Shown here one piece after another: positions 1 to 57,999 of a stretch of DNA of 57,999 nt. The stretch is from a virus. How positions within the stretch are numbered: the stretch's first letter is position 1; every line of letters starts with the position of its first letter. Made by a program: the position numbers and the translations under genes. The notes under the pieces were generated by a model, which was not told the DNA's origin, did not search any database, and was given only the letters and a program-made list of their open reading frames with translations. Location of the stretch: positions 1 through 57,999 of the IMG/VR virus record IMGVR_UViG_3300047322_000965. The stretch is one strand, 5' to 3'.

Positions 1-1962
1 GAGCCGGTAAGCCGTATTGTCTGTTGCCTCACCTATCTGGACCTGCTTTGCAGTCGCAGCGGTCGTGGGGGTTGTCGCCGAATAGAAAACAGAGTTATTG
101 CTATTGACAAGTATATCGCCCGAAGTGCTGATCGAAAATTTGGATGCGCTAGAGATTTGAAAGTCGAGACTGCTGCCGCCAATAATTAAAGGTTGATAAC
201 TTAACGCTCCGGTATTATCTACACCTTCAATATAAGCGCTACCGCTCGCTGTGGTCCACATACGAATGGCTCTATTAGAGCCGTGTATTAATGCAGAAGT
301 TGTAACACCATCTGTTGCAGCAATATCAAGACTTCCTGCCACATGCAAGCCAGCAGCATCAAACCTTCCGATCTCAGTACTAAATCCAATGTCAAATGCT
401 ATAAAGTTCCCGGTATTGACCTGCAAACGAAGCTGACTACTATTGCTATATAAATAACCAGCGCCATCTTGATGCCCTATGGCTGTAAAGTCTGTGCTGC
501 TGGTCGGGTAGTTTCCATAAACGGCTATCTCGTTGTAGACGGAATTGAGCGAAGCAATACCTTGAGTGTTGCCAGCATTTGGATTAACCGATCCATCATA
601 ACTTTGAGAAATAGCTCCGGTCGCAATCGTCGTACCGCTTAGCGTCAACGAGTTTATAGTAGCAGCGGTCCCGCCCAACGAAACAGTAGTCGAGCCAATT
701 GTCAACGACGAATTAGTTAGCGAGAATTGGTTTCCCGTCAACGTTAAACCAGCACCAGCCGAATAGGTGCCCGCTCCCGAAATCTGCGCGAAAGTCAACG
801 CGGTAGTTCCAAGTGTAATACTAACGGTTGAGCAGGTCCATTGAGTGTTAGCGTTAACCGTGCCTTGTTGAACAAATAAAGTTGCTTGAGTAATCTCGGG
901 TGCAGTGTCGGCATCGGTTGATCTAGTCCAAGCACCAGCCGCCGAGACATAAATACCATTCTGTGAGCCGGTGGTTTGATTTTTAACTAAAACTCGTGAA
1001 GCAGAAGTCAACACCCCATCGATCGTCTTTTCACCAGATAATGTTATATTCGCGGTGGTTGCAACTACGACCGGCAGTTTCCACTTCAAACCCGTACTAA
1101 AATTATCAACATAAGATTTGATTGCGCTCTGGGCAGGAACCAACGTTGCACTATTTGCGGCAAGTGTAGCATCAGTATCTATAACAGATGCAAGAAGGAT
1201 CGCACCGGTTCCACTAACACCATTCGACAGATCGCTCGCCGCCAACGCTGACGAACCACCCAGGGATATCGCGTGGCCGGCTACCGTTACTGACGAATTA
1301 GCCAGCATCGTATTAGTAACAGACCCAGTATCGCCAGAAGAGATTAAGTTAAACGAACCTGCCGCTACATTCGGCAACTGAAAACTGGGTCTATTTGAAT
1401 TAGGTATAGTTGTAATGATTTGTGCATAATGATTAGCAACGCCATCGCCCGAAAGAATTCTTATACCACCTGGCGCAGATGCTGAACCGGCGGCTATAAG
1501 ACCACCACTCGCGAAAATTGACCCATTTACTATAAGATTATTGGAAGTACCACTACCAATCGTAACCGTCGTGCCATCGTCAGTAATTAAACTATCAACT
1601 AGCCCAACAGCGCCGCTTGCTTTTGGAACTTGATTTAACGTCATCCCACCGGATAACGTCGTATTTTCTGCAAGTGGTGTAAAGATAATCTGCGCGCTAC
1701 CGGACAAGCTAATCGGCGTACCAACACCAGCCGTTGAAAGAAATACCGTGGTGCGAGTTAGTGTTGGTCCCGTTGAACTATAAGTTCCGCGCCCCGTCTC
1801 GCTGTTTGCACCGTCCTGGATTGAATAAGTTCCAACATCCCCATTAACTGCACCGGCACCAGCAGGCGTAAAAAACCCAACAACCGCTGCACCAATAGCA
1901 ATCGCGCCGGTTCCCGTCGTTGCTGTCGTAAACCGGCAGAGATTAAAGGACTTATCGGCCAT
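1..1962 (-). CDS. Phage fibre-like virion protein, N-terminal part (runs off left edge)
   Basis: The reading frame opens at an ATG at 1962 (MADKSFNLCRFTT...) and stays open to base 1, so at least 654 residues are visible and the C-terminus lies outside. Composition is rich in Gly, Ala, Ser, Thr and Asn with many short beta-type repeats, typical of phage tail fibre or tail-tip decoration proteins. It is the last visible gene of the leftward virion operon, 3 bp after the 146-aa structural gene. No enzymatic domain was recognised. The ORF at the right edge (56609-57999) has the same style and strand and could be its continuation if the genome is circular, but the two frames are offset by one base at a direct join. 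Confidence 0.75.
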   Translation of the reverse strand, partial: MADKSFNLCRFTTATTGTGAIAIGAAVVGFFTPAGAGAVNGDVGTYSIQDGANSETGRGTYSSTGPTLTRTTVFLSTAGVGTPISLSGSAQIIFTPLAENTTLSGGMTLNQVPKASGAVGLVDSLITDDGTTVTIGSGTSNNLIVNGSIFASGGLIAAGSASAPGGIRILSGDGVANHYAQIITTIPNSNRPSFQLPNVAAGSFNLISSGDTGSVTNTMLANSSVTVAGHAISLGGSSALAASDLSNGVSGTGAILLASVIDTDATLAANSATLVPAQSAIKSYVDNFSTGLKWKLPVVVATTANITLSGEKTIDGVLTSASRVLVKNQTTGSQNGIYVSAAGAWTRSTDADTAPEITQATLFVQQGTVNANTQWTCSTVSITLGTTALTFAQISGAGTYSAGAGLTLTGNQFSLTNSSLTIGSTTVSLGGTAATINSLTLSGTTIATGAISQSYDGSVNPNAGNTQGIASLNSVYNEIAVYGNYPTSSTDFTAIGHQDGAGYLYSNSSQLRLQVNTGNFIAFDIGFSTEIGRFDAAGLHVAGSLDIAATDGVTTSALIHGSNRAIRMWTTASGSAYIEGVDNTGALSYQPLIIGGSSLDFQISSASKFSISTSGDILVNSNNSVFYSATTPTTAATAKQVQIGEATDNTAYRL

Positions 1963-1965
1963 AAG

Positions 1966-2406
1966 TTAATCCTCAGTAACCAAACCGGCCGCAGTTGTCA
2001 ACTGGGGAGTAACCCCGTTCCCAGTTACGATATTTGGTGTCACGGTTCCCGAATATAACAAAACACCAGCACCGCTCAATGCCGTACCAATTCCAAAATG
2101 AGTAACAGTCCCAGAGCCACCAGTACCAGCAGGAAAATTAACCGCTGAGGTCAAATTAACACTATTCCCACTTACCGTAAACCCAGATCCCGATCGGGCT
2201 ACCGGAACTCGTGCATAACTCGTATAGGCCGCTTCGTTTGTAGTTTGATCTCCCGCTTCACCAGGATCAGCAGTATGCAATGACAAATACAAACTTCCCG
2301 CAACAGTGCTTCCCCGCAACCCCGTCGCATCGCCGATATTAGCTGCATTCGTATTATTAAACAAAAGTAACAGAAGAGCATTTTCCCAAGAATTTGACTT
2401 ACTCAT
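1966..2406 (-). CDS. Small phage virion protein (146 aa), tail fibre-associated type
   Basis: 146 residues. It contains LSLHTADPGEAGDQTTNEAAY near residues 42-62, a signature I know from a widespread family of small phage structural proteins found next to tail fibres. The rest is a Gly/Thr/Ser-rich beta-type chain with no catalytic motif. It sits 3 bp from both neighbours in the leftward operon between another small structural gene and the long fibre gene. The exact place in the virion is inferred, not seen. Confidence 0.75.
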   Translation of the reverse strand: MSKSNSWENALLLLLFNNTNAANIGDATGLRGSTVAGSLYLSLHTADPGEAGDQTTNEAAYTSYARVPVARSGSGFTVSGNSVNLTSAVNFPAGTGGSGTVTHFGIGTALSGAGVLLYSGTVTPNIVTGNGVTPQLTTAAGLVTED

Positions 2407-2409
2407 TCC

Positions 2410-2823
2410 CTAGCTCCCATTCTGGAAACGTAACGTTGAAGTGTTGAGTAGGAATTGCCCATTAATAGAAACCACATCGCGACCAAAATCCACAAACGCA
2501 ACTAATTCGTCCAACATAGCCAAACTATCATGCGACCTATAATAAACCGCGCCCGCACCTGTTATTGTAGACAACGACCAAGCAACCAATCCAAATAAAA
2601 CCTCCAAATTATTATTCTTCTTAACCGACACTGGAACCAACAACCCGCCCGGCTTATAACCAATACCAGATACTTCATAACTAATATTCGATCGCCGACT
2701 ATGGGCTTCTTTATTCGGTACATAGTTGGAAGTCACCAGCATCACCTTAAACGCATCTTTAGTAAAATCAACATTCCCGCCAAGGGTGTCTTCAAGTATG
2801 GAATTATAGATCACTGATGGCAT
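2410..2823 (-). CDS. Small phage structural protein (137 aa)
   Basis: 137 residues beginning MPSVIYNSILEDTLGG. The phrases FKVMLVTSNYVPNKEAH, GIGYKPGG and VAFVDFGRDV match the pattern of a common small phage structural family (usually a start, then K-V-x-L-V-x-S-x-Y-x-P-x-K, then a conserved V-D-F-G near the C-terminus). Its start codon abuts the stop of the collagen-like fibre gene, so the two are probably co-translated. Likely part of the fibre or tail-tip complex; the role is inferred from family and neighbours. Confidence 0.7.
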   Translation of the reverse strand: MPSVIYNSILEDTLGGNVDFTKDAFKVMLVTSNYVPNKEAHSRRSNISYEVSGIGYKPGGLLVPVSVKKNNNLEVLFGLVAWSLSTITGAGAVYYRSHDSLAMLDELVAFVDFGRDVVSINGQFLLNTSTLRFQNGS

Positions 2824-3889
<1,066 letters not shown>

Positions 3890-3906
<17 letters not shown>

Positions 3907-5320
3907 AGCGAAGCAACCTTCTAGAAAGATCACCTACAAGGGAATTGTTTGTAGTTTGATCTGGATTTGGAACAGAACTTGGGGCCGGATTTGGGTCCGA
4001 AGTCGAATTCGGGGCCGGGTTTGGCGGCGAACCTTTACTAAACGGATCAGCCGATTGATCCCGCTTTGCAAGGGCTGCAAGACTATAATTCTGTTGCTGC
4101 AAGTAAAGGGCATCGCCGCCAGTTTTCGGCGCAAGCCCAATTCTTCCTCTTGCTTCATTCGGTTCAATAATCGCCGAACTAACCCCATCGCTAAGATACT
4201 TCATCATCGTTGCTGCGTCCATACGCAGCAAACCATCCAAATCAAACTCAACAGTCCAGTCATTCGGTAAATTCAATCCTTCATCGAGGCACAACTCAAT
4301 TGCTTCAATGTGGATTTGCAAACAAGATTGGTAGTATTGAGTTTCCAGCGCGTCGATATTGGTATTTGTTGGAAGCGCGCCGACCCCCGCTTTATAGGCT
4401 GGAACCCCATAACTAGCGGCAATTGTTTCCGCAGTCCATTTCAATTGATCTATCAATTGTGCATCAATCGGCGTAACTGACATCGGGTTATAAGTAAGCC
4501 CATCCCCCAGAACCGCCACAAATCCAACGTTACTTCCCGTGAACCGTTGTTGCCAATCAGCCTTAAGCCGTTCAGCGGTATCGTTGTCGATTTTTCCAGG
4601 GGCCGTCAAAATCCCCCCAGGATTTGCCCCGTTTCTAAAGAATTGTGCCGAATGCTCCTGGATTCGAAGCCCTTGGGTTGCAACCAATCCATTTGCAACA
4701 ATCGGACCCAAGCCACAAAGAGGATGAAAGAAACAATTCCAACGATCGTGGATGATTTCGCTCGCCGGCACATTTACGTTTTCTAAAATCCCCGCCAAGT
4801 TATCGGTATGAAGTTCATAGAAAACATCCCCACTATCCGCAACGAGCGGGCGAACCCGGCGGGGATCGAGAATATACAAACCAACAACAACATTGCGATT
4901 GTCACGTTCTTTTAGAATATACGTATTCCCCGCGTTCAGTTTACTATTCAACCAATTCTCGAAGAACTGAATTCTATTTTGAAAATGGTTTGGTTTTGAT
5001 AAAACTGGCGACCAAGCGGGGTTCGATGCTTCTTCCCAAATATTAGCATCCGAAGTTTGCGTCATCAGCTTCATTCGCATCTTGGCAATATCGGAGCAAA
5101 TCAAACTTATGCACCGAAAAACCGTTACATTCATAACGACATGATCGGCGCGAACTTCCAAGTTCCGTTGCCAAGCCCCAGCAAAAGGTTCTCGGATCAA
5201 CGGCCACCAGCCACCACTACCCGCGCCATAGCCAACAATATTACTTGCGACCATTGGCGCGACAGGAGCTTTAGTAACCGGAACCAATGCATTCCGAACG
5301 CGAGCTAGAAGATTTGCCAC
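3890..5320 (-). CDS. Portal protein, HK97 family
   Basis: 476 residues, the usual length for HK97-type portals. After a short N-terminal arm it has the family core (NVTVFRCISLICSDIAKMRMKL, then LLNP-like text NWLNSKLNAGNTYIL, then YILDPRRVRPL, and GANPGGILTAPGKI around residue 220). The C-terminal 50 residues are Pro/Asn/Ser-rich and look disordered. It would form the dodecameric ring at the capsid vertex through which TerL pumps DNA. Unusually it lies downstream of the capsid gene and is separated from it by the sugar-transferase block rather than following terminase directly. Confidence 0.95.
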
Positions 5321-5328
5321 AGGCTTAT

Positions 5329-5607
5329 TTACTCTTCCGGTTGCATATCGCGGCGAGTATACCGGCCAAATTGATTTTCACCAATAGTCCCAGCAACCGT
5401 AGTATCCTGGGTATCCGCAGCCGGCTCAGATTCTTTTAGCGGTTGCATAACCCGAGTTGTGGTTGTCCGGACCGGCTTTTCAACGTAATTCTCTGCCGTT
5501 CCAAGAGCAATAAGCGCTCGGGCTTCGTGCGATCGAACCTCGATAACATCCCCAGCATTATCCCTATACAGCTTCTTCAGCAACGTCACCTTAACCTTGT
5601 CAGCCAT
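5329..5607 (-). CDS. Small head-module protein, DUF7210-like
   Basis: 92 residues from the ATG at 5607, which has AGGAGAAG 7 bases upstream. A longer frame to 5649 lacks a good ribosome site. The N-terminal VKVTLLKKLYRDNAGDVIEV and ARALIALGTAE match a small family of phage proteins (DUF7210 type) usually placed beside portal or head genes. The C-terminal half is polar and probably flexible. It overlaps the preceding transferase gene by 8 bp and is 8 bp before the portal start, so it is probably made with portal. Function unknown; a head completion or decoration role is a guess. Confidence 0.65.
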   Translation of the reverse strand: MADKVKVTLLKKLYRDNAGDVIEVRSHEARALIALGTAENYVEKPVRTTTTRVMQPLKESEPAADTQDTTVAGTIGENQFGRYTRRDMQPEE

Positions 5608-6409
5608 AGCTAACTTCTCCTGCTTTGGTGTTGTCCACGATTTCTTCAATCGTCTTCATCCAGAACTGCGCCGTCCCGCTTTTCATTTCATCCAACGTAA
5701 AGTGTTGGCTTGCAAGCGATCTAATCCAACGATTGCGCCCCGGAGTAATCGGATTTTCCAAGTCTAAATCCAATCTTCCAACTGGGGCCGCCGCGCAGGT
5801 TCTTTGCACAAACACTGGAATTCCAGAAATAACTGCATCCACAGCAACGTTACTCGAATGCGTAACAACAGCCCACGCTCCAAGCAAATCATTCCGAAGG
5901 GGCCGTTGCGCATCCCGTTCCCGAATTCGAAGCGGACGATCAATTCTACTGCACGCAAATATCATTTCCGGAATAATCTTCGCACACCAACCCGCCACGT
6001 CAATTCCCAATGCCATTCCAAAATGAACCCCAGGCATTGCCAACAGAACATGACCACCGATTTTTCGCCAAGGAATAAGACTGGCAGTTGGAGCCTTGAG
6101 GTTCATTCCCTCTGACAAATAAATCGGAGTCATTGACCTATAAGTCATCCGATAATAACCCCGACTTGTTCCCCGAGCCGGGTTCCAAAATCCGTTATCA
6201 ATATGCCAAAATGGTCTATTCTGTTTGATTGCGTTTGGAATTGCTTCAAGGGCTGTCCACTCTTGGCCCCAAACAACAAACGGATGCTCATCTTCCGGTG
6301 GAACACCAACAACCACCTTTCTCACTTCATTCTTAAAACCCGCATTCAAGGCTTCCATTATCATACTTGTCTTAATAGTCCGATCTGGTGTAATACATAA
6401 ATAATACAC
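5600..6409 (-). CDS. Capsule-polysaccharide-type transferase-like protein
   Basis: 269 residues, leaderless and soluble. The C-terminal half carries AWAVVTHSSNVAVDAVISGIPVFV (about residues 182-205), the pattern of GT-B-type surface-polysaccharide transferases where a nucleotide-sugar pocket is followed by 'S-N-x-A-x-D-A-x-x-x-G-x-P'. The N-terminal half (VVVGVPPEDEHPFVVWGQEW) would be the acceptor side. It is the last of the sugar-modification block between capsid and portal and overlaps the next small head gene by 8 bp. The substrate is unknown. It could glycosylate a virion protein or alter host surface sugar. Confidence 0.55.
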   Translation of the reverse strand: MYYLCITPDRTIKTSMIMEALNAGFKNEVRKVVVGVPPEDEHPFVVWGQEWTALEAIPNAIKQNRPFWHIDNGFWNPARGTSRGYYRMTYRSMTPIYLSEGMNLKAPTASLIPWRKIGGHVLLAMPGVHFGMALGIDVAGWCAKIIPEMIFACSRIDRPLRIRERDAQRPLRNDLLGAWAVVTHSSNVAVDAVISGIPVFVQRTCAAAPVGRLDLDLENPITPGRNRWIRSLASQHFTLDEMKSGTAQFWMKTIEEIVDNTKAGEVSYG

Positions 6410-6410
6410 T

Positions 6411-7064
6411 TCACCAAACCATTATAAAATCGCCGGCCATTTCCGCAGCAACCCGCATTCCCATCTTCTGCAATAGGTTCCTTGCTCCAAACTGCTTCAA
6501 CCCATGCAGTTCTGCATTATTTGGCTTCTGTTCGATAATAATCGTCGGTTTATATTTGTTAATTGTCTTAATCGCACCCTTGATTACATTATGTTCCCAA
6601 CCCTCAACATCAATCTTAATGAAATCGACCTGCTCGAATCCATAACTATCCAATGTTTCTTGCGTAACATAATAATCACCACTCTCGTCAATTCTAGTAA
6701 ACCCTGTGCTACGTAATCTTGTATTCAAACAAACATCACGTCTTTCTTCACCAAGCGCAGAGGTATATAAATCAATCTTACAATCGCCGCCATCCGTATT
6801 TTTCAAAAATGCTTCATGGCACTCAGGGTTCGGCTCAAAACAACTAACCTGCTCAAAGCACCGCGCCATTACTCTAGTCCAAATTCCCAAATTTGCTCCA
6901 ATATCAATAGCATGACGCCAATTCTTAATCTCCGGAAACGCCCGAGCAAATTTCTTAAACTGAATGGTTGGCTTTCCCGCAAACATCGGCGAGACATCAA
7001 TATCTTGCTTAAGATACTCTTCCCGATCCGGGAGCCAAATGCCTTTGTAATTCTGAATTGTCAT
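6411..7064 (-). CDS. FkbM-family SAM-dependent methyltransferase
   Basis: 217 residues from the ATG at 7064. The SAM-binding motif I is HAIDIGANLGIWT (residues 51-63), followed by CFEPNPECHEAFLKN, and the FkbM hallmark FIKIDVEGWEHNVIKGA, then KPTIIIEQKP. FkbM enzymes O-methylate sugars or polyketides, often at the cap of a glycan. Together with three glycosyltransferase-like genes in the same operon this suggests synthesis of a methyl-capped glycan. A TTG at 7115 gives a longer frame, but it would run through the upstream 46-aa ORF, so the ATG is preferred. Confidence 0.85.
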   Translation of the reverse strand: MTIQNYKGIWLPDREEYLKQDIDVSPMFAGKPTIQFKKFARAFPEIKNWRHAIDIGANLGIWTRVMARCFEQVSCFEPNPECHEAFLKNTDGGDCKIDLYTSALGEERRDVCLNTRLRSTGFTRIDESGDYYVTQETLDSYGFEQVDFIKIDVEGWEHNVIKGAIKTINKYKPTIIIEQKPNNAELHGLKQFGARNLLQKMGMRVAAEMAGDFIMVW

Positions 7065-7066
7065 TC

Positions 7067-7207
7067 TTACACCAAAGTTGATAAAATCCAAATAGTAATT
7101 CCCAACCAACCCCAATGAACCTTAAACCAGGGCGGCGAAGAAACATTAATTGCAGCAAGCCCCGCAAATACCATTGCCAACAACACAAGAATCAAATGTG
7201 CCGTCAT
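7067..7207 (-). CDS. 46-aa hydrophobic membrane protein
   Basis: A short ORF starting MTAHLILVLLAMVFAGLAAI and ending in a second hydrophobic stretch GWLGITIWILSTLV. It starts with a 4-bp ATGA overlap with the upstream GT9-like gene and stops 2 bases before the FkbM start, which argues strongly that it is translated. Two predicted membrane helices with a short basic loop (PPWFKVHWG). Similar 45-50 aa two-helix proteins are common in phage operons and have no assigned role. It may hold the sugar-modifying enzymes at the membrane. Confidence 0.7.
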   Translation of the reverse strand: MTAHLILVLLAMVFAGLAAINVSSPPWFKVHWGWLGITIWILSTLV

Positions 7208-8013
7208 GCAAAAACTCCTGTTTCAACTGGATAGCGAATTCTATTCACCGCTGCACTCAAAACCCGCTCAACCGAGATTGATTCCATTGCTTCTTTGCAA
7301 TGCAAACATCTCCCTATACTTCCACACGGTTCGCCAACCGAAATGTTTTCATGCATTTCATATCCGGTTGATCTTGGACTGTTGAAACCCCCAAATATTA
7401 CCACTGCATTGGTTCCAACCGCAGCCGCTCCATGATGAAGGCCACCTTCCGGACCAATATAAAGCACCGCCCGAGCAAGCACTGCCAGCGCGAGGCGAAA
7501 GTCCGATGTCTCAACCCCTTCAATCAGTGGAAGTATTTTCTTAGAATTCGGCGGCACCAATTGGACAACTCGAATTCGGCGCGCAATTAAACTTTGAGCC
7601 ACTTCCGTATATCGATCTACCGGCCATTGTTTATTCGCACCAGCACAAGCCCCAGACAACTTTACTCTCGGCTCAATAACGACAAACGGCCAACCATCAC
7701 TTTGACACTCAAGGCCAAAACGCTTTTCAGTCTCACTAAAGAAGATTTCCCCTTGTGGACACTTCCAATCCTTAAATTTCCACTTTCCTTTTTCTGCTTT
7801 TCCATACATCCGATTCCCACGATAATGAGAAATCCACTCCAAATTATCCAGCTTCTCATTCCCCGGCACCGCAATGTTTGGATTATCTTTAAACACAATT
7901 CTCGATTGGTCGGACCAAATTATTCTATCACCATTTCCAAACGCAATAAGTTTGCCCCGTTTCATCGCCCCTCGGGCCAAACCCGTTGCAATGATTTCGT
8001 CACCAAAACCCAA
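7204..8013 (-). CDS. Glycosyltransferase family 9 (heptosyltransferase)-like protein
   Basis: 269 residues, start TTG at 8013 with GGAAG 6 bases upstream (in-frame stop at 8032-8034, no ATG between). N-terminal GFGDEIIATGLARGA is the acceptor-side motif of ADP-heptose transferase-like proteins. The C-terminal part has YIGPEGGLHHGAAAVGTNAVVIFGG, the GT9 signature (G-P-x-x-G-x-x-H-x-A-A-A-x-G). Late Cys residues (CGSIGRCLHC) form a possible metal site. It transfers a sugar from a nucleotide donor; the acceptor is unknown. Part of the block between capsid and portal. Confidence 0.8.
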   Translation of the reverse strand: MGFGDEIIATGLARGAMKRGKLIAFGNGDRIIWSDQSRIVFKDNPNIAVPGNEKLDNLEWISHYRGNRMYGKAEKGKWKFKDWKCPQGEIFFSETEKRFGLECQSDGWPFVVIEPRVKLSGACAGANKQWPVDRYTEVAQSLIARRIRVVQLVPPNSKKILPLIEGVETSDFRLALAVLARAVLYIGPEGGLHHGAAAVGTNAVVIFGGFNSPRSTGYEMHENISVGEPCGSIGRCLHCKEAMESISVERVLSAAVNRIRYPVETGVFA

Positions 8014-8070
8014 AGCTATCTTCCAACAAAGTTATTTGGTGGCAAGAGAGAATCATCCGGTCCCTATGCC

Positions 8071-8862
8071 TCATGTCGGATATCTATTAAGCGTATATTT
8101 GCCAAACTCTGGCCGAATATAATCTTCCGGTTGAAAGCCGGCTTCAATCGCTTCCACAAGCAACTCATCAAACAAAACCTGAAGCTTGGCATTTGGGTTG
8201 CTTCGGGGAATACCAGTAAACCAATGCCTCTTACCCTGTGCTGCCAACCTTGGGATTGCATACTTCAATCCAAGATGGGTTGGAATTCCAGTATAATGAA
8301 TTGCCTGAATGCTCTCATCTTCCAAATCCAGCGGCTCGATATCCAATGCGTTCCAATTGCCCAATTCCCCGAACGGCTGAACCAACTTTACATCGGTTGC
8401 AATCCGGCGCATCAAATACCGATGACAATTTAGATCAGATCTAATATTACTTAATCTTGGAAGCCAATTCTTGGCGGCTGCACAGTTCCACTTAGAAACA
8501 CACAGTCGTTGCGGGTGCGGACTTCCTTTAGCAATTACAATCTTCCCCGGCTCAAACTCCCTGTTCCAAAGCCGCGCGATGTCCCCACGAACAATAACAT
8601 CGCTATCCATATAAATAGCCGATCCTTCAAATCCACAAAGCTCCGGAACAGCCCACCGAAATCCAGAAAACGGAGTTGTCCATTCAGAAATCTGCCATCC
8701 GGCCTTCCCATCGCTATAGAATGGCGAATCAGGTTCTTTCGAGAGCTGCATAAACGAAATCACAAATGGCTCAGAAGCATTCTTCTGTAAACTCCAATGC
8801 AACACAGCCTGCGACTCAAGGTCTTCGTTATTCCCCGCACAACCGACAAATATTTTAATCAT
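8071..8862 (-). CDS. Glycosyltransferase family 8-like protein
   Basis: 263 residues. N-terminal MIKIFVGCAGNNEDLESQAVL is the nucleotide-binding strand of GT-A enzymes, and IYMDSDVIV (D86-x-D88) is the DXD motif that binds the metal and UDP-sugar. LDIEPLD and AIHYTGIPTHLGL (His-x-x-G) near the C-terminus match the GT8 donor-site His motif. It overlaps the 42-aa membrane ORF by 8 bp. Probably a retaining hexosyl transferase working with the other enzymes of this block; the acceptor is unknown. Confidence 0.8.
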   Translation of the reverse strand: MIKIFVGCAGNNEDLESQAVLHWSLQKNASEPFVISFMQLSKEPDSPFYSDGKAGWQISEWTTPFSGFRWAVPELCGFEGSAIYMDSDVIVRGDIARLWNREFEPGKIVIAKGSPHPQRLCVSKWNCAAAKNWLPRLSNIRSDLNCHRYLMRRIATDVKLVQPFGELGNWNALDIEPLDLEDESIQAIHYTGIPTHLGLKYAIPRLAAQGKRHWFTGIPRSNPNAKLQVLFDELLVEAIEAGFQPEDYIRPEFGKYTLNRYPT

Positions 8863-8983
8863 AAACCAATGCCAAAATAAATAGAATTAAAACAATACAA
8901 ATAAAACAAATTGCAAAAAGACGATCAGTTTCTTCTAGTTCTTGAAATCGTTTTATCAAACGTTGATCGTTGACAATTATCAT
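8855..8983 (-). CDS. 42-aa single-pass membrane protein
   Basis: A short ORF (MIIVNDQRLIKRFQELEETD...) with a charged N-terminal helix and one C-terminal hydrophobic helix (FAICFICIVLILFILALV). It begins with an ATGA overlap with the 220-aa gene and ends in an 8-bp overlap with the GT8-like gene, so its frame is fixed by both neighbours. Function unknown. Its position among sugar transferases suggests a membrane tether or regulator. Confidence 0.65.
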   Translation of the reverse strand: MIIVNDQRLIKRFQELEETDRLFAICFICIVLILFILALVYD

Positions 8984-9642
8984 TCCGCGGCCTCAACGTG
9001 CACAAAACCCCCACCGCTCCGCAGGGCTTCTTCTAGCGGTATCATCGGAAAACACTTCAAGGCGCTATTGGGAGTTGCGTTTGTTATTTGTATTCTTTTA
9101 TCCAGCATTTTGCCGGCATTCGCAAATTCATTAATCCAAGTCAAATACGAGTTCGCCGCGCGAAGCGGAACTTTGTGGTTCCCGAAGAAATGCGACTTTT
9201 CCCCAACAACCCGCATATCAAACCCAATTAAAACAATCTCTGTCGCCCCGAACAAAATCGCCAAATTTACCGCTTGGAACCCAGAGTTATTTCCATAACT
9301 AACAAAACCTGGATCAGTCGAAAACCCCGATTGGGTTCTTCCACCAATAATATGAAAAAGTTCCCGATTCTTCAGCCCAGTCTTATCGTTCCTCGGCGAT
9401 GTTGAATGACTTGTCCACCGTTCGCCGGAGAATTCTGGAACAAAGTTATTAACTTCCCACCAAACAGCATCGCAAGCATACAAAACCGCTGCGTTGGGAA
9501 ATAACTTATACGCATCATTAACTGCTAAAACAATCTCGCCATCGCAAACCGCCGCTACCTGAGCACTCAGGCTTGGTCCAGACGCCGCAACAACAACACG
9601 GCATCCATTCCAACGACGATCTGCAATGGCGAGATTTAACAA
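8980..9642 (-). CDS. DUF115/MptE-like Rossmann-fold protein
   Basis: 220 residues. VVVAASGPSLSAQV (residues 16-29), EIVLAVNDAYKLFPNAAVLYACDAVWW and LFGATEIVLIGFDM match the phage and bacterial family related to DUF115 (6-hydroxymethylpterin pyrophosphokinase MptE-like). Members often sit in flagellin-glycosylation or surface-sugar loci. It is the first gene after the capsid gene (12 bp gap) and opens the sugar block. The reaction is unknown; a nucleotide-sugar or glycan-linked role is inferred from context. Confidence 0.65.
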   Translation of the reverse strand: MLNLAIADRRWNGCRVVVAASGPSLSAQVAAVCDGEIVLAVNDAYKLFPNAAVLYACDAVWWEVNNFVPEFSGERWTSHSTSPRNDKTGLKNRELFHIIGGRTQSGFSTDPGFVSYGNNSGFQAVNLAILFGATEIVLIGFDMRVVGEKSHFFGNHKVPLRAANSYLTWINEFANAGKMLDKRIQITNATPNSALKCFPMIPLEEALRSGGGFVHVEAAE

Positions 9643-9654
9643 CGTTCGGCGCTC

Positions 9655-12039
9655 TTACGCGACGTAATGAACGCCGGTCAAGTATTGTACCGCTGCATCC
9701 CGGCGGCGCGCCCAGTTGATGAACCTTTCCGCCCGAATAGCAATGCTATTGGTTTGGAACATGCTCACCACTTGGGTTGCAGTCGGAGTGGCGGGGCTTC
9801 CGCTCGTGCTTGCCATTGTCGGGGCGCTGTCCATCTGCAAGCTTGCTTCGGTGCTGGCATCCACAACAACCTGCCCGTCATCCGACAGATAGACTTCTTG
9901 CGGAATCATCAGAACCATAATGCTCGTTCCGGGCGAACCGGTAAGAGAAATATGATCCGAGACAATAACCGGGCGGCCCATGAAAGTGCCACCGTCGGCC
10001 AACAACCCCGGAAACTCGGGCTGACCCAAAGCATTCCGCATCAAGAACAGCGAAATAGCAGTCGTGGAATTCATGATCCAGACCGCTTGGGAATACGGCA
10101 AGAAGTTTGTAGCCAACGCGGTCATCAAAACACCCGCATCAACCCGAGCCGCATTTGCATCAGTGCCCGAACTGGCGTGCGCCGTTGCACCATTGGTAAT
10201 GGCCGCCGGTCGCGTATCGGCAATCGCCGTAACACTCGGGTCGATAAAAGTGATATCTTCCCGCGCAACAATCGCGTCGGCGAGCGCGCTCCGCACCGCT
10301 TGTTCTGCACTCGGCGTCGAGAACCGAACCTGCTCCGCGGTAAGGACTGCAATGTTTGCAATCTTCGCCCAACGAAGCAGAATGGTATCGAAGTCGAAGA
10401 ACGTCAGCGGCTTGGGCTGGCCTTCTCCAACCCAGTAGGCTTCACCACCGGTCGTTTGCTTCTTGATCCGAACATTGAACGGAATGGCCCGAAGCGAGGG
10501 AATTCCATTCGTACCGAACTTCCCGATGATCGTTGCCGGTCGCAGGAAGTCGATAAAGTCGCCCGCGAAGTTGGTGTATTGTACCAACGCGCCGGCCCAA
10601 TTCGGATCGGTAGTGGTTCCGGCTGCAACAGCCGCCCGAAGAACATGATGCACTCGCTGTTCATCGGGATACCGTGCTTCTGCGATCTTAAGAGCCGCAT
10701 CGGCATTACCGCGCGCACTCATCAGACACATGGCATACCGGGTAAACTCAATTCCCGGAAGAGTGTTCCTGCGCGAATGAATCGGTGTTGCCGGAACCGT
10801 ACCACTGCGCGAATTGCTTCCATCGTCAATAGTGCTTCCGGCAGCGGGCTTCGCGGAGCTTTGAGCCAACTTTTCCATCATCCGAAGCCGAGTCAGATGT
10901 TGGTCGATTGTCTCGATTTCTTTCTGAAGCCCGTCAAACTCTTCCTGCTTTGCGGCGTCGAGAGTTTCGCCTTTCTCGGCGGCCTCGTCCATGACCACCT
11001 GCATCCGAGAAGCTTTCTCTCCTCGAACAGCAATGAAGTCAGCAATCTGTTCATTCAACGGCTTGGGCATAGTGGTGTTTCCCTTCAATGCGGGTTTGAC
11101 AGTAGAAGTTGGAGCGGGATTGCTCCGATTGCCCGCACCGCCGGGCTTCAGCGCGACAACCATACTATTCCTAACGCGGGTGTTCTGGTTGTCAAAGGAA
11201 CGAATAGCAGAAATTGTTGCTTCGGTGTTCGCAGGAATTGTGACCAAACTTAATTCCAACCAATCCCAAGCAGTATACCGAAGCCCAAAGGTCGATTTAC
11301 CTTCAGCATCCTTAATTACTTCATAACTAATCGGCTTAAACCCAATCGAAACGCCCCGAACCAAACCAGCCTTGACGGTTTGCCAAGCTTCGTCAATTCG
11401 GTCCTTTAGAATTCCCGGCTCCGTAATCCTTGGCAGTGTTGCCCGAAACGAAATTCCCTTACTGGTCGCGTTTGCAACATCAACCAATCCAACCGGTTGT
11501 TCGGGATTGTGTTGCCAAAGCAATGGCATCGGCAAACTAAACGCAGCGCCCATCGGTTCAACAATATCATCGTACCGATCGGTCGCCGGCGTTGTTGCAA
11601 TCCCTTCAATTACCCGTTCTTCTTCATTGATGCTCTTAACTTCAATAATACTATAGGCGCGGGTCTTTGGTTCCGGCGCGGCTTTCTGGTTATCGTTCCA
11701 AGAAATTGTGCAAGCCGATAGCTTTTCCGCCGATGATGCTGCATCCATCGCAGGATCAGCCATACAACGGTCCATAAAATCGCTTTGAGTTTCGCCGGCA
11801 TTGGGAGTTGGGCAGGGACCATCATACGCCATTGTACCATCCTTATTTCTATCGCGCCACTGGGTAAAGCAAACACCCAGGCGTTGATCTTGGTCATACT
11901 CTTGCATGTTTGGATCGGACATGCACCGATCAATAAAGTCGCTTTGATTTTCATTCTTATGCGGCTTTGGAACTGGCATACTTCCGTCCCCTGGAAATAT
12001 TGGAATCTCTACAGGCGGAACTGGATCACGGGTTTTCAA
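9655..12039 (-). CDS. Fused prohead protease (S78) and HK97-type major capsid protein
   Basis: 794 residues. Residues 33-61 and 86-113 are two copies of a Cys-containing motif (S-D-F-x-D-R-C-M ... C-x-x-x-W). Residues 125-285 are an S78 maturation protease with catalytic His177 (LLWQHNPEQPVG) and Ser231 (LVRGVSIGF). From 324 follow a coiled-coil delta domain (about 335-395) and the HK97 capsid fold (VRIKKQTTGGEAYWVGEG, AVLTAEQVRFS, GRPVIVSD). An internal ATG at 11070 (residue 324) has AAGGGA 9 bases upstream, so capsid may also be made separately. The protease should cut at the delta domain during head maturation. Confidence 0.93.
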   Translation of the reverse strand: MKTRDPVPPVEIPIFPGDGSMPVPKPHKNENQSDFIDRCMSDPNMQEYDQDQRLGVCFTQWRDRNKDGTMAYDGPCPTPNAGETQSDFMDRCMADPAMDAASSAEKLSACTISWNDNQKAAPEPKTRAYSIIEVKSINEEERVIEGIATTPATDRYDDIVEPMGAAFSLPMPLLWQHNPEQPVGLVDVANATSKGISFRATLPRITEPGILKDRIDEAWQTVKAGLVRGVSIGFKPISYEVIKDAEGKSTFGLRYTAWDWLELSLVTIPANTEATISAIRSFDNQNTRVRNSMVVALKPGGAGNRSNPAPTSTVKPALKGNTTMPKPLNEQIADFIAVRGEKASRMQVVMDEAAEKGETLDAAKQEEFDGLQKEIETIDQHLTRLRMMEKLAQSSAKPAAGSTIDDGSNSRSGTVPATPIHSRRNTLPGIEFTRYAMCLMSARGNADAALKIAEARYPDEQRVHHVLRAAVAAGTTTDPNWAGALVQYTNFAGDFIDFLRPATIIGKFGTNGIPSLRAIPFNVRIKKQTTGGEAYWVGEGQPKPLTFFDFDTILLRWAKIANIAVLTAEQVRFSTPSAEQAVRSALADAIVAREDITFIDPSVTAIADTRPAAITNGATAHASSGTDANAARVDAGVLMTALATNFLPYSQAVWIMNSTTAISLFLMRNALGQPEFPGLLADGGTFMGRPVIVSDHISLTGSPGTSIMVLMIPQEVYLSDDGQVVVDASTEASLQMDSAPTMASTSGSPATPTATQVVSMFQTNSIAIRAERFINWARRRDAAVQYLTGVHYVA

Positions 12040-12051
12040 CGCCGCGCGCCG

Positions 12052-13740
12052 CTAGGCCACATTAAGAAAGAAAGCTTGATATTCTTTCTTTGCACTCGTC
12101 GGGTTCATATTCATCAATGCAATACAATTAAACATCGCCATCAACGGATCAATCTTCGCGGCACCCGAAACCTGCTTGGTAACTAAGACTGCATTTCCCT
12201 TTGGCTCTACCTTGGCATTGCTCACCGCATAATCCATCAACGGTTGGCCGCCATGAACCAGGTTCATCGATGCCAGTTCTCGCTCCGCAGTCTTAATAGC
12301 TCCGCTCAACTTCCACCCTTGGGTAATTGCAACAACCCGTGGATGCTCAAATCCATCCAACGCAAGTTGGTTCGGTAGTTGTCCAATTCCCACTTGATCC
12401 AAACCGATTGCATTCTTCTCAGGAAACAAATTGGCAACTTCTATCCGCTTAACAATCTCAATAATCTGTTCAATGTCTTCGCCAAGATTTTCTACAACCG
12501 TCAAATCACCGGCTGTCTCCAAATCTTTCCACTTACTCACTTCCCCCTTCCGGCGTTCAAGTGCAATCTTATGAACCCATGCGTGCGTCCAAAGCATCCA
12601 ACGGCCATTCCCAGCTTCCCTGCCAAGAACCGCCAACCCCAACATATCATCCAATCCGCCGCCATCAACCCCAGCAACAACCACTTCGCTGTTTGTTAGA
12701 ATAAAATTCAAATCAACGTCCGGTTCAGCCGCCGCATTCCAATACTCGGCCCCGATCCAGCCATCACTCCGAAGCCCGAGTCCAATTTCAACATTAAGAT
12801 GCTTTGCTGCAAATCCAGCGAAACTCACAGCCCCGTTCCGTTCGGCCTTCGTGTATTCTTCGTCCAAAAATTCGGGATCAACACTCGCACCCAGGTTTGG
12901 GTTTGTAATGTAGAAATTCTTCCGATCTTTGTATTCCCCGGAATCAATCATCCGTTGCGGGAATTCATACAAAATTCCCATCCTCTTGGGATCAACCAAC
13001 TTTCCGTCCCGAATATCCCGATAGTCATTCAAGGTTTGCTTCCAAACCCCCACCGGTTGTTCATCTGAATGGGTACTTAAATAAACTGTAAACCCTTCCG
13101 GCCTTGATGCTCGCCCACCAAGAGCTTCCCGAAGCATACTTTCGGCTTTAATCTGTTTCCCGAAGAGCCACATTTCATCAACAAGCACAAAACTACCCTT
13201 CTTCCCGCCAACCGTCTCGTTGTCGGCAGCAATTACCTTCAGAGTTGCTTTAGTCTTCCGGTGGGTAATAACCCGCAGGTGCTCCTGCACATGGAACAAA
13301 TCCCGCAAAACATCATCTGCCGCAATCATATCGCGAGCAGGAATAAAAGAATTGTTAGCAATCTCTTTGGTTGGGGATAAAATAAAAAGCTCGGCAGAAT
13401 GTCGCCAATTAAGAATGATCGCCGTGAGCATAATGCCCGCAGCAATCGTACTCTTAGCGTTCTTCTTGCTTACAAGTAATAGGAATTCCCGGATCGCCTG
13501 TCGGCCTGTCTCACTATCGTAAGAACCGAAAATTGCAGAAACAAAGTCAAAGACCCAAGGCCGGGCCACATCGCCCATCTTCGGCTGCCCCGGAGCATCA
13601 ACAATCTTAAGCTCTTTAAATACACTTAAAGCGCGGGCCGCGTAGTCGGGAAACAGGGGCGGACATGGAACAAGCGAAGAACCCGAGAGCAGTCTTTCTT
13701 CCCAATCTGGTAACGCGGTGGTCCAGACGGGTACAGCCAT
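12052..13740 (-). CDS. terL: Terminase large subunit
   Basis: 562 residues, normal for HK97-type TerL (Terminase_1 type). A variant Walker A lies at 91-98 (SKKNAKST), Walker B at 184-189 (FVLVDE), and the RNase H-like nuclease starts at VVVAGVDGGGLDDM (Asp359, Asp364/365). It powers DNA packaging through the portal and cuts the concatemer. The ATG at 13740 shares a base with the TerS stop (TGATG), so the two subunits are translationally coupled. Confidence 0.96.
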   Translation of the reverse strand: MAVPVWTTALPDWEERLLSGSSLVPCPPLFPDYAARALSVFKELKIVDAPGQPKMGDVARPWVFDFVSAIFGSYDSETGRQAIREFLLLVSKKNAKSTIAAGIMLTAIILNWRHSAELFILSPTKEIANNSFIPARDMIAADDVLRDLFHVQEHLRVITHRKTKATLKVIAADNETVGGKKGSFVLVDEMWLFGKQIKAESMLREALGGRASRPEGFTVYLSTHSDEQPVGVWKQTLNDYRDIRDGKLVDPKRMGILYEFPQRMIDSGEYKDRKNFYITNPNLGASVDPEFLDEEYTKAERNGAVSFAGFAAKHLNVEIGLGLRSDGWIGAEYWNAAAEPDVDLNFILTNSEVVVAGVDGGGLDDMLGLAVLGREAGNGRWMLWTHAWVHKIALERRKGEVSKWKDLETAGDLTVVENLGEDIEQIIEIVKRIEVANLFPEKNAIGLDQVGIGQLPNQLALDGFEHPRVVAITQGWKLSGAIKTAERELASMNLVHGGQPLMDYAVSNAKVEPKGNAVLVTKQVSGAAKIDPLMAMFNCIALMNMNPTSAKKEYQAFFLNVA

Positions 13741-14093
13741 CAGTTAACGTGTACTTCCGTAGGAGTCTTGGGGGGTTGAGTCGGTATAAACATACCATTG
13801 CTCGATGCTTCATCGGCAGCTTGAGCTTGCTCTTCTTTCTTTGTTTTAGCCGCTTCTTTCACATCGGCCTTAACATGCATATATTGCGCAGCCGCTATGG
13901 CCATCTTATCGCGCCGATCTCTCTCTGCATTCGGATCGTTCATAACCCGAAGCATATATTCCAGCGGCGTCAATTGTTCTTGCTTAACTGGAATGCCATC
14001 TTCCAAATCGGCACCCAAGTTAAGCGGCATCGCCGCGCGGGCTTTGAGCCGCGCCATATAGTCCCGTTGAATCTCCGCGTTTGACTTTGCCAT
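13740..14093 (-). CDS. terS: Probable terminase small subunit
   Basis: 117 residues. N-terminal MAKSNAEIQRDYMARLKARAA could be the DNA-binding helix pair. The centre (TPLEYMLRVMNDPNAERDRRDKMAIAAAQYMHVK) matches the phage family in which 'LEYML-x-V-M-N-D' precedes oligomerisation helices. The tail is Glu/Ala/Pro-rich. The call rests on this pattern, the size and the coupled position before TerL. It should bind the packaging site, perhaps in the gene-free stretch just upstream (14094-14313). Confidence 0.8.
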   Translation of the reverse strand: MAKSNAEIQRDYMARLKARAAMPLNLGADLEDGIPVKQEQLTPLEYMLRVMNDPNAERDRRDKMAIAAAQYMHVKADVKEAAKTKKEEQAQAADEASSNGMFIPTQPPKTPTEVHVN

Positions 14094-14313
14094 TACATTA
14101 TTTCACTTGTTACTGATTAGACAATGGTGGACGGAAAGTTCTAGCATGAGCACCCCGGCGGCGAGATGGCCCCACATGGTACAACTACAAACCTCCCCCC
14201 CGGAAGTCCAACATCCCGACGGTCAACTACAAACCGCCCCAACAAACCGCGCGCCCAACTAACAAGTCCAACATTGGAGCAATGAACCGCGCCAAGTTGA
14301 ATGGACTTGTAGT
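14094..14313. promoter_or_regulatory. Gene-free repeat-bearing interval between HNH and terS; candidate packaging site
   Basis: No ORF is convincing here. On the plus strand the words ACAACTACAAAC (about 14180), TCAACTACAAACC (about 14222), AAGTCCAACAT (twice, about 14205 and 14265) and GTCAACT recur, with a run of eight C near 14194. HNH genes next to terminase often flank the cos site, and TerS usually binds near its own gene, so this is the likeliest cos or pac region. No cut site is visible from sequence alone. Confidence 0.35.
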
Positions 14314-14715
14314 TCAACGGATGGTCAACTCCAATATGGAGGAGGCCGGTTTGTACTTTGTAGTTCGCCGATCAATGCCGCTCTTTGCAGTCTTGCGACC
14401 GTGGCAAACAGCACAACGCAGCAACACGTTTGTAGCAACAAACGGAGCGCCGCCATCGGCAAGCTCAACTATGTGGTCGCCATAGATGCGCCCTAGGCTA
14501 TCGGGAGCGGGCAGCGCGTTCTTTAAGCGATGCGTCCGGTTGTAGTTGTGATCCGGGTCTTCGCATATGCGACCGCGTTCCCGTATCAACGCGGCAACCA
14601 AGCGCCGCCATTCCGGGCTATCGTAGATCGCTGCGGCCTCTTTGATAGGCGGTTGTGCGCTCCGTATATCTACCAACGGGACCGCGCTCTGCATTGCCTT
14701 TAACGCAGCAACCAC
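14314..14715 (-). CDS. HNH endonuclease beside terminase
   Basis: About 133 residues from a GTG at 14715, which has GGGGA 6 bases upstream; a TTG at 14721 is too close to that site. The HNH core is IYGDHIVELADGGAP (D-H), then FVATNVLLRCAVCHGRKTA (N and C-x-x-C-H). An earlier RGRICEDPDHNYNR supplies part of the metal site. In HK97-like phages such HNH proteins assist terminase cutting at cos. Its place directly upstream of terS and terL supports that role rather than a homing nuclease. Confidence 0.85.
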   Translation of the reverse strand: MVAALKAMQSAVPLVDIRSAQPPIKEAAAIYDSPEWRRLVAALIRERGRICEDPDHNYNRTHRLKNALPAPDSLGRIYGDHIVELADGGAPFVATNVLLRCAVCHGRKTAKSGIDRRTTKYKPASSILELTIR

Positions 14716-15103
14716 AAACAATCCCCAAAAAGAAAGGTCGGGAGAAAGCTACAAAGAGCCTCCTACAACCGACCTTAAGTTTCATCCCAACGCAAACAGG
14801 AATAGGAAACGCAACAGCGCCGCCCTATTCTAATAATGAACTATGGAGATCGGAGCGGGGAAGGCAAGCGGAAAGCAACCGGGACCGGTCCCCGACCTTC
14901 GGATTCCGCGCCAACCGCCACCCATGCGGCAACCGCTAAAGAACCGCTACGGAGGCCGCTGAACCGGGAAGCAACCGCTCGCTGTTAGGATATCTAGGCT
15001 AGGCAAACCGGCTATCAGAGCGCCGCCGCGCGCGACCGGAAATTCGGGCAAAAGAAAAGCGGCCCAAAGGCCGCTAATCTCTAATCGGGACCGGGAGCGG
15101 CGC
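14716..15103. other. Gene-free interval (388 bp) between metalloprotease and HNH
   Basis: Only short, unsupported ORFs occur on either strand. It contains a terminator for the upstream leftward genes (15050-15075) and a GGGACCGGTCCC palindrome near 14880-14891. A promoter for the HNH-terminase-head operon would be expected here or just downstream, but I could not pick a clear -35/-10 pair. Confidence 0.5.
15050..15075 (-). terminator. Rho-independent terminator after the SprT-like gene
   Basis: On the minus strand AGCGGCC-TTTG-GGCCGCT forms a perfect 7-bp hairpin followed by TTTTCTTTT. It lies about 30 bases past the metalloprotease stop, so it should end the small-gene transcript before the HNH-terminase operon. 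Confidence 0.8.
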
Positions 15104-15493
15104 TTATAGATCTAGGTCTAGCACTTGCCCCTTTTCAACGCGCTTGCGACACGCGCTTATGTTATGCGTCCGAATAGGCTTCTCGCCTAGCCGTATCATC
15201 ATTTCTTGCCAAGGGTAGTCATGCCCGCTATGCCCGCGCACGCAGCAATCCATAACGTGTGCAAGCTCATGCAAGAAAGTCCCGATGTGCTCGCGCGGTT
15301 CCGCTTGCAACAAACCGGGATGAAGCTTAATCCGCGACCGGTTAGCATTCCCTGCGGTTGTCTTCAAACGGAAATCATATTCAACGGGAACAAGCCAAAG
15401 GGTCGGGAACTTTCCCGACTCATAACTCATTGCCCGTTCAATAACCGGAACAAGCTCTAATTGTTCCGCCAATTGGCGAACCGTGGTTGTCAT
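15104..15493 (-). CDS. SprT-like zinc metalloprotease-like protein with LDLDL tail
   Basis: 129 residues. The zinc motif HELAH is at 75-79, with GHSGHDYPWQ (88-96) likely giving the third ligand, in the manner of SprT/WSS1-like proteins that act on DNA-bound or crosslinked proteins. The N-terminal half is a strand-rich SprT-type lead-in (SRIKLHPGLL). It ends in VLDLDL, a tail shared with several plus-strand proteins in this window. Start ATG at 15493 with AGGAAAG upstream. Substrate unknown; a phage DNA-processing role is inferred. Confidence 0.75.
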   Translation of the reverse strand: MTTTVRQLAEQLELVPVIERAMSYESGKFPTLWLVPVEYDFRLKTTAGNANRSRIKLHPGLLQAEPREHIGTFLHELAHVMDCCVRGHSGHDYPWQEMMIRLGEKPIRTHNISACRKRVEKGQVLDLDL

Positions 15494-15542
15494 TGCTTTC
15501 TTTCCTGTTTGTTGGGACTTTGGGATTTATTGGTTTTTGTAG

Positions 15543-15701
15543 TTAGCAACCGGAGCGCCGCGCGTCAGCCGAAAACAGATACCGCCCGCGTACGCTGGTC
15601 ACTTTGGGGAACCGGGAAGCCAGATAGAAACTACCGCCAAACCGGCCAAGGCGAAAAAAGAACAAACCGCCTACGCGGCGGAATTTGATTTGGTTTGCCA
15701 T
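15543..15701 (-). CDS. 52-aa basic hypothetical protein
   Basis: MANQIKFRRVGGLFFFRLGRF... is Arg/Phe/Gly-rich with a net positive charge. The ATG at 15701 has GGAAAG 6 bases upstream. It lies between a 59-aa ORF and the SprT-like gene in the same direction. I do not recognise it. The composition suggests a nucleic-acid or membrane-surface binder, and the ORF could also be spurious. Confidence 0.5.
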   Translation of the reverse strand: MANQIKFRRVGGLFFFRLGRFGGSFYLASRFPKVTSVRGRYLFSADARRSGC

Positions 15702-15717
15702 TGTCAACTTTCCTTTC

Positions 15718-15897
15718 CTAGTTTGTTTCGTGCAACGTCATAACGCCAAGGCGAAACAAAGCAACTTGCCTCCAAGTTTCGCCGCGCTTCAATTGGCGCT
15801 TTGCCATAGTTGAAAGCAATGCGCGATAATCTGAGTCCTGCCGCACAACGTTGTTATCAATCGCGCGGATCGCTGCGGCAAATTCCAGATACGTCAT
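15718..15897 (-). CDS. 59-aa hypothetical protein
   Basis: MTYLEFAAAIRAIDNNVVRQ... is a mixed helical protein, basic in the middle (MAKRQLKRGETWRQ). It starts 6 bases past the stop of the 55-aa gene, with AGGGG upstream, and stops 17 bases before the next start. Unrecognised. The compact spacing and normal amino-acid mix support it as real. Confidence 0.55.
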   Translation of the reverse strand: MTYLEFAAAIRAIDNNVVRQDSDYRALLSTMAKRQLKRGETWRQVALFRLGVMTLHETN

Positions 15898-15902
15898 TGC
15901 GT

Positions 15903-16070
15903 CTAGTTCCCCTTCCTATTCATCATTTCCGCGAGCTTGCGGCGAAAGAAAGAACCGCCAAATTCCGGCGCTCCGTTCCGTTCGGCAAGCTCGGCGATCC
16001 GCGCGAGCTTAGCGGCAAACTCCCGCTGTTGCTGCGTCAATTCGTAAGCCACATTTGAGTCGGTTTTCAT
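15903..16070 (-). CDS. 55-aa helical hypothetical protein
   Basis: The ATG at 16070 (MKTDSNVAYELTQQQREFAAK...) is preferred to a longer frame from 16145 that would run through the terminator at 16101-16121. The protein is almost wholly helical with alternating charge (AKLARIAELAERNG), then basic (FFRRKLAEMMNRKG). No family recognised. Confidence 0.6.
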   Translation of the reverse strand: MKTDSNVAYELTQQQREFAAKLARIAELAERNGAPEFGGSFFRRKLAEMMNRKGN

Positions 16071-16100
16071 TGCAGTGTTCCGTTTCCAATCCAACGGAAC

Positions 16101-16121
16101 AAAAATAGGCGCTTTTGCGCC
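16101..16121 (-). terminator. Rho-independent terminator after the DUF6362-like gene
   Basis: On the minus strand GGCGC-AAAA-GCGCC is followed by TATTTTTG. It begins about 35 bases after the stop at 16157 and would close the nuclease/DUF6362 transcript. Confidence 0.7.
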
Positions 16122-16156
16122 AAATTGCAAGCCCCAACTATTCAAATTTGATCTAA

Positions 16157-16630
16157 TTAGAAGACTGAAATCCCCGCAAAGAACCGCGCGACCGCCTCCG
16201 ACTTAGATTCGGGCAACTTAAATAAAACTTCCTGCAATCCTGCCGAATGCAAGCGCTTGCTTCGCTCAACTGAAGTATTGATCCGTTTGGCTACCTTATC
16301 CCAAGAATTGATTGGTCGCCCAGAAATCGGATTTACTAGCAACCGAAGATGCAACACTCGCCGCCGGAGCACAAGCGAGCAATAATTCGGAAATAATAGT
16401 ATTTCTTCCATTATAGGAATTTCATCTTTACTTGGCGCTGGCACCCGAATCCTATGCTGGGCGCGGAATTCCAATACTTGCCAAGCATCGATTGCATAAT
16501 CCGGCCAAAGCGCGCGCGGTTCCGCCGGTTTTATCTTTCCGGTTGGCATTGCAATAAGTTTCGCTCCGGCCCAATAAAGCCAAGTTTGCAGCAATTCAGT
16601 ATTTAATTCGCCACTATTGGCTTCGCTCAT
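16157..16630 (-). CDS. DUF6362-like phage protein
   Basis: 157 residues from the ATG at 16630, which overlaps the preceding stop by ATGA (the longer frame to 16657 ignores this coupling). The layout (ALWPDYAIDAWQVL early, VLRRRVLHLRLLVN in the middle, SWDKVAKRINTSVERSKRLHSAGLQEVL late) matches DUF6362, a phage family with a helix-turn-helix-like C-terminal part resembling sigma or regulator helices. A DNA-binding role is inferred. It is coupled to a PD-(D/E)XK nuclease. Confidence 0.65.
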   Translation of the reverse strand: MSEANSGELNTELLQTWLYWAGAKLIAMPTGKIKPAEPRALWPDYAIDAWQVLEFRAQHRIRVPAPSKDEIPIMEEILLFPNYCSLVLRRRVLHLRLLVNPISGRPINSWDKVAKRINTSVERSKRLHSAGLQEVLFKLPESKSEAVARFFAGISVF

Positions 16631-17085
16631 AACCGGATAGTTCCCGTTCCAATCCATTGTAATAACGGAACTTCCGAATCCAGGGCAGCACTTAGAGAAA
16701 GCTTAGGAAACGGGGAACCGGGAACCAAATTCTTAACTAACACGAGCGGCTTTACTGGCTTGTCAAATACTGCCCGAACAACGGGGCAATAAAGATCAAT
16801 CAACTTCTGCATCGCCAACGGGGTGTAAGTGTTCTTTATTTCAACTACTATAATAAAACCCAACTTATTGTCAAAAATAATCGCGTCTGTAGAGCAAGCG
16901 CCGGAACCAAAGTCAGAGTTATAATAAAACCACGGATTGTTTTCTAATTTCATTACTTTGGGCAACACTTTACGGAGCATTGCTATAGTCGCGCGCTCAT
17001 ACTTCAAACCAATATAGCCGCGACTATTGCTAGCGCGACTTTGATGCACCTTGTCTGGCGCACGGGAGGCGGAAAGAATTACCAC
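16627..17085 (-). CDS. PD-(D/E)XK-type nuclease-like protein
   Basis: 152 residues, GTG start at 17085 (other in-frame starts cannot be excluded). YERATIAMLRKVLP, then SDFGSGACSTDAIIFDNK (Asp) and IIVVEIKNTY (E-x-K) give the core order of the restriction-endonuclease-like fold, followed by a helix (MQKLIDLYCPVV). It probably cleaves or processes DNA; which DNA is unknown. Translationally coupled to the DUF6362-like gene. Confidence 0.65.
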   Translation of the reverse strand: MVILSASRAPDKVHQSRASNSRGYIGLKYERATIAMLRKVLPKVMKLENNPWFYYNSDFGSGACSTDAIIFDNKLGFIIVVEIKNTYTPLAMQKLIDLYCPVVRAVFDKPVKPLVLVKNLVPGSPFPKLSLSAALDSEVPLLQWIGTGTIRL

Positions 17086-17100
17086 TAAATTAGGCCGGAA

Positions 17101-17247
17101 CTAGGCCGCGAGCGGTAATTCTTTCCTGTCTTCTGGTCTTTGCGGCGCGGTTACTTTGGCGGTCCCGTTCCGTACAAAGTTCCAAACAATAGGCCGGCGA
17201 ACTTTGCTTTGAAACGGAGTAACGATCTTAGTTGCTTCGGTCTTCAT
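17101..17247 (-). CDS. 48-aa basic hypothetical protein
   Basis: MKTEATKIVTPFQSKVRRPI... ends KELPLAA. The ATG at 17247 has a strong AGGAGA about 9 bases upstream, and the gene overlaps the end of the 66-aa HTH-like gene by 20 bp in another frame. Not recognised. The ribosome site is its best support. Confidence 0.6.
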   Translation of the reverse strand: MKTEATKIVTPFQSKVRRPIVWNFVRNGTAKVTAPQRPEDRKELPLAA

Positions 17248-17428
17248 TTCTTTGTCTCCTATAGAATTGAACTAGTCCAACAAACGTCGGATCGAGCTCT
17301 AGTTCGGCAATGTTCTTTTCTGTTCTGCCAGTCTTAGCGGAAACTTCAAAAACGGAACAACCATCGGCAAATAGTCTTGCCGCCTTGTGGTGCTCGCTTC
17401 TAAGCCGCTCTAATGTAGTGTTTGACAT
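17228..17428 (-). CDS. 66-aa helix-turn-helix-like protein
   Basis: HHKAARLFADGCSVFEVSAKTGRTEKNIAELELDPTF reads as a helix-turn-helix ('A-R-L-x-x-x-G-x-S-x-x-E-V-x-x-x-T-G-R-x-x-x-x-I'), as found in small phage DNA-binding proteins and terminase-type HTHs. Soluble, no other domain. Probably a small regulator of the leftward genes. The target is unknown. Confidence 0.6.
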   Translation of the reverse strand: MSNTTLERLRSEHHKAARLFADGCSVFEVSAKTGRTEKNIAELELDPTFVGLVQFYRRQRNEDRSN

Positions 17429-17509
17429 AACTTTGTCTCAAATTGCAACCATCGGGACCGGATCCAGCGAGCTAGGATAGTAAGGTAAGCCATGCTGACC
17501 TATTTTGAC

Positions 17510-17539
17510 AAAAAAGAACGGGGACCGTTTCCGGTCCCC
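17510..17539 (-). terminator. Strong rho-independent terminator
   Basis: On the minus strand GGGGACC-GGAAAC-GGTCCCC is followed by GTTCTTTTTTG. The stem is perfect and GC-rich. It abuts the stop of the 22-aa micro-ORF (17540-17608) and separates the first leftward genes from the 66-aa HTH gene. Confidence 0.85.
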
Positions 17540-17608
17540 TATTCCTTTCCTGCGGCGCTTACCAAAACCCATAGCATTAGAAGTGCCAAGGCAATGATAA
17601 GCTGCATT
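17540..17608 (-). CDS. 22-aa hydrophobic micro-ORF
   Basis: The ORF reads MQLIIALALLMLWVLVSAAG and two more residues. Its ATG overlaps the stop of the preceding 60-aa gene in TAATG form and its stop touches the terminator stem. Size and composition fit a single-span membrane peptide. Only the tight coupling supports translation; chance is possible. Confidence 0.35.
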
Positions 17609-17789
17609 AGACGGTCGCGCCGCGTTGCCAATCGGCAGCAATTAAGAACGCAACCGTTGCCGCCGGAGCAACAACGTCCGGTCGCAATGTTCCGCGCTTT
17701 TTGGCAACGAAATATTCCAACAATTCAGCCGGAATGTCCCGAATGCCATAGTCGCGCGCGAGTTTGATTCGCACGGTATTGGTAAACAT
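17607..17789 (-). CDS. 60-aa hypothetical protein
   Basis: Chosen start is the ATG at 17789 (MFTNTVRIKLARDYGIRDIP...), with AAAGG 8 bases upstream; in-frame ATGs at 17807 and 17855 would run into the hairpin. The protein has a charged N-terminal part and AATVAFLIAADWQRG at the end. Not recognised. Confidence 0.55.
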   Translation of the reverse strand: MFTNTVRIKLARDYGIRDIPAELLEYFVAKKRGTLRPDVVAPAATVAFLIAADWQRGATV

Positions 17790-17828
17790 TGCAACAGCCT
17801 TTCCCATGTTTGCAATGAGAAGCGGAAA

Positions 17829-17848
17829 GCGGGGCATTGCTGCCCCGC
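17829..17848 (-). terminator. GC-rich hairpin after the 154-aa gene
   Basis: GCGGGGCA and TGCCCCGC pair perfectly (8 bp) around a 4-base loop. On the minus strand it is followed only by TTTCC, so it is either a weak terminator or an RNA-stabilising 3' hairpin for the abundant first leftward mRNA. Confidence 0.55.
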
Positions 17849-17866
17849 AATCCAACCGGGCTGTTG

Positions 17867-18331
17867 CTACAGATCGCCCAGATCGCCCAATTCCGCAGTC
17901 GCGCCGCCGCCGCTCCCGCGCTTGGCAGGGATATAACCGGCGCTGGCAACTTCGTCGCCAAACTTCACCATCAACACGTTCCGATATTTGTCGGAAAGTA
18001 TCGTGTTGGTGATGGCTTCCTCCGAAGGGTTTGTGACACCCTTGGCGGTTGCCGCGTCCCTGATATACTTCCGCACGCTATCCGCAGCGGCGAAAGTCTT
18101 CTCAAAGAGGCTTACGCGGTCGCGCCCAGCCTCTTTATAACCGGCATTAAACGCGCGCACGATCATATCGTGCAACTTGTCTGCCGCGTCGGGACCGTGC
18201 GCTTCGGCAACGGTTGCGAGTTCCGGCATGTCGGGGATGCGAATGAACTTCCCCGCACCGTCCTTGTCAACGGTCGCAAAGTATGCAACCGGCTGAACCC
18301 ACACAACCGAACCATTTTCCGATTTCGCCAT
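17867..18331 (-). CDS. 154-aa hypothetical protein, first gene of leftward module
   Basis: MAKSENGSVVWVQPVAYFATV..., soluble, Lys/Ala/Asp-rich, codon use richer in G and C than most genes here, which suggests high expression. The C-terminal segment is Gly-rich and ends ELGDLGDL, an acidic-hydrophobic tail like those on SSB-type proteins and like the LDLDL tails in this window. AAGGAAG precedes the ATG by 8 bases. It could be a single-strand DNA-binding or recombination accessory protein, but no fold was recognised. Confidence 0.6.
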   Translation of the reverse strand: MAKSENGSVVWVQPVAYFATVDKDGAGKFIRIPDMPELATVAEAHGPDAADKLHDMIVRAFNAGYKEAGRDRVSLFEKTFAAADSVRKYIRDAATAKGVTNPSEEAITNTILSDKYRNVLMVKFGDEVASAGYIPAKRGSGGGATAELGDLGDL

Positions 18332-19075
18332 TGTAACAACTTCCTTACGTTGTGGGATGAAACGGCAACCGCGTTTTTAGGGTCGCCTATCCCCTTGCCA
18401 TAGTTCCGCTATGGCGCGGCCTTACTCTCTATCCTAGCCGCTGAAACCACCCAACTTGCCCTTGCTAGCGTTGCCCCTTTCAGGGTCGCGTGCGGCGCTT
18501 GTGGAGGGCACCGCGGGATTGAGTACTAGACGGTTTTGCGGCGAGGCCGCTATGAGGCGTTTCGTGTCGTTTCGTTAGGTGTAAGATATAGATTGCTCCG
18601 GGAATTGCAAGCGCCGCGACCGGGTTTTATGCTGAATTAGATCAAATTTTATCAGTCTGGCGCTTGCCGCGAAAGGCCGGCCTAGTGGCGTCGGGGACCG
18701 CTAGCGGCCTCGGGCATCCCTGCCCCATATGGTGACAGTATATAAGGAACGCGCGCGCGTGCGCCTTTTTTGGCCGCTAGTCAATCCCCTATCGCAAAAA
18801 AGATGGTTAACAAACCGCGCGGCCTCGGGGACCGCTAACTTTGCATACAATTTTATCTAATAGAGGATTGCAATACTATTCCGTTTCTGTTATTGTAATG
18901 TTTCGGTCCCCAAAGAAATGTAGACCCGGAGGCGACGAATGCCTATCCTTATGCTCTATTTGAGCATATTGGACCGGGGCTCTTACGATTGCTCCGTTAG
19001 TAGTTATGCCGGTTTAAAGCTTTTTGTAAATTTTAAACCCTCGCGCAACAAAGCAAAGCAATGCTAACAAACCAA
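18332..19075. promoter_or_regulatory. Divergent non-coding region, left part
   Basis: No ORF is supported on either strand for about 740 bp. It holds two copies of CGGGGACCGCTA (about 18691 and 18826), a small ATGCTC-TATTT-GAGCAT hairpin (18951-18967), AT-rich patches (18636-18652, 18843-18900) and a weak minus-strand promoter candidate (TTGCAA at 18610-18605, 16 bases, TATCTT at 18588-18583) that could drive the leftward genes. It lies exactly between the two transcription directions, as origins and early promoters often do. Confidence 0.5.
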
Positions 19076-19320
19076 TATAACAATAACTAACAATACTACA
19101 ACTATAACTACAACTAATACTACAAAGAACTACAAAGAACTACAAATACAACTACAACCATTCTTTTGACTTAATACCACCAAACACTAAAATCACAATA
19201 ACAAACCAGCTACAACTACAACTCGAGTATTACTCCAGTTGGACTACAACCACAACTCCATTTCAAGATCCAAAGTACCAAAAGCACAACTACAACTACA
19301 ACTACAACCCACCTATTGGA
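19076..19320 (+). repeat. A/C-rich CTACAA/CAACTA repeat tract, candidate origin element
   Basis: On the plus strand the words ACTACAA, AACTAC and ACAACTACAACT recur more than a dozen times with irregular spacing. G is nearly absent, giving extreme strand asymmetry. There is no long stem-loop. Such one-sided tracts next to iteron-like repeats and an A-tract are typical of replication origins or replication-primer regions. A shadow ORF runs through it but its residues only mirror the repeat. Confidence 0.6.
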
Positions 19321-19339
19321 CCAGAATCGGAGGTACCCC

Positions 19340-19552
19340 GTCAGAACAATGTAGCGATGTTTTGGTAGTAGTACGTCAGAACAACGTAGCGACCCGTCAG
19401 AACAATGTAGCCGGGCGTCAGATCAATGCTAGTGGCCAATACAGGCGGTTGCTAACAAGGGGCGTCAGAACAATGCAGGCGGTGTCAGAACAATGCAGGG
19501 ACCAAACTAGGGGGTGCCAGAACAACGTAGCGGTTGGGGTGTCAGAACAATG
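19340..19552 (+). repeat. Cluster of eight GTCAGAACAATG motifs
   Basis: Copies start at 19340, 19375, 19396, 19417, 19464, 19484, 19516 and 19541. Six match all or all but one of the 12 bases. The rest differ at one or two positions (AACAACG, GATCAATG, GCCAG). The extended form is GTCAGAACAATGTAGC. Start-to-start distances are 35, 21, 21, 47, 20, 32 and 25 bases. All point the same way as the downstream genes. The motif falls in all three frames of the overlapping open frame, so it is conserved as DNA, not protein. Likely iterons or operator sites. Confidence 0.85.
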
Positions 19553-19662
19553 TAGCTATGTTTTGGATCAGCAAGTAAAAACCATACCATAAAACCACCT
19601 GTCAAAAGCCTATACAAGTCGAGGGGGCCGCCTCCCCAGTCTGCCAGAGGTGCCATACTAAT

Positions 19663-19690
19663 AAAAAAAAAAAAATAATATAATACCCCC
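19663..19690. other. A-tract and AT-rich unwinding-type element
   Basis: Thirteen consecutive A then TAATATAATA lie between the motif cluster and the first early gene. In origins such tracts serve as bendable or easily melted DNA. It could equally be the UP-element and -10 of a promoter. Confidence 0.45.
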
Positions 19691-19754
19691 TATAGGGAGT
19701 ATGGCGGTGGCCACCCAATCCAACCCACGTCAGGGTGCGGGCGACCCCCTAGAC

Positions 19755-19783
19755 TTGACAACTGTTTTTCATTATGGTTTTAT
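19755..19783 (+). promoter_or_regulatory. Sigma70-like promoter for the rightward module
   Basis: TTGACA (19755-19760), a 17-base spacer, then TTTTAT (19778-19783). The -35 is perfect and the -10 matches TATAAT at four of six positions. It sits about 43 bases before the first rightward start codon at 19826, so it is the best candidate for the early promoter. Confidence 0.65.
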
Positions 19784-19825
19784 GCCCCTGTTTTTACAAC
19801 TCTCAACTTATCTCAGGAACCCCCA

Positions 19826-20431
19826 ATGCGCCTAACTCAAGAACGAATAATCGCAATCATAGACTACGCAGTAAAATACAGCGACGCAATGATTGAAATT
19901 CGAGAGCGAATCGTCCCCGAACTACGACATATAAGTTCAACTCTAACCGACGGAACCCAAAAAGAAGCAATTGATAACGTCTGTCTATTCATACTCAATC
20001 TAACCGAGATTGACATTACTGCTATAAGGGATCTTGCAATCGAAAAGGCCCATTTCAACTCAACCCGAATTAAACATAACGAATATATGCGAAGCGCCTA
20101 CTATCGTCGGAAAGCAAAAAACGCTCATAGCGCAAATCCTCTCGATTTAGGAATGGAATCACCAGGTATCAATGACGATCCAATGGCAGCACAACGCGAA
20201 GTCTACCTAACTAATACCCGTCAGAACAATGAACATCCACGTCAGAACAATGTAGCTATAGAAGAAGTTCCACTCCTCGCTCGGATTGAAGCCCAAGCAG
20301 CCGAGTATGAAAAATCAAACCAGCCAACACAAAACTCCCCTTCCGAATCCGAGGAAGCCCTTAAAGCAAAATTCGGTCCCGACTTCCACCCACTTCCGGC
20401 CCGAGTTGGATTAAAAAGGAACCAAACCTAA
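19826..20431 (+). CDS. 201-aa hypothetical early protein carrying two motif copies
   Basis: First gene of the rightward module, after a CAGGAA ribosome site. Residues 1-100 are helical with an Ile/Glu-rich core (AIIDYAVKYSDAMIEIRERIVPEL); the rest is polar and likely flexible. Residues about 132-143 read RQNNEHPRQNN, produced by two GTCAGAACAATG copies (20220 and 20241) in the CAG-AAC-AAT frame. Not recognised. An early position suggests host takeover or replication initiation, but this is a guess. Confidence 0.75.
   Translation: MRLTQERIIAIIDYAVKYSDAMIEIRERIVPELRHISSTLTDGTQKEAIDNVCLFILNLTEIDITAIRDLAIEKAHFNSTRIKHNEYMRSAYYRRKAKNAHSANPLDLGMESPGINDDPMAAQREVYLTNTRQNNEHPRQNNVAIEEVPLLARIEAQAAEYEKSNQPTQNSPSESEEALKAKFGPDFHPLPARVGLKRNQT
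20220..20252 (+). repeat. Two in-gene GTCAGAACAATG copies 21 bp apart
   Basis: Exact 12-base copies at 20220-20231 and 20241-20252. The spacing equals the 21-bp steps of the non-coding cluster. They are translated as RQNN in a linker-like part of the 201-aa protein. Confidence 0.85.
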
Positions 20432-20790
20432 TGGACAACCCCAAACCCGACCTCCAAGTTACCCCAATATCTGATCCCAATCCTTGGATTCCAATTCAAA
20501 ACCCCCTCGACCTAAAACACTTAGGCAAACTTATTGAAGAACTCAACGAAGCCGGCTCGGCAACCGCCCGTTGTATAATTCAAGGCATAGACGAGGTTGA
20601 ACCTGTTACTAAAAAATCAAACCGCACTTGGCTTCAAGAAGAACTTGCCGATGTTATTGCAAACATAAATCTGGTCATCGAGCATTTCAAACTTAACGTT
20701 CCTGCCATCGAAGCACGAATTGATCGCAAATACGACCATTTAAAGAAATGGCACAACATGCTAAACAACGACGATCATAAGTTGGACTAA
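20431..20790 (+). CDS. MazG-like nucleotide pyrophosphohydrolase
   Basis: 119 residues, starting in a TAATG overlap. LGKLIEELNEAGSATARCIIQG (about 31-52) and WLQEELADVIANINLVIEHF supply the E-E-x-x-E and E-x-x-D acidic motifs of the all-alpha NTP-PPase (MazG/iMazG) family, which bind Mg and hydrolyse NTPs to NMPs. In phages they may clear dUTP or ppGpp-type nucleotides. With dCTP deaminase and ThyX in this genome, dUTP to dUMP is a plausible step. Confidence 0.75.
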   Translation: MDNPKPDLQVTPISDPNPWIPIQNPLDLKHLGKLIEELNEAGSATARCIIQGIDEVEPVTKKSNRTWLQEELADVIANINLVIEHFKLNVPAIEARIDRKYDHLKKWHNMLNNDDHKLD

Positions 20791-20794
20791 AGCG

Positions 20795-21115
20795 ATGAGA
20801 ACCCGTCGTTTCTTCAAAATAACCGAAATAGCTCTCCTGCGAAGATTAGCCGCCGAAGGAAAGTCTCAGAAGTTCTGCGCCGACCTCCTAGACCGAAATC
20901 CTGGAACCATCGCCCAAGCTGGGAAACGATACGGAATTTACTTCCATGCCACAACCGGAAGACCGAAAGCAACTGAAGCCGAACGCGCCGAACAACGCCA
21001 ACGACGCGCCGACGCTTGCAGGCGGTGGCGAGCGAAACAAGGCGCCAAAGTAATGCCACAAATGGCTCGGTTCCCACAGATAGAACGGTTTGACGATCCC
21101 AGAGTAATGATCTAA
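20795..21115 (+). CDS. 106-aa helix-turn-helix DNA-binding protein
   Basis: FFKITEIALLRRLAAEGKSQKFCADLLDRNPGTIAQAGKRYGI (residues 6-48) is a helix-turn-helix of the Myb/GcrA-like kind, followed by a strongly basic stretch (EAERAEQRQRRADACRRWRAKQ). It sits in the early operon just after the repeat cluster and before two genes whose start codons carry the GTCAGAACAATG motif, so it is the best local candidate to bind that motif. That link is inference. Confidence 0.7.
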   Translation: MRTRRFFKITEIALLRRLAAEGKSQKFCADLLDRNPGTIAQAGKRYGIYFHATTGRPKATEAERAEQRQRRADACRRWRAKQGAKVMPQMARFPQIERFDDPRVMI

Positions 21116-21123
21116 AGAAGGAT

Positions 21124-21135
21124 GTCAGAACAATG
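21124..21135 (+). promoter_or_regulatory. GTCAGAACAATG copy on a start codon
   Basis: An exact motif whose terminal ATG (21133) is the start codon of a 45-aa membrane ORF. AGAAGGA lies further upstream than usual. Confidence 0.8.
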
Positions 21136-21270
21136 AATGCCAATATCTCACACGAGGCTACAAGAGCTAAGCATAAAAAACTTATGAACATTTTAGGGAC
21201 TATACAGATAATTCTCGTTGTAATATTATTAATATTAAAATTATATAATGCTTACCATCACACTTATTAG
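21133..21270 (+). CDS. 45-aa single-pass membrane protein
   Basis: MNANISHEATRAKHKKLMNI... has a basic N-terminal part, then a hydrophobic helix (LGTIQIILVVILLILKLY) and a His/Tyr-rich end. The start codon is the ATG of a motif copy. Its stop is followed after 6 bases by the next motif copy. Function unknown. Confidence 0.65.
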   Translation: MNANISHEATRAKHKKLMNILGTIQIILVVILLILKLYNAYHHTY

Positions 21271-21276
21271 AAAGAC

Positions 21277-21288
21277 ATCAGAACAATG
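21277..21288 (+). promoter_or_regulatory. Motif copy (ATCAGAACAATG) on a start codon
   Basis: Eleven of twelve bases match. The ATG at 21286 is the start codon of the 119-aa gene. Only a weak AGAAAGA stands in for a ribosome site. Confidence 0.8.
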
Positions 21289-21645
21289 AACGCTCTCGAT
21301 CGACGAATAAAGTATGCTCTAAACTACGTCGCCGATATGACCTATTGCGGCGCAGACGCCGAATGGCATTTCAAGAAAGACTACAATCCCCAAATAGTCC
21401 TCGACACTATCGAAATACTAAAGCCTAATTCAACAATAAACATTGGAACCGAAACCACCATTTGCCCTCGATGCAATAACAAAGTCGAATATGACTTCAT
21501 CATTAGTCGCGGATATTTCACTAACGGTAGAATCCTACCCTCCCTCGACTACGACCTAATCGCCGACACCATATTCCATTCCGAATGTTGGAACAAACAG
21601 ATAGAAGAGTTTCCGCCTGCATTTAATACAAAGATTGAAAAATAA
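21286..21645 (+). CDS. 119-aa protein with a CxxC zinc-ribbon-like motif
   Basis: MNALDRRIKYALNYVADM..., with CPRCNNKVEYDF around residues 61-72 and a later HSECWNKQ that could complete a C4 or C3H metal site. The remainder is mixed alpha/beta. No family recognised. Starts on a motif copy. Confidence 0.65.
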   Translation: MNALDRRIKYALNYVADMTYCGADAEWHFKKDYNPQIVLDTIEILKPNSTINIGTETTICPRCNNKVEYDFIISRGYFTNGRILPSLDYDLIADTIFHSECWNKQIEEFPPAFNTKIEK

Positions 21646-21832
21646 ATAGTGCTAAGTGTGACAATTTTGCAACACAACCTGGGATTGAGTAGCCATCATT
21701 TTATTCAACTTATAATACTGCGAACTTTTGCCGCATAGCCATACCCCTTGTCCTTATGCTACCGTCTGGCTCGGGCGAATTCCGCCAGCACCCCACCCGG
21801 AACATTGTTCCGATAACATTGGAAACGCGCAA
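21646..21832 (+). promoter_or_regulatory. Short non-coding gap with a possible promoter
   Basis: The gap contains a perfect TATAAT (21711-21716) but no good -35 at 16-18 bases. A frame from 21728 is open but lacks a ribosome site, and its N-terminus looks random. A secondary early promoter is possible. Confidence 0.35.
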
Positions 21833-22072
21833 ATGACCGTTCCAAGTCTAAAATCCCAAAATGACGAAAAAGTCTACGTCAGAAAGCTCCGCCTAAACCA
21901 AGGCGGATATACAGACCGTGGAGATTACTACGGTACCGGTTTACCGTTATATGAGTGTTGGAATAATGAAATATACCAAACATTCCGCGCCGACGATCGT
22001 TCACATGCAATAGAGCAATTACGAGACTGTTACAAAGGCCAAGATATAAAAGTCTATAGGGAGGGCAACTAA
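21833..22072 (+). CDS. 79-aa conserved phage protein
   Basis: From the ATG at 21833 (GGAA 8 bases upstream) it reads KVYVRKLRLNQGGYTDRGDYYGTG and then a Trp/Asp-rich part. I recognise this 'K-V-Y-V-R-x-x-R-L-x-x-G-G-Y-x-x-x-G-x-Y-x-G' pattern from many phage early regions; it has no known function. Confidence 0.7.
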   Translation: MTVPSLKSQNDEKVYVRKLRLNQGGYTDRGDYYGTGLPLYECWNNEIYQTFRADDRSHAIEQLRDCYKGQDIKVYREGN

Positions 22073-22785
22073 TGCCAGCCCCAATCCAAAGCCAACTAAC
22101 AAATTCCTATCCCACCCCTCGGCAATTCTGGATTTATCGTATCCCCAGCTATATTCGGGGGAAAGATCCAAAGAATTACAAACCATCCCGCAAAGATGGG
22201 TTGCCAATGCTTTGTATTGGCCAATCAGCACAGCAAGCTCGCGAATCAATACGCCTTTTAAATGAAGGCCCGAACGAAACCCATTTTATTCGTATTCATA
22301 GAACCCCACTAGCCAATAACAAAAATTCCCGTCCAACCGGACATGGAATTGCCCGAAGTGAACCGCTTGCAGTTCCTGAGATTAACAAAACTCCAATTCC
22401 AATCCAAGGCCAACTAATAATCCAATGGGACGGAGCTACGCTTCGGGTAGAAGCTCCCGGTCGCAACGGTTCTCGGCAAAAAGTAGAGGGTGTTTACCTT
22501 TCCGACCTTCCACTTGAAATGCAACACTCCCTGCTTTCCCAAGTAGAAGATGCTCGCGACCGCAACCGGGCCGAACTCCTTGCAACCCAACGCGAAAACA
22601 TTGCTTACGTTGCCGGCGCTCGGGGAATGGGCGTAGAATTCGCCCGCCAGATTTGGCCATCGGCTACCATTACTTCCCGAACAATGCGCGCCCGATTGGC
22701 AAAAGCCGGCCAATATGATCCGATTTCCGGTAAAATCCGCGGCGAAACAAAGCCCCAGAAAGAAATCCTAGATCTGGACCTATAG
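22072..22785 (+). CDS. 237-aa hypothetical protein with LDLDL tail
   Basis: Starts in a TAATG overlap. The N-terminal half is Pro-rich beta (RQFWIYRIPSYIRG), then charged helices (QVEDARDRNRAELLATQREN), then a polar linker (ISGKIRGETKPQKE) ending ILDLDL at the exact C-terminus. Not recognised. The tail is shared with several other proteins here and may dock a common partner. Confidence 0.7.
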   Translation: MPAPIQSQLTNSYPTPRQFWIYRIPSYIRGKDPKNYKPSRKDGLPMLCIGQSAQQARESIRLLNEGPNETHFIRIHRTPLANNKNSRPTGHGIARSEPLAVPEINKTPIPIQGQLIIQWDGATLRVEAPGRNGSRQKVEGVYLSDLPLEMQHSLLSQVEDARDRNRAELLATQRENIAYVAGARGMGVEFARQIWPSATITSRTMRARLAKAGQYDPISGKIRGETKPQKEILDLDL

Positions 22786-22801
22786 GGAGGCAAAGAACCA
22801 A

Positions 22802-23062
22802 ATGTTCCGCAAACAAATGATTCCGCCAATCTCAACTATCCATGCCGTTAAAGAGCTTCCACCCGGAAGCCAATCCCTTGCTGCCAATTCTGGCAACGCA
22901 CTTCAGTTCTTCCTAGAACATACCAATCATCCAGACCAACATTTCGTCCAAATGATGCACGAAGCAATCTTATTCGGTTTCTTCATCTATCTCGGCAAGG
23001 ACGCTCTTCAAATAACCCAACTCGGATATTTGTTCCTAACTCCCAAATCCAAAGGAAATTAG
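22802..23062 (+). CDS. 86-aa hypothetical protein
   Basis: Follows a strong GGGAGG ribosome site. MFRKQMIPPISTIHAVKELPPG..., with a central helix (NSGNALQFFLEHTNH) and a hydrophobic helix (HEAILFGFFIYLGKDALQ). It may be membrane-associated or a small helical bundle. Not recognised. Confidence 0.65.
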   Translation: MFRKQMIPPISTIHAVKELPPGSQSLAANSGNALQFFLEHTNHPDQHFVQMMHEAILFGFFIYLGKDALQITQLGYLFLTPKSKGN

Positions 23063-23063
23063 C

Positions 23064-23372
23064 ATGACCGATTTCATGACCGAACTTCCGCGCCGATTTC
23101 ATGCCCGAGACAAAATCTCGCCCCAATTTACCCGAAGACATTACATTTGGCTCACAAATGCTATGCGCCAATTATTAAGCAATTTTACCGTCCCAGATAA
23201 AGATAACGTTTGGAAATCTGATGCAGAAGAAATTTCCAGTCATCAAACAGACTATTGGGCTGTACAACGAGGTATTGAAATCTTTGCTGAAATACTCGCA
23301 AACGACAACCCCCGTTTCAACAAACAGCAATTTCTCGATAACATCTTCAACCCAACTTCGGAGCCAAAGTAA
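23064..23372 (+). CDS. 102-aa hypothetical protein
   Basis: MTDFMTELPRRFHARDKISPQ..., soluble, with a helix around MRQLLSNFTV and another at GIEIFAEILANDNPRFNK. It starts one base after the previous stop and ends in a TAATG overlap with the next gene. Not recognised. Confidence 0.65.
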   Translation: MTDFMTELPRRFHARDKISPQFTRRHYIWLTNAMRQLLSNFTVPDKDNVWKSDAEEISSHQTDYWAVQRGIEIFAEILANDNPRFNKQQFLDNIFNPTSEPK

Positions 23373-23605
23373 TGACCGTTCGCCGAACAAAACATCCAAT
23401 TACTGGCAATTTTGAAGATGCCATTTGGTTGGAAGATTATTTTGGAAGAACCCAAATTGGAATCAAATTCCAAAGCGGTGAAATTTTCCGCGCCGACGAC
23501 CACGATTGGCAATTCTTATCTGAGGGAATTCCAATCAACTTTACTATCGCTCGAACCAATTCCAAAATAATCGTACAATACAAGTCTGATCTCCCACAAG
23601 AATAG
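23372..23605 (+). CDS. 77-aa hypothetical protein
   Basis: Starts in a TAATG overlap. A beta-rich small protein (FGRTQIGIKFQSGEIFRADDHDWQFL) ending in a positively charged strand. Not recognised. Confidence 0.6.
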   Translation: MTVRRTKHPITGNFEDAIWLEDYFGRTQIGIKFQSGEIFRADDHDWQFLSEGIPINFTIARTNSKIIVQYKSDLPQE

Positions 23606-23617
23606 AAGGCAGTCCCT

Positions 23618-23857
23618 ATGACCAACAAAGTTTGGCAAACATCCGTCTACGGCAAATCCCACGGAACCAAGGGAACTTACCATTTCCGCAACCTAGCCGA
23701 TGTTCTCAAATCGGTTAAAGAAACTTGGTCCAAAGGCACCGTCAGAAAACTAAACATGGCCGACAACTCCCACGTTTGGGTCTACGAAAACAATGCAGTT
23801 GCAGTCGAAGCAATCCAAATCGAGATAACCATCCTCGACAACTGGACCCATTTCTAA
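23618..23857 (+). CDS. 79-aa hypothetical protein
   Basis: MTNKVWQTSVYGKSHGTKGTY..., a small alpha/beta protein with an acidic-hydrophobic end (IQIEITILDNWTHF). It sits just before the AAA ATPase. An overlapping longer ATPase frame from 23725 is only an upstream extension and is not used. Confidence 0.6.
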   Translation: MTNKVWQTSVYGKSHGTKGTYHFRNLADVLKSVKETWSKGTVRKLNMADNSHVWVYENNAVAVEAIQIEITILDNWTHF

Positions 23858-23904
23858 ACCCCAAAAAGCCCCAAAATCGGGAAACGAGAAAGGACCGTTC
23901 CCAA

Positions 23905-25515
23905 ATGGCTGAATTCCCAATGGACACTTTCGAACTCGAAAAACAAATCCGGCTCTTAACCGGCAAAACTGTCGGCCCGAACCCGCGCGGCACTCCCGAA
24001 ATCAGTGTTCCGTTAGAACCGGAAGTCCGCGACCTACTAAAAGCTTGGCTAACCAGCCTCGGCGCTGATAACAATAAAAGTGATGTTGGCCTAGCCCGTT
24101 GTTATTCCGCAGGCCGCCAATGGGTCCGCAAGCGCCTAGTTAGCGGTGGCAACCAACCAAAAGAAGACCGCCCAATAATCGAGCTTGGCGGCTTTGGTCA
24201 AAATTCACTCTTAGATACCAATGACTTCGGTGAAACAAAAGCCCCCGAAGTTGTTCCCAGCTCAGTTCCACAACAAACAAAACCTTCCCAACCATCGCCA
24301 TCATCCAATCTCGACGATCTAGTTCTCGCAACCCGCGTTCGCGAAGCAACAAAACAACTAACATCCCAAGTTGCCGAGGCCGTGCGGATCGAAACAGCCC
24401 GTCAGATCAATGCATTGGGACTTGGAACCAAACTAACATCCGAAATCAGCACCCTCGTAACCAATCTAACATCCACACTGGCACATTCAGTCACAATGGA
24501 TGCAATAAAAAACAACCTTCCAGTCCGCATTGAACTGCAACTCCCAAATCGGGAAATTCGCCCGCTTTCAGAAGAACCCCGACACGAGAAGTTTGGTCAA
24601 ATCCTCCGCTACCTATCCCGAGGCCGCCACGTTTATGCGGTTGGCCCTGCCGGAACTGGCAAAACAAAGCTTGGCGAACAACTCGCGCAAGCGTTAGAAT
24701 TGGACTTCTATCCACTCTCTCCCGCCCTAACTCGCTACGAAGCATCCGGCTACCAATCCGCCACCGGCGAATACATTGGAACCCATCTGCGACGCGCGAT
24801 TGAATTCGGCGGCTTTGCACTTATCGACGAAGGCGACGCCTGGGCAGCCGCAGCAATGTTATTCCTAAACGCTCCCCTTGCCAACGGCTACTGTACCTTC
24901 CCAGACAAAGTAATCAAAGTCCATCCCGACTTTCGTTGTATGATTGCAGCCAATACCTTTGGCCGTGGGGCGGATCGCCAATATGTTGGCAGAAATCCCC
25001 TCGACGCCGCATCCCGAAACCGGTTTAAGTTTGTAGAAATCGGTTACGACCGAAAGCTAGAAACTATCCTCTTCGGTTCCGGCCAATGGGTCCAATACTG
25101 TTGGCGGGTTCGCGAAGCTGTCGAAACCCTCCGACTCCAACACGTTATTTCAATGCGGAACATTGAACTTTGCGTGGAAGACGCAAAATACGGCGATCCA
25201 ACCGAAGAAATCCTCGACGCCAACATCTGGCAAGGACTTGAACCCGACCAGATCAACAAAATAACAAACATCGCCGGGAAAATTGCGGTTGATAAAGTCC
25301 GTCAGAGCTACGACGGATTTATATCCAACCTAAAAGCCGGCAGCATTTCAGAAGCAACCAATATCTGGGCCAGTGAAATCGGTATTTCCTATTCCGAAGC
25401 AAAAGAATGGGTCGAGAACTGCGCCAACAAACCCCCATCATTCATTGAATGGAAAAATATGCGCGAATTAATCCTCGGCAACAAAGACAAATTTGACGAC
25501 GAGGAGGCCGCATAG
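23905..25515 (+). CDS. AAA+ ATPase, CobS/MoxR-like
   Basis: 536 residues from the ATG at 23905 (AAAGGA upstream). Residues 1-225 are a family-specific region with an IELGGFG motif at 92-98. The ATPase core has Walker A GPAGTGKT (247-254), Walker B FALIDE (304-309), a sensor-1 Asn (AAN at 348-350) and a likely arginine finger near RNRF (371-374). This is the CobS/MoxR subgroup, ring ATPases that work with VWA or metal-chelatase partners. The Asp-rich protein three genes downstream may be that partner. A copy of the repeat motif (GTCAGATCAATG) lies inside the gene. Confidence 0.85.
   Translation: MAEFPMDTFELEKQIRLLTGKTVGPNPRGTPEISVPLEPEVRDLLKAWLTSLGADNNKSDVGLARCYSAGRQWVRKRLVSGGNQPKEDRPIIELGGFGQNSLLDTNDFGETKAPEVVPSSVPQQTKPSQPSPSSNLDDLVLATRVREATKQLTSQVAEAVRIETARQINALGLGTKLTSEISTLVTNLTSTLAHSVTMDAIKNNLPVRIELQLPNREIRPLSEEPRHEKFGQILRYLSRGRHVYAVGPAGTGKTKLGEQLAQALELDFYPLSPALTRYEASGYQSATGEYIGTHLRRAIEFGGFALIDEGDAWAAAAMLFLNAPLANGYCTFPDKVIKVHPDFRCMIAANTFGRGADRQYVGRNPLDAASRNRFKFVEIGYDRKLETILFGSGQWVQYCWRVREAVETLRLQHVISMRNIELCVEDAKYGDPTEEILDANIWQGLEPDQINKITNIAGKIAVDKVRQSYDGFISNLKAGSISEATNIWASEIGISYSEAKEWVENCANKPPSFIEWKNMRELILGNKDKFDDEEAA
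24401..24412 (+). repeat. Variant motif copy GTCAGATCAATG inside the AAA gene
   Basis: One base differs from the consensus, the same change as the fourth cluster copy. Translated as RQIN. Could be chance, but direction and form fit the family. Confidence 0.5.
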
Positions 25516-25517
25516 CA

Positions 25518-25739
25518 ATGGCCAAGGCAATCATCTTATCAATCCATTCCGATCCAGAACGAAAGTTCCTCTACAAAGAGCGAATTCGTCAAACTCAACG
25601 TTCTTGGAAAGTCCATCGTAAAACAAAGTACCATCGCCTCGCCGGATTAAGAGCAAAAGACATACAACGGCTATTCAAATTCCTCGAAGCCAGCCGTCAC
25701 CGTCAGAACAATGCACGCCCGAACAATAATTGGTGCTAG
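25518..25739 (+). CDS. 73-aa basic hypothetical protein
   Basis: MAKAIILSIHSDPERKFLYKE..., strongly basic (RQTQRSWKVHRKTKYHRLAG). Its C-terminal RHRQNNARPNNNWC contains an exact motif copy (25702-25713) in the RQNN frame, so the motif may have extended the gene. Starts 2 bases after the ATPase stop. Not recognised. Confidence 0.6.
   Translation: MAKAIILSIHSDPERKFLYKERIRQTQRSWKVHRKTKYHRLAGLRAKDIQRLFKFLEASRHRQNNARPNNNWC
25702..25713 (+). repeat. Exact motif copy at the end of the 73-aa gene
   Basis: GTCAGAACAATG read as RQNN near the C-terminus. Confidence 0.8.
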
Positions 25740-25766
25740 AATCAATGCCCGACGATAATATCATAC

Positions 25767-25778
25767 CTCAGAACAATG
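25767..25778 (+). promoter_or_regulatory. Motif copy (CTCAGAACAATG) at a start codon
   Basis: Its ATG at 25776 opens the frame of the deoxyribosyltransferase-like gene. A second ATG at 25797 with GGAG 8 bases upstream is also possible as the true start. Confidence 0.75.
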
Positions 25779-26210
25779 CCAACTCGGAGACCTTCAATGC
25801 CTTATACCGAAGCTAATCTTACTGTATTTCTTTGCACGCCTCATAAGCATGGAGATTTTAATTATGAATTGATTAGGCGCATAGAGCAATATGGTTTTCA
25901 AGTTCTATGTGCAGCTACTCACAATCCGCAAAACCGTTCAAATAAAGACATTTTTGTAAGAAATGTTGAATTGATTCAACAATCACATATATTTGTCGCG
26001 GTTTTAAAGGATTACGGTAAAGATCTTACATGGGAAGTAGGTATGGCATACGGTCAGAAAATACCAACAATAGGACTAAATTACAATGCTCTCGAAACGG
26101 ACGTAATGACTTACTATTCATTAGATAAAATTGTTAAACCGGAAGAACTTGAATTGACTCTAAAAGAGTTTAACAAAAGAATCCAATATCGGATGCATCG
26201 CGATGGATGA
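25776..26210 (+). CDS. Nucleoside 2-deoxyribosyltransferase-like protein
   Basis: 144 residues (137 if the ATG at 25797 is used). LTVFLCTPHKHGDFNYELIRR, then NVELIQQSHIFVAVLKDYGKDLTWEVGMAYGQKIPTIGLN, matches the Rossmann-like NDT family: an acid after a hydrophobic strand, then the catalytic-type Glu in W-E-x-G-x-A-x-G. Relatives cleave N-glycosidic bonds of (deoxy)nucleosides, and related folds occur in TIR/SLOG-type signalling. It could salvage nucleosides, make a modified nucleotide or degrade a defence signal. It is AT-richer than its neighbours, hinting at separate origin. Confidence 0.7.
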   Translation: MPTRRPSMPYTEANLTVFLCTPHKHGDFNYELIRRIEQYGFQVLCAATHNPQNRSNKDIFVRNVELIQQSHIFVAVLKDYGKDLTWEVGMAYGQKIPTIGLNYNALETDVMTYYSLDKIVKPEELELTLKEFNKRIQYRMHRDG

Positions 26211-27714
26211 TAACGCTCCTCAGAACAATGAACAAACCCCCGCGACTGCGACTGCGACTGCGGACATTCTTGCGGAAGCAAACCTTTGGAATCCGCTCTG
26301 GGTTTACGATCTATTCCCAATCTACCAATCTTCTTGGAATCGGATGCCAATTGCCGGTGCCGATTTCGAAACTGAAAGTTCACATGAACCCCAACCAAAC
26401 CCCGAACCAAATAACAACCCTGAACAAGATTCTTCTAACAGTCCTGACGACGAAGAGAATTCTGACGATGAATCTAATAATAACACTGATGATAATGACG
26501 ATGATAGCCCAGATGAACCTGGCGACGATCAATCTGATTCTGATGCTGATTCTTCTACTGATGACGACGATAACAACACTAGCGAGTCTGGCGACGATGA
26601 CGATACTGATGAAGATAGAAATGGCGATAGCGACGACGGCGACGAAGATAGCAACGACGAAATAGAACCTGAAGATCAGGATAACTCCGATGCTAATGAT
26701 GAGGATGGACCTGATCTCGATCAAAACGAACCCAACGACGAACCGGATAACACTAACGATAGCGATAATCTCGACGAAACCGATCCCGATCGAAGTAATG
26801 AATATTCTCTGGAAGAGCCAAAACACGTCGAACCCAACCCAATACCCGGCCTAACAATAATGCAAACCGACGCCGGCCTAGAATACATTCGTGAATTTAA
26901 TTCCTGGGAAGATTTCGTCGAATGCGCCGCCGACAAATCCCTCTATGGCTGGAAGCAAACCTGTGAAAGCCATAATCCAAAACAAGGAACCGCCGGTGCC
27001 GGCGCAACCTGGACTGAAGCAATAGAAATGGCCCGATACCGCGGTTGGCCCGAAGGCCGCGAACTACTCTCCGACCTACTAACCAACATCACCCAAAAGA
27101 GCGAAAACTTTGAAATCTGGGCCTTTGATGTAGCTGGAATGTTTCCGGTTGTTCCCGCATTCCTTTCCGGCGACCCCGCTTGTATGATTGTGGACCCCGG
27201 AACCGATCTACGAACCCAATTTCCAATTATCCGCATCGACTACAACCATGAAGTTTCCTGGAACATAACTCCGCAAGACATGATGATACGCGGCGCGGCA
27301 GTCTTATCCCTTGCAAACAATCTCGAAGCCCACGGTTTCCAAACGGAACTTCGTATCATCGCCAATTCCCAAGCCTATATAGGCCGCAAACCCGCTATCT
27401 TCCGTTATTCTATAATCTACAAAAAGCCTGGTCAATTCCTCGATATTGATCGCGCTGCCTTTGCTCTGGCTCACCCTGCTTGTATGCGCAGACTTGGCTT
27501 TGCGCTTCTAGAACAACACGCCGAACTTGAAGCTGGTTTTAAAGACAGTTATGGCTCTCCACTCCATTCCTCAAATGACCCCGACTCCGGTTCTTTTGGA
27601 ACAATCTTCATTCCCGGCAGCCTTGGCCGCGAAACCGAAGCCAAGTCCCGAACCGTCGTAATGGCTGCCGCAGAAGCAACAACCTCCGCTCTCGCAACCG
27701 CCGAAGCAGATTAG
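26203..27714 (+). CDS. Asp-rich 503-aa protein, possible partner of the CobS-like ATPase
   Basis: Starts with an 8-bp overlap. Residues 1-60 are a short head; about 75-205 is an extremely acidic low-complexity region (Asp, Asn, Ser, Glu). From 215 is a folded domain starting DAGLEYIREFNSWEDFVECAADK and including GAAVLSLANNLEAHGFQTELRII, like the phage DUF7192-type proteins. CobT-type partners of CobS also have an acidic segment before a C-terminal domain, but I see no D-x-S-x-S metal site, so a CobT role is only suggested by layout and proximity. A motif copy falls in its fifth to tenth codons. Confidence 0.65.
   Translation: MDDNAPQNNEQTPATATATADILAEANLWNPLWVYDLFPIYQSSWNRMPIAGADFETESSHEPQPNPEPNNNPEQDSSNSPDDEENSDDESNNNTDDNDDDSPDEPGDDQSDSDADSSTDDDDNNTSESGDDDDTDEDRNGDSDDGDEDSNDEIEPEDQDNSDANDEDGPDLDQNEPNDEPDNTNDSDNLDETDPDRSNEYSLEEPKHVEPNPIPGLTIMQTDAGLEYIREFNSWEDFVECAADKSLYGWKQTCESHNPKQGTAGAGATWTEAIEMARYRGWPEGRELLSDLLTNITQKSENFEIWAFDVAGMFPVVPAFLSGDPACMIVDPGTDLRTQFPIIRIDYNHEVSWNITPQDMMIRGAAVLSLANNLEAHGFQTELRIIANSQAYIGRKPAIFRYSIIYKKPGQFLDIDRAAFALAHPACMRRLGFALLEQHAELEAGFKDSYGSPLHSSNDPDSGSFGTIFIPGSLGRETEAKSRTVVMAAAEATTSALATAEAD
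26219..26230 (+). repeat. Motif copy (CTCAGAACAATG) near the start of the Asp-rich gene
   Basis: Lies a few codons into the gene, read as PQNNE. The internal ATG is out of frame, so here the motif is not the start codon. Confidence 0.75.
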
Positions 27715-27727
27715 GAGTTTCATAAGA

Positions 27728-28129
27728 ATGATAGAAGAAAACAATATACTTGAGTTAGGCGATTTATCTTTTTTAACCAATTCATGGTTTCCACTTAAAA
27801 TTTGTGCTGCACCTGACTGCAATAGGTATGTAGTAAGTCCTCATTTCACAACCAAATATTGCACTAAAACATGCAAACACCGGCACTCCGCTCAACGCCA
27901 TTACAAGCTTCGCCGTGAAATATATCGACGTAGCTATATTAAAAATAAAGAAAAGATTAAAGAGCATAATCGCAAATATGCAAAAGAAAATCCAATACGA
28001 ACAAAAGCTTTTAAATTACTTTCTGATAACAGAGTATCTAACGACCCACTAATATTAGCAGAACAAATAAAAATTCTACAATCCCGCGCAACCAAAATGG
28101 AGCAAGCATGGAATAGAGCATTAAATTAA
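27728..28129 (+). CDS. CGNR-like zinc-finger protein
   Basis: 133 residues after a TAGGAG ribosome site. CAAPDCNRYVVSPHFTTKYC, then TKTCKHRHSAQRHYK, gives four Cys in the C-x4-C-x13-C-x3-C spacing of CGNR/treble-clef fingers, followed by a basic coiled helix (YRRSYIKNKEKIKEHNRKY). Probably binds nucleic acid. The codon use is AT-rich relative to neighbours. Confidence 0.7.
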   Translation: MIEENNILELGDLSFLTNSWFPLKICAAPDCNRYVVSPHFTTKYCTKTCKHRHSAQRHYKLRREIYRRSYIKNKEKIKEHNRKYAKENPIRTKAFKLLSDNRVSNDPLILAEQIKILQSRATKMEQAWNRALN

Positions 28130-28159
28130 ATCAAACTTACCATCAAAATGGAGCACACA

Positions 28160-28417
28160 ATGGCTGACACCACAGTTGTAACCAGCAAAGACGATTGCCA
28201 AGTAACACGAGTTAATACTCGTGAGATGATAAATGATCTTGGCACTCTCTTCAAAAAAGTAGTTTCGGGAGAAGCCTACAATAAAGATCAAATCAAAAGT
28301 GCTACCTCAGCAAGCAACGCAATAATGAAAATTGCGAAGCACGAGTTCGACGTATTCAAATACTTCGACTCGCGAATGCCTTCGCAACCAACACTCAAAA
28401 CAGTAGAAGAACAGTAA
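28160..28417 (+). CDS. 85-aa hypothetical protein
   Basis: The ATG at 28160 has TGGAG 7 bases upstream (an ATG at 28148 lies inside that ribosome site). Soluble helical protein with VNTREMINDLGTLFKKVVSGE and SATSASNAIMKIAKHEFDVFKYF. The pattern resembles small phage proteins near recombination genes, but I cannot name it. Confidence 0.6.
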   Translation: MADTTVVTSKDDCQVTRVNTREMINDLGTLFKKVVSGEAYNKDQIKSATSASNAIMKIAKHEFDVFKYFDSRMPSQPTLKTVEEQ

Positions 28418-28513
28418 TTTATCTACCTAGACAAAAACTACCTGAGCATGTAGTAAAAAGGCTCTCCAACCTCTGCCACCAAAAGAAGCCATAGCATAAA
28501 AGGAACCACACAA

Positions 28514-28897
28514 ATGCCATCCCTAGACCCCAAAGACCTCAAGTTCGGCCACTACTACATCGCCGATATCGCCCACGCCCCCAACAACCCAATCCACCGT
28601 TGTATTGTTTCCGACGTTCGCGGCTACAACCTCAACGGAACCATCCTTACCGTAATGCGCTCTGGCTACGAACCCCAATGCATGGCCGTAAACACCAGAA
28701 GCCTCGCCTATTTTAAAATAATTTGCGAAATAGAAGAAATGCATCCATCCAAAGACTGCTATCGGCTTATCAAAGACATGCCAGAAATCGCCAGTGGTGT
28801 TTCACATAACTACAAACCTGGTGAGCCTATACAACCTTGGCCACCAATACCAAAATCACCAAGACATTCCGCTGAGTCCAAGAAAACCAAGAAATGA
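28514..28897 (+). CDS. 127-aa hypothetical protein
   Basis: AAGGAA precedes the ATG. The N-terminal half is beta-rich (LKFGHYYIADIAHAPNNPIHRCIVSDVRGY), like small SH3-type barrels. The C-terminal 35 residues are Pro/Lys-rich and disordered. Not recognised. Confidence 0.65.
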   Translation: MPSLDPKDLKFGHYYIADIAHAPNNPIHRCIVSDVRGYNLNGTILTVMRSGYEPQCMAVNTRSLAYFKIICEIEEMHPSKDCYRLIKDMPEIASGVSHNYKPGEPIQPWPPIPKSPRHSAESKKTKK

Positions 28898-28924
28898 GCC
28901 CCCTTATAGGGCATTCATAGGGAA

Positions 28925-28936
28925 CTTAGAACAATG
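28925..28936 (+). promoter_or_regulatory. Motif copy (CTTAGAACAATG) on a start codon
   Basis: Ten of twelve bases match. The ATG at 28934 starts the YkgJ-like gene. AGGGA lies upstream of the motif. Confidence 0.65.
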
Positions 28937-29482
28937 AATGAACCAAAATCCCGTTCCTGCGGCTCATGTTTTGCATGTTGCATATTCTTAGGCATAGCCG
29001 AATTAAAAAAGTATCCAACCCAAAACTGCAAACACCTAGACGGTTCTCTTGGACCCAATACCCGATGCAGCATCTATTCTTCCCGTCCCGAACCCTGCTC
29101 ACGATACCGTTGCGGTTATATTGACGGTATTGGTTCCGACGAATCTTTCCGCCCCGACAACTCGGGCGTCCTAATAACCACATACCCCGATCCAGATAAA
29201 CCATTTCCACTATTCCACACAACCATAGTTATCTGTGACGCTAAAAAGGCCGGAACAATCAACGATGGCAAACTTAGCCAAATCATAAAATTAATCCTTG
29301 AAACCGAACTTTGCACGGCGCTAAATGTGGTAAATTACTCTACCCTCGAAGTAAACCATTTCAGAGACGGTAAAATCTACCTTGGCCGCCTAATAAAAAC
29401 TCCCGAATACGAAGGTTTCAAATTCGTTGCAGAAAATAAACCATTCGGTTCATATATGGTTCTCTCTATGGAGCAAAAATAA
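28934..29482 (+). CDS. YkgJ-like Cys-cluster protein
   Basis: 182 residues. CGSCFACC (C9, C12, C15, C16), CKHL, then CSIYSSRPEPCSRYRCG reproduces the YkgJ/CxxCxxxCC zinc- or iron-chelating family (C-x2-C-x2-CC ... C-x-x-Y-x-x-R-P-x-x-C). Such proteins are predicted metalloproteins of unknown reaction, some acting in oxidation or lysine modification. Starts on a motif copy. Confidence 0.75.
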   Translation: MNEPKSRSCGSCFACCIFLGIAELKKYPTQNCKHLDGSLGPNTRCSIYSSRPEPCSRYRCGYIDGIGSDESFRPDNSGVLITTYPDPDKPFPLFHTTIVICDAKKAGTINDGKLSQIIKLILETELCTALNVVNYSTLEVNHFRDGKIYLGRLIKTPEYEGFKFVAENKPFGSYMVLSMEQK

Positions 29483-29658
29483 TGGCAACCCGCGACGAAA
29501 TAACCCGCGCCCTAGATGCTGTTCAAAAAGAACTCTATGACATTGTGCGCAAACATGCCATCGATATACCCGATTGCGCGGTTGAAGAAATTGCAATCTA
29601 TTTCGTTACAAAAGAAATCCCAACTCTATACGATTGGCATCCTCGTCGCCGCAGCTAA
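29482..29658 (+). CDS. 58-aa hypothetical protein
   Basis: Starts in a TAATG overlap with the YkgJ-like gene. MATRDEITRALDAVQKELYD... is helical and acidic-basic, ending YDWHPRRRS. The coupling and composition support it. Not recognised. Confidence 0.6.
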   Translation: MATRDEITRALDAVQKELYDIVRKHAIDIPDCAVEEIAIYFVTKEIPTLYDWHPRRRS

Positions 29659-29665
29659 ATAGGGA

Positions 29666-29677
29666 CTCAGAACAATG
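29666..29677 (+). promoter_or_regulatory. Motif copy (CTCAGAACAATG) on a start codon
   Basis: The ATG at 29675 begins a 35-aa membrane ORF; AGGGA precedes the motif. Confidence 0.8.
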
Positions 29678-29782
29678 AACCAACACTTCCACATGATACC
29701 CCGCCCCAATGATTTTATAAAAGCATATCTATTGATATTATTAATAGTATTAATCCTATCGATATTCGGATTTTTTAAATAA
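29675..29782 (+). CDS. 35-aa single-pass membrane protein
   Basis: MNQHFHMIPRPNDFIKAYLL..., whose second half is wholly hydrophobic (LILLIVLILSIFGFF) ending in Lys. Starts on a motif copy, as does the 45-aa membrane ORF at 21133. Function unknown. Confidence 0.55.
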   Translation: MNQHFHMIPRPNDFIKAYLLILLIVLILSIFGFFK

Positions 29783-29805
29783 CCCAAACCGAGAGGCATA
29801 AACTC

Positions 29806-30180
29806 ATGAATACCAAACCCGACCTAACATTCCCAATCGTCGGTGCGTTCTTTCGTCCGCCAGGAGTCTCAATCCTAAAGCACATTCCCCTAAACACTCC
29901 ACTCATCCTACATGCCGATCCAAACAATCCAAAAGATCCCAATGCAATCGGCGTCTGGATCGCCAAGTCCGACATTCCATTCGACCGCATTCGCGCCCGC
30001 CCAGAAGTACAAGAAGCAATGGAATACAACCGCAACGATGAATTCCACCTTGGCTTCATCCCCGCAGCCGATGCTGAAAAGATCAACTACGACCGATCCC
30101 TAGCTATCCTCGCCCAATTCAAAATCGACCCCAACGGAAAACCAATGGTAAGAATGCTTTCTTTCAAAAAACCTGAATAG
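29806..30180 (+). CDS. HIRAN-domain protein
   Basis: 124 residues. FPIVGAFFRPPGVSILKHIPLNTPLILHADPNNPKDPNAIGVWI followed by FHLGFIPAADAEKI is the HIRAN pattern: an N-terminal strand, 'L-x-x-D-P-x-N-P-x-D-x-N-A-I-x-V', and 'L-G-F-I-P-x-x-x-A'. HIRAN domains bind 3' ends of single-stranded DNA and stalled-fork structures, often attached to helicases or nucleases; here it stands alone. A role at phage replication ends is likely. Confidence 0.8.
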   Translation: MNTKPDLTFPIVGAFFRPPGVSILKHIPLNTPLILHADPNNPKDPNAIGVWIAKSDIPFDRIRARPEVQEAMEYNRNDEFHLGFIPAADAEKINYDRSLAILAQFKIDPNGKPMVRMLSFKKPE

Positions 30181-30192
30181 GAGGCCGCCCCC

Positions 30193-30633
30193 ATGCCAAA
30201 GTTCGCCATCATAAACACCGACGCCAAAACAATCGAACTCCACGATGTTCCCGTCTACACGGATGCTATGAAACTTGTCAACCTAAAAAGGGGCGAAGTC
30301 GATTTCTGTTCCATCGGAGCATATCACGACCAAACATTCCACATCATTGTTTTCGAATTTGGCCTAATGCGCCCAAAGCAAACAACCTACTTTCGCCTCG
30401 GCACCCAATTATTCAACGGCAACGCAGTTATATTCGCTGCCGACCTCGAAGGTATTACAATCGATTTTCCTTCCAACATAGCCGAACATTGGAAAGTTTG
30501 CCCTGCATTCGAATGGTTCGCCTCTGCATCCGAAGTCGAAGCGGCAATAACCGCAAGCCGTGTCCTCCGCCCACAATCCGCCGTTAACGGCCAAGTCTTT
30601 TGGTCCTGGAACAAGAAGGAAACCCTCCAATGA
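30193..30633 (+). CDS. 146-aa hypothetical protein
   Basis: Preceded by a perfect AGGAGG. MPKFAIINTDAKTIELHDVP..., alpha/beta with a Phe-rich centre (YHDQTFHIIVFEFGLMRPK). Overlaps the next start by ATGA. Not recognised. Confidence 0.65.
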   Translation: MPKFAIINTDAKTIELHDVPVYTDAMKLVNLKRGEVDFCSIGAYHDQTFHIIVFEFGLMRPKQTTYFRLGTQLFNGNAVIFAADLEGITIDFPSNIAEHWKVCPAFEWFASASEVEAAITASRVLRPQSAVNGQVFWSWNKKETLQ

Positions 30634-30869
30634 ACCGAACCATCCTCGCAGCCACACTTCTATTCTCAATCTCCACACCCGCACCCGCTGCCAACATCGA
30701 TCGCGAACTATTCTGGAACTGCCTACTCCTCGGCTACACCCCCGATTATTGCATCGATGCAATAAACACCTATCACCACGAAACAACTCAATCCGGAGTA
30801 ACAATCCTTCGCGGGCAAGCTCCCAGCGGTTTTCAGCCAGAAGTCAAAGAAATTCCAACCGAGCGTTAA
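30630..30869 (+). CDS. 79-aa secreted protein
   Basis: From the ATG at 30630, coupled by ATGA, it begins with a signal peptide (MNRTILAATLLFSISTPAPAA, with cleavage after APAA likely), then a 58-aa mature part with two Cys (WNCLLLGYTPDYC) that may pair in the periplasm. The frame stays open for 34 more codons after the TAA. Could modify the envelope or block superinfection; unknown. Confidence 0.65.
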   Translation: MNRTILAATLLFSISTPAPAANIDRELFWNCLLLGYTPDYCIDAINTYHHETTQSGVTILRGQAPSGFQPEVKEIPTER

Positions 30870-30979
30870 CAAAGGCCCATCGCGATAGCGACCACCACAA
30901 CCGATCCCGACCCCCAATCCCAATTCGCCCCCGAAGTCTTATCGTTGGTCAATGCAATGCTAGAAATAGGATAAATCAA

Positions 30980-31156
30980 ATGGAATTTATACTAGAATTT
31001 CTCGGCCTGTTTGCATGGAGCGTTCTATGCTTCATTAGTGGAGCGGTGTTTGCAGCTAACAAATCAGTAGAAAAGTTTATAAAGCTTTTCGATAGAGAGA
31101 AATTAAAAGCCGCTTATATTGGTGATGAAGAAGATATTAAAAATCATCTAAAGTAG
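30980..31156 (+). CDS. 58-aa membrane protein
   Basis: The ATG at 30980 has TAGGA 9 bases upstream. MEFILEFLGLFAWSVLCFISG is a membrane helix and is followed by a charged tail (KLFDREKLKAAYIGDEEDIK). A longer open frame from 30560 is a shadow of the gene before it. Function unknown. Confidence 0.6.
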   Translation: MEFILEFLGLFAWSVLCFISGAVFAANKSVEKFIKLFDREKLKAAYIGDEEDIKNHLK

Positions 31157-31168
31157 GATTGATCTTCC

Positions 31169-31387
31169 TTGAGCGACAAACTCTACCATTTAATTTCCCT
31201 TGCGGTCATAGTGATTGGCCAGCTTGTATTTTCCCTTTTGTGGGCCACGACTACATCTGCACAATTAGAAATGCAAATAAAAATATCCGTTGCCTTCGCC
31301 GCCCGCATGGAACGTCTAGAAGAAATTTCCCAAAACCTCGCGCGCCCTGACGAAAGAATAAAGAACCTCGAAAAATCCCGCCAGTAA
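31169..31387 (+). CDS. 72-aa membrane-anchored coiled-coil protein
   Basis: TTG start at 31169 (AGGA upstream overlapping the previous stop). A hydrophobic helix (YHLISLAVIVIGQLVFSLLWAT) is followed by a coiled coil (LEMQIKISVAFAARMERLEEI...). The shape resembles small spanins or holin accessory proteins, but it is not in a lysis cassette, so I leave it unassigned. Confidence 0.55.
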   Translation: MSDKLYHLISLAVIVIGQLVFSLLWATTTSAQLEMQIKISVAFAARMERLEEISQNLARPDERIKNLEKSRQ

Positions 31388-31404
31388 AAAAGGAATCCAT
31401 CCCA

Positions 31405-31881
31405 ATGCCCAAACCGCTCCTTAGCAAAACCGAAATAACCAAACTCGTAAAACTTGGCCGCGTCCACGAATGTTTCACCCACTCCATTATTGGCACATTC
31501 GACGTTACTCTCATGAACGAAGTAGCCCCATATCTATACCAACGCTTCCAAGCCGACATCACCCCCGATCTAATCTCCCAAGTAAAAGCCACCCGCGATT
31601 GGGACGCAGAGCGAGTCGCCAATATAACAATCGAAGAAGTTCTTCAACCAACTCTATGGATATTGGATACTTCCGACAACACCCACATTCTAATCGACGG
31701 AACCCATCGAATCATCGCCAGCCTCGAACGATTTAAGTTCGCTAAATTCCACGGCTACATGGCAACTCTTGCTGACGCCATTCGCCCCGCCAACAACCTA
31801 ATCGCGTCCCATGATTGGGGCCGCATAGAAGTCAAGAATGGCAAACTCTACAACCGCGAAACCGGAAAGGAAATCAAATGA
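31405..31881 (+). CDS. ParB/Srx-like domain protein
   Basis: 158 residues. TLWILDTSDNTHILIDGTHRIIASLERFKFAKFHGYMA contains the 'hhhhDGxHRhxA' core of ParB/sulfiredoxin-like domains, which bind nucleotides or DNA. The N-terminal third is helical. It could be a nucleotide-dependent DNA-binding protein or a kinase-like ParB relative. No HTH follows. Confidence 0.6.
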   Translation: MPKPLLSKTEITKLVKLGRVHECFTHSIIGTFDVTLMNEVAPYLYQRFQADITPDLISQVKATRDWDAERVANITIEEVLQPTLWILDTSDNTHILIDGTHRIIASLERFKFAKFHGYMATLADAIRPANNLIASHDWGRIEVKNGKLYNRETGKEIK

Positions 31882-32081
31882 CCGCCCAACAACCAAGTTT
31901 AAAACCCAAACTGCTCGCGGTAGCAATGAATAAAACCACAAACCTATCTACCATCCACCAGCCCCGATTTAATTGGAAATCTTTCCGCTTCGAATTTCTA
32001 TTCTGGACCCTCATTATAATCTCGCTTCCATCCTTCGGCTTCCTCCTTCTACGCATCATAACCAGGATCAACCTCCCATGA
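31878..32081 (+). CDS. 67-aa membrane protein
   Basis: Starts in an ATGA overlap after AAAGGA. The N-terminal 35 residues are polar, then a membrane helix (FLFWTLIIISLPSFGFLLLRI). Function unknown. Confidence 0.6.
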   Translation: MTAQQPSLKPKLLAVAMNKTTNLSTIHQPRFNWKSFRFEFLFWTLIIISLPSFGFLLLRIITRINLP

Positions 32082-32299
32082 CCGACAAAGAACCTCAAGT
32101 AATCGTAAAGAAATCAGAATCAAAAACCGTAAGTTACATCTTTCCATTCCCTAAAATCGAAGCACTTATAATTGCTCACGCAAAGGAGATTTTCCCTGAG
32201 TTTCAAGGATTTTCAGATCGTCAAATTAAAACCACTATTAAAGGTGAAGGCGAGGATACAGAAATTATCTTGTCCGCATTCAGGGAGAAAAGCTCATGA
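32078..32299 (+). CDS. 73-aa hypothetical protein
   Basis: Starts in an ATGA overlap. MTDKEPQVIVKKSESKTVSY..., basic N-terminal strand region and a helix (IEALIIAHAKEIFPEF) then a Lys/Thr strand. Not recognised. Confidence 0.6.
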   Translation: MTDKEPQVIVKKSESKTVSYIFPFPKIEALIIAHAKEIFPEFQGFSDRQIKTTIKGEGEDTEIILSAFREKSS

Positions 32300-32655
32300 T
32301 CGACGACACAATCCGAACCCTATTCGTCGCCGGCGATCTAGACGGAATTCTATACCAAATAGAAATCCTAATGGAAGACCGCGCCCGCGTCCGCGCTGAA
32401 AATGACGCCCACAAGCATACCATCCATCGCCTATCAGTCGCTTTCGCCAACATCACCGAACCAAAAACTGGCCTTCCAATCAAAAGCCCCAGCCCAAGCC
32501 CCAATCCAAGCCCAAAACCAACTACCCCCGTCAGAACAACGGGCGCAAAGCCCGGCGCAAAGCCCCAACCAAAGCCCCCCGTCAGAACAATGAATCCACC
32601 CAAACCCAAACCAAGCAAAGAAGCTCTCGACCTAGACCTCGATCTCGACCTATAG
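32296..32655 (+). CDS. 119-aa Pro-rich protein with LDLDLDLDL tail
   Basis: Starts in an ATGA overlap. Residues 1-50 are a helical domain (LDGILYQIEILMEDRARVRAEN). Residues 55-105 are a Pro/Lys/Ser linker containing two repeat-motif copies in the GTC-AGA-ACA frame (VRTT and VRTM). It ends ALDLDLDLDL, the longest version of the shared tail. The layout of a folded head, a flexible arm and a short C-terminal hook suggests a docking adaptor. Confidence 0.7.
   Translation: MIDDTIRTLFVAGDLDGILYQIEILMEDRARVRAENDAHKHTIHRLSVAFANITEPKTGLPIKSPSPSPNPSPKPTTPVRTTGAKPGAKPQPKPPVRTMNPPKPKPSKEALDLDLDLDL
32530..32592 (+). repeat. Two motif copies in the Pro-rich linker
   Basis: GTCAGAACAACG at 32530-32541 and exact GTCAGAACAATG at 32581-32592. 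They are read as VRTT and VRTM, a different frame from the RQNN copies, which shows selection or spread at DNA level. Confidence 0.85.
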
Positions 32656-32665
32656 GAAAACCCAC

Positions 32666-32914
32666 ATGCCCGCCACCGAACTAACCAAATCCCAAAAGTC
32701 CGCCCTTCTTTGGTTCCGCAACCGTGGCGGCGACGGAATGTTCAATTACAACGGAACCCTCGTCGCTGCTGGCCAATTGGCCCCTGTAATGCGATCAACA
32801 TGGAACATCCTTAGAGATCAAGGTCTATTAGAATCATACAGCCGTCTTCGCCTCCGCGTAACAGAAGCCGGCCAAACAATCAACCTATCCGACGTTGAAG
32901 AATCCCACTACTAG
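32666..32914 (+). CDS. 82-aa winged-helix-like protein
   Basis: TKSQKSALLWFRNRGGDGMFN, then VMRSTWNILRDQGLLESYSRLRLRVTEAGQTI, reads as a small winged helix (helix, helix, then 'G-L-L-E ... L-R-V-T-E-A-G' wing). Probable transcription or DNA-binding factor. TAGGAAAA precedes the ATG. Confidence 0.65.
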   Translation: MPATELTKSQKSALLWFRNRGGDGMFNYNGTLVAAGQLAPVMRSTWNILRDQGLLESYSRLRLRVTEAGQTINLSDVEESHY

Positions 32915-32924
32915 CACAAGGTAT

Positions 32925-32936
32925 GTCAGAACAATG
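32925..32936 (+). promoter_or_regulatory. Exact motif on a start codon
   Basis: GTCAGAACAATG whose ATG (32934) is the start codon of the coiled-coil gene. Confidence 0.8.
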
Positions 32937-33650
32937 AACTCCACTAAAGACGAACACAGATTCGGCGAGGTTATGCGAGCCTCATTTGAAGCGGCACTTG
33001 AGATAAATGCAAGGACTGAAAGAGAACGCGACGCCGCGCGCATCGCCCTCGTGCAAGCGCAGACGGAGCGGGATGACGCTGACCGCCGGCTAAAACTTCA
33101 AGATGCCCTGCTCGCTCAACTTTCGGAGAAGGTTAATTTCTACGAGGTTCAATACCAAGATGAGCAAGGCTTGAACGGCGCCCGTGAGGAACGAGACGCG
33201 GCTCTGGCTGAAGCGGAACGATGCAGGCGTATGCAGGTGGCGGCGTATCAAGGACAATTGCGCAGCGAGATCGCTCTCGGGGAAGCGCAAAGGAATGAAG
33301 AGCTATTAGCGCAACAGATTGTCGATCAAGCGGAAGCTCTCGGACAGGAGAAGGCCGAAGTACAAAGACTTACTACCGTTCTCGCGGAGCGGGACGCGGA
33401 GATCGCCCGGCTGAAACACGCCGTTCAGCAGTTGGCGCAGGAGATCGAGAACGTCATGAGGCATAACGAAGCCCCGCCTGGCGCTAACGCGATGGAGATA
33501 GCCACAAATGTTGAGCAGGAATGGTATGCCGACCTACAAGACGGAGAGTTTCGTGTCCCTATCAAGATAAGACTACGCTTAATCGCTAAGATCGCCCGCG
33601 CCATCGAGGCCGCCGAAGCACGCGGGCGAGCTACCAACAAAGCAAAATAA
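32934..33650 (+). CDS. 238-aa coiled-coil protein with foreign base composition
   Basis: Start at the motif ATG (32934); the frame is open to 32895 but has no ribosome site there. Residues 15-185 are one long coiled coil (AALEINARTERERDAARIAL...), then a short folded end (QEWYADLQDGEFRVPIKIRLR). One 60-base line inside it (33301-33360) has 19 G and 13 C, whereas most of the plus strand has C well above G, and it uses GCG, GAG and CGG freely. This points to recent transfer. Function unknown; a structural or scaffolding helix. Confidence 0.65.
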   Translation: MNSTKDEHRFGEVMRASFEAALEINARTERERDAARIALVQAQTERDDADRRLKLQDALLAQLSEKVNFYEVQYQDEQGLNGAREERDAALAEAERCRRMQVAAYQGQLRSEIALGEAQRNEELLAQQIVDQAEALGQEKAEVQRLTTVLAERDAEIARLKHAVQQLAQEIENVMRHNEAPPGANAMEIATNVEQEWYADLQDGEFRVPIKIRLRLIAKIARAIEAAEARGRATNKAK

Positions 33651-34036
33651 TGCCCCGTAAAAACCGCACCATTCGTCTCTACAAAGAACAACAAGGTATC
33701 TGTTGGATATGCAGCCTTCCCATGTTTCCACCCCGTAAAAACCCTAAAACAAGAAATACACACCCATTCGAAGCAACACTAGATCACCTAGTTCCCAAAC
33801 ATGCTGACGGATTAAAGAACACCGCTCGTCCCGCGAAAGCCGCCCACGCAAAATGCAATAGTTCCCGCCACCACTATCCAACATCCCACCCCGAAGTCGA
33901 ACGCCACATTCAAAATATGCAAAACAAATTCAAAAATTCCAATCTTATTTCTGAGATAAACAAAGCTAGGTCCAAGTTCTTGGGTATGGCACCTGCCACC
34001 GAAACCACGCTTGCGCCGCCACCCTCACCATGCTAG
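33650..34036 (+). CDS. HNH endonuclease
   Basis: 128 residues, TAATG start. LYKEQQGICWICSLPMFPP (C-x2-C), FEATLDHLVPKHADG (D-H, the first H of HNH) and RPAKAAHAKCNSSRHH (H-x-x-C-N) form a compact HNH nuclease. Alone among early genes; could be a homing-type nuclease, perhaps linked to arrival of the adjacent foreign coiled-coil gene. Confidence 0.8.
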   Translation: MPRKNRTIRLYKEQQGICWICSLPMFPPRKNPKTRNTHPFEATLDHLVPKHADGLKNTARPAKAAHAKCNSSRHHYPTSHPEVERHIQNMQNKFKNSNLISEINKARSKFLGMAPATETTLAPPPSPC

Positions 34037-34045
34037 GCTCCCCAT

Positions 34046-34282
34046 ATGGCACCCACTCTTGTATCAAAAGCAATGCCAAACAATCCTACAAAACGCCCAA
34101 CCCCCGAAGACTTAGAAAGGATCAGAGAATTCCAGCTATCTATGGCCAGAACCGCCAGAGAAGCTAGCTTTGCAATGGAACGTCTAACGCGCGCCCTGAC
34201 TGCCGGCGCTGCCGCGTTCCAAAAAGCCTTCGAAAAAGAAATAAACCGCAAACGAAAAGTAAGGAACAATCCCAATGTCTGA
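34046..34282 (+). CDS. 78-aa helical basic protein
   Basis: MAPTLVSKAMPNNPTKRPTP..., then a single long helix (EDLERIREFQLSMARTAREASF...) and a Lys/Arg-rich end (INRKRKVRNNPNV). It overlaps the next start. A start at 34073 is also possible. Not recognised. Confidence 0.55.
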   Translation: MAPTLVSKAMPNNPTKRPTPEDLERIREFQLSMARTAREASFAMERLTRALTAGAAAFQKAFEKEINRKRKVRNNPNV

Positions 34283-34601
34283 ACAACCAAACATCCCAAC
34301 CCCAGAATACCATCCCAACGCTCTCCTGCTAGAGCTAACATTCAACGACCACGGCCATCTAATCGTCCGCATCCCCGACTCCATGTCCCAACGCGGCGGC
34401 AAAGTAACCCTAAGCCCCGGTTCCGTTGAAGCCCAACTCCGCAACATTCTCGACGTTGAAAACAAAATCAAAAAACACGAAGCGGCTTTCTACGGCGAAC
34501 CAGGCGTCCGCGATCTGGCCCGCGATCTAAAAGCTGGTCGAATAAAAACAACCCGGATCGAGAAATCCACCGCCCCGCTCGAACTCGATCTGGACCTATA
34601 A
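34275..34601 (+). CDS. 108-aa hypothetical protein with LDLDL tail
   Basis: MSEQPNIPTPEYHPNALLLE... A beta-rich N-terminal half (GHLIVRIPDSMSQRGGKVTLSPGS), a helix and a polar linker (RIKTTRIEKSTAP) end in LELDLDL. The last bases (GATCTGGACCTATA) equal those of the gene at 22072, but other tail genes use different codons. Not recognised. Confidence 0.65.
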   Translation: MSEQPNIPTPEYHPNALLLELTFNDHGHLIVRIPDSMSQRGGKVTLSPGSVEAQLRNILDVENKIKKHEAAFYGEPGVRDLARDLKAGRIKTTRIEKSTAPLELDLDL

Positions 34602-34602
34602 G

Positions 34603-34773
34603 TTGGCTTGGTACAACCTTCCAATACTCCGAAGTACCCCCTTAGCAAAACAACGCCAAGAGGACGAAGAATATTCCAAATGGCTCGAAAGCGAAAAAGA
34701 TCAATCAGAATGGCCAGAATGGGTTTATTCTCGTTGGCAAGCTGATATGTATGATACTTATGGAGGAAGATAA
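34603..34773 (+). CDS. 56-aa acidic hypothetical protein
   Basis: TTG start directly after the previous stop; no strong ribosome site. The text (QEDEEYSKWLESEKDQSEWPEWVYSRWQADMYDTYGG) is Trp/Glu-rich and looks coding. Uncertain start. Confidence 0.45.
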   Translation: MAWYNLPILRSTPLAKQRQEDEEYSKWLESEKDQSEWPEWVYSRWQADMYDTYGGR

Positions 34774-34861
34774 GGTGAGCTACTTGGGTGTGCGATGGAA
34801 GATGCACTTAAAGAGGGAAACACAGTGAACCAACCCCGCCCGGACGGCAAAGGAAGATAAA

Positions 34862-35173
34862 GTGAGCGTTGTAACCGGAGTTACTCTTCATTTCAAAGAA
34901 AACTACACAGAGTCCGTTCTCCCGAAAATAAATTCTTGGCTTAGTGACCACGAATTTGGACCGCTGATTCCAGTAGAAAAACATTACGGAGGCAACAAAC
35001 ATCCTCAAATAATGCTATGCGGCGCGGGGTATAATTTCTTCTCCTGCGAAGAAGATTTTATCAATTTCATAACCAAAGAATTATATTGGGACCACGATGA
35101 AAATCTAGTTTTAATCATAAATTCCGAGGATGGTCCAGCTAAAGTTTATAGAAAGGACTATACCCATGCATGA
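34862..35173 (+). CDS. 103-aa hypothetical protein
   Basis: GTG start after GGAAGA. MSVVTGVTLHFKENYTESVL..., mixed alpha/beta with a Cys near the middle (MLCGAGYNFFSCEEDFINF). AT-richer codon use than neighbours. Not recognised. Confidence 0.6.
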   Translation: MSVVTGVTLHFKENYTESVLPKINSWLSDHEFGPLIPVEKHYGGNKHPQIMLCGAGYNFFSCEEDFINFITKELYWDHDENLVLIINSEDGPAKVYRKDYTHA

Positions 35174-35879
35174 TCCACTAACCCAAGCTTTTCGCATCGG
35201 CAACTTCATAACAATCTGGCACAAAGACCCACTCAACTTCAAAGGCAAAGTTTGCCGGCGCGACGATGATAGTTGCGGCTGGTTCACTCCCCCATATCCA
35301 ATTTCCGAAAAAGAAAAGATCGAAAAACTCTCCGCTTCTCAATATCGCGAAATCTTTGCTCGTCAAGTAGCAGTTCGCGAAGACAAAAGTTACGCCTACA
35401 TTTGCAACGAACCAGACTGTCGCAGCGCGATTTATTGGTCCTGGCGCGCCATCAAACACCATTACAAACCCCGCACCGTTTGGCAATACGGTTGCAAATT
35501 AACTCTATCCGAACTCGAACATATTTATTCCCTCGCAACCTGCCCCGTTGATAACCTGCAAACTACTTTCCAACAAGTCAAAGACCCCGAAACATTTCAG
35601 AATTTCTTTTTCCTCGTATTCGCGGCATACTTGCGTCATTCCCGCCCTTGGTATCGCCACCCACGTTGGCATTTCTGGCATTGGCAAATCCAAATCCACC
35701 CCATCCAAACCTTCAAACGTTGGGCCTTCTCTCGCTGCGCTACTTGTAGCAAACGTTTCTCCTATGGCTATTCGCCAGTAACTAATTCTTGGGATGGAAC
35801 CGGACCGCGTTGGTTCCGATCCGAATCCGACGTTCACCATTCCAATTGCATCAATTATTCTGGAACCCCAAAGTCATGA
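35166..35879 (+). CDS. 237-aa protein with Cys/His clusters
   Basis: From the ATG at 35166 (overlapping the previous stop by 8 bp). Cys/His pairs occur at YICNEPDCRS, QYGCKL and CATCSKRF, with a late HHSNC, so one or two zinc sites are likely. The middle is Trp/His-rich (RHPRWHFWHWQIQIH). I do not recognise the family. It may bind nucleic acid. Confidence 0.6.
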   Translation: MHDPLTQAFRIGNFITIWHKDPLNFKGKVCRRDDDSCGWFTPPYPISEKEKIEKLSASQYREIFARQVAVREDKSYAYICNEPDCRSAIYWSWRAIKHHYKPRTVWQYGCKLTLSELEHIYSLATCPVDNLQTTFQQVKDPETFQNFFFLVFAAYLRHSRPWYRHPRWHFWHWQIQIHPIQTFKRWAFSRCATCSKRFSYGYSPVTNSWDGTGPRWFRSESDVHHSNCINYSGTPKS

Positions 35880-36148
35880 TTACCAAACGCCTCCCAATCG
35901 ATGAACTTATCGACCGCGAAGCCCACAAGCTCGCCCTGGCCGACTACATGCAGGAGAAAAACATAACCCCCAATAAAAACCTTCCACCCGATATCGAATC
36001 CCAAATCCAAACCCTCCTATCCACAACCGACGCCTACCACATCATTGCAAAGCAAAACATCCTAGCCCAAAAGGCCGCACACGATGAAGCGCTCCGCGCC
36101 ATCGGTCTAAACCCGATTGAAGTTGATGCAATGGACCTCGATCTATGA
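35876..36148 (+). CDS. 90-aa hypothetical protein with MDLDL tail
   Basis: Starts in an ATGA overlap. MITKRLPIDELIDREAHKLA..., helical throughout (LADYMQEKNI, IESQIQTLLSTTDAYHIIAKQ), ending EVDAMDLDL. Another carrier of the shared C-terminal hook. Not recognised. Confidence 0.65.
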   Translation: MITKRLPIDELIDREAHKLALADYMQEKNITPNKNLPPDIESQIQTLLSTTDAYHIIAKQNILAQKAAHDEALRAIGLNPIEVDAMDLDL

Positions 36149-36267
36149 CCCTCGGCGACGGAATAGCAATTGTAGGCATAGCAGCAAGTATCGCAGCTAT
36201 TCTAATCGTCCGAATAGTTTTGGATTATTTTTATACCAAAATTAACCTAGGTCTAAAAAAGGAATAA
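36145..36267 (+). CDS. 40-aa membrane protein
   Basis: ATGA overlap start. MTLGDGIAIVGIAASIAAIL..., one membrane helix, then a basic end (TKINLGLKKE). Function unknown. Confidence 0.6.
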   Translation: MTLGDGIAIVGIAASIAAILIVRIVLDYFYTKINLGLKKE

Positions 36268-36273
36268 GATCAA

Positions 36274-36453
36274 ATGGACCTCAACACCGACCCACTAAAG
36301 AAACAAGCCGAAGCTGAACTTGGACACCCAATTCCAAACGAATATTGGACCAAAGAAGTAAGAGATTTCTATAAAATCTGGTTCCACGGACGAAACTACG
36401 GTGCCGAGGGAACATTTGGAATGATCTGCGGCATCGAGGACTTAAAGCGATGA
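36274..36453 (+). CDS. 59-aa hypothetical protein
   Basis: AAGGAA ribosome site. MDLNTDPLKKQAEAELGHPI... with EYWTKEVRDFYKIWFHGRNYG, a helical charged protein; overlaps the next start by ATGA. Not recognised. Confidence 0.6.
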   Translation: MDLNTDPLKKQAEAELGHPIPNEYWTKEVRDFYKIWFHGRNYGAEGTFGMICGIEDLKR

Positions 36454-36632
36454 ACAAATACGACCAAGCCAACCTGGCCGCCCTAAAACGAATACAAGTA
36501 ATTATTCGTGAATCCTATCCTTATCCCGAAGATGCAGAAGCTGAATTTCCAGATTTAACTCTAGCACTTGGCATAATTCTCGGAACAGCTGAATATGCTA
36601 TCCGTGAAATCGAGAAGGAACTAAAATCATGA
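36450..36632 (+). CDS. 60-aa hypothetical protein
   Basis: ATGA overlaps at both ends. MNKYDQANLAALKRIQVIIR..., helical with an acidic linker (YPEDAEAEFPDL). Not recognised. Confidence 0.6.
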   Translation: MNKYDQANLAALKRIQVIIRESYPYPEDAEAEFPDLTLALGIILGTAEYAIREIEKELKS

Positions 36633-36826
36633 AAAAAGTAACCCTCCGTGTCGATCCAGATGACTACGAATATCTCCGCAAAATGGCCGAATCCAAGTTC
36701 GACTACGGCGGCCTCAATCTAATCATTCGCCAAGTCCTCCACGCCTTCGTTATCAATACCAAAGCTCTCGAACAAAAACACCATCAACAACAACAACAAG
36801 CTCCAGTTGCCGCCGAAGGAAACTAA
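36629..36826 (+). CDS. 65-aa ribbon-helix-helix-like protein
   Basis: MKKVTLRVDPDDYEYLRKMAESKFDY is a strand followed by helices as in ribbon-helix-helix repressors (K-V-T-L-R-V-D-x-x-x-x-x-x-L). The C-terminus has HHQQQQQ, an unusual homopolymer. Probably a small DNA-binding regulator. Confidence 0.6.
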   Translation: MKKVTLRVDPDDYEYLRKMAESKFDYGGLNLIIRQVLHAFVINTKALEQKHHQQQQQAPVAAEGN

Positions 36827-36830
36827 AAGC

Positions 36831-37037
36831 ATGGCTAACAACACCGAAATAAATCCTCTTCAAGCCAAATTAACTCCATACGTCACCGCATTAAAACATT
36901 CCGCAGACACAGGAAATGCAAAAGCTAAACAAGTGATTTCTCTTTATAAGATGTATACACAGTGTCCAGAAGTCGGCGCAGCAACTCTATGTGAAGCTTT
37001 CTTAGAAGATTGGAAGAAAGAAACAGACAATGTCTGA
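36831..37037 (+). CDS. 68-aa hypothetical protein
   Basis: GAAGGAAA precedes the ATG at 36831. MANNTEINPLQAKLTPYVTA..., a helical repeat-like protein (NAKAKQVISLYKMYTQCP). Overlaps the next start by 8 bp. Not recognised. Confidence 0.6.
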   Translation: MANNTEINPLQAKLTPYVTALKHSADTGNAKAKQVISLYKMYTQCPEVGAATLCEAFLEDWKKETDNV

Positions 37038-37281
37038 AAACTATTCCGTTTGTCAGTTCTTCGAAGATGGCAATTACGAATTCGTGCGCCGATTTATATC
37101 TCCCGAAGAAGCCGTGAATGTCGCAATTCATTATTCAACTAGCATTGCAGCCAAAAACCACATGGTAACCCGTGTAATAATAACCGACAGCGGCGACCAA
37201 TGTAATTGGGAATGGAAATTCGATGAAGGAATTACCTTTCCCCCACAATTCGTGGGAAAATTAAAGCGAGGAATTCGATAA
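37030..37281 (+). CDS. 83-aa hypothetical protein
   Basis: MSENYSVCQFFEDGNYEFVR..., alpha/beta, with a SPEEAVNVAIHYSTS helix and VTRVIITDSGD strand; resembles small phage proteins that follow ribbon-helix-helix genes. Unnamed. Confidence 0.6.
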   Translation: MSENYSVCQFFEDGNYEFVRRFISPEEAVNVAIHYSTSIAAKNHMVTRVIITDSGDQCNWEWKFDEGITFPPQFVGKLKRGIR

Positions 37282-37697
37282 TGCCAACCAACACTGGCGG
37301 CTTTGGCGGTGTAAGTGTCGGCAAACCAACCGATACAACCCCCACCCCCAAACCAAAACCCAATGAAAACCTAACCGCGTCCCTACGCGCAACCCTTCAA
37401 ATAGTCAAAGCCGAAGACGAAGACGATTCCGATCCAATCCCATCCCCGCTTAACGAAGCAACTCCCGATTCCGTAAACATTCTTCTCGACCGCATTAACA
37501 ACCATATGATTGAAGGTAAAATCCTCACCGACGCCGACCTACGGCTCGGGATTGATCTATATCGTTCCCAAGCACTCCGCTATGCCCAAGAACAAGAAAC
37601 CAAAAAACCGCGCGCTCGATCCGGGGCTAAATCAACACTAAAGCAAGTTCTCGATCTCGACGATCTCGATTTCGACGCGCCGGCCTCAGAACAATGA
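37281..37697 (+). CDS. 138-aa protein with GGFG head and LDLDDLDF tail
   Basis: TAATG overlap start. MPTNTGGFGGVSVGKPTDTT is a Gly-rich head, then a Pro/acidic linker, a helical core (SVNILLDRINNHMIEGKIL) and QVLDLDDLDFDAPASEQ at the end. The last four codons (GCC TCA GAA CAA, then TGA) come from a motif copy that also supplies the start of the next gene. Adjacent to the Cas4-like nuclease, so perhaps its adaptor. Confidence 0.65.
   Translation: MPTNTGGFGGVSVGKPTDTTPTPKPKPNENLTASLRATLQIVKAEDEDDSDPIPSPLNEATPDSVNILLDRINNHMIEGKILTDADLRLGIDLYRSQALRYAQEQETKKPRARSGAKSTLKQVLDLDDLDFDAPASEQ
37685..37696 (+). promoter_or_regulatory. Motif copy spanning a stop and a start codon
   Basis: CTCAGAACAATG ends the 138-aa gene (S-E-Q-stop) and its ATG (37694) starts the nuclease gene. 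This is the third reading frame used by the motif. Confidence 0.8.
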
Positions 37698-38662
37698 CCC
37701 AATTCATTCCATCCCCAAACGGAGCTTTCAGCCCCGTAAATCCCTGGCTCCAATTAGCTTGGGACTCCACTTCCTACAACGCCATCTGCCTCTGCCCCCG
37801 ATACTATTTCTACAACATCATAATGGGCTATACCCTTTCCGGTGAAATGTCCCCCGATCTTAAATTTGGAATTCTCCTACACAGTTCCGCCGAACTCTAC
37901 GACCGTGCAATGGCAGACGGCGCAGCGCACGAAGAAGCAATTCTACTTGCATTTAAATTTGCCATCGATGCAACCTGGGACGAAGAATCAAAGCGCCCCT
38001 GGACTTCCGAAGAACCAACCAAAACCCGCAACACCCTTCTAAGAACAATAGTCTGGTATCTCGACAAATATAGAGACGAAAACTTAAAGACCCACATCCT
38101 CTCCGATGGCCGCCCCGCAGTAGAACTTCCATTCCGCTTCAGTCTTAACAATCTAGTTCTCGACGGTTTCAAATCGCCCGACGATGAAGAATATCTCCTT
38201 TGTGGCTATATCGATAAAGTTGTTTCCTGGAACGAAGAACTCTGGATTTCTGACATCAAAACAACCAAGTACGAATTAGACGAAATCTATTTTCGCCAAT
38301 ATACTCCCAACAACCAAATTTCTTTATATTCCATCGCCGGCTCGGTTGTTCTTCACCAACACATCGATGGCGTTATAATCGACGGCATCCAAGTCCTGGT
38401 AGGCGGAAGTAAATTTCTCCGAAAACAAATACCCCGTTCCCCATCCATGCTCGAACGGTGGTTGCAAGACTTTTACTTCCGAATCCGCGAAGCCGAATTC
38501 TACGCCGAAAAACAATACTACCCCATGAATTCCCGCTCTTGCGGCTGGGGCCGGAACAAATGCCAATATTGGTCCGTTTGCAGTTCCGAACCCGAGGCCG
38601 CCTTCGACATTCTAAACAACTACTACACCAAACGGGTCTGGAACCCGCTCGAACCAAGATAA
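37694..38662 (+). CDS. Cas4/RecB-like PD-(D/E)XK nuclease
   Basis: 322 residues. GILLHSSAEL (His63), CGYIDKVVSWNEELWISDIKTTK (Asp174, Asp187, Lys189) and QISLYSIA (Gln208) are the RecB-nuclease motifs. Cys32/34 with Cys283, Cys290 and Cys296 (CGWGRNKCQYWSVC) can hold an Fe-S cluster as in Cas4 and AddB. It should be a DNA exonuclease for recombination or end-processing, acting with the Sak4-like ATPase and SSB-like protein downstream. Confidence 0.9.
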   Translation: MTQFIPSPNGAFSPVNPWLQLAWDSTSYNAICLCPRYYFYNIIMGYTLSGEMSPDLKFGILLHSSAELYDRAMADGAAHEEAILLAFKFAIDATWDEESKRPWTSEEPTKTRNTLLRTIVWYLDKYRDENLKTHILSDGRPAVELPFRFSLNNLVLDGFKSPDDEEYLLCGYIDKVVSWNEELWISDIKTTKYELDEIYFRQYTPNNQISLYSIAGSVVLHQHIDGVIIDGIQVLVGGSKFLRKQIPRSPSMLERWLQDFYFRIREAEFYAEKQYYPMNSRSCGWGRNKCQYWSVCSSEPEAAFDILNNYYTKRVWNPLEPR

Positions 38663-38674
38663 AGGAAACAGGTT

Positions 38675-38911
38675 ATGTATTGGGATGAAATCAAAGAAAT
38701 GGCTACAGTGATGGTAATTTGTCTAATAGGTGTAGCAATATTTCTTAGTCTAATTTTTGGCACTATAGCAACAATACATTACAAATCATCCTGCGTTGCT
38801 GCTAAAATATACAACCCCAAACACAATACCAACTATACCTGTTCCGATTTCTTCTGGGCAGGAGAGCAAATAAATCAATCCACTTCAACCATCAACTTAA
38901 ATCAAAAGTAA
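38675..38911 (+). CDS. 78-aa membrane protein with a Cys pair
   Basis: N-terminal helix EMATVMVICLIGVAIFLSLIFG spans the membrane. The exported part has two Cys (SSCVAAKIY, NYTCSDFF) likely bonded. AT-rich. Function unknown; perhaps envelope-associated. Confidence 0.6.
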   Translation: MYWDEIKEMATVMVICLIGVAIFLSLIFGTIATIHYKSSCVAAKIYNPKHNTNYTCSDFFWAGEQINQSTSTINLNQK

Positions 38912-38923
38912 GGAACTCAAACT

Positions 38924-39076
38924 GTGGACAAAAACGGCAATCTAACCGAAGTGGAAAAAGCCGAATTGGCCAAGTTTCTCGAAAAACTTCGCTCCTGGTG
39001 GTTGGACCAACTAACCCCAACAAGAGATTTGATAGATTCGTTTGAAAATCTACGCAAACTGTTAGAGAAGGAATAA
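38924..39076 (+). CDS. 50-aa coiled hypothetical protein
   Basis: GTG start with AAGGAA upstream. MDKNGNLTEVEKAELAKFLE..., helical and amphipathic, with WW in the middle. Supported by spacing and ribosome site only. Confidence 0.55.
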   Translation: MDKNGNLTEVEKAELAKFLEKLRSWWLDQLTPTRDLIDSFENLRKLLEKE

Positions 39077-39081
39077 AATCA

Positions 39082-39294
39082 ATGGCCCATCTATGCCACT
39101 GGCCCGAATGCAAGACCGAAGTTCCTGCTGGCCTGTGGGGATGCAAAACTCACTGGTTTCAGCTTCCAAAATACCTACGAAGCGAAATCTGGCGAACCTA
39201 CGTACCAGGACAAGAAATAACAAAAACTCCAAGCGCAGAATACATCGAAGTAGCCAAAAAAGTCCAGGATTGGATCAAGTCCCAACCAAGATAG
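39082..39294 (+). CDS. 70-aa zinc-finger phage protein
   Basis: MAHLCHWPECKTEVPAGLWG, then CKTHWFQLPKYLRSEIWRTY, supplies C-x4-C and C-x2-H ligands. The pattern 'C-H-W-P-x-C-x-x-x-V-P ... W-G-C-K-x-H-W-x-x-L-P' is a small conserved family in phages. Usually found near replication genes; role unknown. Confidence 0.75.
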   Translation: MAHLCHWPECKTEVPAGLWGCKTHWFQLPKYLRSEIWRTYVPGQEITKTPSAEYIEVAKKVQDWIKSQPR

Positions 39295-39305
39295 GAACCA
39301 AAAGA

Positions 39306-39542
39306 ATGCACCCCGCGCGCAAACTTCTGGCCAACATCGTCGCCAATAACGTCGGAACTGGACCAATAAAAGGTCTCACCGATGAAAAGCTTATTGCCGA
39401 ATGGCATAACTGGAACAATAAAATAACCAACGCAACATCATGGGGCGCTGCTCTTGGTGCCGCTTACGAGTTCCGAACCGAATGCGCCCGTGAACTAGCC
39501 CGCCGTAAAATCCCAATCCCAACATCCAAAGAGGAAGAATAA
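39306..39542 (+). CDS. 78-aa hypothetical protein
   Basis: ATG at 39306 after TAGGAA. MHPARKLLANIVANNVGTGP..., helical (LTDEKLIAEWHNWNNKI), acidic end. A longer frame from 39093 overlaps the zinc-finger gene and is ignored. Confidence 0.6.
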   Translation: MHPARKLLANIVANNVGTGPIKGLTDEKLIAEWHNWNNKITNATSWGAALGAAYEFRTECARELARRKIPIPTSKEEE

Positions 39543-39545
39543 CAA

Positions 39546-40559
39546 ATGCCATCCCTATTCGACTCAACAGCGGACGCCGCCAAGTTCCTACTAATCGGCA
39601 ACCAAGGCGACGGTAAAACCGGGGCCAAAGCCGCCCTAGTCGCTATTGGCTACAAGCTCCGTATGATCGATACCGACAAAGGCTTCAAAATTCTCAAAGC
39701 TCTACTGACCGACGAAGAACATTACCCCTACGCTTCTTACATGAAAGCTCACAACATCATTCCCGACGTATCCTATAAACCAATTGAAGTTTCAATTGAA
39801 GAAACAACAACAATGGTAAAAGGTGTTTCTTGGGAGACCCTCGGCCCAACTTCTTCTCGCGCTTGGACAGAAGTAGTAAAGCTTCTCGGCAATTGGACCG
39901 ATAATGGCAAAAAGTACGGTGGCATTACAGATTGGGACGAAGATACCGTTCTCGACTTCGACACGATGAGCACGCTTGCAGAAATAGCTAAAATTTGGGC
40001 GCAAGACCTAAACGGCCACATCGGATCAATGATCGACGAACATGGCCGCGACACCGGTATTGCCCAAGACAAAATAAACCAACTCATAATGAAGATGATG
40101 AATCCAAGCGTTCTATGCAATGTCATCTTCACCGCCCACATCAAACGGGTTGATATGAGTACCGATGTTCCCCAATCACCCGAAGCCCGGCTGCGCGACA
40201 AGAAATCAATCGATCCCCAAGGCTTCCCCGCAGTCATCGGTCAAGCAACGTCCCCATTCGTTGGCAAACGTTTCAACGACCAATTCATCGTAAAACGGGA
40301 CGGCAATGGCCGAAACGCCGAGCGCCGTATCTGGACCGTTCCAACCGACAATACCAGCACCAAAACTTCCGTTTGGTTGGAAGAATCTTATCCAGTTGAA
40401 ACCGGCCTCGCCTCTATTATCCAAGCTCTCCGCTACAAACCAGCCCCAATCGAATTCCTCGAACATTGTGCCGAATTCCACAAGAAAAGAACCCAAAACC
40501 CCAACCCATCCTCCAAAGACACCAAGCCAAGCAATCTTGGCGGTTTCGGAACCAAATAG
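39546..40559 (+). CDS. Sak4-like RecA-fold ATPase
   Basis: 337 residues. P-loop GNQGDGKTG (18-26), MIDTDKGF, a Walker B-like DEDTVLDFDTMSTLAEI and VIFTAHIKR (sensor strand) are the hallmarks of Sak4-type phage ATPases, which pair with SSB for single-strand annealing recombination. The C-terminus is polar and ends NLGGFGTK, sharing GGFG with three other proteins here. The neighbouring SSB-like protein and Cas4-like nuclease complete a recombination set. Confidence 0.85.
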   Translation: MPSLFDSTADAAKFLLIGNQGDGKTGAKAALVAIGYKLRMIDTDKGFKILKALLTDEEHYPYASYMKAHNIIPDVSYKPIEVSIEETTTMVKGVSWETLGPTSSRAWTEVVKLLGNWTDNGKKYGGITDWDEDTVLDFDTMSTLAEIAKIWAQDLNGHIGSMIDEHGRDTGIAQDKINQLIMKMMNPSVLCNVIFTAHIKRVDMSTDVPQSPEARLRDKKSIDPQGFPAVIGQATSPFVGKRFNDQFIVKRDGNGRNAERRIWTVPTDNTSTKTSVWLEESYPVETGLASIIQALRYKPAPIEFLEHCAEFHKKRTQNPNPSSKDTKPSNLGGFGTK

Positions 40560-40611
40560 GCGCATCAAAACCAACAACCCTATCCTCATCCCAAACTAAG
40601 GAATCCAACTA

Positions 40612-41172
40612 ATGTCCGACACCCAATCAAACAACCCTCTTAGCCGTAATTACCGCAACCATAAGATCGATTTCAATCCAGACGATCTAAAATTCCATGT
40701 CTCTGGCCCCGAGTTCGAACAATACAAAGAACACTACTGCACCTTTCCTTCATACGACGAAGCCAAAGCCAAGATCGACTCCGAAGTTTCCGCCACCGAA
40801 AAGATCACAATTCAAAACATCGTATTCGAAGAACACATAGTCGATCAAAAGGGTCAAATTCTCACAATAACCAGGATTGATCGCCGAACCGGTGACATTG
40901 CAAATATTGACACCCAATATTTCTTTCCTAATGTTCCTTGGCTTCGCACTACAATCCAAAGAGCAACCGAGCTTAAAAAAGAATTTACCGAGTTAGAAAC
41001 TCAGCTTTCTAAATACCGAATTCATAAATCCCGATACCATTCCCGCATCGACGCGGACGATTACCCAAGGAGAATAAAATCTCTTCAAGACGAAATAACA
41101 AATAAACGCGAGCTGGCGGAACAGAACGATCCAGCCAAAAATTCCAACGTCGTTATCCTGAACCAGGAGTAA
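40612..41172 (+). CDS. 186-aa hypothetical protein between Sak4 and SSB-like genes
   Basis: MSDTQSNNPLSRNYRNHKID... A beta-rich N-terminal half (ITIQNIVFEEHIVDQKGQILTITRIDRRTG), then a coiled coil (LKKEFTELETQLSKYRI ... IKSLQDEITNKRELAEQ). Position suggests a recombination or single-strand-binding partner. Not recognised. Confidence 0.65.
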   Translation: MSDTQSNNPLSRNYRNHKIDFNPDDLKFHVSGPEFEQYKEHYCTFPSYDEAKAKIDSEVSATEKITIQNIVFEEHIVDQKGQILTITRIDRRTGDIANIDTQYFFPNVPWLRTTIQRATELKKEFTELETQLSKYRIHKSRYHSRIDADDYPRRIKSLQDEITNKRELAEQNDPAKNSNVVILNQE

Positions 41173-41180
41173 TCCAAGCC

Positions 41181-41678
41181 ATGTCCGACCCCGTAAACCT
41201 GCAAGAACTTCTCGACACAACCGATGCCGATTATCCCGATCGGCCCGAGTTGCCCGAGAAGAAGACCTTCTTCGGCAAGCTCACCGGAGAAATCAAGGCC
41301 GATGTTTCCAAGGAAAAGAAAACCCCGTTCTACCACCTTGGCATTCGGCTCACCGATCCGGGCAAAGACGTAACCCCGGACGAGATGAAGGCCGTTACCG
41401 ATGCGGGCTTCAATCTTTCCGATTACGACGCGGGGGTTGATTTCTATCTCACCCCCAAGTCGATGGTTATGTTCCGCCGTTTCACGTCTTCCATCGGCCT
41501 CGACCCGAACAAGACCTATCGGGAAAAGCTGAAGCTCGACGGGAGCGGCAACCCGACCAACGAAACCGTTGAAATCCTTCGCGGGATTGACGTTATGTGC
41601 CAAACTCCGCCGAAGGGCGACAACGGGCGCGTCTACATCGCGAACATGAACATGGTTTCGGGTGTGAAGAAAGAGTAA
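41181..41678 (+). CDS. SSB-like single-strand-binding protein (probable)
   Basis: 165 residues, richer in G/C-ending codons than neighbours, which suggests abundant expression. FFGKLTGEIKADVSKEKKTPFYHLGIRLTDPG and VDFYLTPKSMVMFRRFTSSIG, then GIDVMCQTPPKGDNGRVYIANMNMV, look like an OB-type beta barrel. With Sak4 and nuclease beside it, an SSB role is likely. It lacks the usual acidic SSB tail, which instead appears on other proteins here. Confidence 0.55.
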   Translation: MSDPVNLQELLDTTDADYPDRPELPEKKTFFGKLTGEIKADVSKEKKTPFYHLGIRLTDPGKDVTPDEMKAVTDAGFNLSDYDAGVDFYLTPKSMVMFRRFTSSIGLDPNKTYREKLKLDGSGNPTNETVEILRGIDVMCQTPPKGDNGRVYIANMNMVSGVKKE

Positions 41679-41980
41679 TCCTTCTTCATTCTTCGAAAGG
41701 GAAAACCGCTGCCCGCAATTCAGCAAAGTGCGGTTTCCTGCTGCCGCGATTGGCCAAACAAACCGGGGAATGCCCTGAAATGACTTGGATCGAGACCGCC
41801 CAAGCTCTCGCGAGCAACACCATATAAAAGTCTAAAACTGAGCCGATCAGTATAACCGGTACTTAGGCAACAAACTTTGGGACTGAAACGCCCATTTTCG
41901 CGAACCGCGAAAAAAGTTGCCCCAAAAGCCCATATGGATGATCCCAGTGGGCTTAAGGGCTGCAAAAAGGGAGTAAATTA
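41679..41980 (+). ncRNA. Structured non-coding interval, candidate leader RNA or attenuator
   Basis: About 300 bases without a supported gene (only a 15-codon ORF at 41780). It contains AAACCGC...GCGGTTT (about 41704-41736), a perfect TTTTCGCG-AAC-CGCGAAAA hairpin (41895-41913) and GCCCA...TGGGC (about 41928-41952), ending in a ribosome site for the DUF551-like gene. None is followed by a U-run, so these are more likely RNA structures than simple terminators. Confidence 0.4.
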
Positions 41981-42211
41981 ATGGATTGGCAACCAATCAC
42001 AACTGCACCCAAAAACATTTTCTTAGAAGTTTGCGGGCCGAGCGGATACATCACAGTTCCGATACGTATACACGTTGCGCAATTTAATACAGCCTATAAA
42101 TCCTCCACCGAAGAAGAAGGGCAATGGCGAACACATTCAAATAACCATTTTACTGACGATGGAGGAGAACCAACACATTGGAGACATCTTTCTATCCCGA
42201 ACGGATACTAA
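41981..42211 (+). CDS. DUF551-like protein
   Basis: 76 residues. MDWQPITTAPKNIFLEVCGP and the C-terminal EPTHWRHLSIP match DUF551 ('W-x-P-I-x-T-A-P' start, 'P-T-H-W-x-x-L' end). A common small phage protein with no known activity. Confidence 0.75.
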   Translation: MDWQPITTAPKNIFLEVCGPSGYITVPIRIHVAQFNTAYKSSTEEEGQWRTHSNNHFTDDGGEPTHWRHLSIPNGY

Positions 42212-42215
42212 TACA

Positions 42216-42746
42216 ATGTCCTCCGATCCACATTGGACAACAAAGGTAAAAGAATTTGGGCTTGAATACATAGCAGTTAAATTAACTTACCCCGATTGGT
42301 CTTTCGCACAAATTGCCAAAGAATTAAAAATGAGCACAACGTCTGCACGCCGAATGTTAATTGTATCCGATCATCTTTACGATCCAAAAATCGCCAACGC
42401 CCCAAGCTTTTCTGCCGCCTATGAAAGCGTGGATTCTTACGATAGAGATTGGAAAGCCTACATAATCGACCTATATGCCCAATACACCAAAACCGCTTCC
42501 CTAAACCCAACTTGGACACTGGAAGATTTAGCCAAATTTCTAAACAAAAGTCCTCGAACAATACACCGAATGCTAACTGTATTTAAACACCTAGACGATC
42601 CCAAAATATCCCACCTGCCAACCCTAAACAAAGCTTACCACGAAATAGCAACCGCCAAACAAGATCGAACGACCGAGACAAAAAATCAAATAACCGAAGT
42701 AATCAACGCAATGATTCCAACCGAAAAGCCCAGAGAACCCCAATGA
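42216..42746 (+). CDS. Tandem helix-turn-helix protein with an internal duplication
   Basis: 176 residues from the ATG at 42216. Two homologous units lie in line: WSFAQIAKELKMSTTSARRM followed by LYDPKIANAPSFSAAY, and WTLEDLAKFLNKSPRTIHRM followed by LDDPKISHLPTLNKAY. Each is a helix-turn-helix plus the same 'D-D-P-K-I-x-x-x-P-x-x-x-x-A-Y' trailer, so the gene arose by duplication. Probably binds a two-part operator. Confidence 0.75.
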   Translation: MSSDPHWTTKVKEFGLEYIAVKLTYPDWSFAQIAKELKMSTTSARRMLIVSDHLYDPKIANAPSFSAAYESVDSYDRDWKAYIIDLYAQYTKTASLNPTWTLEDLAKFLNKSPRTIHRMLTVFKHLDDPKISHLPTLNKAYHEIATAKQDRTTETKNQITEVINAMIPTEKPREPQ

Positions 42747-42937
42747 ACCGCAAAGAATCCCAAACCCGCAACCACAACATCCTCCGCCTCAAAGGAATGT
42801 ATGCCAGCGCCAGAATTCTAATGGCCCCAGAACTAGCCAAAGTTGTAATGGATGCAATCGATACCCAACTAACAAACATGGGCGCAACAACCCCGGAGCA
42901 AGATCGTATTCGGTGGCGCGAGGAACACAACCTATGA
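42743..42937 (+). CDS. 64-aa hypothetical protein
   Basis: ATGA overlaps at both ends. MNRKESQTRNHNILRLKGMY..., basic N-terminus and a helix (ILMAPELAKVVMDAIDTQL). Not recognised. Confidence 0.6.
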   Translation: MNRKESQTRNHNILRLKGMYASARILMAPELAKVVMDAIDTQLTNMGATTPEQDRIRWREEHNL

Positions 42938-43248
42938 ACGTCACACAAGAACTACAAAAAGCCAAAAAGCCAAACCGAGAATTAGATAAGCTAATAGCAG
43001 ATATTGTATCCTACTACTACAATATCGAGAGCGAAATTCCCCGTTTTACATCTGATTATACTTTTTCAATAAAATATATCGAAAAAAGAGGATTTGATTG
43101 GGTCATGGGAAATGTAAATGGACAAGTAGGAGGAACACCTTATGCTCATGTTGGCGTTCCATACGACAAAAGCTCTTATTCCGGAACCCCTCTATTGTCT
43201 CTTTGGTTATCGTATATAAGAACTAACTTTGGGGATGAAAGGGAATGA
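42934..43248 (+). CDS. 104-aa hypothetical protein
   Basis: ATGA overlap start at 42934. MNVTQELQKAKKPNRELDKL..., helical N-terminus, then Gly/Tyr-rich beta (NVNGQVGGTPYAHVGVPYD). Overlaps the next start by 4 bp. Not recognised. Confidence 0.6.
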   Translation: MNVTQELQKAKKPNRELDKLIADIVSYYYNIESEIPRFTSDYTFSIKYIEKRGFDWVMGNVNGQVGGTPYAHVGVPYDKSSYSGTPLLSLWLSYIRTNFGDERE

Positions 43249-44456
43249 AGATCGTTCTCTGCGGCGAAGCCTGGGGCGCAAGAGAAGCAAACATGCGACA
43301 CGCTCTTGTCGGTCCATCCGGTAGAGAACTTACTCTCGAAATGGGCCGCGCCGGCCTCGCCCCATTCATGAAGATCCGCTGTCGCAAATGTAAAGAAATA
43401 ACCCCCTTCACCGGCAACTTCCACTGCCCAACTTGCAACGAATACCTCGCCCCCAACGAATTCAATCTAATGCACCATTGGAAAGAACTAAAAGCCGCCA
43501 ATTACATAGCTATCACAAACGTCTTTAATGAACAACCCCCATCCAACGACCTGGGCTTCTTCTTTGGTTCCGAACGCGAAACCCCGATGCCACCTTGGAA
43601 AGCAAGTAAGAAATCTCCCGGAACCCACCTTAAGGGCGAACATTACTACCATATCCTCCGCCTCTATGAAGAAATTTCCGCATACAAACCAAACTTAGTA
43701 ATCGCAATGGGCAACGCGGCCTGTTGGGCACTGCTGAACCAATCCCCAAAAATCTCCGACATGCGAGGCTATATTGATTGGAGCACCCAACTATCCGTCA
43801 AAGTTCTTCCCACTTACCACACAGCCCACGTCCTTCGAAACAATGCTTTTCGCCCCACCTGCATTGCCGACTACAAAAAAGCCCGAGTTGAAGCCGAATT
43901 TCCCGAAGTTCGTCGCCCCGAGCGCTGGCTCAATGTTATCGATCCAACCCCCGAAGGAATTGCTGAAGGTTACGCCTGGTTCCAAAAACCCGCAACCGCC
44001 TATGCCAACGATATCGAAACATTTCGCGACCAAATAACAATGGTCGGCTTTTCCCGATCCCCCCACGACGCCCTAATTATAGTTCTTCGAGATTTCACCG
44101 CCGATAAGACTGGAAAATATATAACCGACATCGGCCCGGCTGCCCGTTGGAATGGATTTCCCGCCGGCGCCATCAACTATTGGCCAACACCCGAACTGGA
44201 ATTCGATGCTTGGAAGTTAATTCAATTCGGCCTCGCCACCCCACAAGAAAAAATCTATCAAAACGGCGTCTACGATTGTTCCCATTTCATTCGTATGGGC
44301 CTGCACCCTCGCAACGTCGCCCACGACACAATGCTTTGGTTTCATTCCTGGATGCCAGAGCAACCCAAAAGCCTCGGATATCTTGGAAGTTTATTTACCT
44401 CGGACATAGCCTGGAAGCGTATGAGAAATCGCGACTCACTAAAGAGAGACGAATAA
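43245..44456 (+). CDS. UDG-superfamily domain fused to the first part of a PolA 3'-5' exonuclease
   Basis: 403 residues. Residues 1-215 are a uracil-DNA-glycosylase-like fold (CGEAWGAREA, LVIAMGNAACWALL, VLPTYHTAHVLRN) with an inserted zinc knuckle (C46, C49, C61, C64). Residues 250-403 are a DEDD exonuclease with motif I NDIETF (D256, E258) and motif II QNGVYDCSHF (N340, D344), then HDTMLWFHSW. The third motif (Y-N-x-x-D) is missing and is found instead at the start of the polymerase gene at 46611. The polymerase is therefore split inside the exonuclease. Confidence 0.85.
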   Translation: MKIVLCGEAWGAREANMRHALVGPSGRELTLEMGRAGLAPFMKIRCRKCKEITPFTGNFHCPTCNEYLAPNEFNLMHHWKELKAANYIAITNVFNEQPPSNDLGFFFGSERETPMPPWKASKKSPGTHLKGEHYYHILRLYEEISAYKPNLVIAMGNAACWALLNQSPKISDMRGYIDWSTQLSVKVLPTYHTAHVLRNNAFRPTCIADYKKARVEAEFPEVRRPERWLNVIDPTPEGIAEGYAWFQKPATAYANDIETFRDQITMVGFSRSPHDALIIVLRDFTADKTGKYITDIGPAARWNGFPAGAINYWPTPELEFDAWKLIQFGLATPQEKIYQNGVYDCSHFIRMGLHPRNVAHDTMLWFHSWMPEQPKSLGYLGSLFTSDIAWKRMRNRDSLKRDE

Positions 44457-44457
44457 G

Positions 44458-44682
44458 ATGCCCCAAGCAACCGAAGAACTCCGTCGCAAATGGGCCACCG
44501 ATGGTGAAAACGGTGGTGTTGGCGAAGAGAAAGCAATTCAATTCCTCCAATCCCACGGCTACCATCTACAAAGAGATTGGCGGTGGAAACTCCCCGATCC
44601 AAAGCACCAAATCACCAATGCCGAATACGAAGCCATGTGTTTCCTCGTAGATGAATGGGATTTCGGAGGAATTGCATCATGA
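44458..44682 (+). CDS. 74-aa hypothetical protein
   Basis: Starts one base after the exonuclease stop. MPQATEELRRKWATDGENGG..., helical with EKAIQFLQSHGYHLQRDWRW, overlapping the NADAR start by ATGA. Known phage proteins with 'A-x-x-x-L-x-x-x-G-Y-x-L-x-x-x-W' resemble it; no function known. Confidence 0.6.
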   Translation: MPQATEELRRKWATDGENGGVGEEKAIQFLQSHGYHLQRDWRWKLPDPKHQITNAEYEAMCFLVDEWDFGGIAS

Positions 44683-45143
44683 ACCACAAACTCGATACCG
44701 ACACCCAAGTTTTCTTCTACGAAAATGATTTCTACGTCCTATCAAACTTCTCCGCCTTCACGCTTCAATGGGAAGGTATCCGTTTCGATACTTCCGAACA
44801 TGTATATCATTGGGAAAAATTTCCACAACATCCCCGCATTCAAAAAGAAATTCAATTTGCAAAATCTGCCCACGACGCTTTAGATATAGCTAATTATTGT
44901 CGCAGTCTACGATTACCAAATTGGGATGATATTAAACTTGAAATTATGTTTAATATTCTAAAAGAAAAAGCACATCAACATCTATATGTCTATAAAAAGC
45001 TCCTTGAAACCGGAAACCGCGAGTTAATCGAAGACTCTTGGCGGGACGATTTCTGGGGTTGGGGACCAAACAAAGATGGCCACAACCATCTTGGCAAAAT
45101 TTGGATGGCGATTAGAGAGGATTTACGAAATGCCCAACAATAA
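44679..45143 (+). CDS. NADAR-domain (YbiA-like) protein
   Basis: 154 residues from the ATG at 44679. FFYENDFYVLSNFSAFTLQW, then FDTSEHVYHWEKFPQHP, and DSWRDDFWGWGPNKDGHNHLGKIWMAIRE match the NADAR/YbiA family, whose members act on NAD- or ADP-ribose-linked substrates; some remove ADP-ribose from guanine in DNA. In a phage it could undo ADP-ribosylation by host defence or serve NAD metabolism. It sits inside the gap of the split polymerase. Confidence 0.85.
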   Translation: MNHKLDTDTQVFFYENDFYVLSNFSAFTLQWEGIRFDTSEHVYHWEKFPQHPRIQKEIQFAKSAHDALDIANYCRSLRLPNWDDIKLEIMFNILKEKAHQHLYVYKKLLETGNRELIEDSWRDDFWGWGPNKDGHNHLGKIWMAIREDLRNAQQ

Positions 45144-45330
45144 ATTAATCGACATTTCCGGCGAACTCGTCGTTCCGTTCGAAACCCCGCTCGCCTATCG
45201 TTTCTACGATGGCTCTCGAACCGAATGGATACCAAAGTCTCAATGCGAATGGGACGCTTCAGACCGTGATCCAAATATTGGAACAATGACAATGCCCGAA
45301 TGGCTAGCCCAAGAAAAAGGCTTCATCTAA
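45130..45330 (+). CDS. 66-aa conserved phage protein
   Basis: ATG at 45130 after AGGAT, overlapping the NADAR end. MPNNKLIDISGELVVPFETP... with WIPKSQCEWD and TMTMPEWLAQEKGFI, a pattern ('W-I-P-K-S-Q-x ... M-P-E-W-L-A-x-E-K-G-x-I') shared by many phage replication regions. Function unknown. Confidence 0.7.
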   Translation: MPNNKLIDISGELVVPFETPLAYRFYDGSRTEWIPKSQCEWDASDRDPNIGTMTMPEWLAQEKGFI

Positions 45331-45542
45331 TGCAAACCCAACTAACCGCTTCTGCACAACAAGCAATAGAAGAAAATTTTAAAAACACACAAGAAGCTTT
45401 CATGTTACTAGATTTAATAAATACAGAATTCCAAAGTGATCCTAATTCGATAGCATGTTTTGATACTCAGATTATAGAACGTGTAAAACGGTGCGTAGCG
45501 CGAAAAAAAGCGTTTGAAGCAACATCTGTATTTGGAGGTTAA
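45330..45542 (+). CDS. 70-aa helical hypothetical protein
   Basis: TAATG start. MQTQLTASAQQAIEENFKNT..., mostly helical with a basic end (RVKRCVARKKAFEATSVF). AT-rich. Not recognised. Confidence 0.55.
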   Translation: MQTQLTASAQQAIEENFKNTQEAFMLLDLINTEFQSDPNSIACFDTQIIERVKRCVARKKAFEATSVFGG

Positions 45543-45546
45543 TAAA

Positions 45547-45723
45547 ATGGACGACATTGCTTCCTACCAATCATCCGAAACCGCATGGCGATACGATTCC
45601 AGAGTTGGACGATTAAAAGAGAAAATTGAACAGACACAAAACTTGCTACAAACCCTCGAAGAAGAATTAAAACAACTCGAAGCAAGACCACCACTCTATC
45701 ATCTTTTCAATTGGAGTGCATAA
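45547..45723 (+). CDS. 58-aa coiled-coil protein
   Basis: GGAGG precedes the ATG at 45547. MDDIASYQSSETAWRYDSRV, then a coiled coil (GRLKEKIEQTQNLLQTLEEE). Not recognised. Confidence 0.55.
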   Translation: MDDIASYQSSETAWRYDSRVGRLKEKIEQTQNLLQTLEEELKQLEARPPLYHLFNWSA

Positions 45724-45725
45724 AA

Positions 45726-45953
45726 ATGGAGGACGACGGCCACATATTCATTTGTGATCCACCGCCAGGCGGCAAATACATTCTAACCGTTCCAGGAAAT
45801 TTATCCAGAGAACAAATCGAACGAATACAAGAAATGTGGAATGAAGCAATGAGCAATCCTAAAACCAATGTCATCATCCTTGAAGAAGGAATGACAGTAC
45901 AATATCTTCCCTGCTCTCCATCCTGGCCCGACGCCGAATTCTGCGCCGCCTAA
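45726..45953 (+). CDS. 75-aa conserved phage protein
   Basis: ATG at 45726 (an ATG at 45711 also possible). HIFICDPPPGGKYILTVPGN, then LSREQIERIQEMWNEAM and VIILEEGMTVQYLP: a small beta-alpha-beta protein seen in several phages. Function unknown. Confidence 0.6.
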   Translation: MEDDGHIFICDPPPGGKYILTVPGNLSREQIERIQEMWNEAMSNPKTNVIILEEGMTVQYLPCSPSWPDAEFCAA

Positions 45954-45965
45954 GGAACCAACCCT

Positions 45966-46604
45966 ATGACCGTCCTCTCAGCCCAATCAATCCGAAGACT
46001 TTGCGTTCCAAATTACGTTAGAGAATACATATCAATATACCACCATAAAATTTTAAACAGATATGTAATAGACACTTTAGAAAAACCTCTCATTGCTCCA
46101 TTCGTCGAACGCGGAATCCAGAATGGTAAATCCTTCGGCCTCAGTTCTTGCACCTACGACTGCCGTATTGCCGAAGAAGAACTAATTCTCGAACCAATGC
46201 CATTTTGGATTGTCGCTGAATTTCTACAACGAATGTCACATCAAGATTTTATGCACGCCGAAGAATATTCCGAATTTAAAGATCGAATTTCAAGCACCAA
46301 TTATAAAGCACTCGCCTCTACTATCGAGCGTTTTGTATTCCCAGCCAACATCTGCGGTTCCGTTCTCGACAAATCATCCTACGCCCGCGTATTTATTTCC
46401 GCTTTCAACACCCACCTAGATCCCGGTTGGGAAGGTTTCCTAACAGTCGAACTCATAAACTGTGGCAACACAACCATCCATTACAAACGCGGCGATCCAG
46501 TTTGTCAAGTCAAGTTTGAATGGCTCGACGAACCAACCGATCTTCCCTATTCCGGCAAATACCAAAACCAAGAACCCGGCCCCCAATCAGCAAGACACGA
46601 ATAA
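45966..46604 (+). CDS. dcd: dCTP deaminase (Dcd-like)
   Basis: 212 residues. SVLDKSSYARVFISAFNTHLDPGWEGFLTVELINCG (132-167) holds the Dcd active-site pattern: Ser137/138, Arg141, and the catalytic-type Glu162 in the T-V-E-L context, and FGLSSCTYDCRI supplies the substrate-side strand. It deaminates dCTP to dUTP, the first step to dTMP when combined with a pyrophosphatase and ThyX. A ~40-residue insert (80-120) is longer than in bacterial Dcd. It lies just before the polymerase half-gene. Confidence 0.88.
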   Translation: MTVLSAQSIRRLCVPNYVREYISIYHHKILNRYVIDTLEKPLIAPFVERGIQNGKSFGLSSCTYDCRIAEEELILEPMPFWIVAEFLQRMSHQDFMHAEEYSEFKDRISSTNYKALASTIERFVFPANICGSVLDKSSYARVFISAFNTHLDPGWEGFLTVELINCGNTTIHYKRGDPVCQVKFEWLDEPTDLPYSGKYQNQEPGPQSARHE

Positions 46605-46610
46605 AAACAA

Positions 46611-48116
46611 ATGATAATCGCCGGCCACCAAGTCGAAATAGCAGGCGCTACCGACCCGATCTACAACGGCTTTGACTGTTGTGGTACATACCAAATCAAC
46701 GATGCCCGCGTTGAGTTACGTCAGAACGACGACCTAATATACCGCTTCGAGCGCGCCCTAATGGGCGTTACAATGGAAATGACCTTGCGCGGCTTCCTCG
46801 TTGATATGGAAGAACGCGAGCGGGCTATCATCGAACTTGGCAACAAACGCTCCAACACCTGGACCAATCTTTCCAATATAATCTCCGCCATCGGCTGCAA
46901 CTTTACCGAAAAGCTTCCCAATTCCGGTAAGCAACTCCAACACCTATTCTACGACATAATGAAGTTGCCCCAAATCAAAAAAACCACAATGGGCGAAACC
47001 AAACTTCCAATGGACCGAGCTACGCTAGAAAAGCTCGAACTTTCCGACCCTTTCGCCGCCCCGATAGTCAATGGAATTCTAACCCACCGCGACCTAGGCA
47101 AATCACTCCAAGTTCTCGAAACCGAAATTGATTCCGATTGGCGTTGGCGTTGTTCCTACAACATTGCCGGAACCAAGACCGGTCGCTTTTCTAGTTCCAA
47201 ATCTCCCTTCATGATCTACAATGAAACCGATCAAGCTTGGCGACAAACCGGAAACAATTTCCAAAACATTTCTGAAATTCTCCGTCGCGTCTTCATCCCC
47301 GATCCTGGATACAAACTCTATGGTATTGATAAAGCGCAATCAGAAGCCCGCGATGTTGGTTGGTTCCTGGGAACCGTCCTGGGAGACTGGACTTATCTCA
47401 ACGCCTGCGAGTCAGGCGATCTCCATACTTACGTTACACGCCTACTTTATCCCGAATGGGCGTGGACTGGGGATCTTAAAAAGGATCGTGCAATTGCCGA
47501 GCGGCGTTTCTACCGTTTCTTCACATATCGCGATGCCAGCAAACGACTCGGACACGCAACCAACTACCTGGGCGAACCAAACGAAATCTCCCGGCAAACT
47601 CGAATTCCACTCCATCTTGTTCAAGAGTTCCAAGACCGTTACTTCGCCGCATTCCCAATCCGCGAAATGCACCAATATATCATTGCAGTTCTTCAAACCG
47701 AAAGAAACCTAACCAACAGCTATGGCCGCAGGCGTGACTTCTTTGACCGCCCTACCGACCGCGAAACATGGAAATCCGCCATCGCCTATATGTTCCAATC
47801 CGCAACCGCCGACGCAGTTAATCTTGGTCTATACCGCCTCTGGAAATACCAAGGAACAGAAGTCCAAATCCTAAGTCAACTCCACGATGCCATCTATTTT
47901 CAATATCCATTCTGCTCCGAACGCGAAGAATTTGACATGTTAGAAAAGGCTCTCAACAATATCCAAGTAACACAACACTCTCGCTCTGGACGCACCATGA
48001 CAATTCCCGGTGAAATAGTCGGCGGCCAAAACTGGGCGCATCGATACCGACTCCTCGCTGATGGAACCAAAGAAGATTGGAACCCCGCCGGCCTAGATGG
48101 GATCAGACTACAATGA
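46611..48116 (+). CDS. polA: DNA polymerase I (PolA) catalytic half
   Basis: 501 residues. The N-terminus DPIYNGFDCCGTYQIND carries the missing exonuclease motif III (Tyr18, Asp22). The polymerase motifs follow: A at GIDKAQSEAR (Asp240), B at YRDASKRLGHATNYLG (306-321) and C at LHDAIYF (His425, Asp426). TKTGRFSSSKSPF is the conserved primer-template loop. The gene is full polymerase plus the last exonuclease motif; the first two motifs are in the UDG fusion at 43245. It presumably works with that protein in trans. Confidence 0.92.
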   Translation: MIIAGHQVEIAGATDPIYNGFDCCGTYQINDARVELRQNDDLIYRFERALMGVTMEMTLRGFLVDMEERERAIIELGNKRSNTWTNLSNIISAIGCNFTEKLPNSGKQLQHLFYDIMKLPQIKKTTMGETKLPMDRATLEKLELSDPFAAPIVNGILTHRDLGKSLQVLETEIDSDWRWRCSYNIAGTKTGRFSSSKSPFMIYNETDQAWRQTGNNFQNISEILRRVFIPDPGYKLYGIDKAQSEARDVGWFLGTVLGDWTYLNACESGDLHTYVTRLLYPEWAWTGDLKKDRAIAERRFYRFFTYRDASKRLGHATNYLGEPNEISRQTRIPLHLVQEFQDRYFAAFPIREMHQYIIAVLQTERNLTNSYGRRRDFFDRPTDRETWKSAIAYMFQSATADAVNLGLYRLWKYQGTEVQILSQLHDAIYFQYPFCSEREEFDMLEKALNNIQVTQHSRSGRTMTIPGEIVGGQNWAHRYRLLADGTKEDWNPAGLDGIRLQ

Positions 48117-48328
48117 GCATCTATGGTCAAATAGAAGCAATAACTCTCGAAGATCGAAACCGATCATTCATCGAGATTTGCAACATCGCTGCAATAATTG
48201 AACTAGAAGCCAACGGTCCAACAAGATTGCTATTCGTTGGCGGCGGTCATTTAGATATTTGCGGCTCCGCAGAAATATGGCGTAGAGAAGTAGCAATTGC
48301 TCGTATAAAGCAGGAAACTCTAGCATGA
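48113..48328 (+). CDS. 71-aa hypothetical protein
   Basis: ATGA overlap start. MSIYGQIEAITLEDRNRSFI..., beta-rich (LLFVGGGHLDICGSAEIW). ATGA overlap with the next gene as well. Not recognised. Confidence 0.6.
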   Translation: MSIYGQIEAITLEDRNRSFIEICNIAAIIELEANGPTRLLFVGGGHLDICGSAEIWRREVAIARIKQETLA

Positions 48329-48726
48329 AAACCATGGACCCCGGCCACTACTATTTCCTCAACGACTATTCCGGAGACAACCCAAACGAAACTGTATCGT
48401 CAGAACAATCACTACATTTCATGCACCGAATTGGACCAGGCTATCCTGGAAACCAAGATTCTCCATACGACGGAACCAATTGTCAAGAAGTAATCCGCGC
48501 TTTAATTGCCCGGTGTAAGTATTTAAATTCTCAAATCCCATGCAACGAAACCCGCTCTATAATTCACAACCTCCGAATATCATTATGGTTATTTGAATCG
48601 CGCGCTGCAAAAATACACGGATATAAATTTGACTATCCCATTTTTACCGCTATAGAAGACATTCCAACCTGTAGAACCTGCGGCCACATAGTATGCAAAC
48701 ACAAGGAACCCAAGGAGCCCAAATGA
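48325..48726 (+). CDS. 133-aa conserved phage protein
   Basis: LHFMHRIGPGYPGNQDSPYDGTNCQEVIRALIARCKYLNSQ, then IIHNLRISLWLFESRAAKIHG: the pattern 'G-T-x-x-Q-E-V-x-R-A-L-I-x-R-x-x-Y-L ... I-x-x-L-R-x-x-x-x-L-F-E-x-R-A-A' occurs in many phages. The C-terminal CRTCGHIVCKH adds a zinc-type end. Helical, role unknown. It carries a partial repeat motif. Confidence 0.65.
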   Translation: MKTMDPGHYYFLNDYSGDNPNETVSSEQSLHFMHRIGPGYPGNQDSPYDGTNCQEVIRALIARCKYLNSQIPCNETRSIIHNLRISLWLFESRAAKIHGYKFDYPIFTAIEDIPTCRTCGHIVCKHKEPKEPK

Positions 48727-48914
48727 AATTAACCGGCAACATCCTATTAACTATTCAATCTACCGAAAATGTCATCACGTCTACTTCATTTGAAATCGAT
48801 GAAGTAGACATCGAATACGAATACCGCGAACTCAAAACACCAGATGGAACCGTCTACCAAAAAATACCCAAAACACTAAAAATAACCGCCAAAAAAGAAC
48901 TCTCTATTTTGTAG
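48723..48914 (+). CDS. 63-aa hypothetical protein
   Basis: ATGA overlap start. MKLTGNILLTIQSTENVITS..., strand-rich and acidic, ending in a Lys-rich strand. Not recognised. Confidence 0.55.
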   Translation: MKLTGNILLTIQSTENVITSTSFEIDEVDIEYEYRELKTPDGTVYQKIPKTLKITAKKELSIL

Positions 48915-48928
48915 GAAAGTTTCAGCTT

Positions 48929-50125
48929 GTGTCTTCCGATTGGATTGAAAAGTTCCTAGACCTAACTTCCGATCTCTGGTCGCCGGAAAGCTTTCGTCTA
49001 TGGGCCGCCATAGGAACCATTGCATCCGTTCTCGAACGTAAAGTCTATACCGATACCGATGCATTCGATCCGCTCCGCCCCAACCTCTACATCATTTTAA
49101 CCGGCCCACCCGCAACCGGAAAAGGCCAAGTCATTACAATCGCCCGCCAACTTCTCGGCTCCGTAAATGGTTTATTCCTCGCCCCCGACAATCCCACAAA
49201 GCGAACCTTCCTAAACGCCCTCCAAAACGCTCTCCGATCCAACATGAACGGTTTCGACCCGTATTGTGCAATGACTGCCCTAGTTCCAGAACTCTCTGTC
49301 CTAATTTCCAAATACGAAAAAGATTTCGTTGCCGACTTAACTCACATTTACGACTCTCCGCAAAAATACACCGCTCCGCGCCAAACATCCGATGACGTGG
49401 ACATTGAACGCCCCACCCTAAACATCCTCGCTGGAACAACCCCCGATGCACTAAACGACATTATGCCAGAAAACGCTTGGGGCCAAGGCTTCTGTTCCCG
49501 CATTCTATTCATCTACGGTGCCCCGGTTAAAAAGTATCGAAACATCTTCAAGAAGAAAGACAATCTCGACACCACCGAACTAGAAAAAGATCTAGCCGTT
49601 TGGTTCAAAGATTTGCACGGCCCGTTCATTTGGGATCAAGACGCAATGGATGCCTGGGATCAATGGTTCAATGTCAACGAAATGGCCCCAGTTCCCAACT
49701 ACCAGCGTCTCGTCAATTACGTTGGCCGCCGCGACGTATTTCCTCTAAAGCTCGCGATGATTTCCGCAGTCTCCGCCGGTCACGGCAACCAAGTAATGCT
49801 TTCCGACTGGAAACGCGGCCTCGGCTGGCTACTAGAAGCCGAAAAAACCATGCCCGATGTTTTCCGCGCAATGGGCCAAAAATCCGACAACCAACTCTTA
49901 ATCGACATGCACCACTTCGTTTGGATACTTTGGAAAAACGAAAACGAGCGTATCATTCTTCCCGGCGAAATATATAGCTTCTTCTCCAAACGTGCCCCGG
50001 TTGAGCGAATTCCCCATCTACTAAAAACCGCCGAACAGCGCGGCTTCCTACTCGGGGCCGGCTTCGGATCAAAAGAAGGCTACAAACCCAACACCCCCGA
50101 CTTTGTGGAAAGGAATTCCCGATGA
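48929..50125 (+). CDS. DUF3987-type replication ATPase
   Basis: 398 residues, GTG start after AGGAAAG. Walker A GPPATGKG (59-66), MTALVPELSVLISKYEKDF, NILAGTTPDALNDIMP and GFCSRILFIYGAP match DUF3987, predicted primase/helicase-type ATPases of phages and plasmids. RHEKL-like basic stretch and a winged-helix C-terminus (GEIYSFFSKRAPVERIPHLLKTAEQRGFL). Likely the replicative helicase or loader working with the prim-pol at 54587. Confidence 0.8.
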   Translation: MSSDWIEKFLDLTSDLWSPESFRLWAAIGTIASVLERKVYTDTDAFDPLRPNLYIILTGPPATGKGQVITIARQLLGSVNGLFLAPDNPTKRTFLNALQNALRSNMNGFDPYCAMTALVPELSVLISKYEKDFVADLTHIYDSPQKYTAPRQTSDDVDIERPTLNILAGTTPDALNDIMPENAWGQGFCSRILFIYGAPVKKYRNIFKKKDNLDTTELEKDLAVWFKDLHGPFIWDQDAMDAWDQWFNVNEMAPVPNYQRLVNYVGRRDVFPLKLAMISAVSAGHGNQVMLSDWKRGLGWLLEAEKTMPDVFRAMGQKSDNQLLIDMHHFVWILWKNENERIILPGEIYSFFSKRAPVERIPHLLKTAEQRGFLLGAGFGSKEGYKPNTPDFVERNSR

Positions 50126-50547
50126 ACGATACAATCTATTACGTAGGGGCCGAAGTCAGTTTCGAATCCAGATTTTTATTATGGAAACACTTTGCCTATG
50201 AAATGCCTCGCCCACATGCCACAATAATCTATTCCCGTAAATGGTTCCCATACAGAACCGCCAAATGTTTTCCATTAATAATCGAGCCGCCATATTGGCT
50301 TGAAGTTTTAGAAGAAAGTTTAGTACTTAGATTTGAAAATCAACGTCTCTCTGAACGATATAATGAATTAAGAAATTTCGGCGCTACAGCCGACCATGAA
50401 TATTTCAAATCTCACATCACAATCTCTCCACCAATATCACCAAACAAATGGGATATAACAAAACTACACACACCCAGATTTCCAATAACTCTATCCAACG
50501 AATATTATGGCACTTGGAAAGAAACCTCAAAAGGAACCCTGCGATGA
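50122..50547 (+). CDS. Acb1-like 2H phosphoesterase
   Basis: 141 residues, ATGA start. Two H-x-T motifs, RPHATIIYS (His32) and FKSHITISPP (His98), lie 66 residues apart, with LVLRFENQRLSERYNELRNFGA between. This is the 2H fold and closely resembles the phage Acb1 group, which cut cyclic nucleotides made by CBASS defence. Known relatives share the 'L-x-L-x-F-x-x-x-x-L-x-x-R-x-x-x-x-x-x-x-G-A' centre. The substrate is inferred. Confidence 0.75.
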   Translation: MNDTIYYVGAEVSFESRFLLWKHFAYEMPRPHATIIYSRKWFPYRTAKCFPLIIEPPYWLEVLEESLVLRFENQRLSERYNELRNFGATADHEYFKSHITISPPISPNKWDITKLHTPRFPITLSNEYYGTWKETSKGTLR

Positions 50548-50759
50548 TAAGCATCAAAGACAAACGAGTCCTAGAATTCGATTACGTAAACTATAAAGGT
50601 GTCGAAAGCCACCGAATAGTTTTAGTTTACGAAATCTACTATGGTGGAAACCAATATCACCCCGACCTTCAATGGTTCATGAAAGCTCTCGATATAAATA
50701 AAAAAGAAACTCGCGACTTCGCAATGAAAGACATGAAAAAGGTAAAGGTGGTAGCATGA
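50544..50759 (+). CDS. 71-aa conserved phage protein
   Basis: ATGA overlaps at both ends. MISIKDKRVLEFDYVNYKGV, then SHRIVLVYEIYYGGNQYHPD and a short end (FMKALDINKKETRDFAMKDM), a pattern (Y-x-G-x-N-x-Y-H-x-x-x-Q-W-F-M-K-A) seen in small phage proteins resembling a WYL-type strand core. Role unknown. Confidence 0.65.
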   Translation: MISIKDKRVLEFDYVNYKGVESHRIVLVYEIYYGGNQYHPDLQWFMKALDINKKETRDFAMKDMKKVKVVA

Positions 50760-51319
50760 AACTCCTCGCCATCACCGGCGTCGCCGGCAGCGGTAAAACA
50801 ACCCTCTCCAACCTACTATTCAATTGCGGCTGGACACAAACGAAGTTTGCAACTCCGTTAAAATCAATGTTATCATATCTCCTTAGATATCAAGGCATTG
50901 ATACTACCACCGCGCACAGAATGCTCGAAGGAGATTTAAAAGAAACACCAACCTTATTTCTAAACAACCGCACTCCACGCTATGTAATGCAAACCCTCGG
51001 CACAGAATGGAGAGATTTAATCGACAAAAATCTCTGGGTCGATGTTTGGAAACGAAATATTATGAATCATCCAAACTATCCCGATATCAAAATCGTAATA
51101 GACGACACCCGCTTTCATCACGAAATCAATACAATCCGCGAAATGGGCGGCATAATAATCCGCATCGAGCGGCCAAACAATCCCAACCAAATCGCCTCAA
51201 CCCATATTTCCGAAATCGAAATGTCCGCCATCGTTCCCGATCTAACCATCCTAAACAACTCGACCCCCGAAAAGATGCTCGACCAACTCAAAACAATCAT
51301 CGATTATACCGGGAGCTAA
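50756..51319 (+). CDS. Deoxynucleoside monophosphate kinase-like protein
   Basis: 187 residues. P-loop GVAGSGKT (8-15), FATPLKSMLSYLLR, TPRYVMQTLGTEWRDLIDKNLWV and IVIDDTRFHHEINTIREMGGIIIRI match phage dNMP kinases. It phosphorylates dNMPs (dTMP from ThyX) to dNDPs. Directly upstream of thyX. Confidence 0.85.
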   Translation: MKLLAITGVAGSGKTTLSNLLFNCGWTQTKFATPLKSMLSYLLRYQGIDTTTAHRMLEGDLKETPTLFLNNRTPRYVMQTLGTEWRDLIDKNLWVDVWKRNIMNHPNYPDIKIVIDDTRFHHEINTIREMGGIIIRIERPNNPNQIASTHISEIEMSAIVPDLTILNNSTPEKMLDQLKTIIDYTGS

Positions 51320-51324
51320 GCCCA

Positions 51325-52347
51325 ATGATAGCCCTCGAAACCATCGCCGACAGCATCGGCGCCAACGCCCCACGCCTTTGGACTGTTAAAACAATATCCC
51401 CAACAATGACCCACCAAGAAACTCTTCGCCATCGAACAATCTATTGCGAGGACGCCCTTCGCGGCGATTTCGATTTCTCTTATTCAGTTTCATCAACCCG
51501 AGCCATTCCGTTCACAAAAACACTCGCCGATGTAAGAACCACACCTGCAAAACCAGTTTTCTGGGGCGGCGAACAGCGCGGAATGCAATCATCCGATGAA
51601 GATTTATCAAACATCAAAATGCGATGTCCAGATGGAGGTTTAAGAACCCCCGATGAAGCTTGGGAGTTATTAGCAAACATAAACGCGGATTGGGCACAAT
51701 GTTTTGCAAATGCAGGCCATCATAAATCAACATCCAATAGAATTCTAAGCACCTACAACCACACCCATTGCCTATGGACAGGAACCGAACCCGGCTGGAT
51801 GAACTTCTTTGGCCTCCGCCTCGACACCGGGGCTGATAAAACACTCCGCGCTCTAGCCGAAGCCCTCTGGAAGGAATGGAACGAACACAAGCCAACAACC
51901 CTCAAACCGGGCGAATGGCACCTACCATTCATCGAAGATCAAGATTACGAAAACACTATTCTATTAAATCCACAATATCCGTTGGAAGTACAACGAAATT
52001 TAATAAAAATTTCCGTCGCCCGCTGCGCCCGCCTCTCTTACGAATCTTTCACAACCAACCGTCGCTCTACAATCGAAGAAGACCTAGACCTTTACCAACG
52101 GCTTGTTGGCGGCCCAATCATCCACGCATCCCCCGCAGAACACCAAGCAACCCCCGATGAATATATACGCAATCCTTCTAGCCCATACGACGCTCCCATA
52201 AACCCAAGTCCAAGCAATTCACGCTATGCCTATTACCAATGGAAAAATCCACAACAATCCGGAAATCTTGGCCCCGGTTGGTGTCAATATCGCAAAATGC
52301 TTCCAGGCGAAGCCCTCGCCCCTCTTCCAAAGGAATATCAACAATAA
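51325..52347 (+). CDS. thyX: ThyX-like thymidylate synthase, long phage form
   Basis: 340 residues from the ATG at 51325 (frames further upstream run through the kinase gene). ETLRHRTIYCEDALRGDFDFSYSVSSTRAI carries RHR and then the S-x-S-x-x-R substrate site. SNRILSTYNHTHCLWTGTEPGWMNFFGLRL is the ThyX flavin-side motif (N-R-x-L ... W-x-N-F-F). It converts dUMP to dTMP using FAD and folate. The C-terminal third is a phage-specific extension. Confidence 0.85.
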   Translation: MIALETIADSIGANAPRLWTVKTISPTMTHQETLRHRTIYCEDALRGDFDFSYSVSSTRAIPFTKTLADVRTTPAKPVFWGGEQRGMQSSDEDLSNIKMRCPDGGLRTPDEAWELLANINADWAQCFANAGHHKSTSNRILSTYNHTHCLWTGTEPGWMNFFGLRLDTGADKTLRALAEALWKEWNEHKPTTLKPGEWHLPFIEDQDYENTILLNPQYPLEVQRNLIKISVARCARLSYESFTTNRRSTIEEDLDLYQRLVGGPIIHASPAEHQATPDEYIRNPSSPYDAPINPSPSNSRYAYYQWKNPQQSGNLGPGWCQYRKMLPGEALAPLPKEYQQ

Positions 52348-52401
52348 TCCCGGCCACCTTCCTACAACCATAACCAAAAACCAAACCCGGAGTTACCTAC
52401 A

Positions 52402-54423
52402 ATGACCAATGCCTGCCTTGTTAATCTCGACAACTATCGCCATATCCGCCTTCCGACACTATACCAAGAACAGACCGGCCTTACCAAATATTCCCGTTGG
52501 CGCGATGACCTCGAACGCCGAGAGTTCTGGCCCGAAACTGTTTTCCGCTACTGGGATTTCATGTCAAACCATATCCTCCACAACTTTGGTTATCTAATTC
52601 CCGAAGCCGACCAAATCGAAATATTCGAAGCGATCTGTGTCGAGCTTGCAGTAATGCCATCTATGCGAGCAATGATGACCGCCGGCCCTGCACTGGAACG
52701 CGATCACGCCGCCGCCTATAACTGCGCCTACGCTCCAATCGATCGCCTAACAACCCACAGCGAAGCATTCTATCTCACAATGTGTTCCTGTGGAGTTGGG
52801 TTTTCTGCTGAACGCCAATACACAAACCGGATGCCCCTGCTACCCGATTCCCTAACCGAGATCAATTGGCGAACCATTGTTGTCGATGACGATAAGATTG
52901 GGTGGGCCGAAAGTTATTTCGACTTGCTAACCCATCTATATCGGGGCGAACTACCACGTTGGGATACATCCCGAGTTCGATTGAAAGGTTCGCGGCTAGT
53001 TACCTTCGGCGGGCGCGCGTCCGGCCCAGAACCCCTAATAGATCTATTCAATCATGCAGTCACAATCTTCCGCGAAGCAATAGAAAACGGTCAACGCCGC
53101 CTAACATCCCTACAACAACACGACCTTATGACAAAAGCATCCGACGTAGCCAATTCAGGAGGCGTTCGCCGTGGTGCAATGATATCACTCAGCAACCCAT
53201 CCGACGAACGGATGCGCGATTCAAAGTCAGGCGAATGGCATCTTCGCAAACCCCACTTCCGCCTCGCTAACAACTCCGCAGTCTGGACAGACCACCCCGA
53301 TTCAATGCAATTCATGGATGAATGGATAGCATTAGTTCGATCCCAGGCCGGCGAACGCGGCCAAATAAACCGCCGCGCCCTCATAGACCAAGCCCGTCGA
53401 ACTCGTCGAATCAACGTAGATATGTGGGGCGACGACTACGGACTAAATCCCTGTGGCGAAATAATTCTCCGCCCCCGACAATTCTGCAATCTTACAACAA
53501 ACATAATTCGAGCCAACGACGGCCTCGGAAGTCTCCTGCGCAAAATACGCCTATCAACAATACTCGGCACCCTCCAATCAACCCTGACCAACTTCCGCTA
53601 TCTCCGACCCGAATGGAAAGCAAACTGTGAAGAAGAACGACTACTCGGCGTCAGCCTGAACGGCATCTTCGACAACCGTTTCATGGCCGGCCTCGATTAC
53701 ATCCGAAACGGAACTTTCACATCAGACGACTTTATCATCGATGGCGTGAAAGTCGAATTACCAAACGTTCTCGCCCGAATGCGCGATACCGCAGTCGCAG
53801 TCAATCGCGATTGGGCCAACCGCATCGGTATAAACCCCAGCGCCGCCATCACAACCGTAAAACCAGAAGGAAACAACAGTAACCTTGTTGATTGCCGCTC
53901 TGGCCTACACGGTGCACACACAAAGAACTTCTACATCCGAACAAACCGTGCAAACAAAGTTGATCGTCTCGCGGCATATATGATAACCCAAGGAGTCTAC
54001 GCCGAAGACGACGTTAGTTCCCCCGAATCCGCATGGGTACTTTACTTCCCAATAACCGTCCCCGCTGGCGCAATCAGCCGTGAAGACTACACCGCAGTCG
54101 AACACCTAAAAATCTGGCAACTCTACCAACTCCACTACTGCGAACACAAACCAAGTGTCACGATCTCCGTCAAGGATCGGGAGTGGATTTCAGTCGGGGC
54201 TTGGGTCTACGAGAACTTCAACATGATAAGCGGTATTGCGTTCCTCCCCTATGCTGGCGGCAACTACCGCCAAGCACCCTACATCACTTGCTCCAAAGAC
54301 CAATTCGATGAACTCGTAGCAAAAACACCCACAACAATCGACTGGTCCGGGTTTAGTGAAGACTCCGACTACACCGAACAAGCAAAAGAACTCGCCTGCA
54401 TGAGCGGGTTCTGCGAAATCTAA
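52402..54423 (+). CDS. nrdJ: Class II (B12-dependent) ribonucleotide reductase
   Basis: 673 residues, monomeric RTPR type. C108 (AYNCAY) and C362 (FCNLTTN) are the redox pair; C351 with E353 in NPCGEI is the thiyl cysteine, 11 residues before C362 as in the Lactobacillus enzyme. C666 and C671 at the C-terminus (CMSGFCEI) are the reducing pair. It makes dNTPs from NTPs using adenosylcobalamin, with no need of O2. The host must supply B12 or the phage must aid it. Confidence 0.95.
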   Translation: MTNACLVNLDNYRHIRLPTLYQEQTGLTKYSRWRDDLERREFWPETVFRYWDFMSNHILHNFGYLIPEADQIEIFEAICVELAVMPSMRAMMTAGPALERDHAAAYNCAYAPIDRLTTHSEAFYLTMCSCGVGFSAERQYTNRMPLLPDSLTEINWRTIVVDDDKIGWAESYFDLLTHLYRGELPRWDTSRVRLKGSRLVTFGGRASGPEPLIDLFNHAVTIFREAIENGQRRLTSLQQHDLMTKASDVANSGGVRRGAMISLSNPSDERMRDSKSGEWHLRKPHFRLANNSAVWTDHPDSMQFMDEWIALVRSQAGERGQINRRALIDQARRTRRINVDMWGDDYGLNPCGEIILRPRQFCNLTTNIIRANDGLGSLLRKIRLSTILGTLQSTLTNFRYLRPEWKANCEEERLLGVSLNGIFDNRFMAGLDYIRNGTFTSDDFIIDGVKVELPNVLARMRDTAVAVNRDWANRIGINPSAAITTVKPEGNNSNLVDCRSGLHGAHTKNFYIRTNRANKVDRLAAYMITQGVYAEDDVSSPESAWVLYFPITVPAGAISREDYTAVEHLKIWQLYQLHYCEHKPSVTISVKDREWISVGAWVYENFNMISGIAFLPYAGGNYRQAPYITCSKDQFDELVAKTPTTIDWSGFSEDSDYTEQAKELACMSGFCEI

Positions 54424-54443
54424 ACCAACATAGGTTGCAATCC

Positions 54444-54587
54444 ATGTGGCTCCGGTTCTGGTTCTTTGGCCACCCCTTCCACATAAAGGGCGTCCGTGTT
54501 TGGTGGTGCTATTTCTGCGCCGGTTGGGGAGTCGATCCAAGCGACGGTTCCGGCTGCCCATTCTGTTACGGAAAAGGATTTCAATAA
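54444..54587 (+). CDS. 47-aa zinc-finger protein
   Basis: MWLRFWFFGHPFHIKGVRVW..., Trp/Phe-rich N-terminus, then CYFCAGWGVDPSDGSGCPFC, giving two C-x2-C knuckles. TAATG link to the primase start. Small zinc binder; role unknown, perhaps with the primase. Confidence 0.6.
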   Translation: MWLRFWFFGHPFHIKGVRVWWCYFCAGWGVDPSDGSGCPFCYGKGFQ

Positions 54588-55525
54588 TGACAATCAATCT
54601 TCCTAACGGACCCGCCCCATTACCAATGTTAAATTTCGCTCAACCAGCAGCAATATTACCAATCGACTCTAAAACCAAACGGCCACGCTGTTTTAGTGGC
54701 GTCTACGGAGCCTCAACCAATCCAAAAACTATCCGTCGCTTATTTGCCGCCGCGCCCGGTTCCATAATAGCAGTTGCAACTGGAACCATATCAGGAATTG
54801 ATGTGCTAGACATCGACCCACGCAACGGCGGTGATAACTGGCTTATTAATAACGCTTGGCTTCTACCACAAACGCTTGTTCACCGAACCCCGCGCGGCGG
54901 TTGGCACATTATACTACGTCACGCAAATGGTATCGGCTGTCCCCAAACACTATCGAAGCTGGGCGTTGATATAAAAGGCGATGGCGGCTATGTTGCTTGG
55001 CCACCATCAACAGGATATAGCATTACAAGAGCCACATCTATTAAAGAATGGCCACAAGAACTATTAGACTTAGTTGAACAATATCCAAAACCCCCACCCT
55101 CCCACGATTTCTCGATTGCCACTCTAAAAGAAACATTAATTGATTGGCCGCAAACAGTTCCCAATAAATGTCCAGAAAATCGATATGCCCAAGCTGCGCT
55201 TCAGAACGCTTGGGCTGAATTAATACGAATGGGACCGGATAGCGGTCGTGGAAGCGCGCTCCATCGCCGCGCATTTATTCTAGGCGGCATGATTTGCAAA
55301 GGTTGGATCAGCGCAATGGAAGTCGCTGAACAGCTTTACAATGCTTCTCTAATTAACGGGCTTGTAGATAAGGATAAACATTACCACGTTTTACGAGAAT
55401 TATTTCGTGGAATGAACGCTGGACTGAACAAACCGTATAATTCGATAACAATCGAACACCCCGAAACAGATACAGTGGAGCGTGGTGGTTTTGGGCACGG
55501 TTCAGCCCTATTAGATGATAGTTAA
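54587..55525 (+). CDS. Prim-pol (bifunctional primase/polymerase) protein
   Basis: 312 residues from the ATG at 54587. IDSKTKRPRCFSGVYGASTNPKTIRRLF, IIAVATGTISGIDVLDIDPRNGGDNWL (the D-x-D catalytic acids), TLVHRTPRGGWHIILRH (catalytic-type His) and GVDIKGDGGYVAWPPS match the AEP prim-pol domain (residues 15-165). The rest is a helical region. It ends VERGGFGHGSALLDDS. It should make primers for PolA. Last gene of the rightward module. Confidence 0.9.
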   Translation: MTINLPNGPAPLPMLNFAQPAAILPIDSKTKRPRCFSGVYGASTNPKTIRRLFAAAPGSIIAVATGTISGIDVLDIDPRNGGDNWLINNAWLLPQTLVHRTPRGGWHIILRHANGIGCPQTLSKLGVDIKGDGGYVAWPPSTGYSITRATSIKEWPQELLDLVEQYPKPPPSHDFSIATLKETLIDWPQTVPNKCPENRYAQAALQNAWAELIRMGPDSGRGSALHRRAFILGGMICKGWISAMEVAEQLYNASLINGLVDKDKHYHVLRELFRGMNAGLNKPYNSITIEHPETDTVERGGFGHGSALLDDS

Positions 55526-55527
55526 TT

Positions 55528-55558
55528 AGAAAAAAAAATTGGGGGCATAACGCCCCCA
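55528..55558 (-). terminator. Strong terminator at the convergent junction
   Basis: GGGGGC-ATAAC-GCCCCC forms a 6-bp all-GC stem at 55541-55557. On the minus strand it is followed by AATTTTTTTTTC, a full intrinsic terminator for the leftward genes at 55579 and beyond. It may also slow the rightward primase transcript, which has no U-run after the stem. Confidence 0.85.
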
Positions 55559-55578
55559 CCCAAACAAACCTCTACCTT

Positions 55579-56172
55579 CTATTTATTAACCAACGAACCA
55601 GCAATTTCACGAGCGGCGGTTACAGCTACATTTTCGCTAGTTTCGTCAACCGGATTTTTCCAAGCAAGATAAATTACACCAACAAATTTATCCGGTGTTG
55701 GCGGGATTGGTATTGCACAACCACGGCGCATTCCGCGCTCCGCAAGCCGTCTTGCAAGTGGCGATCCAAGCGGTGACAGATCAACGCAAATTGGATGTCC
55801 CTCTAAGATTGCTATCAAAGCTCGAACATCGGAAACGGTAACAATAATAGGCAATCGGCGCGGCGAAGGAATAATTGGCCGTTCACCATCATGCCGACGC
55901 GCAGCAATAAACCGCTGTGAATTTTCCCCTAAATCAACTGCCCAGATTTGAATTAAATCCGCATCAGTATCCGTGGTTAGTTTATCAAGCGCTACTGGAA
56001 TATCGGCAACCTTAAGTTCAATTTCACTCGGCGTCAAAAACGCCTCGATCAATTCAGCGCGCCTTTCATATAATGTCCAACCAACACCAAAAGTAATGGC
56101 TAAGATAAATATAGCCATTGCTTTCCAAGGCGTATCCATATACGCCAGCAGTTGCTTCAAAAATGAAGCCAT
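55579..56172 (-). CDS. 197-aa membrane-anchored GAF-like protein
   Basis: MASFLKQLLAYMDTPWKAMA..., with one membrane helix (MAIFILAITFGVGWTLYE, about 19-36), then a soluble alpha/beta domain (DADLIQIWAVDLGENSQRFIAARR ... VTVSDVRALIAILEGHPICVDLS ... FVGVIYLAWKNP) that reads like a GAF fold. This two-part layout is common in phages near tail or lysis genes, but its role is unknown. Last gene of the right-hand leftward operon before the terminator. Confidence 0.6.
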   Translation of the reverse strand: MASFLKQLLAYMDTPWKAMAIFILAITFGVGWTLYERRAELIEAFLTPSEIELKVADIPVALDKLTTDTDADLIQIWAVDLGENSQRFIAARRHDGERPIIPSPRRLPIIVTVSDVRALIAILEGHPICVDLSPLGSPLARRLAERGMRRGCAIPIPPTPDKFVGVIYLAWKNPVDETSENVAVTAAREIAGSLVNK

Positions 56173-56184
56173 GGAGAAACAAGC

Positions 56185-56595
56185 TTACTCCACAAACCAT
56201 CCAGTGGCATCGGGGATAACATTATAACTTGCCCCGGCTGGCGTCACTGGAAGTCCCGTAACCCCCGTATCATAATACGCCACCAGCCTGCTGGTACTTC
56301 CCGACCCAGTATCGATATACAAAATAACCGCATCAATCTCCGCGCCAGTTACCGAGCTTGCAACAACAGTTCCCGATAAGAACGCCGCTAAGTCCGTAAC
56401 CGACTTACTTCCTGCGGCCCCCGTCGAGGCAATGATCGCCGCCCCCGCAACATCCGACAAAAACTCATGGGCATCATTGTAGGTATAGCTGGTTGTATTA
56501 ACCAGCGCCGCCTTAACATTCCCGGTAAGCAAATTTGTATTCGCTCCCCCGGTCATGGTGGCCTTCTTGAACTTCGGATAGATTTTGTTCGCCAT
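56185..56595 (-). CDS. Small phage structural protein (136 aa)
   Basis: MANKIYPKFKKATMTGGANT, then NVKAALVNTTSYTYNDAHEFLSDV, matches a common small virion family ('V-K-A-A-L-V-x-x-x-x-Y-x-Y-x-x-A-H-x-F-L-x-D-V'). Ser/Thr/Gly-rich beta core. AAGGGA precedes the ATG. Related in style to the 137-aa protein at 2410. Confidence 0.75.
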   Translation of the reverse strand: MANKIYPKFKKATMTGGANTNLLTGNVKAALVNTTSYTYNDAHEFLSDVAGAAIIASTGAAGSKSVTDLAAFLSGTVVASSVTGAEIDAVILYIDTGSGSTSRLVAYYDTGVTGLPVTPAGASYNVIPDATGWFVE

Positions 56596-56608
56596 CTACT
56601 GAACTCCC

Positions 56609-57999
56609 TTACAGGGTGATTGGAATTAACGAAATACTACCACTTACCCAGTTGCCGGCTGATGTTACAATCCTAAGCGCGGTCAACGCGCCCCCAAGTA
56701 TTGCGGTTCCGCCAGCTCTTGTATGATAATTGTGCCTAGTCCCCCCATACGAAACCCGGCCACCATGAGAACCGATAATTGTATAATGACTATTATCCCC
56801 AGCAGAGCTTATCAAAAACTCTCCCGAAACACCATGCGACGCATTGCCTAAAGAATTCGGGAACAAATTAATTGAACTATCGCTATCGCTGCCTCCAACT
56901 GTATTATTACTAACCGTATCGGCGGCGTGCCAATTCCAGCCATAGTTTGAGGTCGCCCAAGTTGGAGTTCCACCAATTCCGAACTGAAGTGTCGCCGTCG
57001 CGCCATCAGTAGCAGGAAGCAAATTTACCACAATCAACTTATACGCAACAAACGCGGCAATTCCGGTTATTTGAATTGTTCCACTAGTATTGGCCGCCGA
57101 AACAGTTGTGGCCGTTCCATAAGCCCCGCTACTCCCAGCCGGTACAGCCCAAGTTCCATCAGCCTTAAGAACTTTTCCCGCCGCCGCATCCCCCGATGCC
57201 GGAGCTGGCACTAATCCTTTCGTTCCACCGCTACCACTATCCCCAACCATAACTGGACCAACAACCGAATTAAACGTAAACCCGGTTGTTCCCATTACAA
57301 TTGGACTTGCGCTTGCCACTACGTCAAAAATTCGATCCCCATTTACCGTCCCACCCGGACCAACCGGAACAATATCTGCCTGGTTTATATTACCTGCACT
57401 ATTAAAATCGCTCGTCCGGGTCAAAATATACGGGTGCGACCCATCCCCAAGCTGCGTCAACACAAACACACCATTGTTCGCCGGCGCGGCTTCGTACCCA
57501 ATCAAATACCTATACCCAACAACCGGTGCAATCCCATCAACCGTTGGAAATGCTCCGTTGCTGTTTCCCGTAAGAGTTGCTCCAACCCCACCCGTTCCAT
57601 TGTTATAGGTATTTGCCGGCAGCGCCGCAGTTGTAGCAACCGTTACCGGAGGATGCCAACCAATCGATGCAGGTGGAGTTCTAAAAGTTCCATCCCCACT
57701 AACAAACTTGGTTATATCCCCACCCCCAAGAGCATTAAACAGTGCCCCAAAGTCGCTTGGAATAATAGCAAAAACCCGACTTGTTCCACTCAAACTAATA
57801 TGCCCAGTGGTTCCAGAATTGTTTATAATAGTGGTTGTTCGTTGAATTGTATCCATAGCGGAATAGGTGCCCAGGAATTCTTCCCAAGCCACCCCATCCC
57901 CACTCACCACACACATAAACGTAGTATCGCCAATACTCATTCCCGCCGAAAAGGCCACATTATCGCTGCTTACAAGTCCTGAAACAGTTATATCGCCTG
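56609..57999 (-). CDS. Phage fibre-like virion protein, C-terminal part (open at right edge)
   Basis: The frame is open to the right edge (first codon complete at 57997, GDITVSGLVSSDNVAF...), so the N-terminus lies outside; at least 462 residues are visible. It contains VTVATTAALPANTYNNGTGG and GVGATLTGNSNGAF, then GVFVLTQLGDGSHPYILTRTSDF, a repeat unit frequent in phage tail fibres (A-T-T-x-x-L ... G-V-G-A-T-L-T ... L-T-R-x-x-D-F). Last residues form a strand-rich tip. Could be the other end of the gene at 1-1962. Confidence 0.8.
   Translation of the reverse strand, partial: GDITVSGLVSSDNVAFSAGMSIGDTTFMCVVSGDGVAWEEFLGTYSAMDTIQRTTTIINNSGTTGHISLSGTSRVFAIIPSDFGALFNALGGGDITKFVSGDGTFRTPPASIGWHPPVTVATTAALPANTYNNGTGGVGATLTGNSNGAFPTVDGIAPVVGYRYLIGYEAAPANNGVFVLTQLGDGSHPYILTRTSDFNSAGNINQADIVPVGPGGTVNGDRIFDVVASASPIVMGTTGFTFNSVVGPVMVGDSGSGGTKGLVPAPASGDAAAGKVLKADGTWAVPAGSSGAYGTATTVSAANTSGTIQITGIAAFVAYKLIVVNLLPATDGATATLQFGIGGTPTWATSNYGWNWHAADTVSNNTVGGSDSDSSINLFPNSLGNASHGVSGEFLISSAGDNSHYTIIGSHGGRVSYGGTRHNYHTRAGGTAILGGALTALRIVTSAGNWVSGSISLIPITL

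Follow-up and report, generated by a model that had tools for sequence, protein, structure and literature searches.

A 12-base motif, GTCAGAACAATG, recurs in 22 near-identical copies (about 22 bits, at no more than two mismatches) on the plus strand of a virus of bacteria between positions 19340 and 37696. Eight copies form a non-coding cluster, seven lie at gene junctions where the motif's ATG is a start codon, and seven lie within genes; all have one orientation, are confined to the early region and, where a close relative can be compared, persist in it. The best explanation, favoured here tentatively, is that the motif is the site of a sequence-specific DNA-binding protein, with the cluster as the main array and the dispersed sites acting on elongation. 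The window, i.e., the whole stretch of 57,999 nucleotides analysed (IMG/VR record IMGVR_UViG_3300047322_000965), is a fragment, its two ends being linked in the relative G003 via ~15.6 kb (map ~73.6 kb), and this joining region contains two further imperfect copies, TTCAGAACAATG and GTCAGATCAACG.

Number, orientation and confinement of the copies

Scanning the whole window at 0, ≤1 and ≤2 mismatches gave 11, 21 and 24 copies on the plus strand and 0, 0 and 3 on the minus strand, with corresponding counts of 11, 20 and 22, and 0, 0 and 1, within 19340-37697. On the plus strand, positions 1-19339 contained no copy at any of these thresholds (0/0/0), and positions 37698-55525 contained 0, 1 and 2. 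Dinucleotide shuffles in 1-kb blocks, which keep composition, yielded means of 0.003, 0.09 and 1.5 copies (maxima 1, 2 and 6) on the plus strand of 19340-55525, and the 27 copies observed on both strands of the whole window compare with a shuffle average of 3.8 and a maximum of 10. The motif is thus equally common neither on the minus strand nor in 1-19339, and the claims of the first-pass annotation that about 20 same-direction copies occupy the early region, with none in reverse (at ≤1 mismatch) and none before 19.3 kb, are borne out. Each copy that it listed was found, its start-codon coordinates being those of the motif's ATG, nine bases after the motif start. Its statement that no full copy occurs later holds for exact matches, and two partial copies follow at 46720 and 48399; the weak copy at 46720 is probably a coding coincidence, because it lies inside a conserved stretch of the DNA polymerase.

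The 9-mer GTCAGAACA is the most over-represented in the window (14 occurrences against 0.17 expected, and 0 on the other strand), and the 9-mer family of the motif likewise ranks first. In addition, position 14 is conserved (A in 18 of 22 copies) and position 0 favours C, and the fuller element is nearer (C)GTCAGAACAATGNA. Outside the cluster, 14 copies are scattered over the initial 18 kb of the early arm, each of them facing early transcription (Table 1).

Table 1. Motif copies, control-region elements and candidate binding proteins, by position in the window
Feature	Position	Strand	Remarks
Divergent control region	18331..19826	.	~1.5 kb, longest intergenic gap; from ORF layout
A+T-rich, G-poor tract	19000..19310	+	27-28% GC at lowest; imperfect CTACAA/ACTACAACT repeats
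Rightward sigma70-like promoter candidate, TTGACT-16-TAAAAT	19166..19193	+	Scan, 10/12; upstream of cluster
Eight-copy cluster	19340..19552	+	Non-coding; adjoins A+T-rich, G-poor tract
Leftward promoter candidate, TTGACA	19600..19605	-	Putative; region's only minus-strand TTGACA; adjoins cluster on right
Palindromic hairpin ATACCCCCTATAGGGAGTAT with A/T run	19683..19702	.	Terminator-like for leftward transcripts
Rightward promoter candidate, TTGACA, 17 nt, TTTTAT	19755..19783	+	Putative; before first early gene; region's only plus-strand TTGACA
Two copies, 20220 and 20241	20220..20252	+	Within gene 19826-20431; both read RQNN
Small basic HTH-like protein gene	20795..21115	+	Flanked on both sides by motif sites; candidate binding protein
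Junction copy	21124..21135	+	ATG starts 45-aa ORF at 21133
Junction copy ATCAGAACAATG	21277..21288	+	ATG starts gene at 21286
Copy GTCAGATCAATG	24401..24412	+	Within CobS-like gene, weakly conserved stretch
Copy	25702..25713	+	C-terminal tail of gene 25518-25739
Junction copy CTCAGAACAATG	25767..25778	+	ATG is possible start at 25776, least certain of the seven
Copy CTCAGAACAATG	26219..26230	+	16 nt into gene 26203-27714; 9 nt past previous stop; ATG not a start
Copy CTTAGAACAATG	28925..28936	+	Start of gene 28934; CTCAGAACAATG in relative G004
Copy CTCAGAACAATG	29666..29677	+	Start of 35-aa ORF 29675
Two copies, 32530 (GTCAGAACAACG) and 32581	32530..32592	+	A/K/P-rich C-terminal part of gene 32296-32655
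Junction copy	32925..32936	+	ATG 32934 is likely start of gene ending 33650
Copy CTCAGAACAATG	37685..37696	+	Bridges gene 37281-37697 (stop) and exonuclease gene 37694 (start)
Protein with two helix-turn-helix motifs	42162..42746	+	Replication module; candidate for short asymmetric site
Weak copy GTCAGAACGACG	46720..46731	+	In DNA polymerase
Copy GTCAGAACAATC	48399..48410	+	Possible later partial copy

The cluster in the divergent control region

From the control region, minus-strand genes run left and early plus-strand genes run right. The cluster copies begin at 19340, 19375, 19396, 19417, 19464, 19484, 19516 and 19541, with spacings of 35, 21, 21, 47, 20, 32 and 25. An ORF crossing them (19239-19592) was rejected as a gene, since the motif copies lie in different frames; the eight copies are gene-free, as described earlier. 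Rfam and tRNA scans gave no matches. If the motif acts as DNA, the cluster would be a master array between the two transcription arms, and a protein bound at the 14 dispersed sites, which lie between genes or in portions of genes that tolerate them, would most likely slow or stop elongation in the manner of stoperators, whose bound protein halts elongation depending on site orientation.

The stretch 19000-19552 also combines an irregularly spaced array of direct repeats with an A+T-rich element, which could be a DNA-unwinding element or an early leader. This arrangement resembles the iteron origins of phages and plasmids, where direct repeats spaced by roughly two helical turns lie beside an A+T-rich tract, and cluster and tract could together be a replication origin, with the tandem-HTH protein, for example, as its initiator and the dispersed copies as secondary sites or copy-control sinks. 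Several spacings are indeed near 20-21 nt, the tract at 27-28% GC adjoins the cluster, the tandem-HTH gene belongs to the replication module, and the outgroup G009 has three iteron-like AATAGCSCGYG repeats (spacings 22 and 33, not dispersed) in the same divergent region. Nevertheless, an origin is unlikely to be the explanation, as it does not account for 14 dispersed copies of one orientation, half of them in start-codon register, the spacings of 35, 47, 32 and 25 are irregular, and no GC skew switch occurs at the region.

TAGC follows five of the eight cluster copies as well as the copy at 20241, and the copies at 19340 and 19541 are alike over 26 nt. These shared flanks of neighbours, together with the confinement of the motif to near-identical strains among the relatives examined, are compatible with a short repeat spread by local duplication under little selection; such an origin is improbable in view of the single orientation, the start-codon register, the scant flank shared by distant copies, and the persistence of sites in G004 with a difference toward the consensus.

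The total of sigma70-like hits in the promoter scan was not clearly above chance. The two TTGACA elements are framed by an inverted repeat, which was discarded as a promoter-pair signature because an equally good pair is present elsewhere in the region. A leftward leader from ~19600 would carry the complements of all eight cluster copies, and a late transcript of this kind could serve as a multi-copy antisense switch that pairs with motif-bearing early mRNAs and shuts them off. This is very improbable: the promoter is a consensus match only, most copies within genes are distant from start codons, and the hairpin indicates no more than a stop for leftward transcripts arriving from further right. 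The same promoter candidate counts against protein-bound sites, because the cluster would oppose transcription from it.

Copies at start codons and within genes

The motif's ATG is in register with a start codon at 7 of the 13 ATG-bearing dispersed sites, where six or seven had been proposed (P = 1.4e-4, given that gene starts account for 33 of the 290 ATGs there in the ORF set used). This register, the location of all copies on the sense strand and the rightward promoter candidate upstream of the cluster point to possible control at the RNA level, in which a phage RNA-binding protein or small RNA blocks or promotes initiation at motif-bearing starts and the cluster, as part of a leader, serves as sponge or self-control. 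We consider this doubtful, as one dispersed copy in two falls within a gene, motif accessibility is no greater than at composition-matched control positions (P = 0.67), rRNA complementarity does not exceed that of shuffles, rightward transcription of the cluster is itself putative, and in G009 the genes at 28934 and 37694 are retained but have different sequences ahead of their starts.

Because the copies at 26219 and 25702 are near but not at starts, and the in-gene copies occupy more than one reading frame, a translation signal is insufficient as an explanation. The in-gene copies are mostly in tails, linkers or extensions, and the G009 homologues of these genes contain no motif and mostly lack those tails or extensions, in agreement with the earlier proposal that the constraint is on nucleic acid.

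Relatives, known systems and candidate regulators

In G004 (98%), all eight covered sites are kept, and the single site difference is toward the consensus. A search with two early proteins found no sister contig over 17-27 kb, and the comparison is accordingly one of sites outside the cluster. G009, the nearest outgroup (syntenic, polymerase 62% identical), contains neither the motif nor a dispersed substitute by a method that, as a positive control, recovers stoperators in Trixie and start-associated sequences in Adephagia. A relative with the genes but not the motif had been named at the outset as evidence against the whole idea, and G009 is such a relative; its lack of the motif shows that the motif is lineage-specific and dispensable for those genes, which is not proof of no function. 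Most other relatives likewise contain no equivalent, the motif was not found in relatives outside near-identical strains, and G011 has an oriented repeat within a single 2-kb array, not dispersed. Enriched words, with positions listed, are present in G020, G022 and G025. The pair pattern TCAGAACAAYG-N5-35-TCAGAACAAYG matched only two contigs in IMG/VR, both unrelated, and 77 unrelated stretches in 84,980 species genomes, among which those with most copies had mostly regular spacings, often multiples of three, like repetitive genes; none of these genomes was recognised as a host source for the motif.

In cluster A mycobacteriophages (L5, Bxb1, Trixie), the stoperators are 20-30 short asymmetric sites in the early arm, of one orientation relative to transcription; several occupy a non-coding head region, whereas others fall at gene junctions (PMC6550527, PMC9283540). 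The Trixie control scan recovered ~20 one-strand sites, including several in non-coding DNA at the head of the early arm, and among the systems compared this layout is closest to that of the 22 strong one-strand sites described here. However, the consensus GTCAGAACAATG differs from the GGTGGATGTCAAG-like, GGTGGMTGTCAAG type of cluster A, and the start-codon register of the motif's ATG and the tight cluster of eight set it apart. Membership of the cluster A stoperator system is not supported, because tblastn and phmmer gave no significant match to the Trixie gp75 repressor in the window and the G003 tail region, and integrase, serine recombinase and ParA (PF00589, PF00239, PF13614) were absent from G000, G003 and G004; the stoperator analogy drawn in the first-pass annotation therefore survives as likeness of layout, not as membership.

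The start-associated sequences (SAS) of cluster K are 13-bp asymmetric repeats of one orientation, restricted to non-structural genes and tied to translation starts (PMC3203893). The motif is similarly one-oriented and located in the non-structural half, although the tail region has two imperfect copies. Nearly all SAS, as in the Adephagia control, are a few nucleotides upstream of starts, with a Shine-Dalgarno-like core, whereas just 7 of the 22 sites here are at starts, with the start codon inside the motif, eight being clustered in non-coding DNA and seven in genes; on that proportion, the motif is not SAS. In T4 RegA-type translational operators, the element overlaps the start codons of several early genes, as the motif does at seven sites but not at the other 15; unlike those operators, it is long, nearly invariant and also present in non-coding DNA and inside genes.

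Protein-bound DNA sites are favoured by the location of all strong copies on the early-transcription strand, their persistence in G004, their placement in tails or extensions that G009 homologues do not share, the HTH-featured proteins at 42162 and 20795, and the layout shared with experimentally established stoperators. On the other side, the seven ATGs exactly at start codons, unlike Trixie stoperators, could mean translation, G009 lacks any dispersed motif, and without integrase, serine recombinase or ParA a lysogeny repressor would have no obvious use. Virulent relatives of temperate phages can retain stoperators. A more specific proposal, arguable though on balance unlikely, is an independently evolved stoperator-like code, with a regulator not related to the repressor of cluster A, that meters early transcription or drives the early-to-late switch in a phage without detectable lysogeny genes.

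Cluster A mycobacteriophages and close kin are the main phages in which dispersed, oriented sites acting on elongation have been well established. An unrelated second example, without integrase or known repressor, would indicate that this strategy has evolved independently and does not depend on lysogeny, and reversal of a site would provide a simple test of how a bound protein tells the directions of RNA polymerase apart. Were the effect on translation instead, the motif would help to understand the start-associated sequences of cluster K, for which an explanation is still lacking.

The proposed binding protein would probably be phage-encoded, with two candidates. The 20795-21115 product is a candidate regulator with a Pfam HTH_38 match below the cut-off (E 0.033), assignment to phrog_5536 and a helical AlphaFold model of low confidence. 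The tandem-HTH protein (42162-42746), whose AlphaFold model is also of low confidence, matches HTH profiles weakly at residues 73-95 and 124-167 of the longer ORF, and also matches phrog_32138 and phrog_14131 DNA-binding protein.

Copy number and genomic setting

A sequence scan of the window recovered the 12-mer GTCAGAACAATG at every place named by the first-pass annotation. At up to two mismatches, 24 copies lie on the plus strand, 22 of them within 19340-37697, and three weak copies lie on the minus strand; at up to one mismatch the counts are 21 and zero, in agreement with the earlier observation that no copy was reversed. Dinucleotide shuffles of the early arm in 1-kb blocks yielded a mean of 1.5 copies and a maximum of six (≤2 mismatches), and the motif ranks first among the over-represented 9-mer families of the window. 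It extends to approximately 15 bases, with A at position 14 in 18 of 22 copies and mostly C at position 0.

The window is a 58.0-kb fragment of a tailed-phage genome with a circular map of approximately 73.6 kb, since a relative, G003 (IMGVR 3300046817_000924; 42.9 kb), bridges its two ends (1 and 57999) via approximately 15.6 kb. Terminase and portal are among the minus-strand genes, and a 1.5-kb region with the eight-copy cluster separates the two divergent arms. An A+T-rich, G-poor tract adjoins the cluster on the left; this tract and the partly two-turn spacing of the copies would suit a replication origin, a possible alternative for the cluster. Each strand of the divergent region carries one TTGACA. 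Should the leftward candidate prove real, the cluster would form part of the leftward operon's leader, with its copies facing against that transcription, and an antisense role would be conceivable. CTATAGGGAG was also observed in three exact copies: the control-region hairpin contains one, and the other two fall at early-gene ribosome-binding sites.

Coordinates of features (window positions unless a relative is named)
Position	Feature
18331-19826	Divergent region
19340-19552	Eight-copy cluster
19166	Weaker rightward promoter candidate
19600-19605	TTGACA, leftward
19755	TTGACA, rightward
19690-19699, 22054-22063, 22780-22789	CTATAGGGAG
19.8-55.5 kb	Plus-strand genes: MazG-like, CobS-like, exonuclease, DNA polymerase, primase/helicase, ThyX-like, ribonucleotide reductase
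20220, 20241, 24401, 25702, 26219, 32530, 32581	In-gene motif copies
20795-21115	Small, basic protein with helix-turn-helix features; motif sites flank the gene on both sides
42162-42746	Protein with two helix-turn-helix motifs
22072-22785, 32296-32655, 34275-34601, 37281-37697	Early proteins with terminal or near-terminal L/D runs
27711-28499	Segment differing in G004
G009 79736-81160	Apparent ParB-like protein
G011 28999-31036	GAGTGTACCG array

Start codons, in-gene copies and candidate binding proteins

Seven copies lie at gene junctions, where the gene that follows uses the motif ATG as its start codon; this ATG serves as a start in 7 of 13 cases versus 33 of 290 ATGs of the same stretch (P = 1.4e-4; own ORF set). 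The seven in-gene copies translate as RQNN, PQNN, RQIN or VRTM/VRTT. Most fall within tails, linkers or N-terminal extensions absent or unconserved in homologues from G009, a more distant syntenic relative. Two partial copies occur later, and the one at 46720, in a conserved DNA polymerase stretch, is probably due to chance.

A DNA-level recognition site explains most observations. It is favored by the single orientation, by the presence of copies both at starts and within genes, and by the RNA-level results: nothing particular was found in accessibility at motif positions, and no pairing was found with rRNA (that of E. coli, which may not match the host's). Candidate motif-binding proteins are the two products with helix-turn-helix features, for both of which structure predictions were of low confidence. 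At the place of the tandem helix-turn-helix gene, G009 encodes what appears from sequence to be a ParB-like protein whose C-terminal part resembles a methyltransferase. Separately, several early proteins carry alternating L/D runs at or close to their C-terminal ends (LDLDLDL, LELDLDL, ILDLDL, LDLDDLDFD).

Comparison with stoperators and start-associated sequences

The copies had been likened to the stoperators of L5, numerous asymmetric sites at which the phage repressor reportedly stops transcription, an effect abolished by site reversal (PMC9283540); stoperators number 20-30 per genome and are oriented with transcription (PMC6550527). The analogy holds for layout, in which the dispersed sites most resemble cluster A stoperators. 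No homologue of the repressor of Trixie (a cluster A phage) was found in the window or the G003 tail region, and the window, G003 and G004 (another relative) yielded neither a tyrosine or serine recombinase nor a ParA-type ATPase; the consensus also differs. Furthermore, the distance of stoperators to starts varies in Trixie, whereas seven window copies share one start-codon register. Cluster K start-associated sequences are likewise tied to translation starts (PMC3203893), but nearly all of them lie at starts, whereas 15 of the 22 window copies do not. The window system thus belongs to neither kind, and it would be wrong to class it under one of these names. Our best single guess is that it works like stoperators, although we consider this somewhat likelier to be wrong than right.

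Distribution in relatives

In strains approximately 98% identical to the window, all eight sites covered are kept, with a sole difference at 28925 (CTT to CTC) that brings the relative nearer to the consensus; at such identity, this is weak evidence. No contig spanning the eight-copy cluster was found among these strains or in searches with two early proteins. G004, elsewhere 94-98% identical to the window, differs in one segment without a motif copy.

Next in relatedness is G009 (IMGVR 3300037258_001195), with 62% identity in polymerase, 64% in ribonucleotide reductase and a syntenic early arm. It yielded neither a strong motif copy nor another dispersed oriented word by word counting. A comparable motif would probably have been detected, since the same procedure ranked first both the stoperators of Trixie and the start-associated sequences of Adephagia. 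G009 carries three iteron-like repeats, AATAGCSCGYG, only in the corresponding divergent region. Direct repeats there may thus be common to both viruses, while the dispersed copies belong to the lineage of the window virus. Another relative, G011, contains an apparently gene-free array of approximately 2 kb in which GAGTGTACCG (≤1 mismatch) recurs some 37 times on one strand, spaced roughly 30-50 bases apart and often accompanied by a GAGC...AGCC partner.
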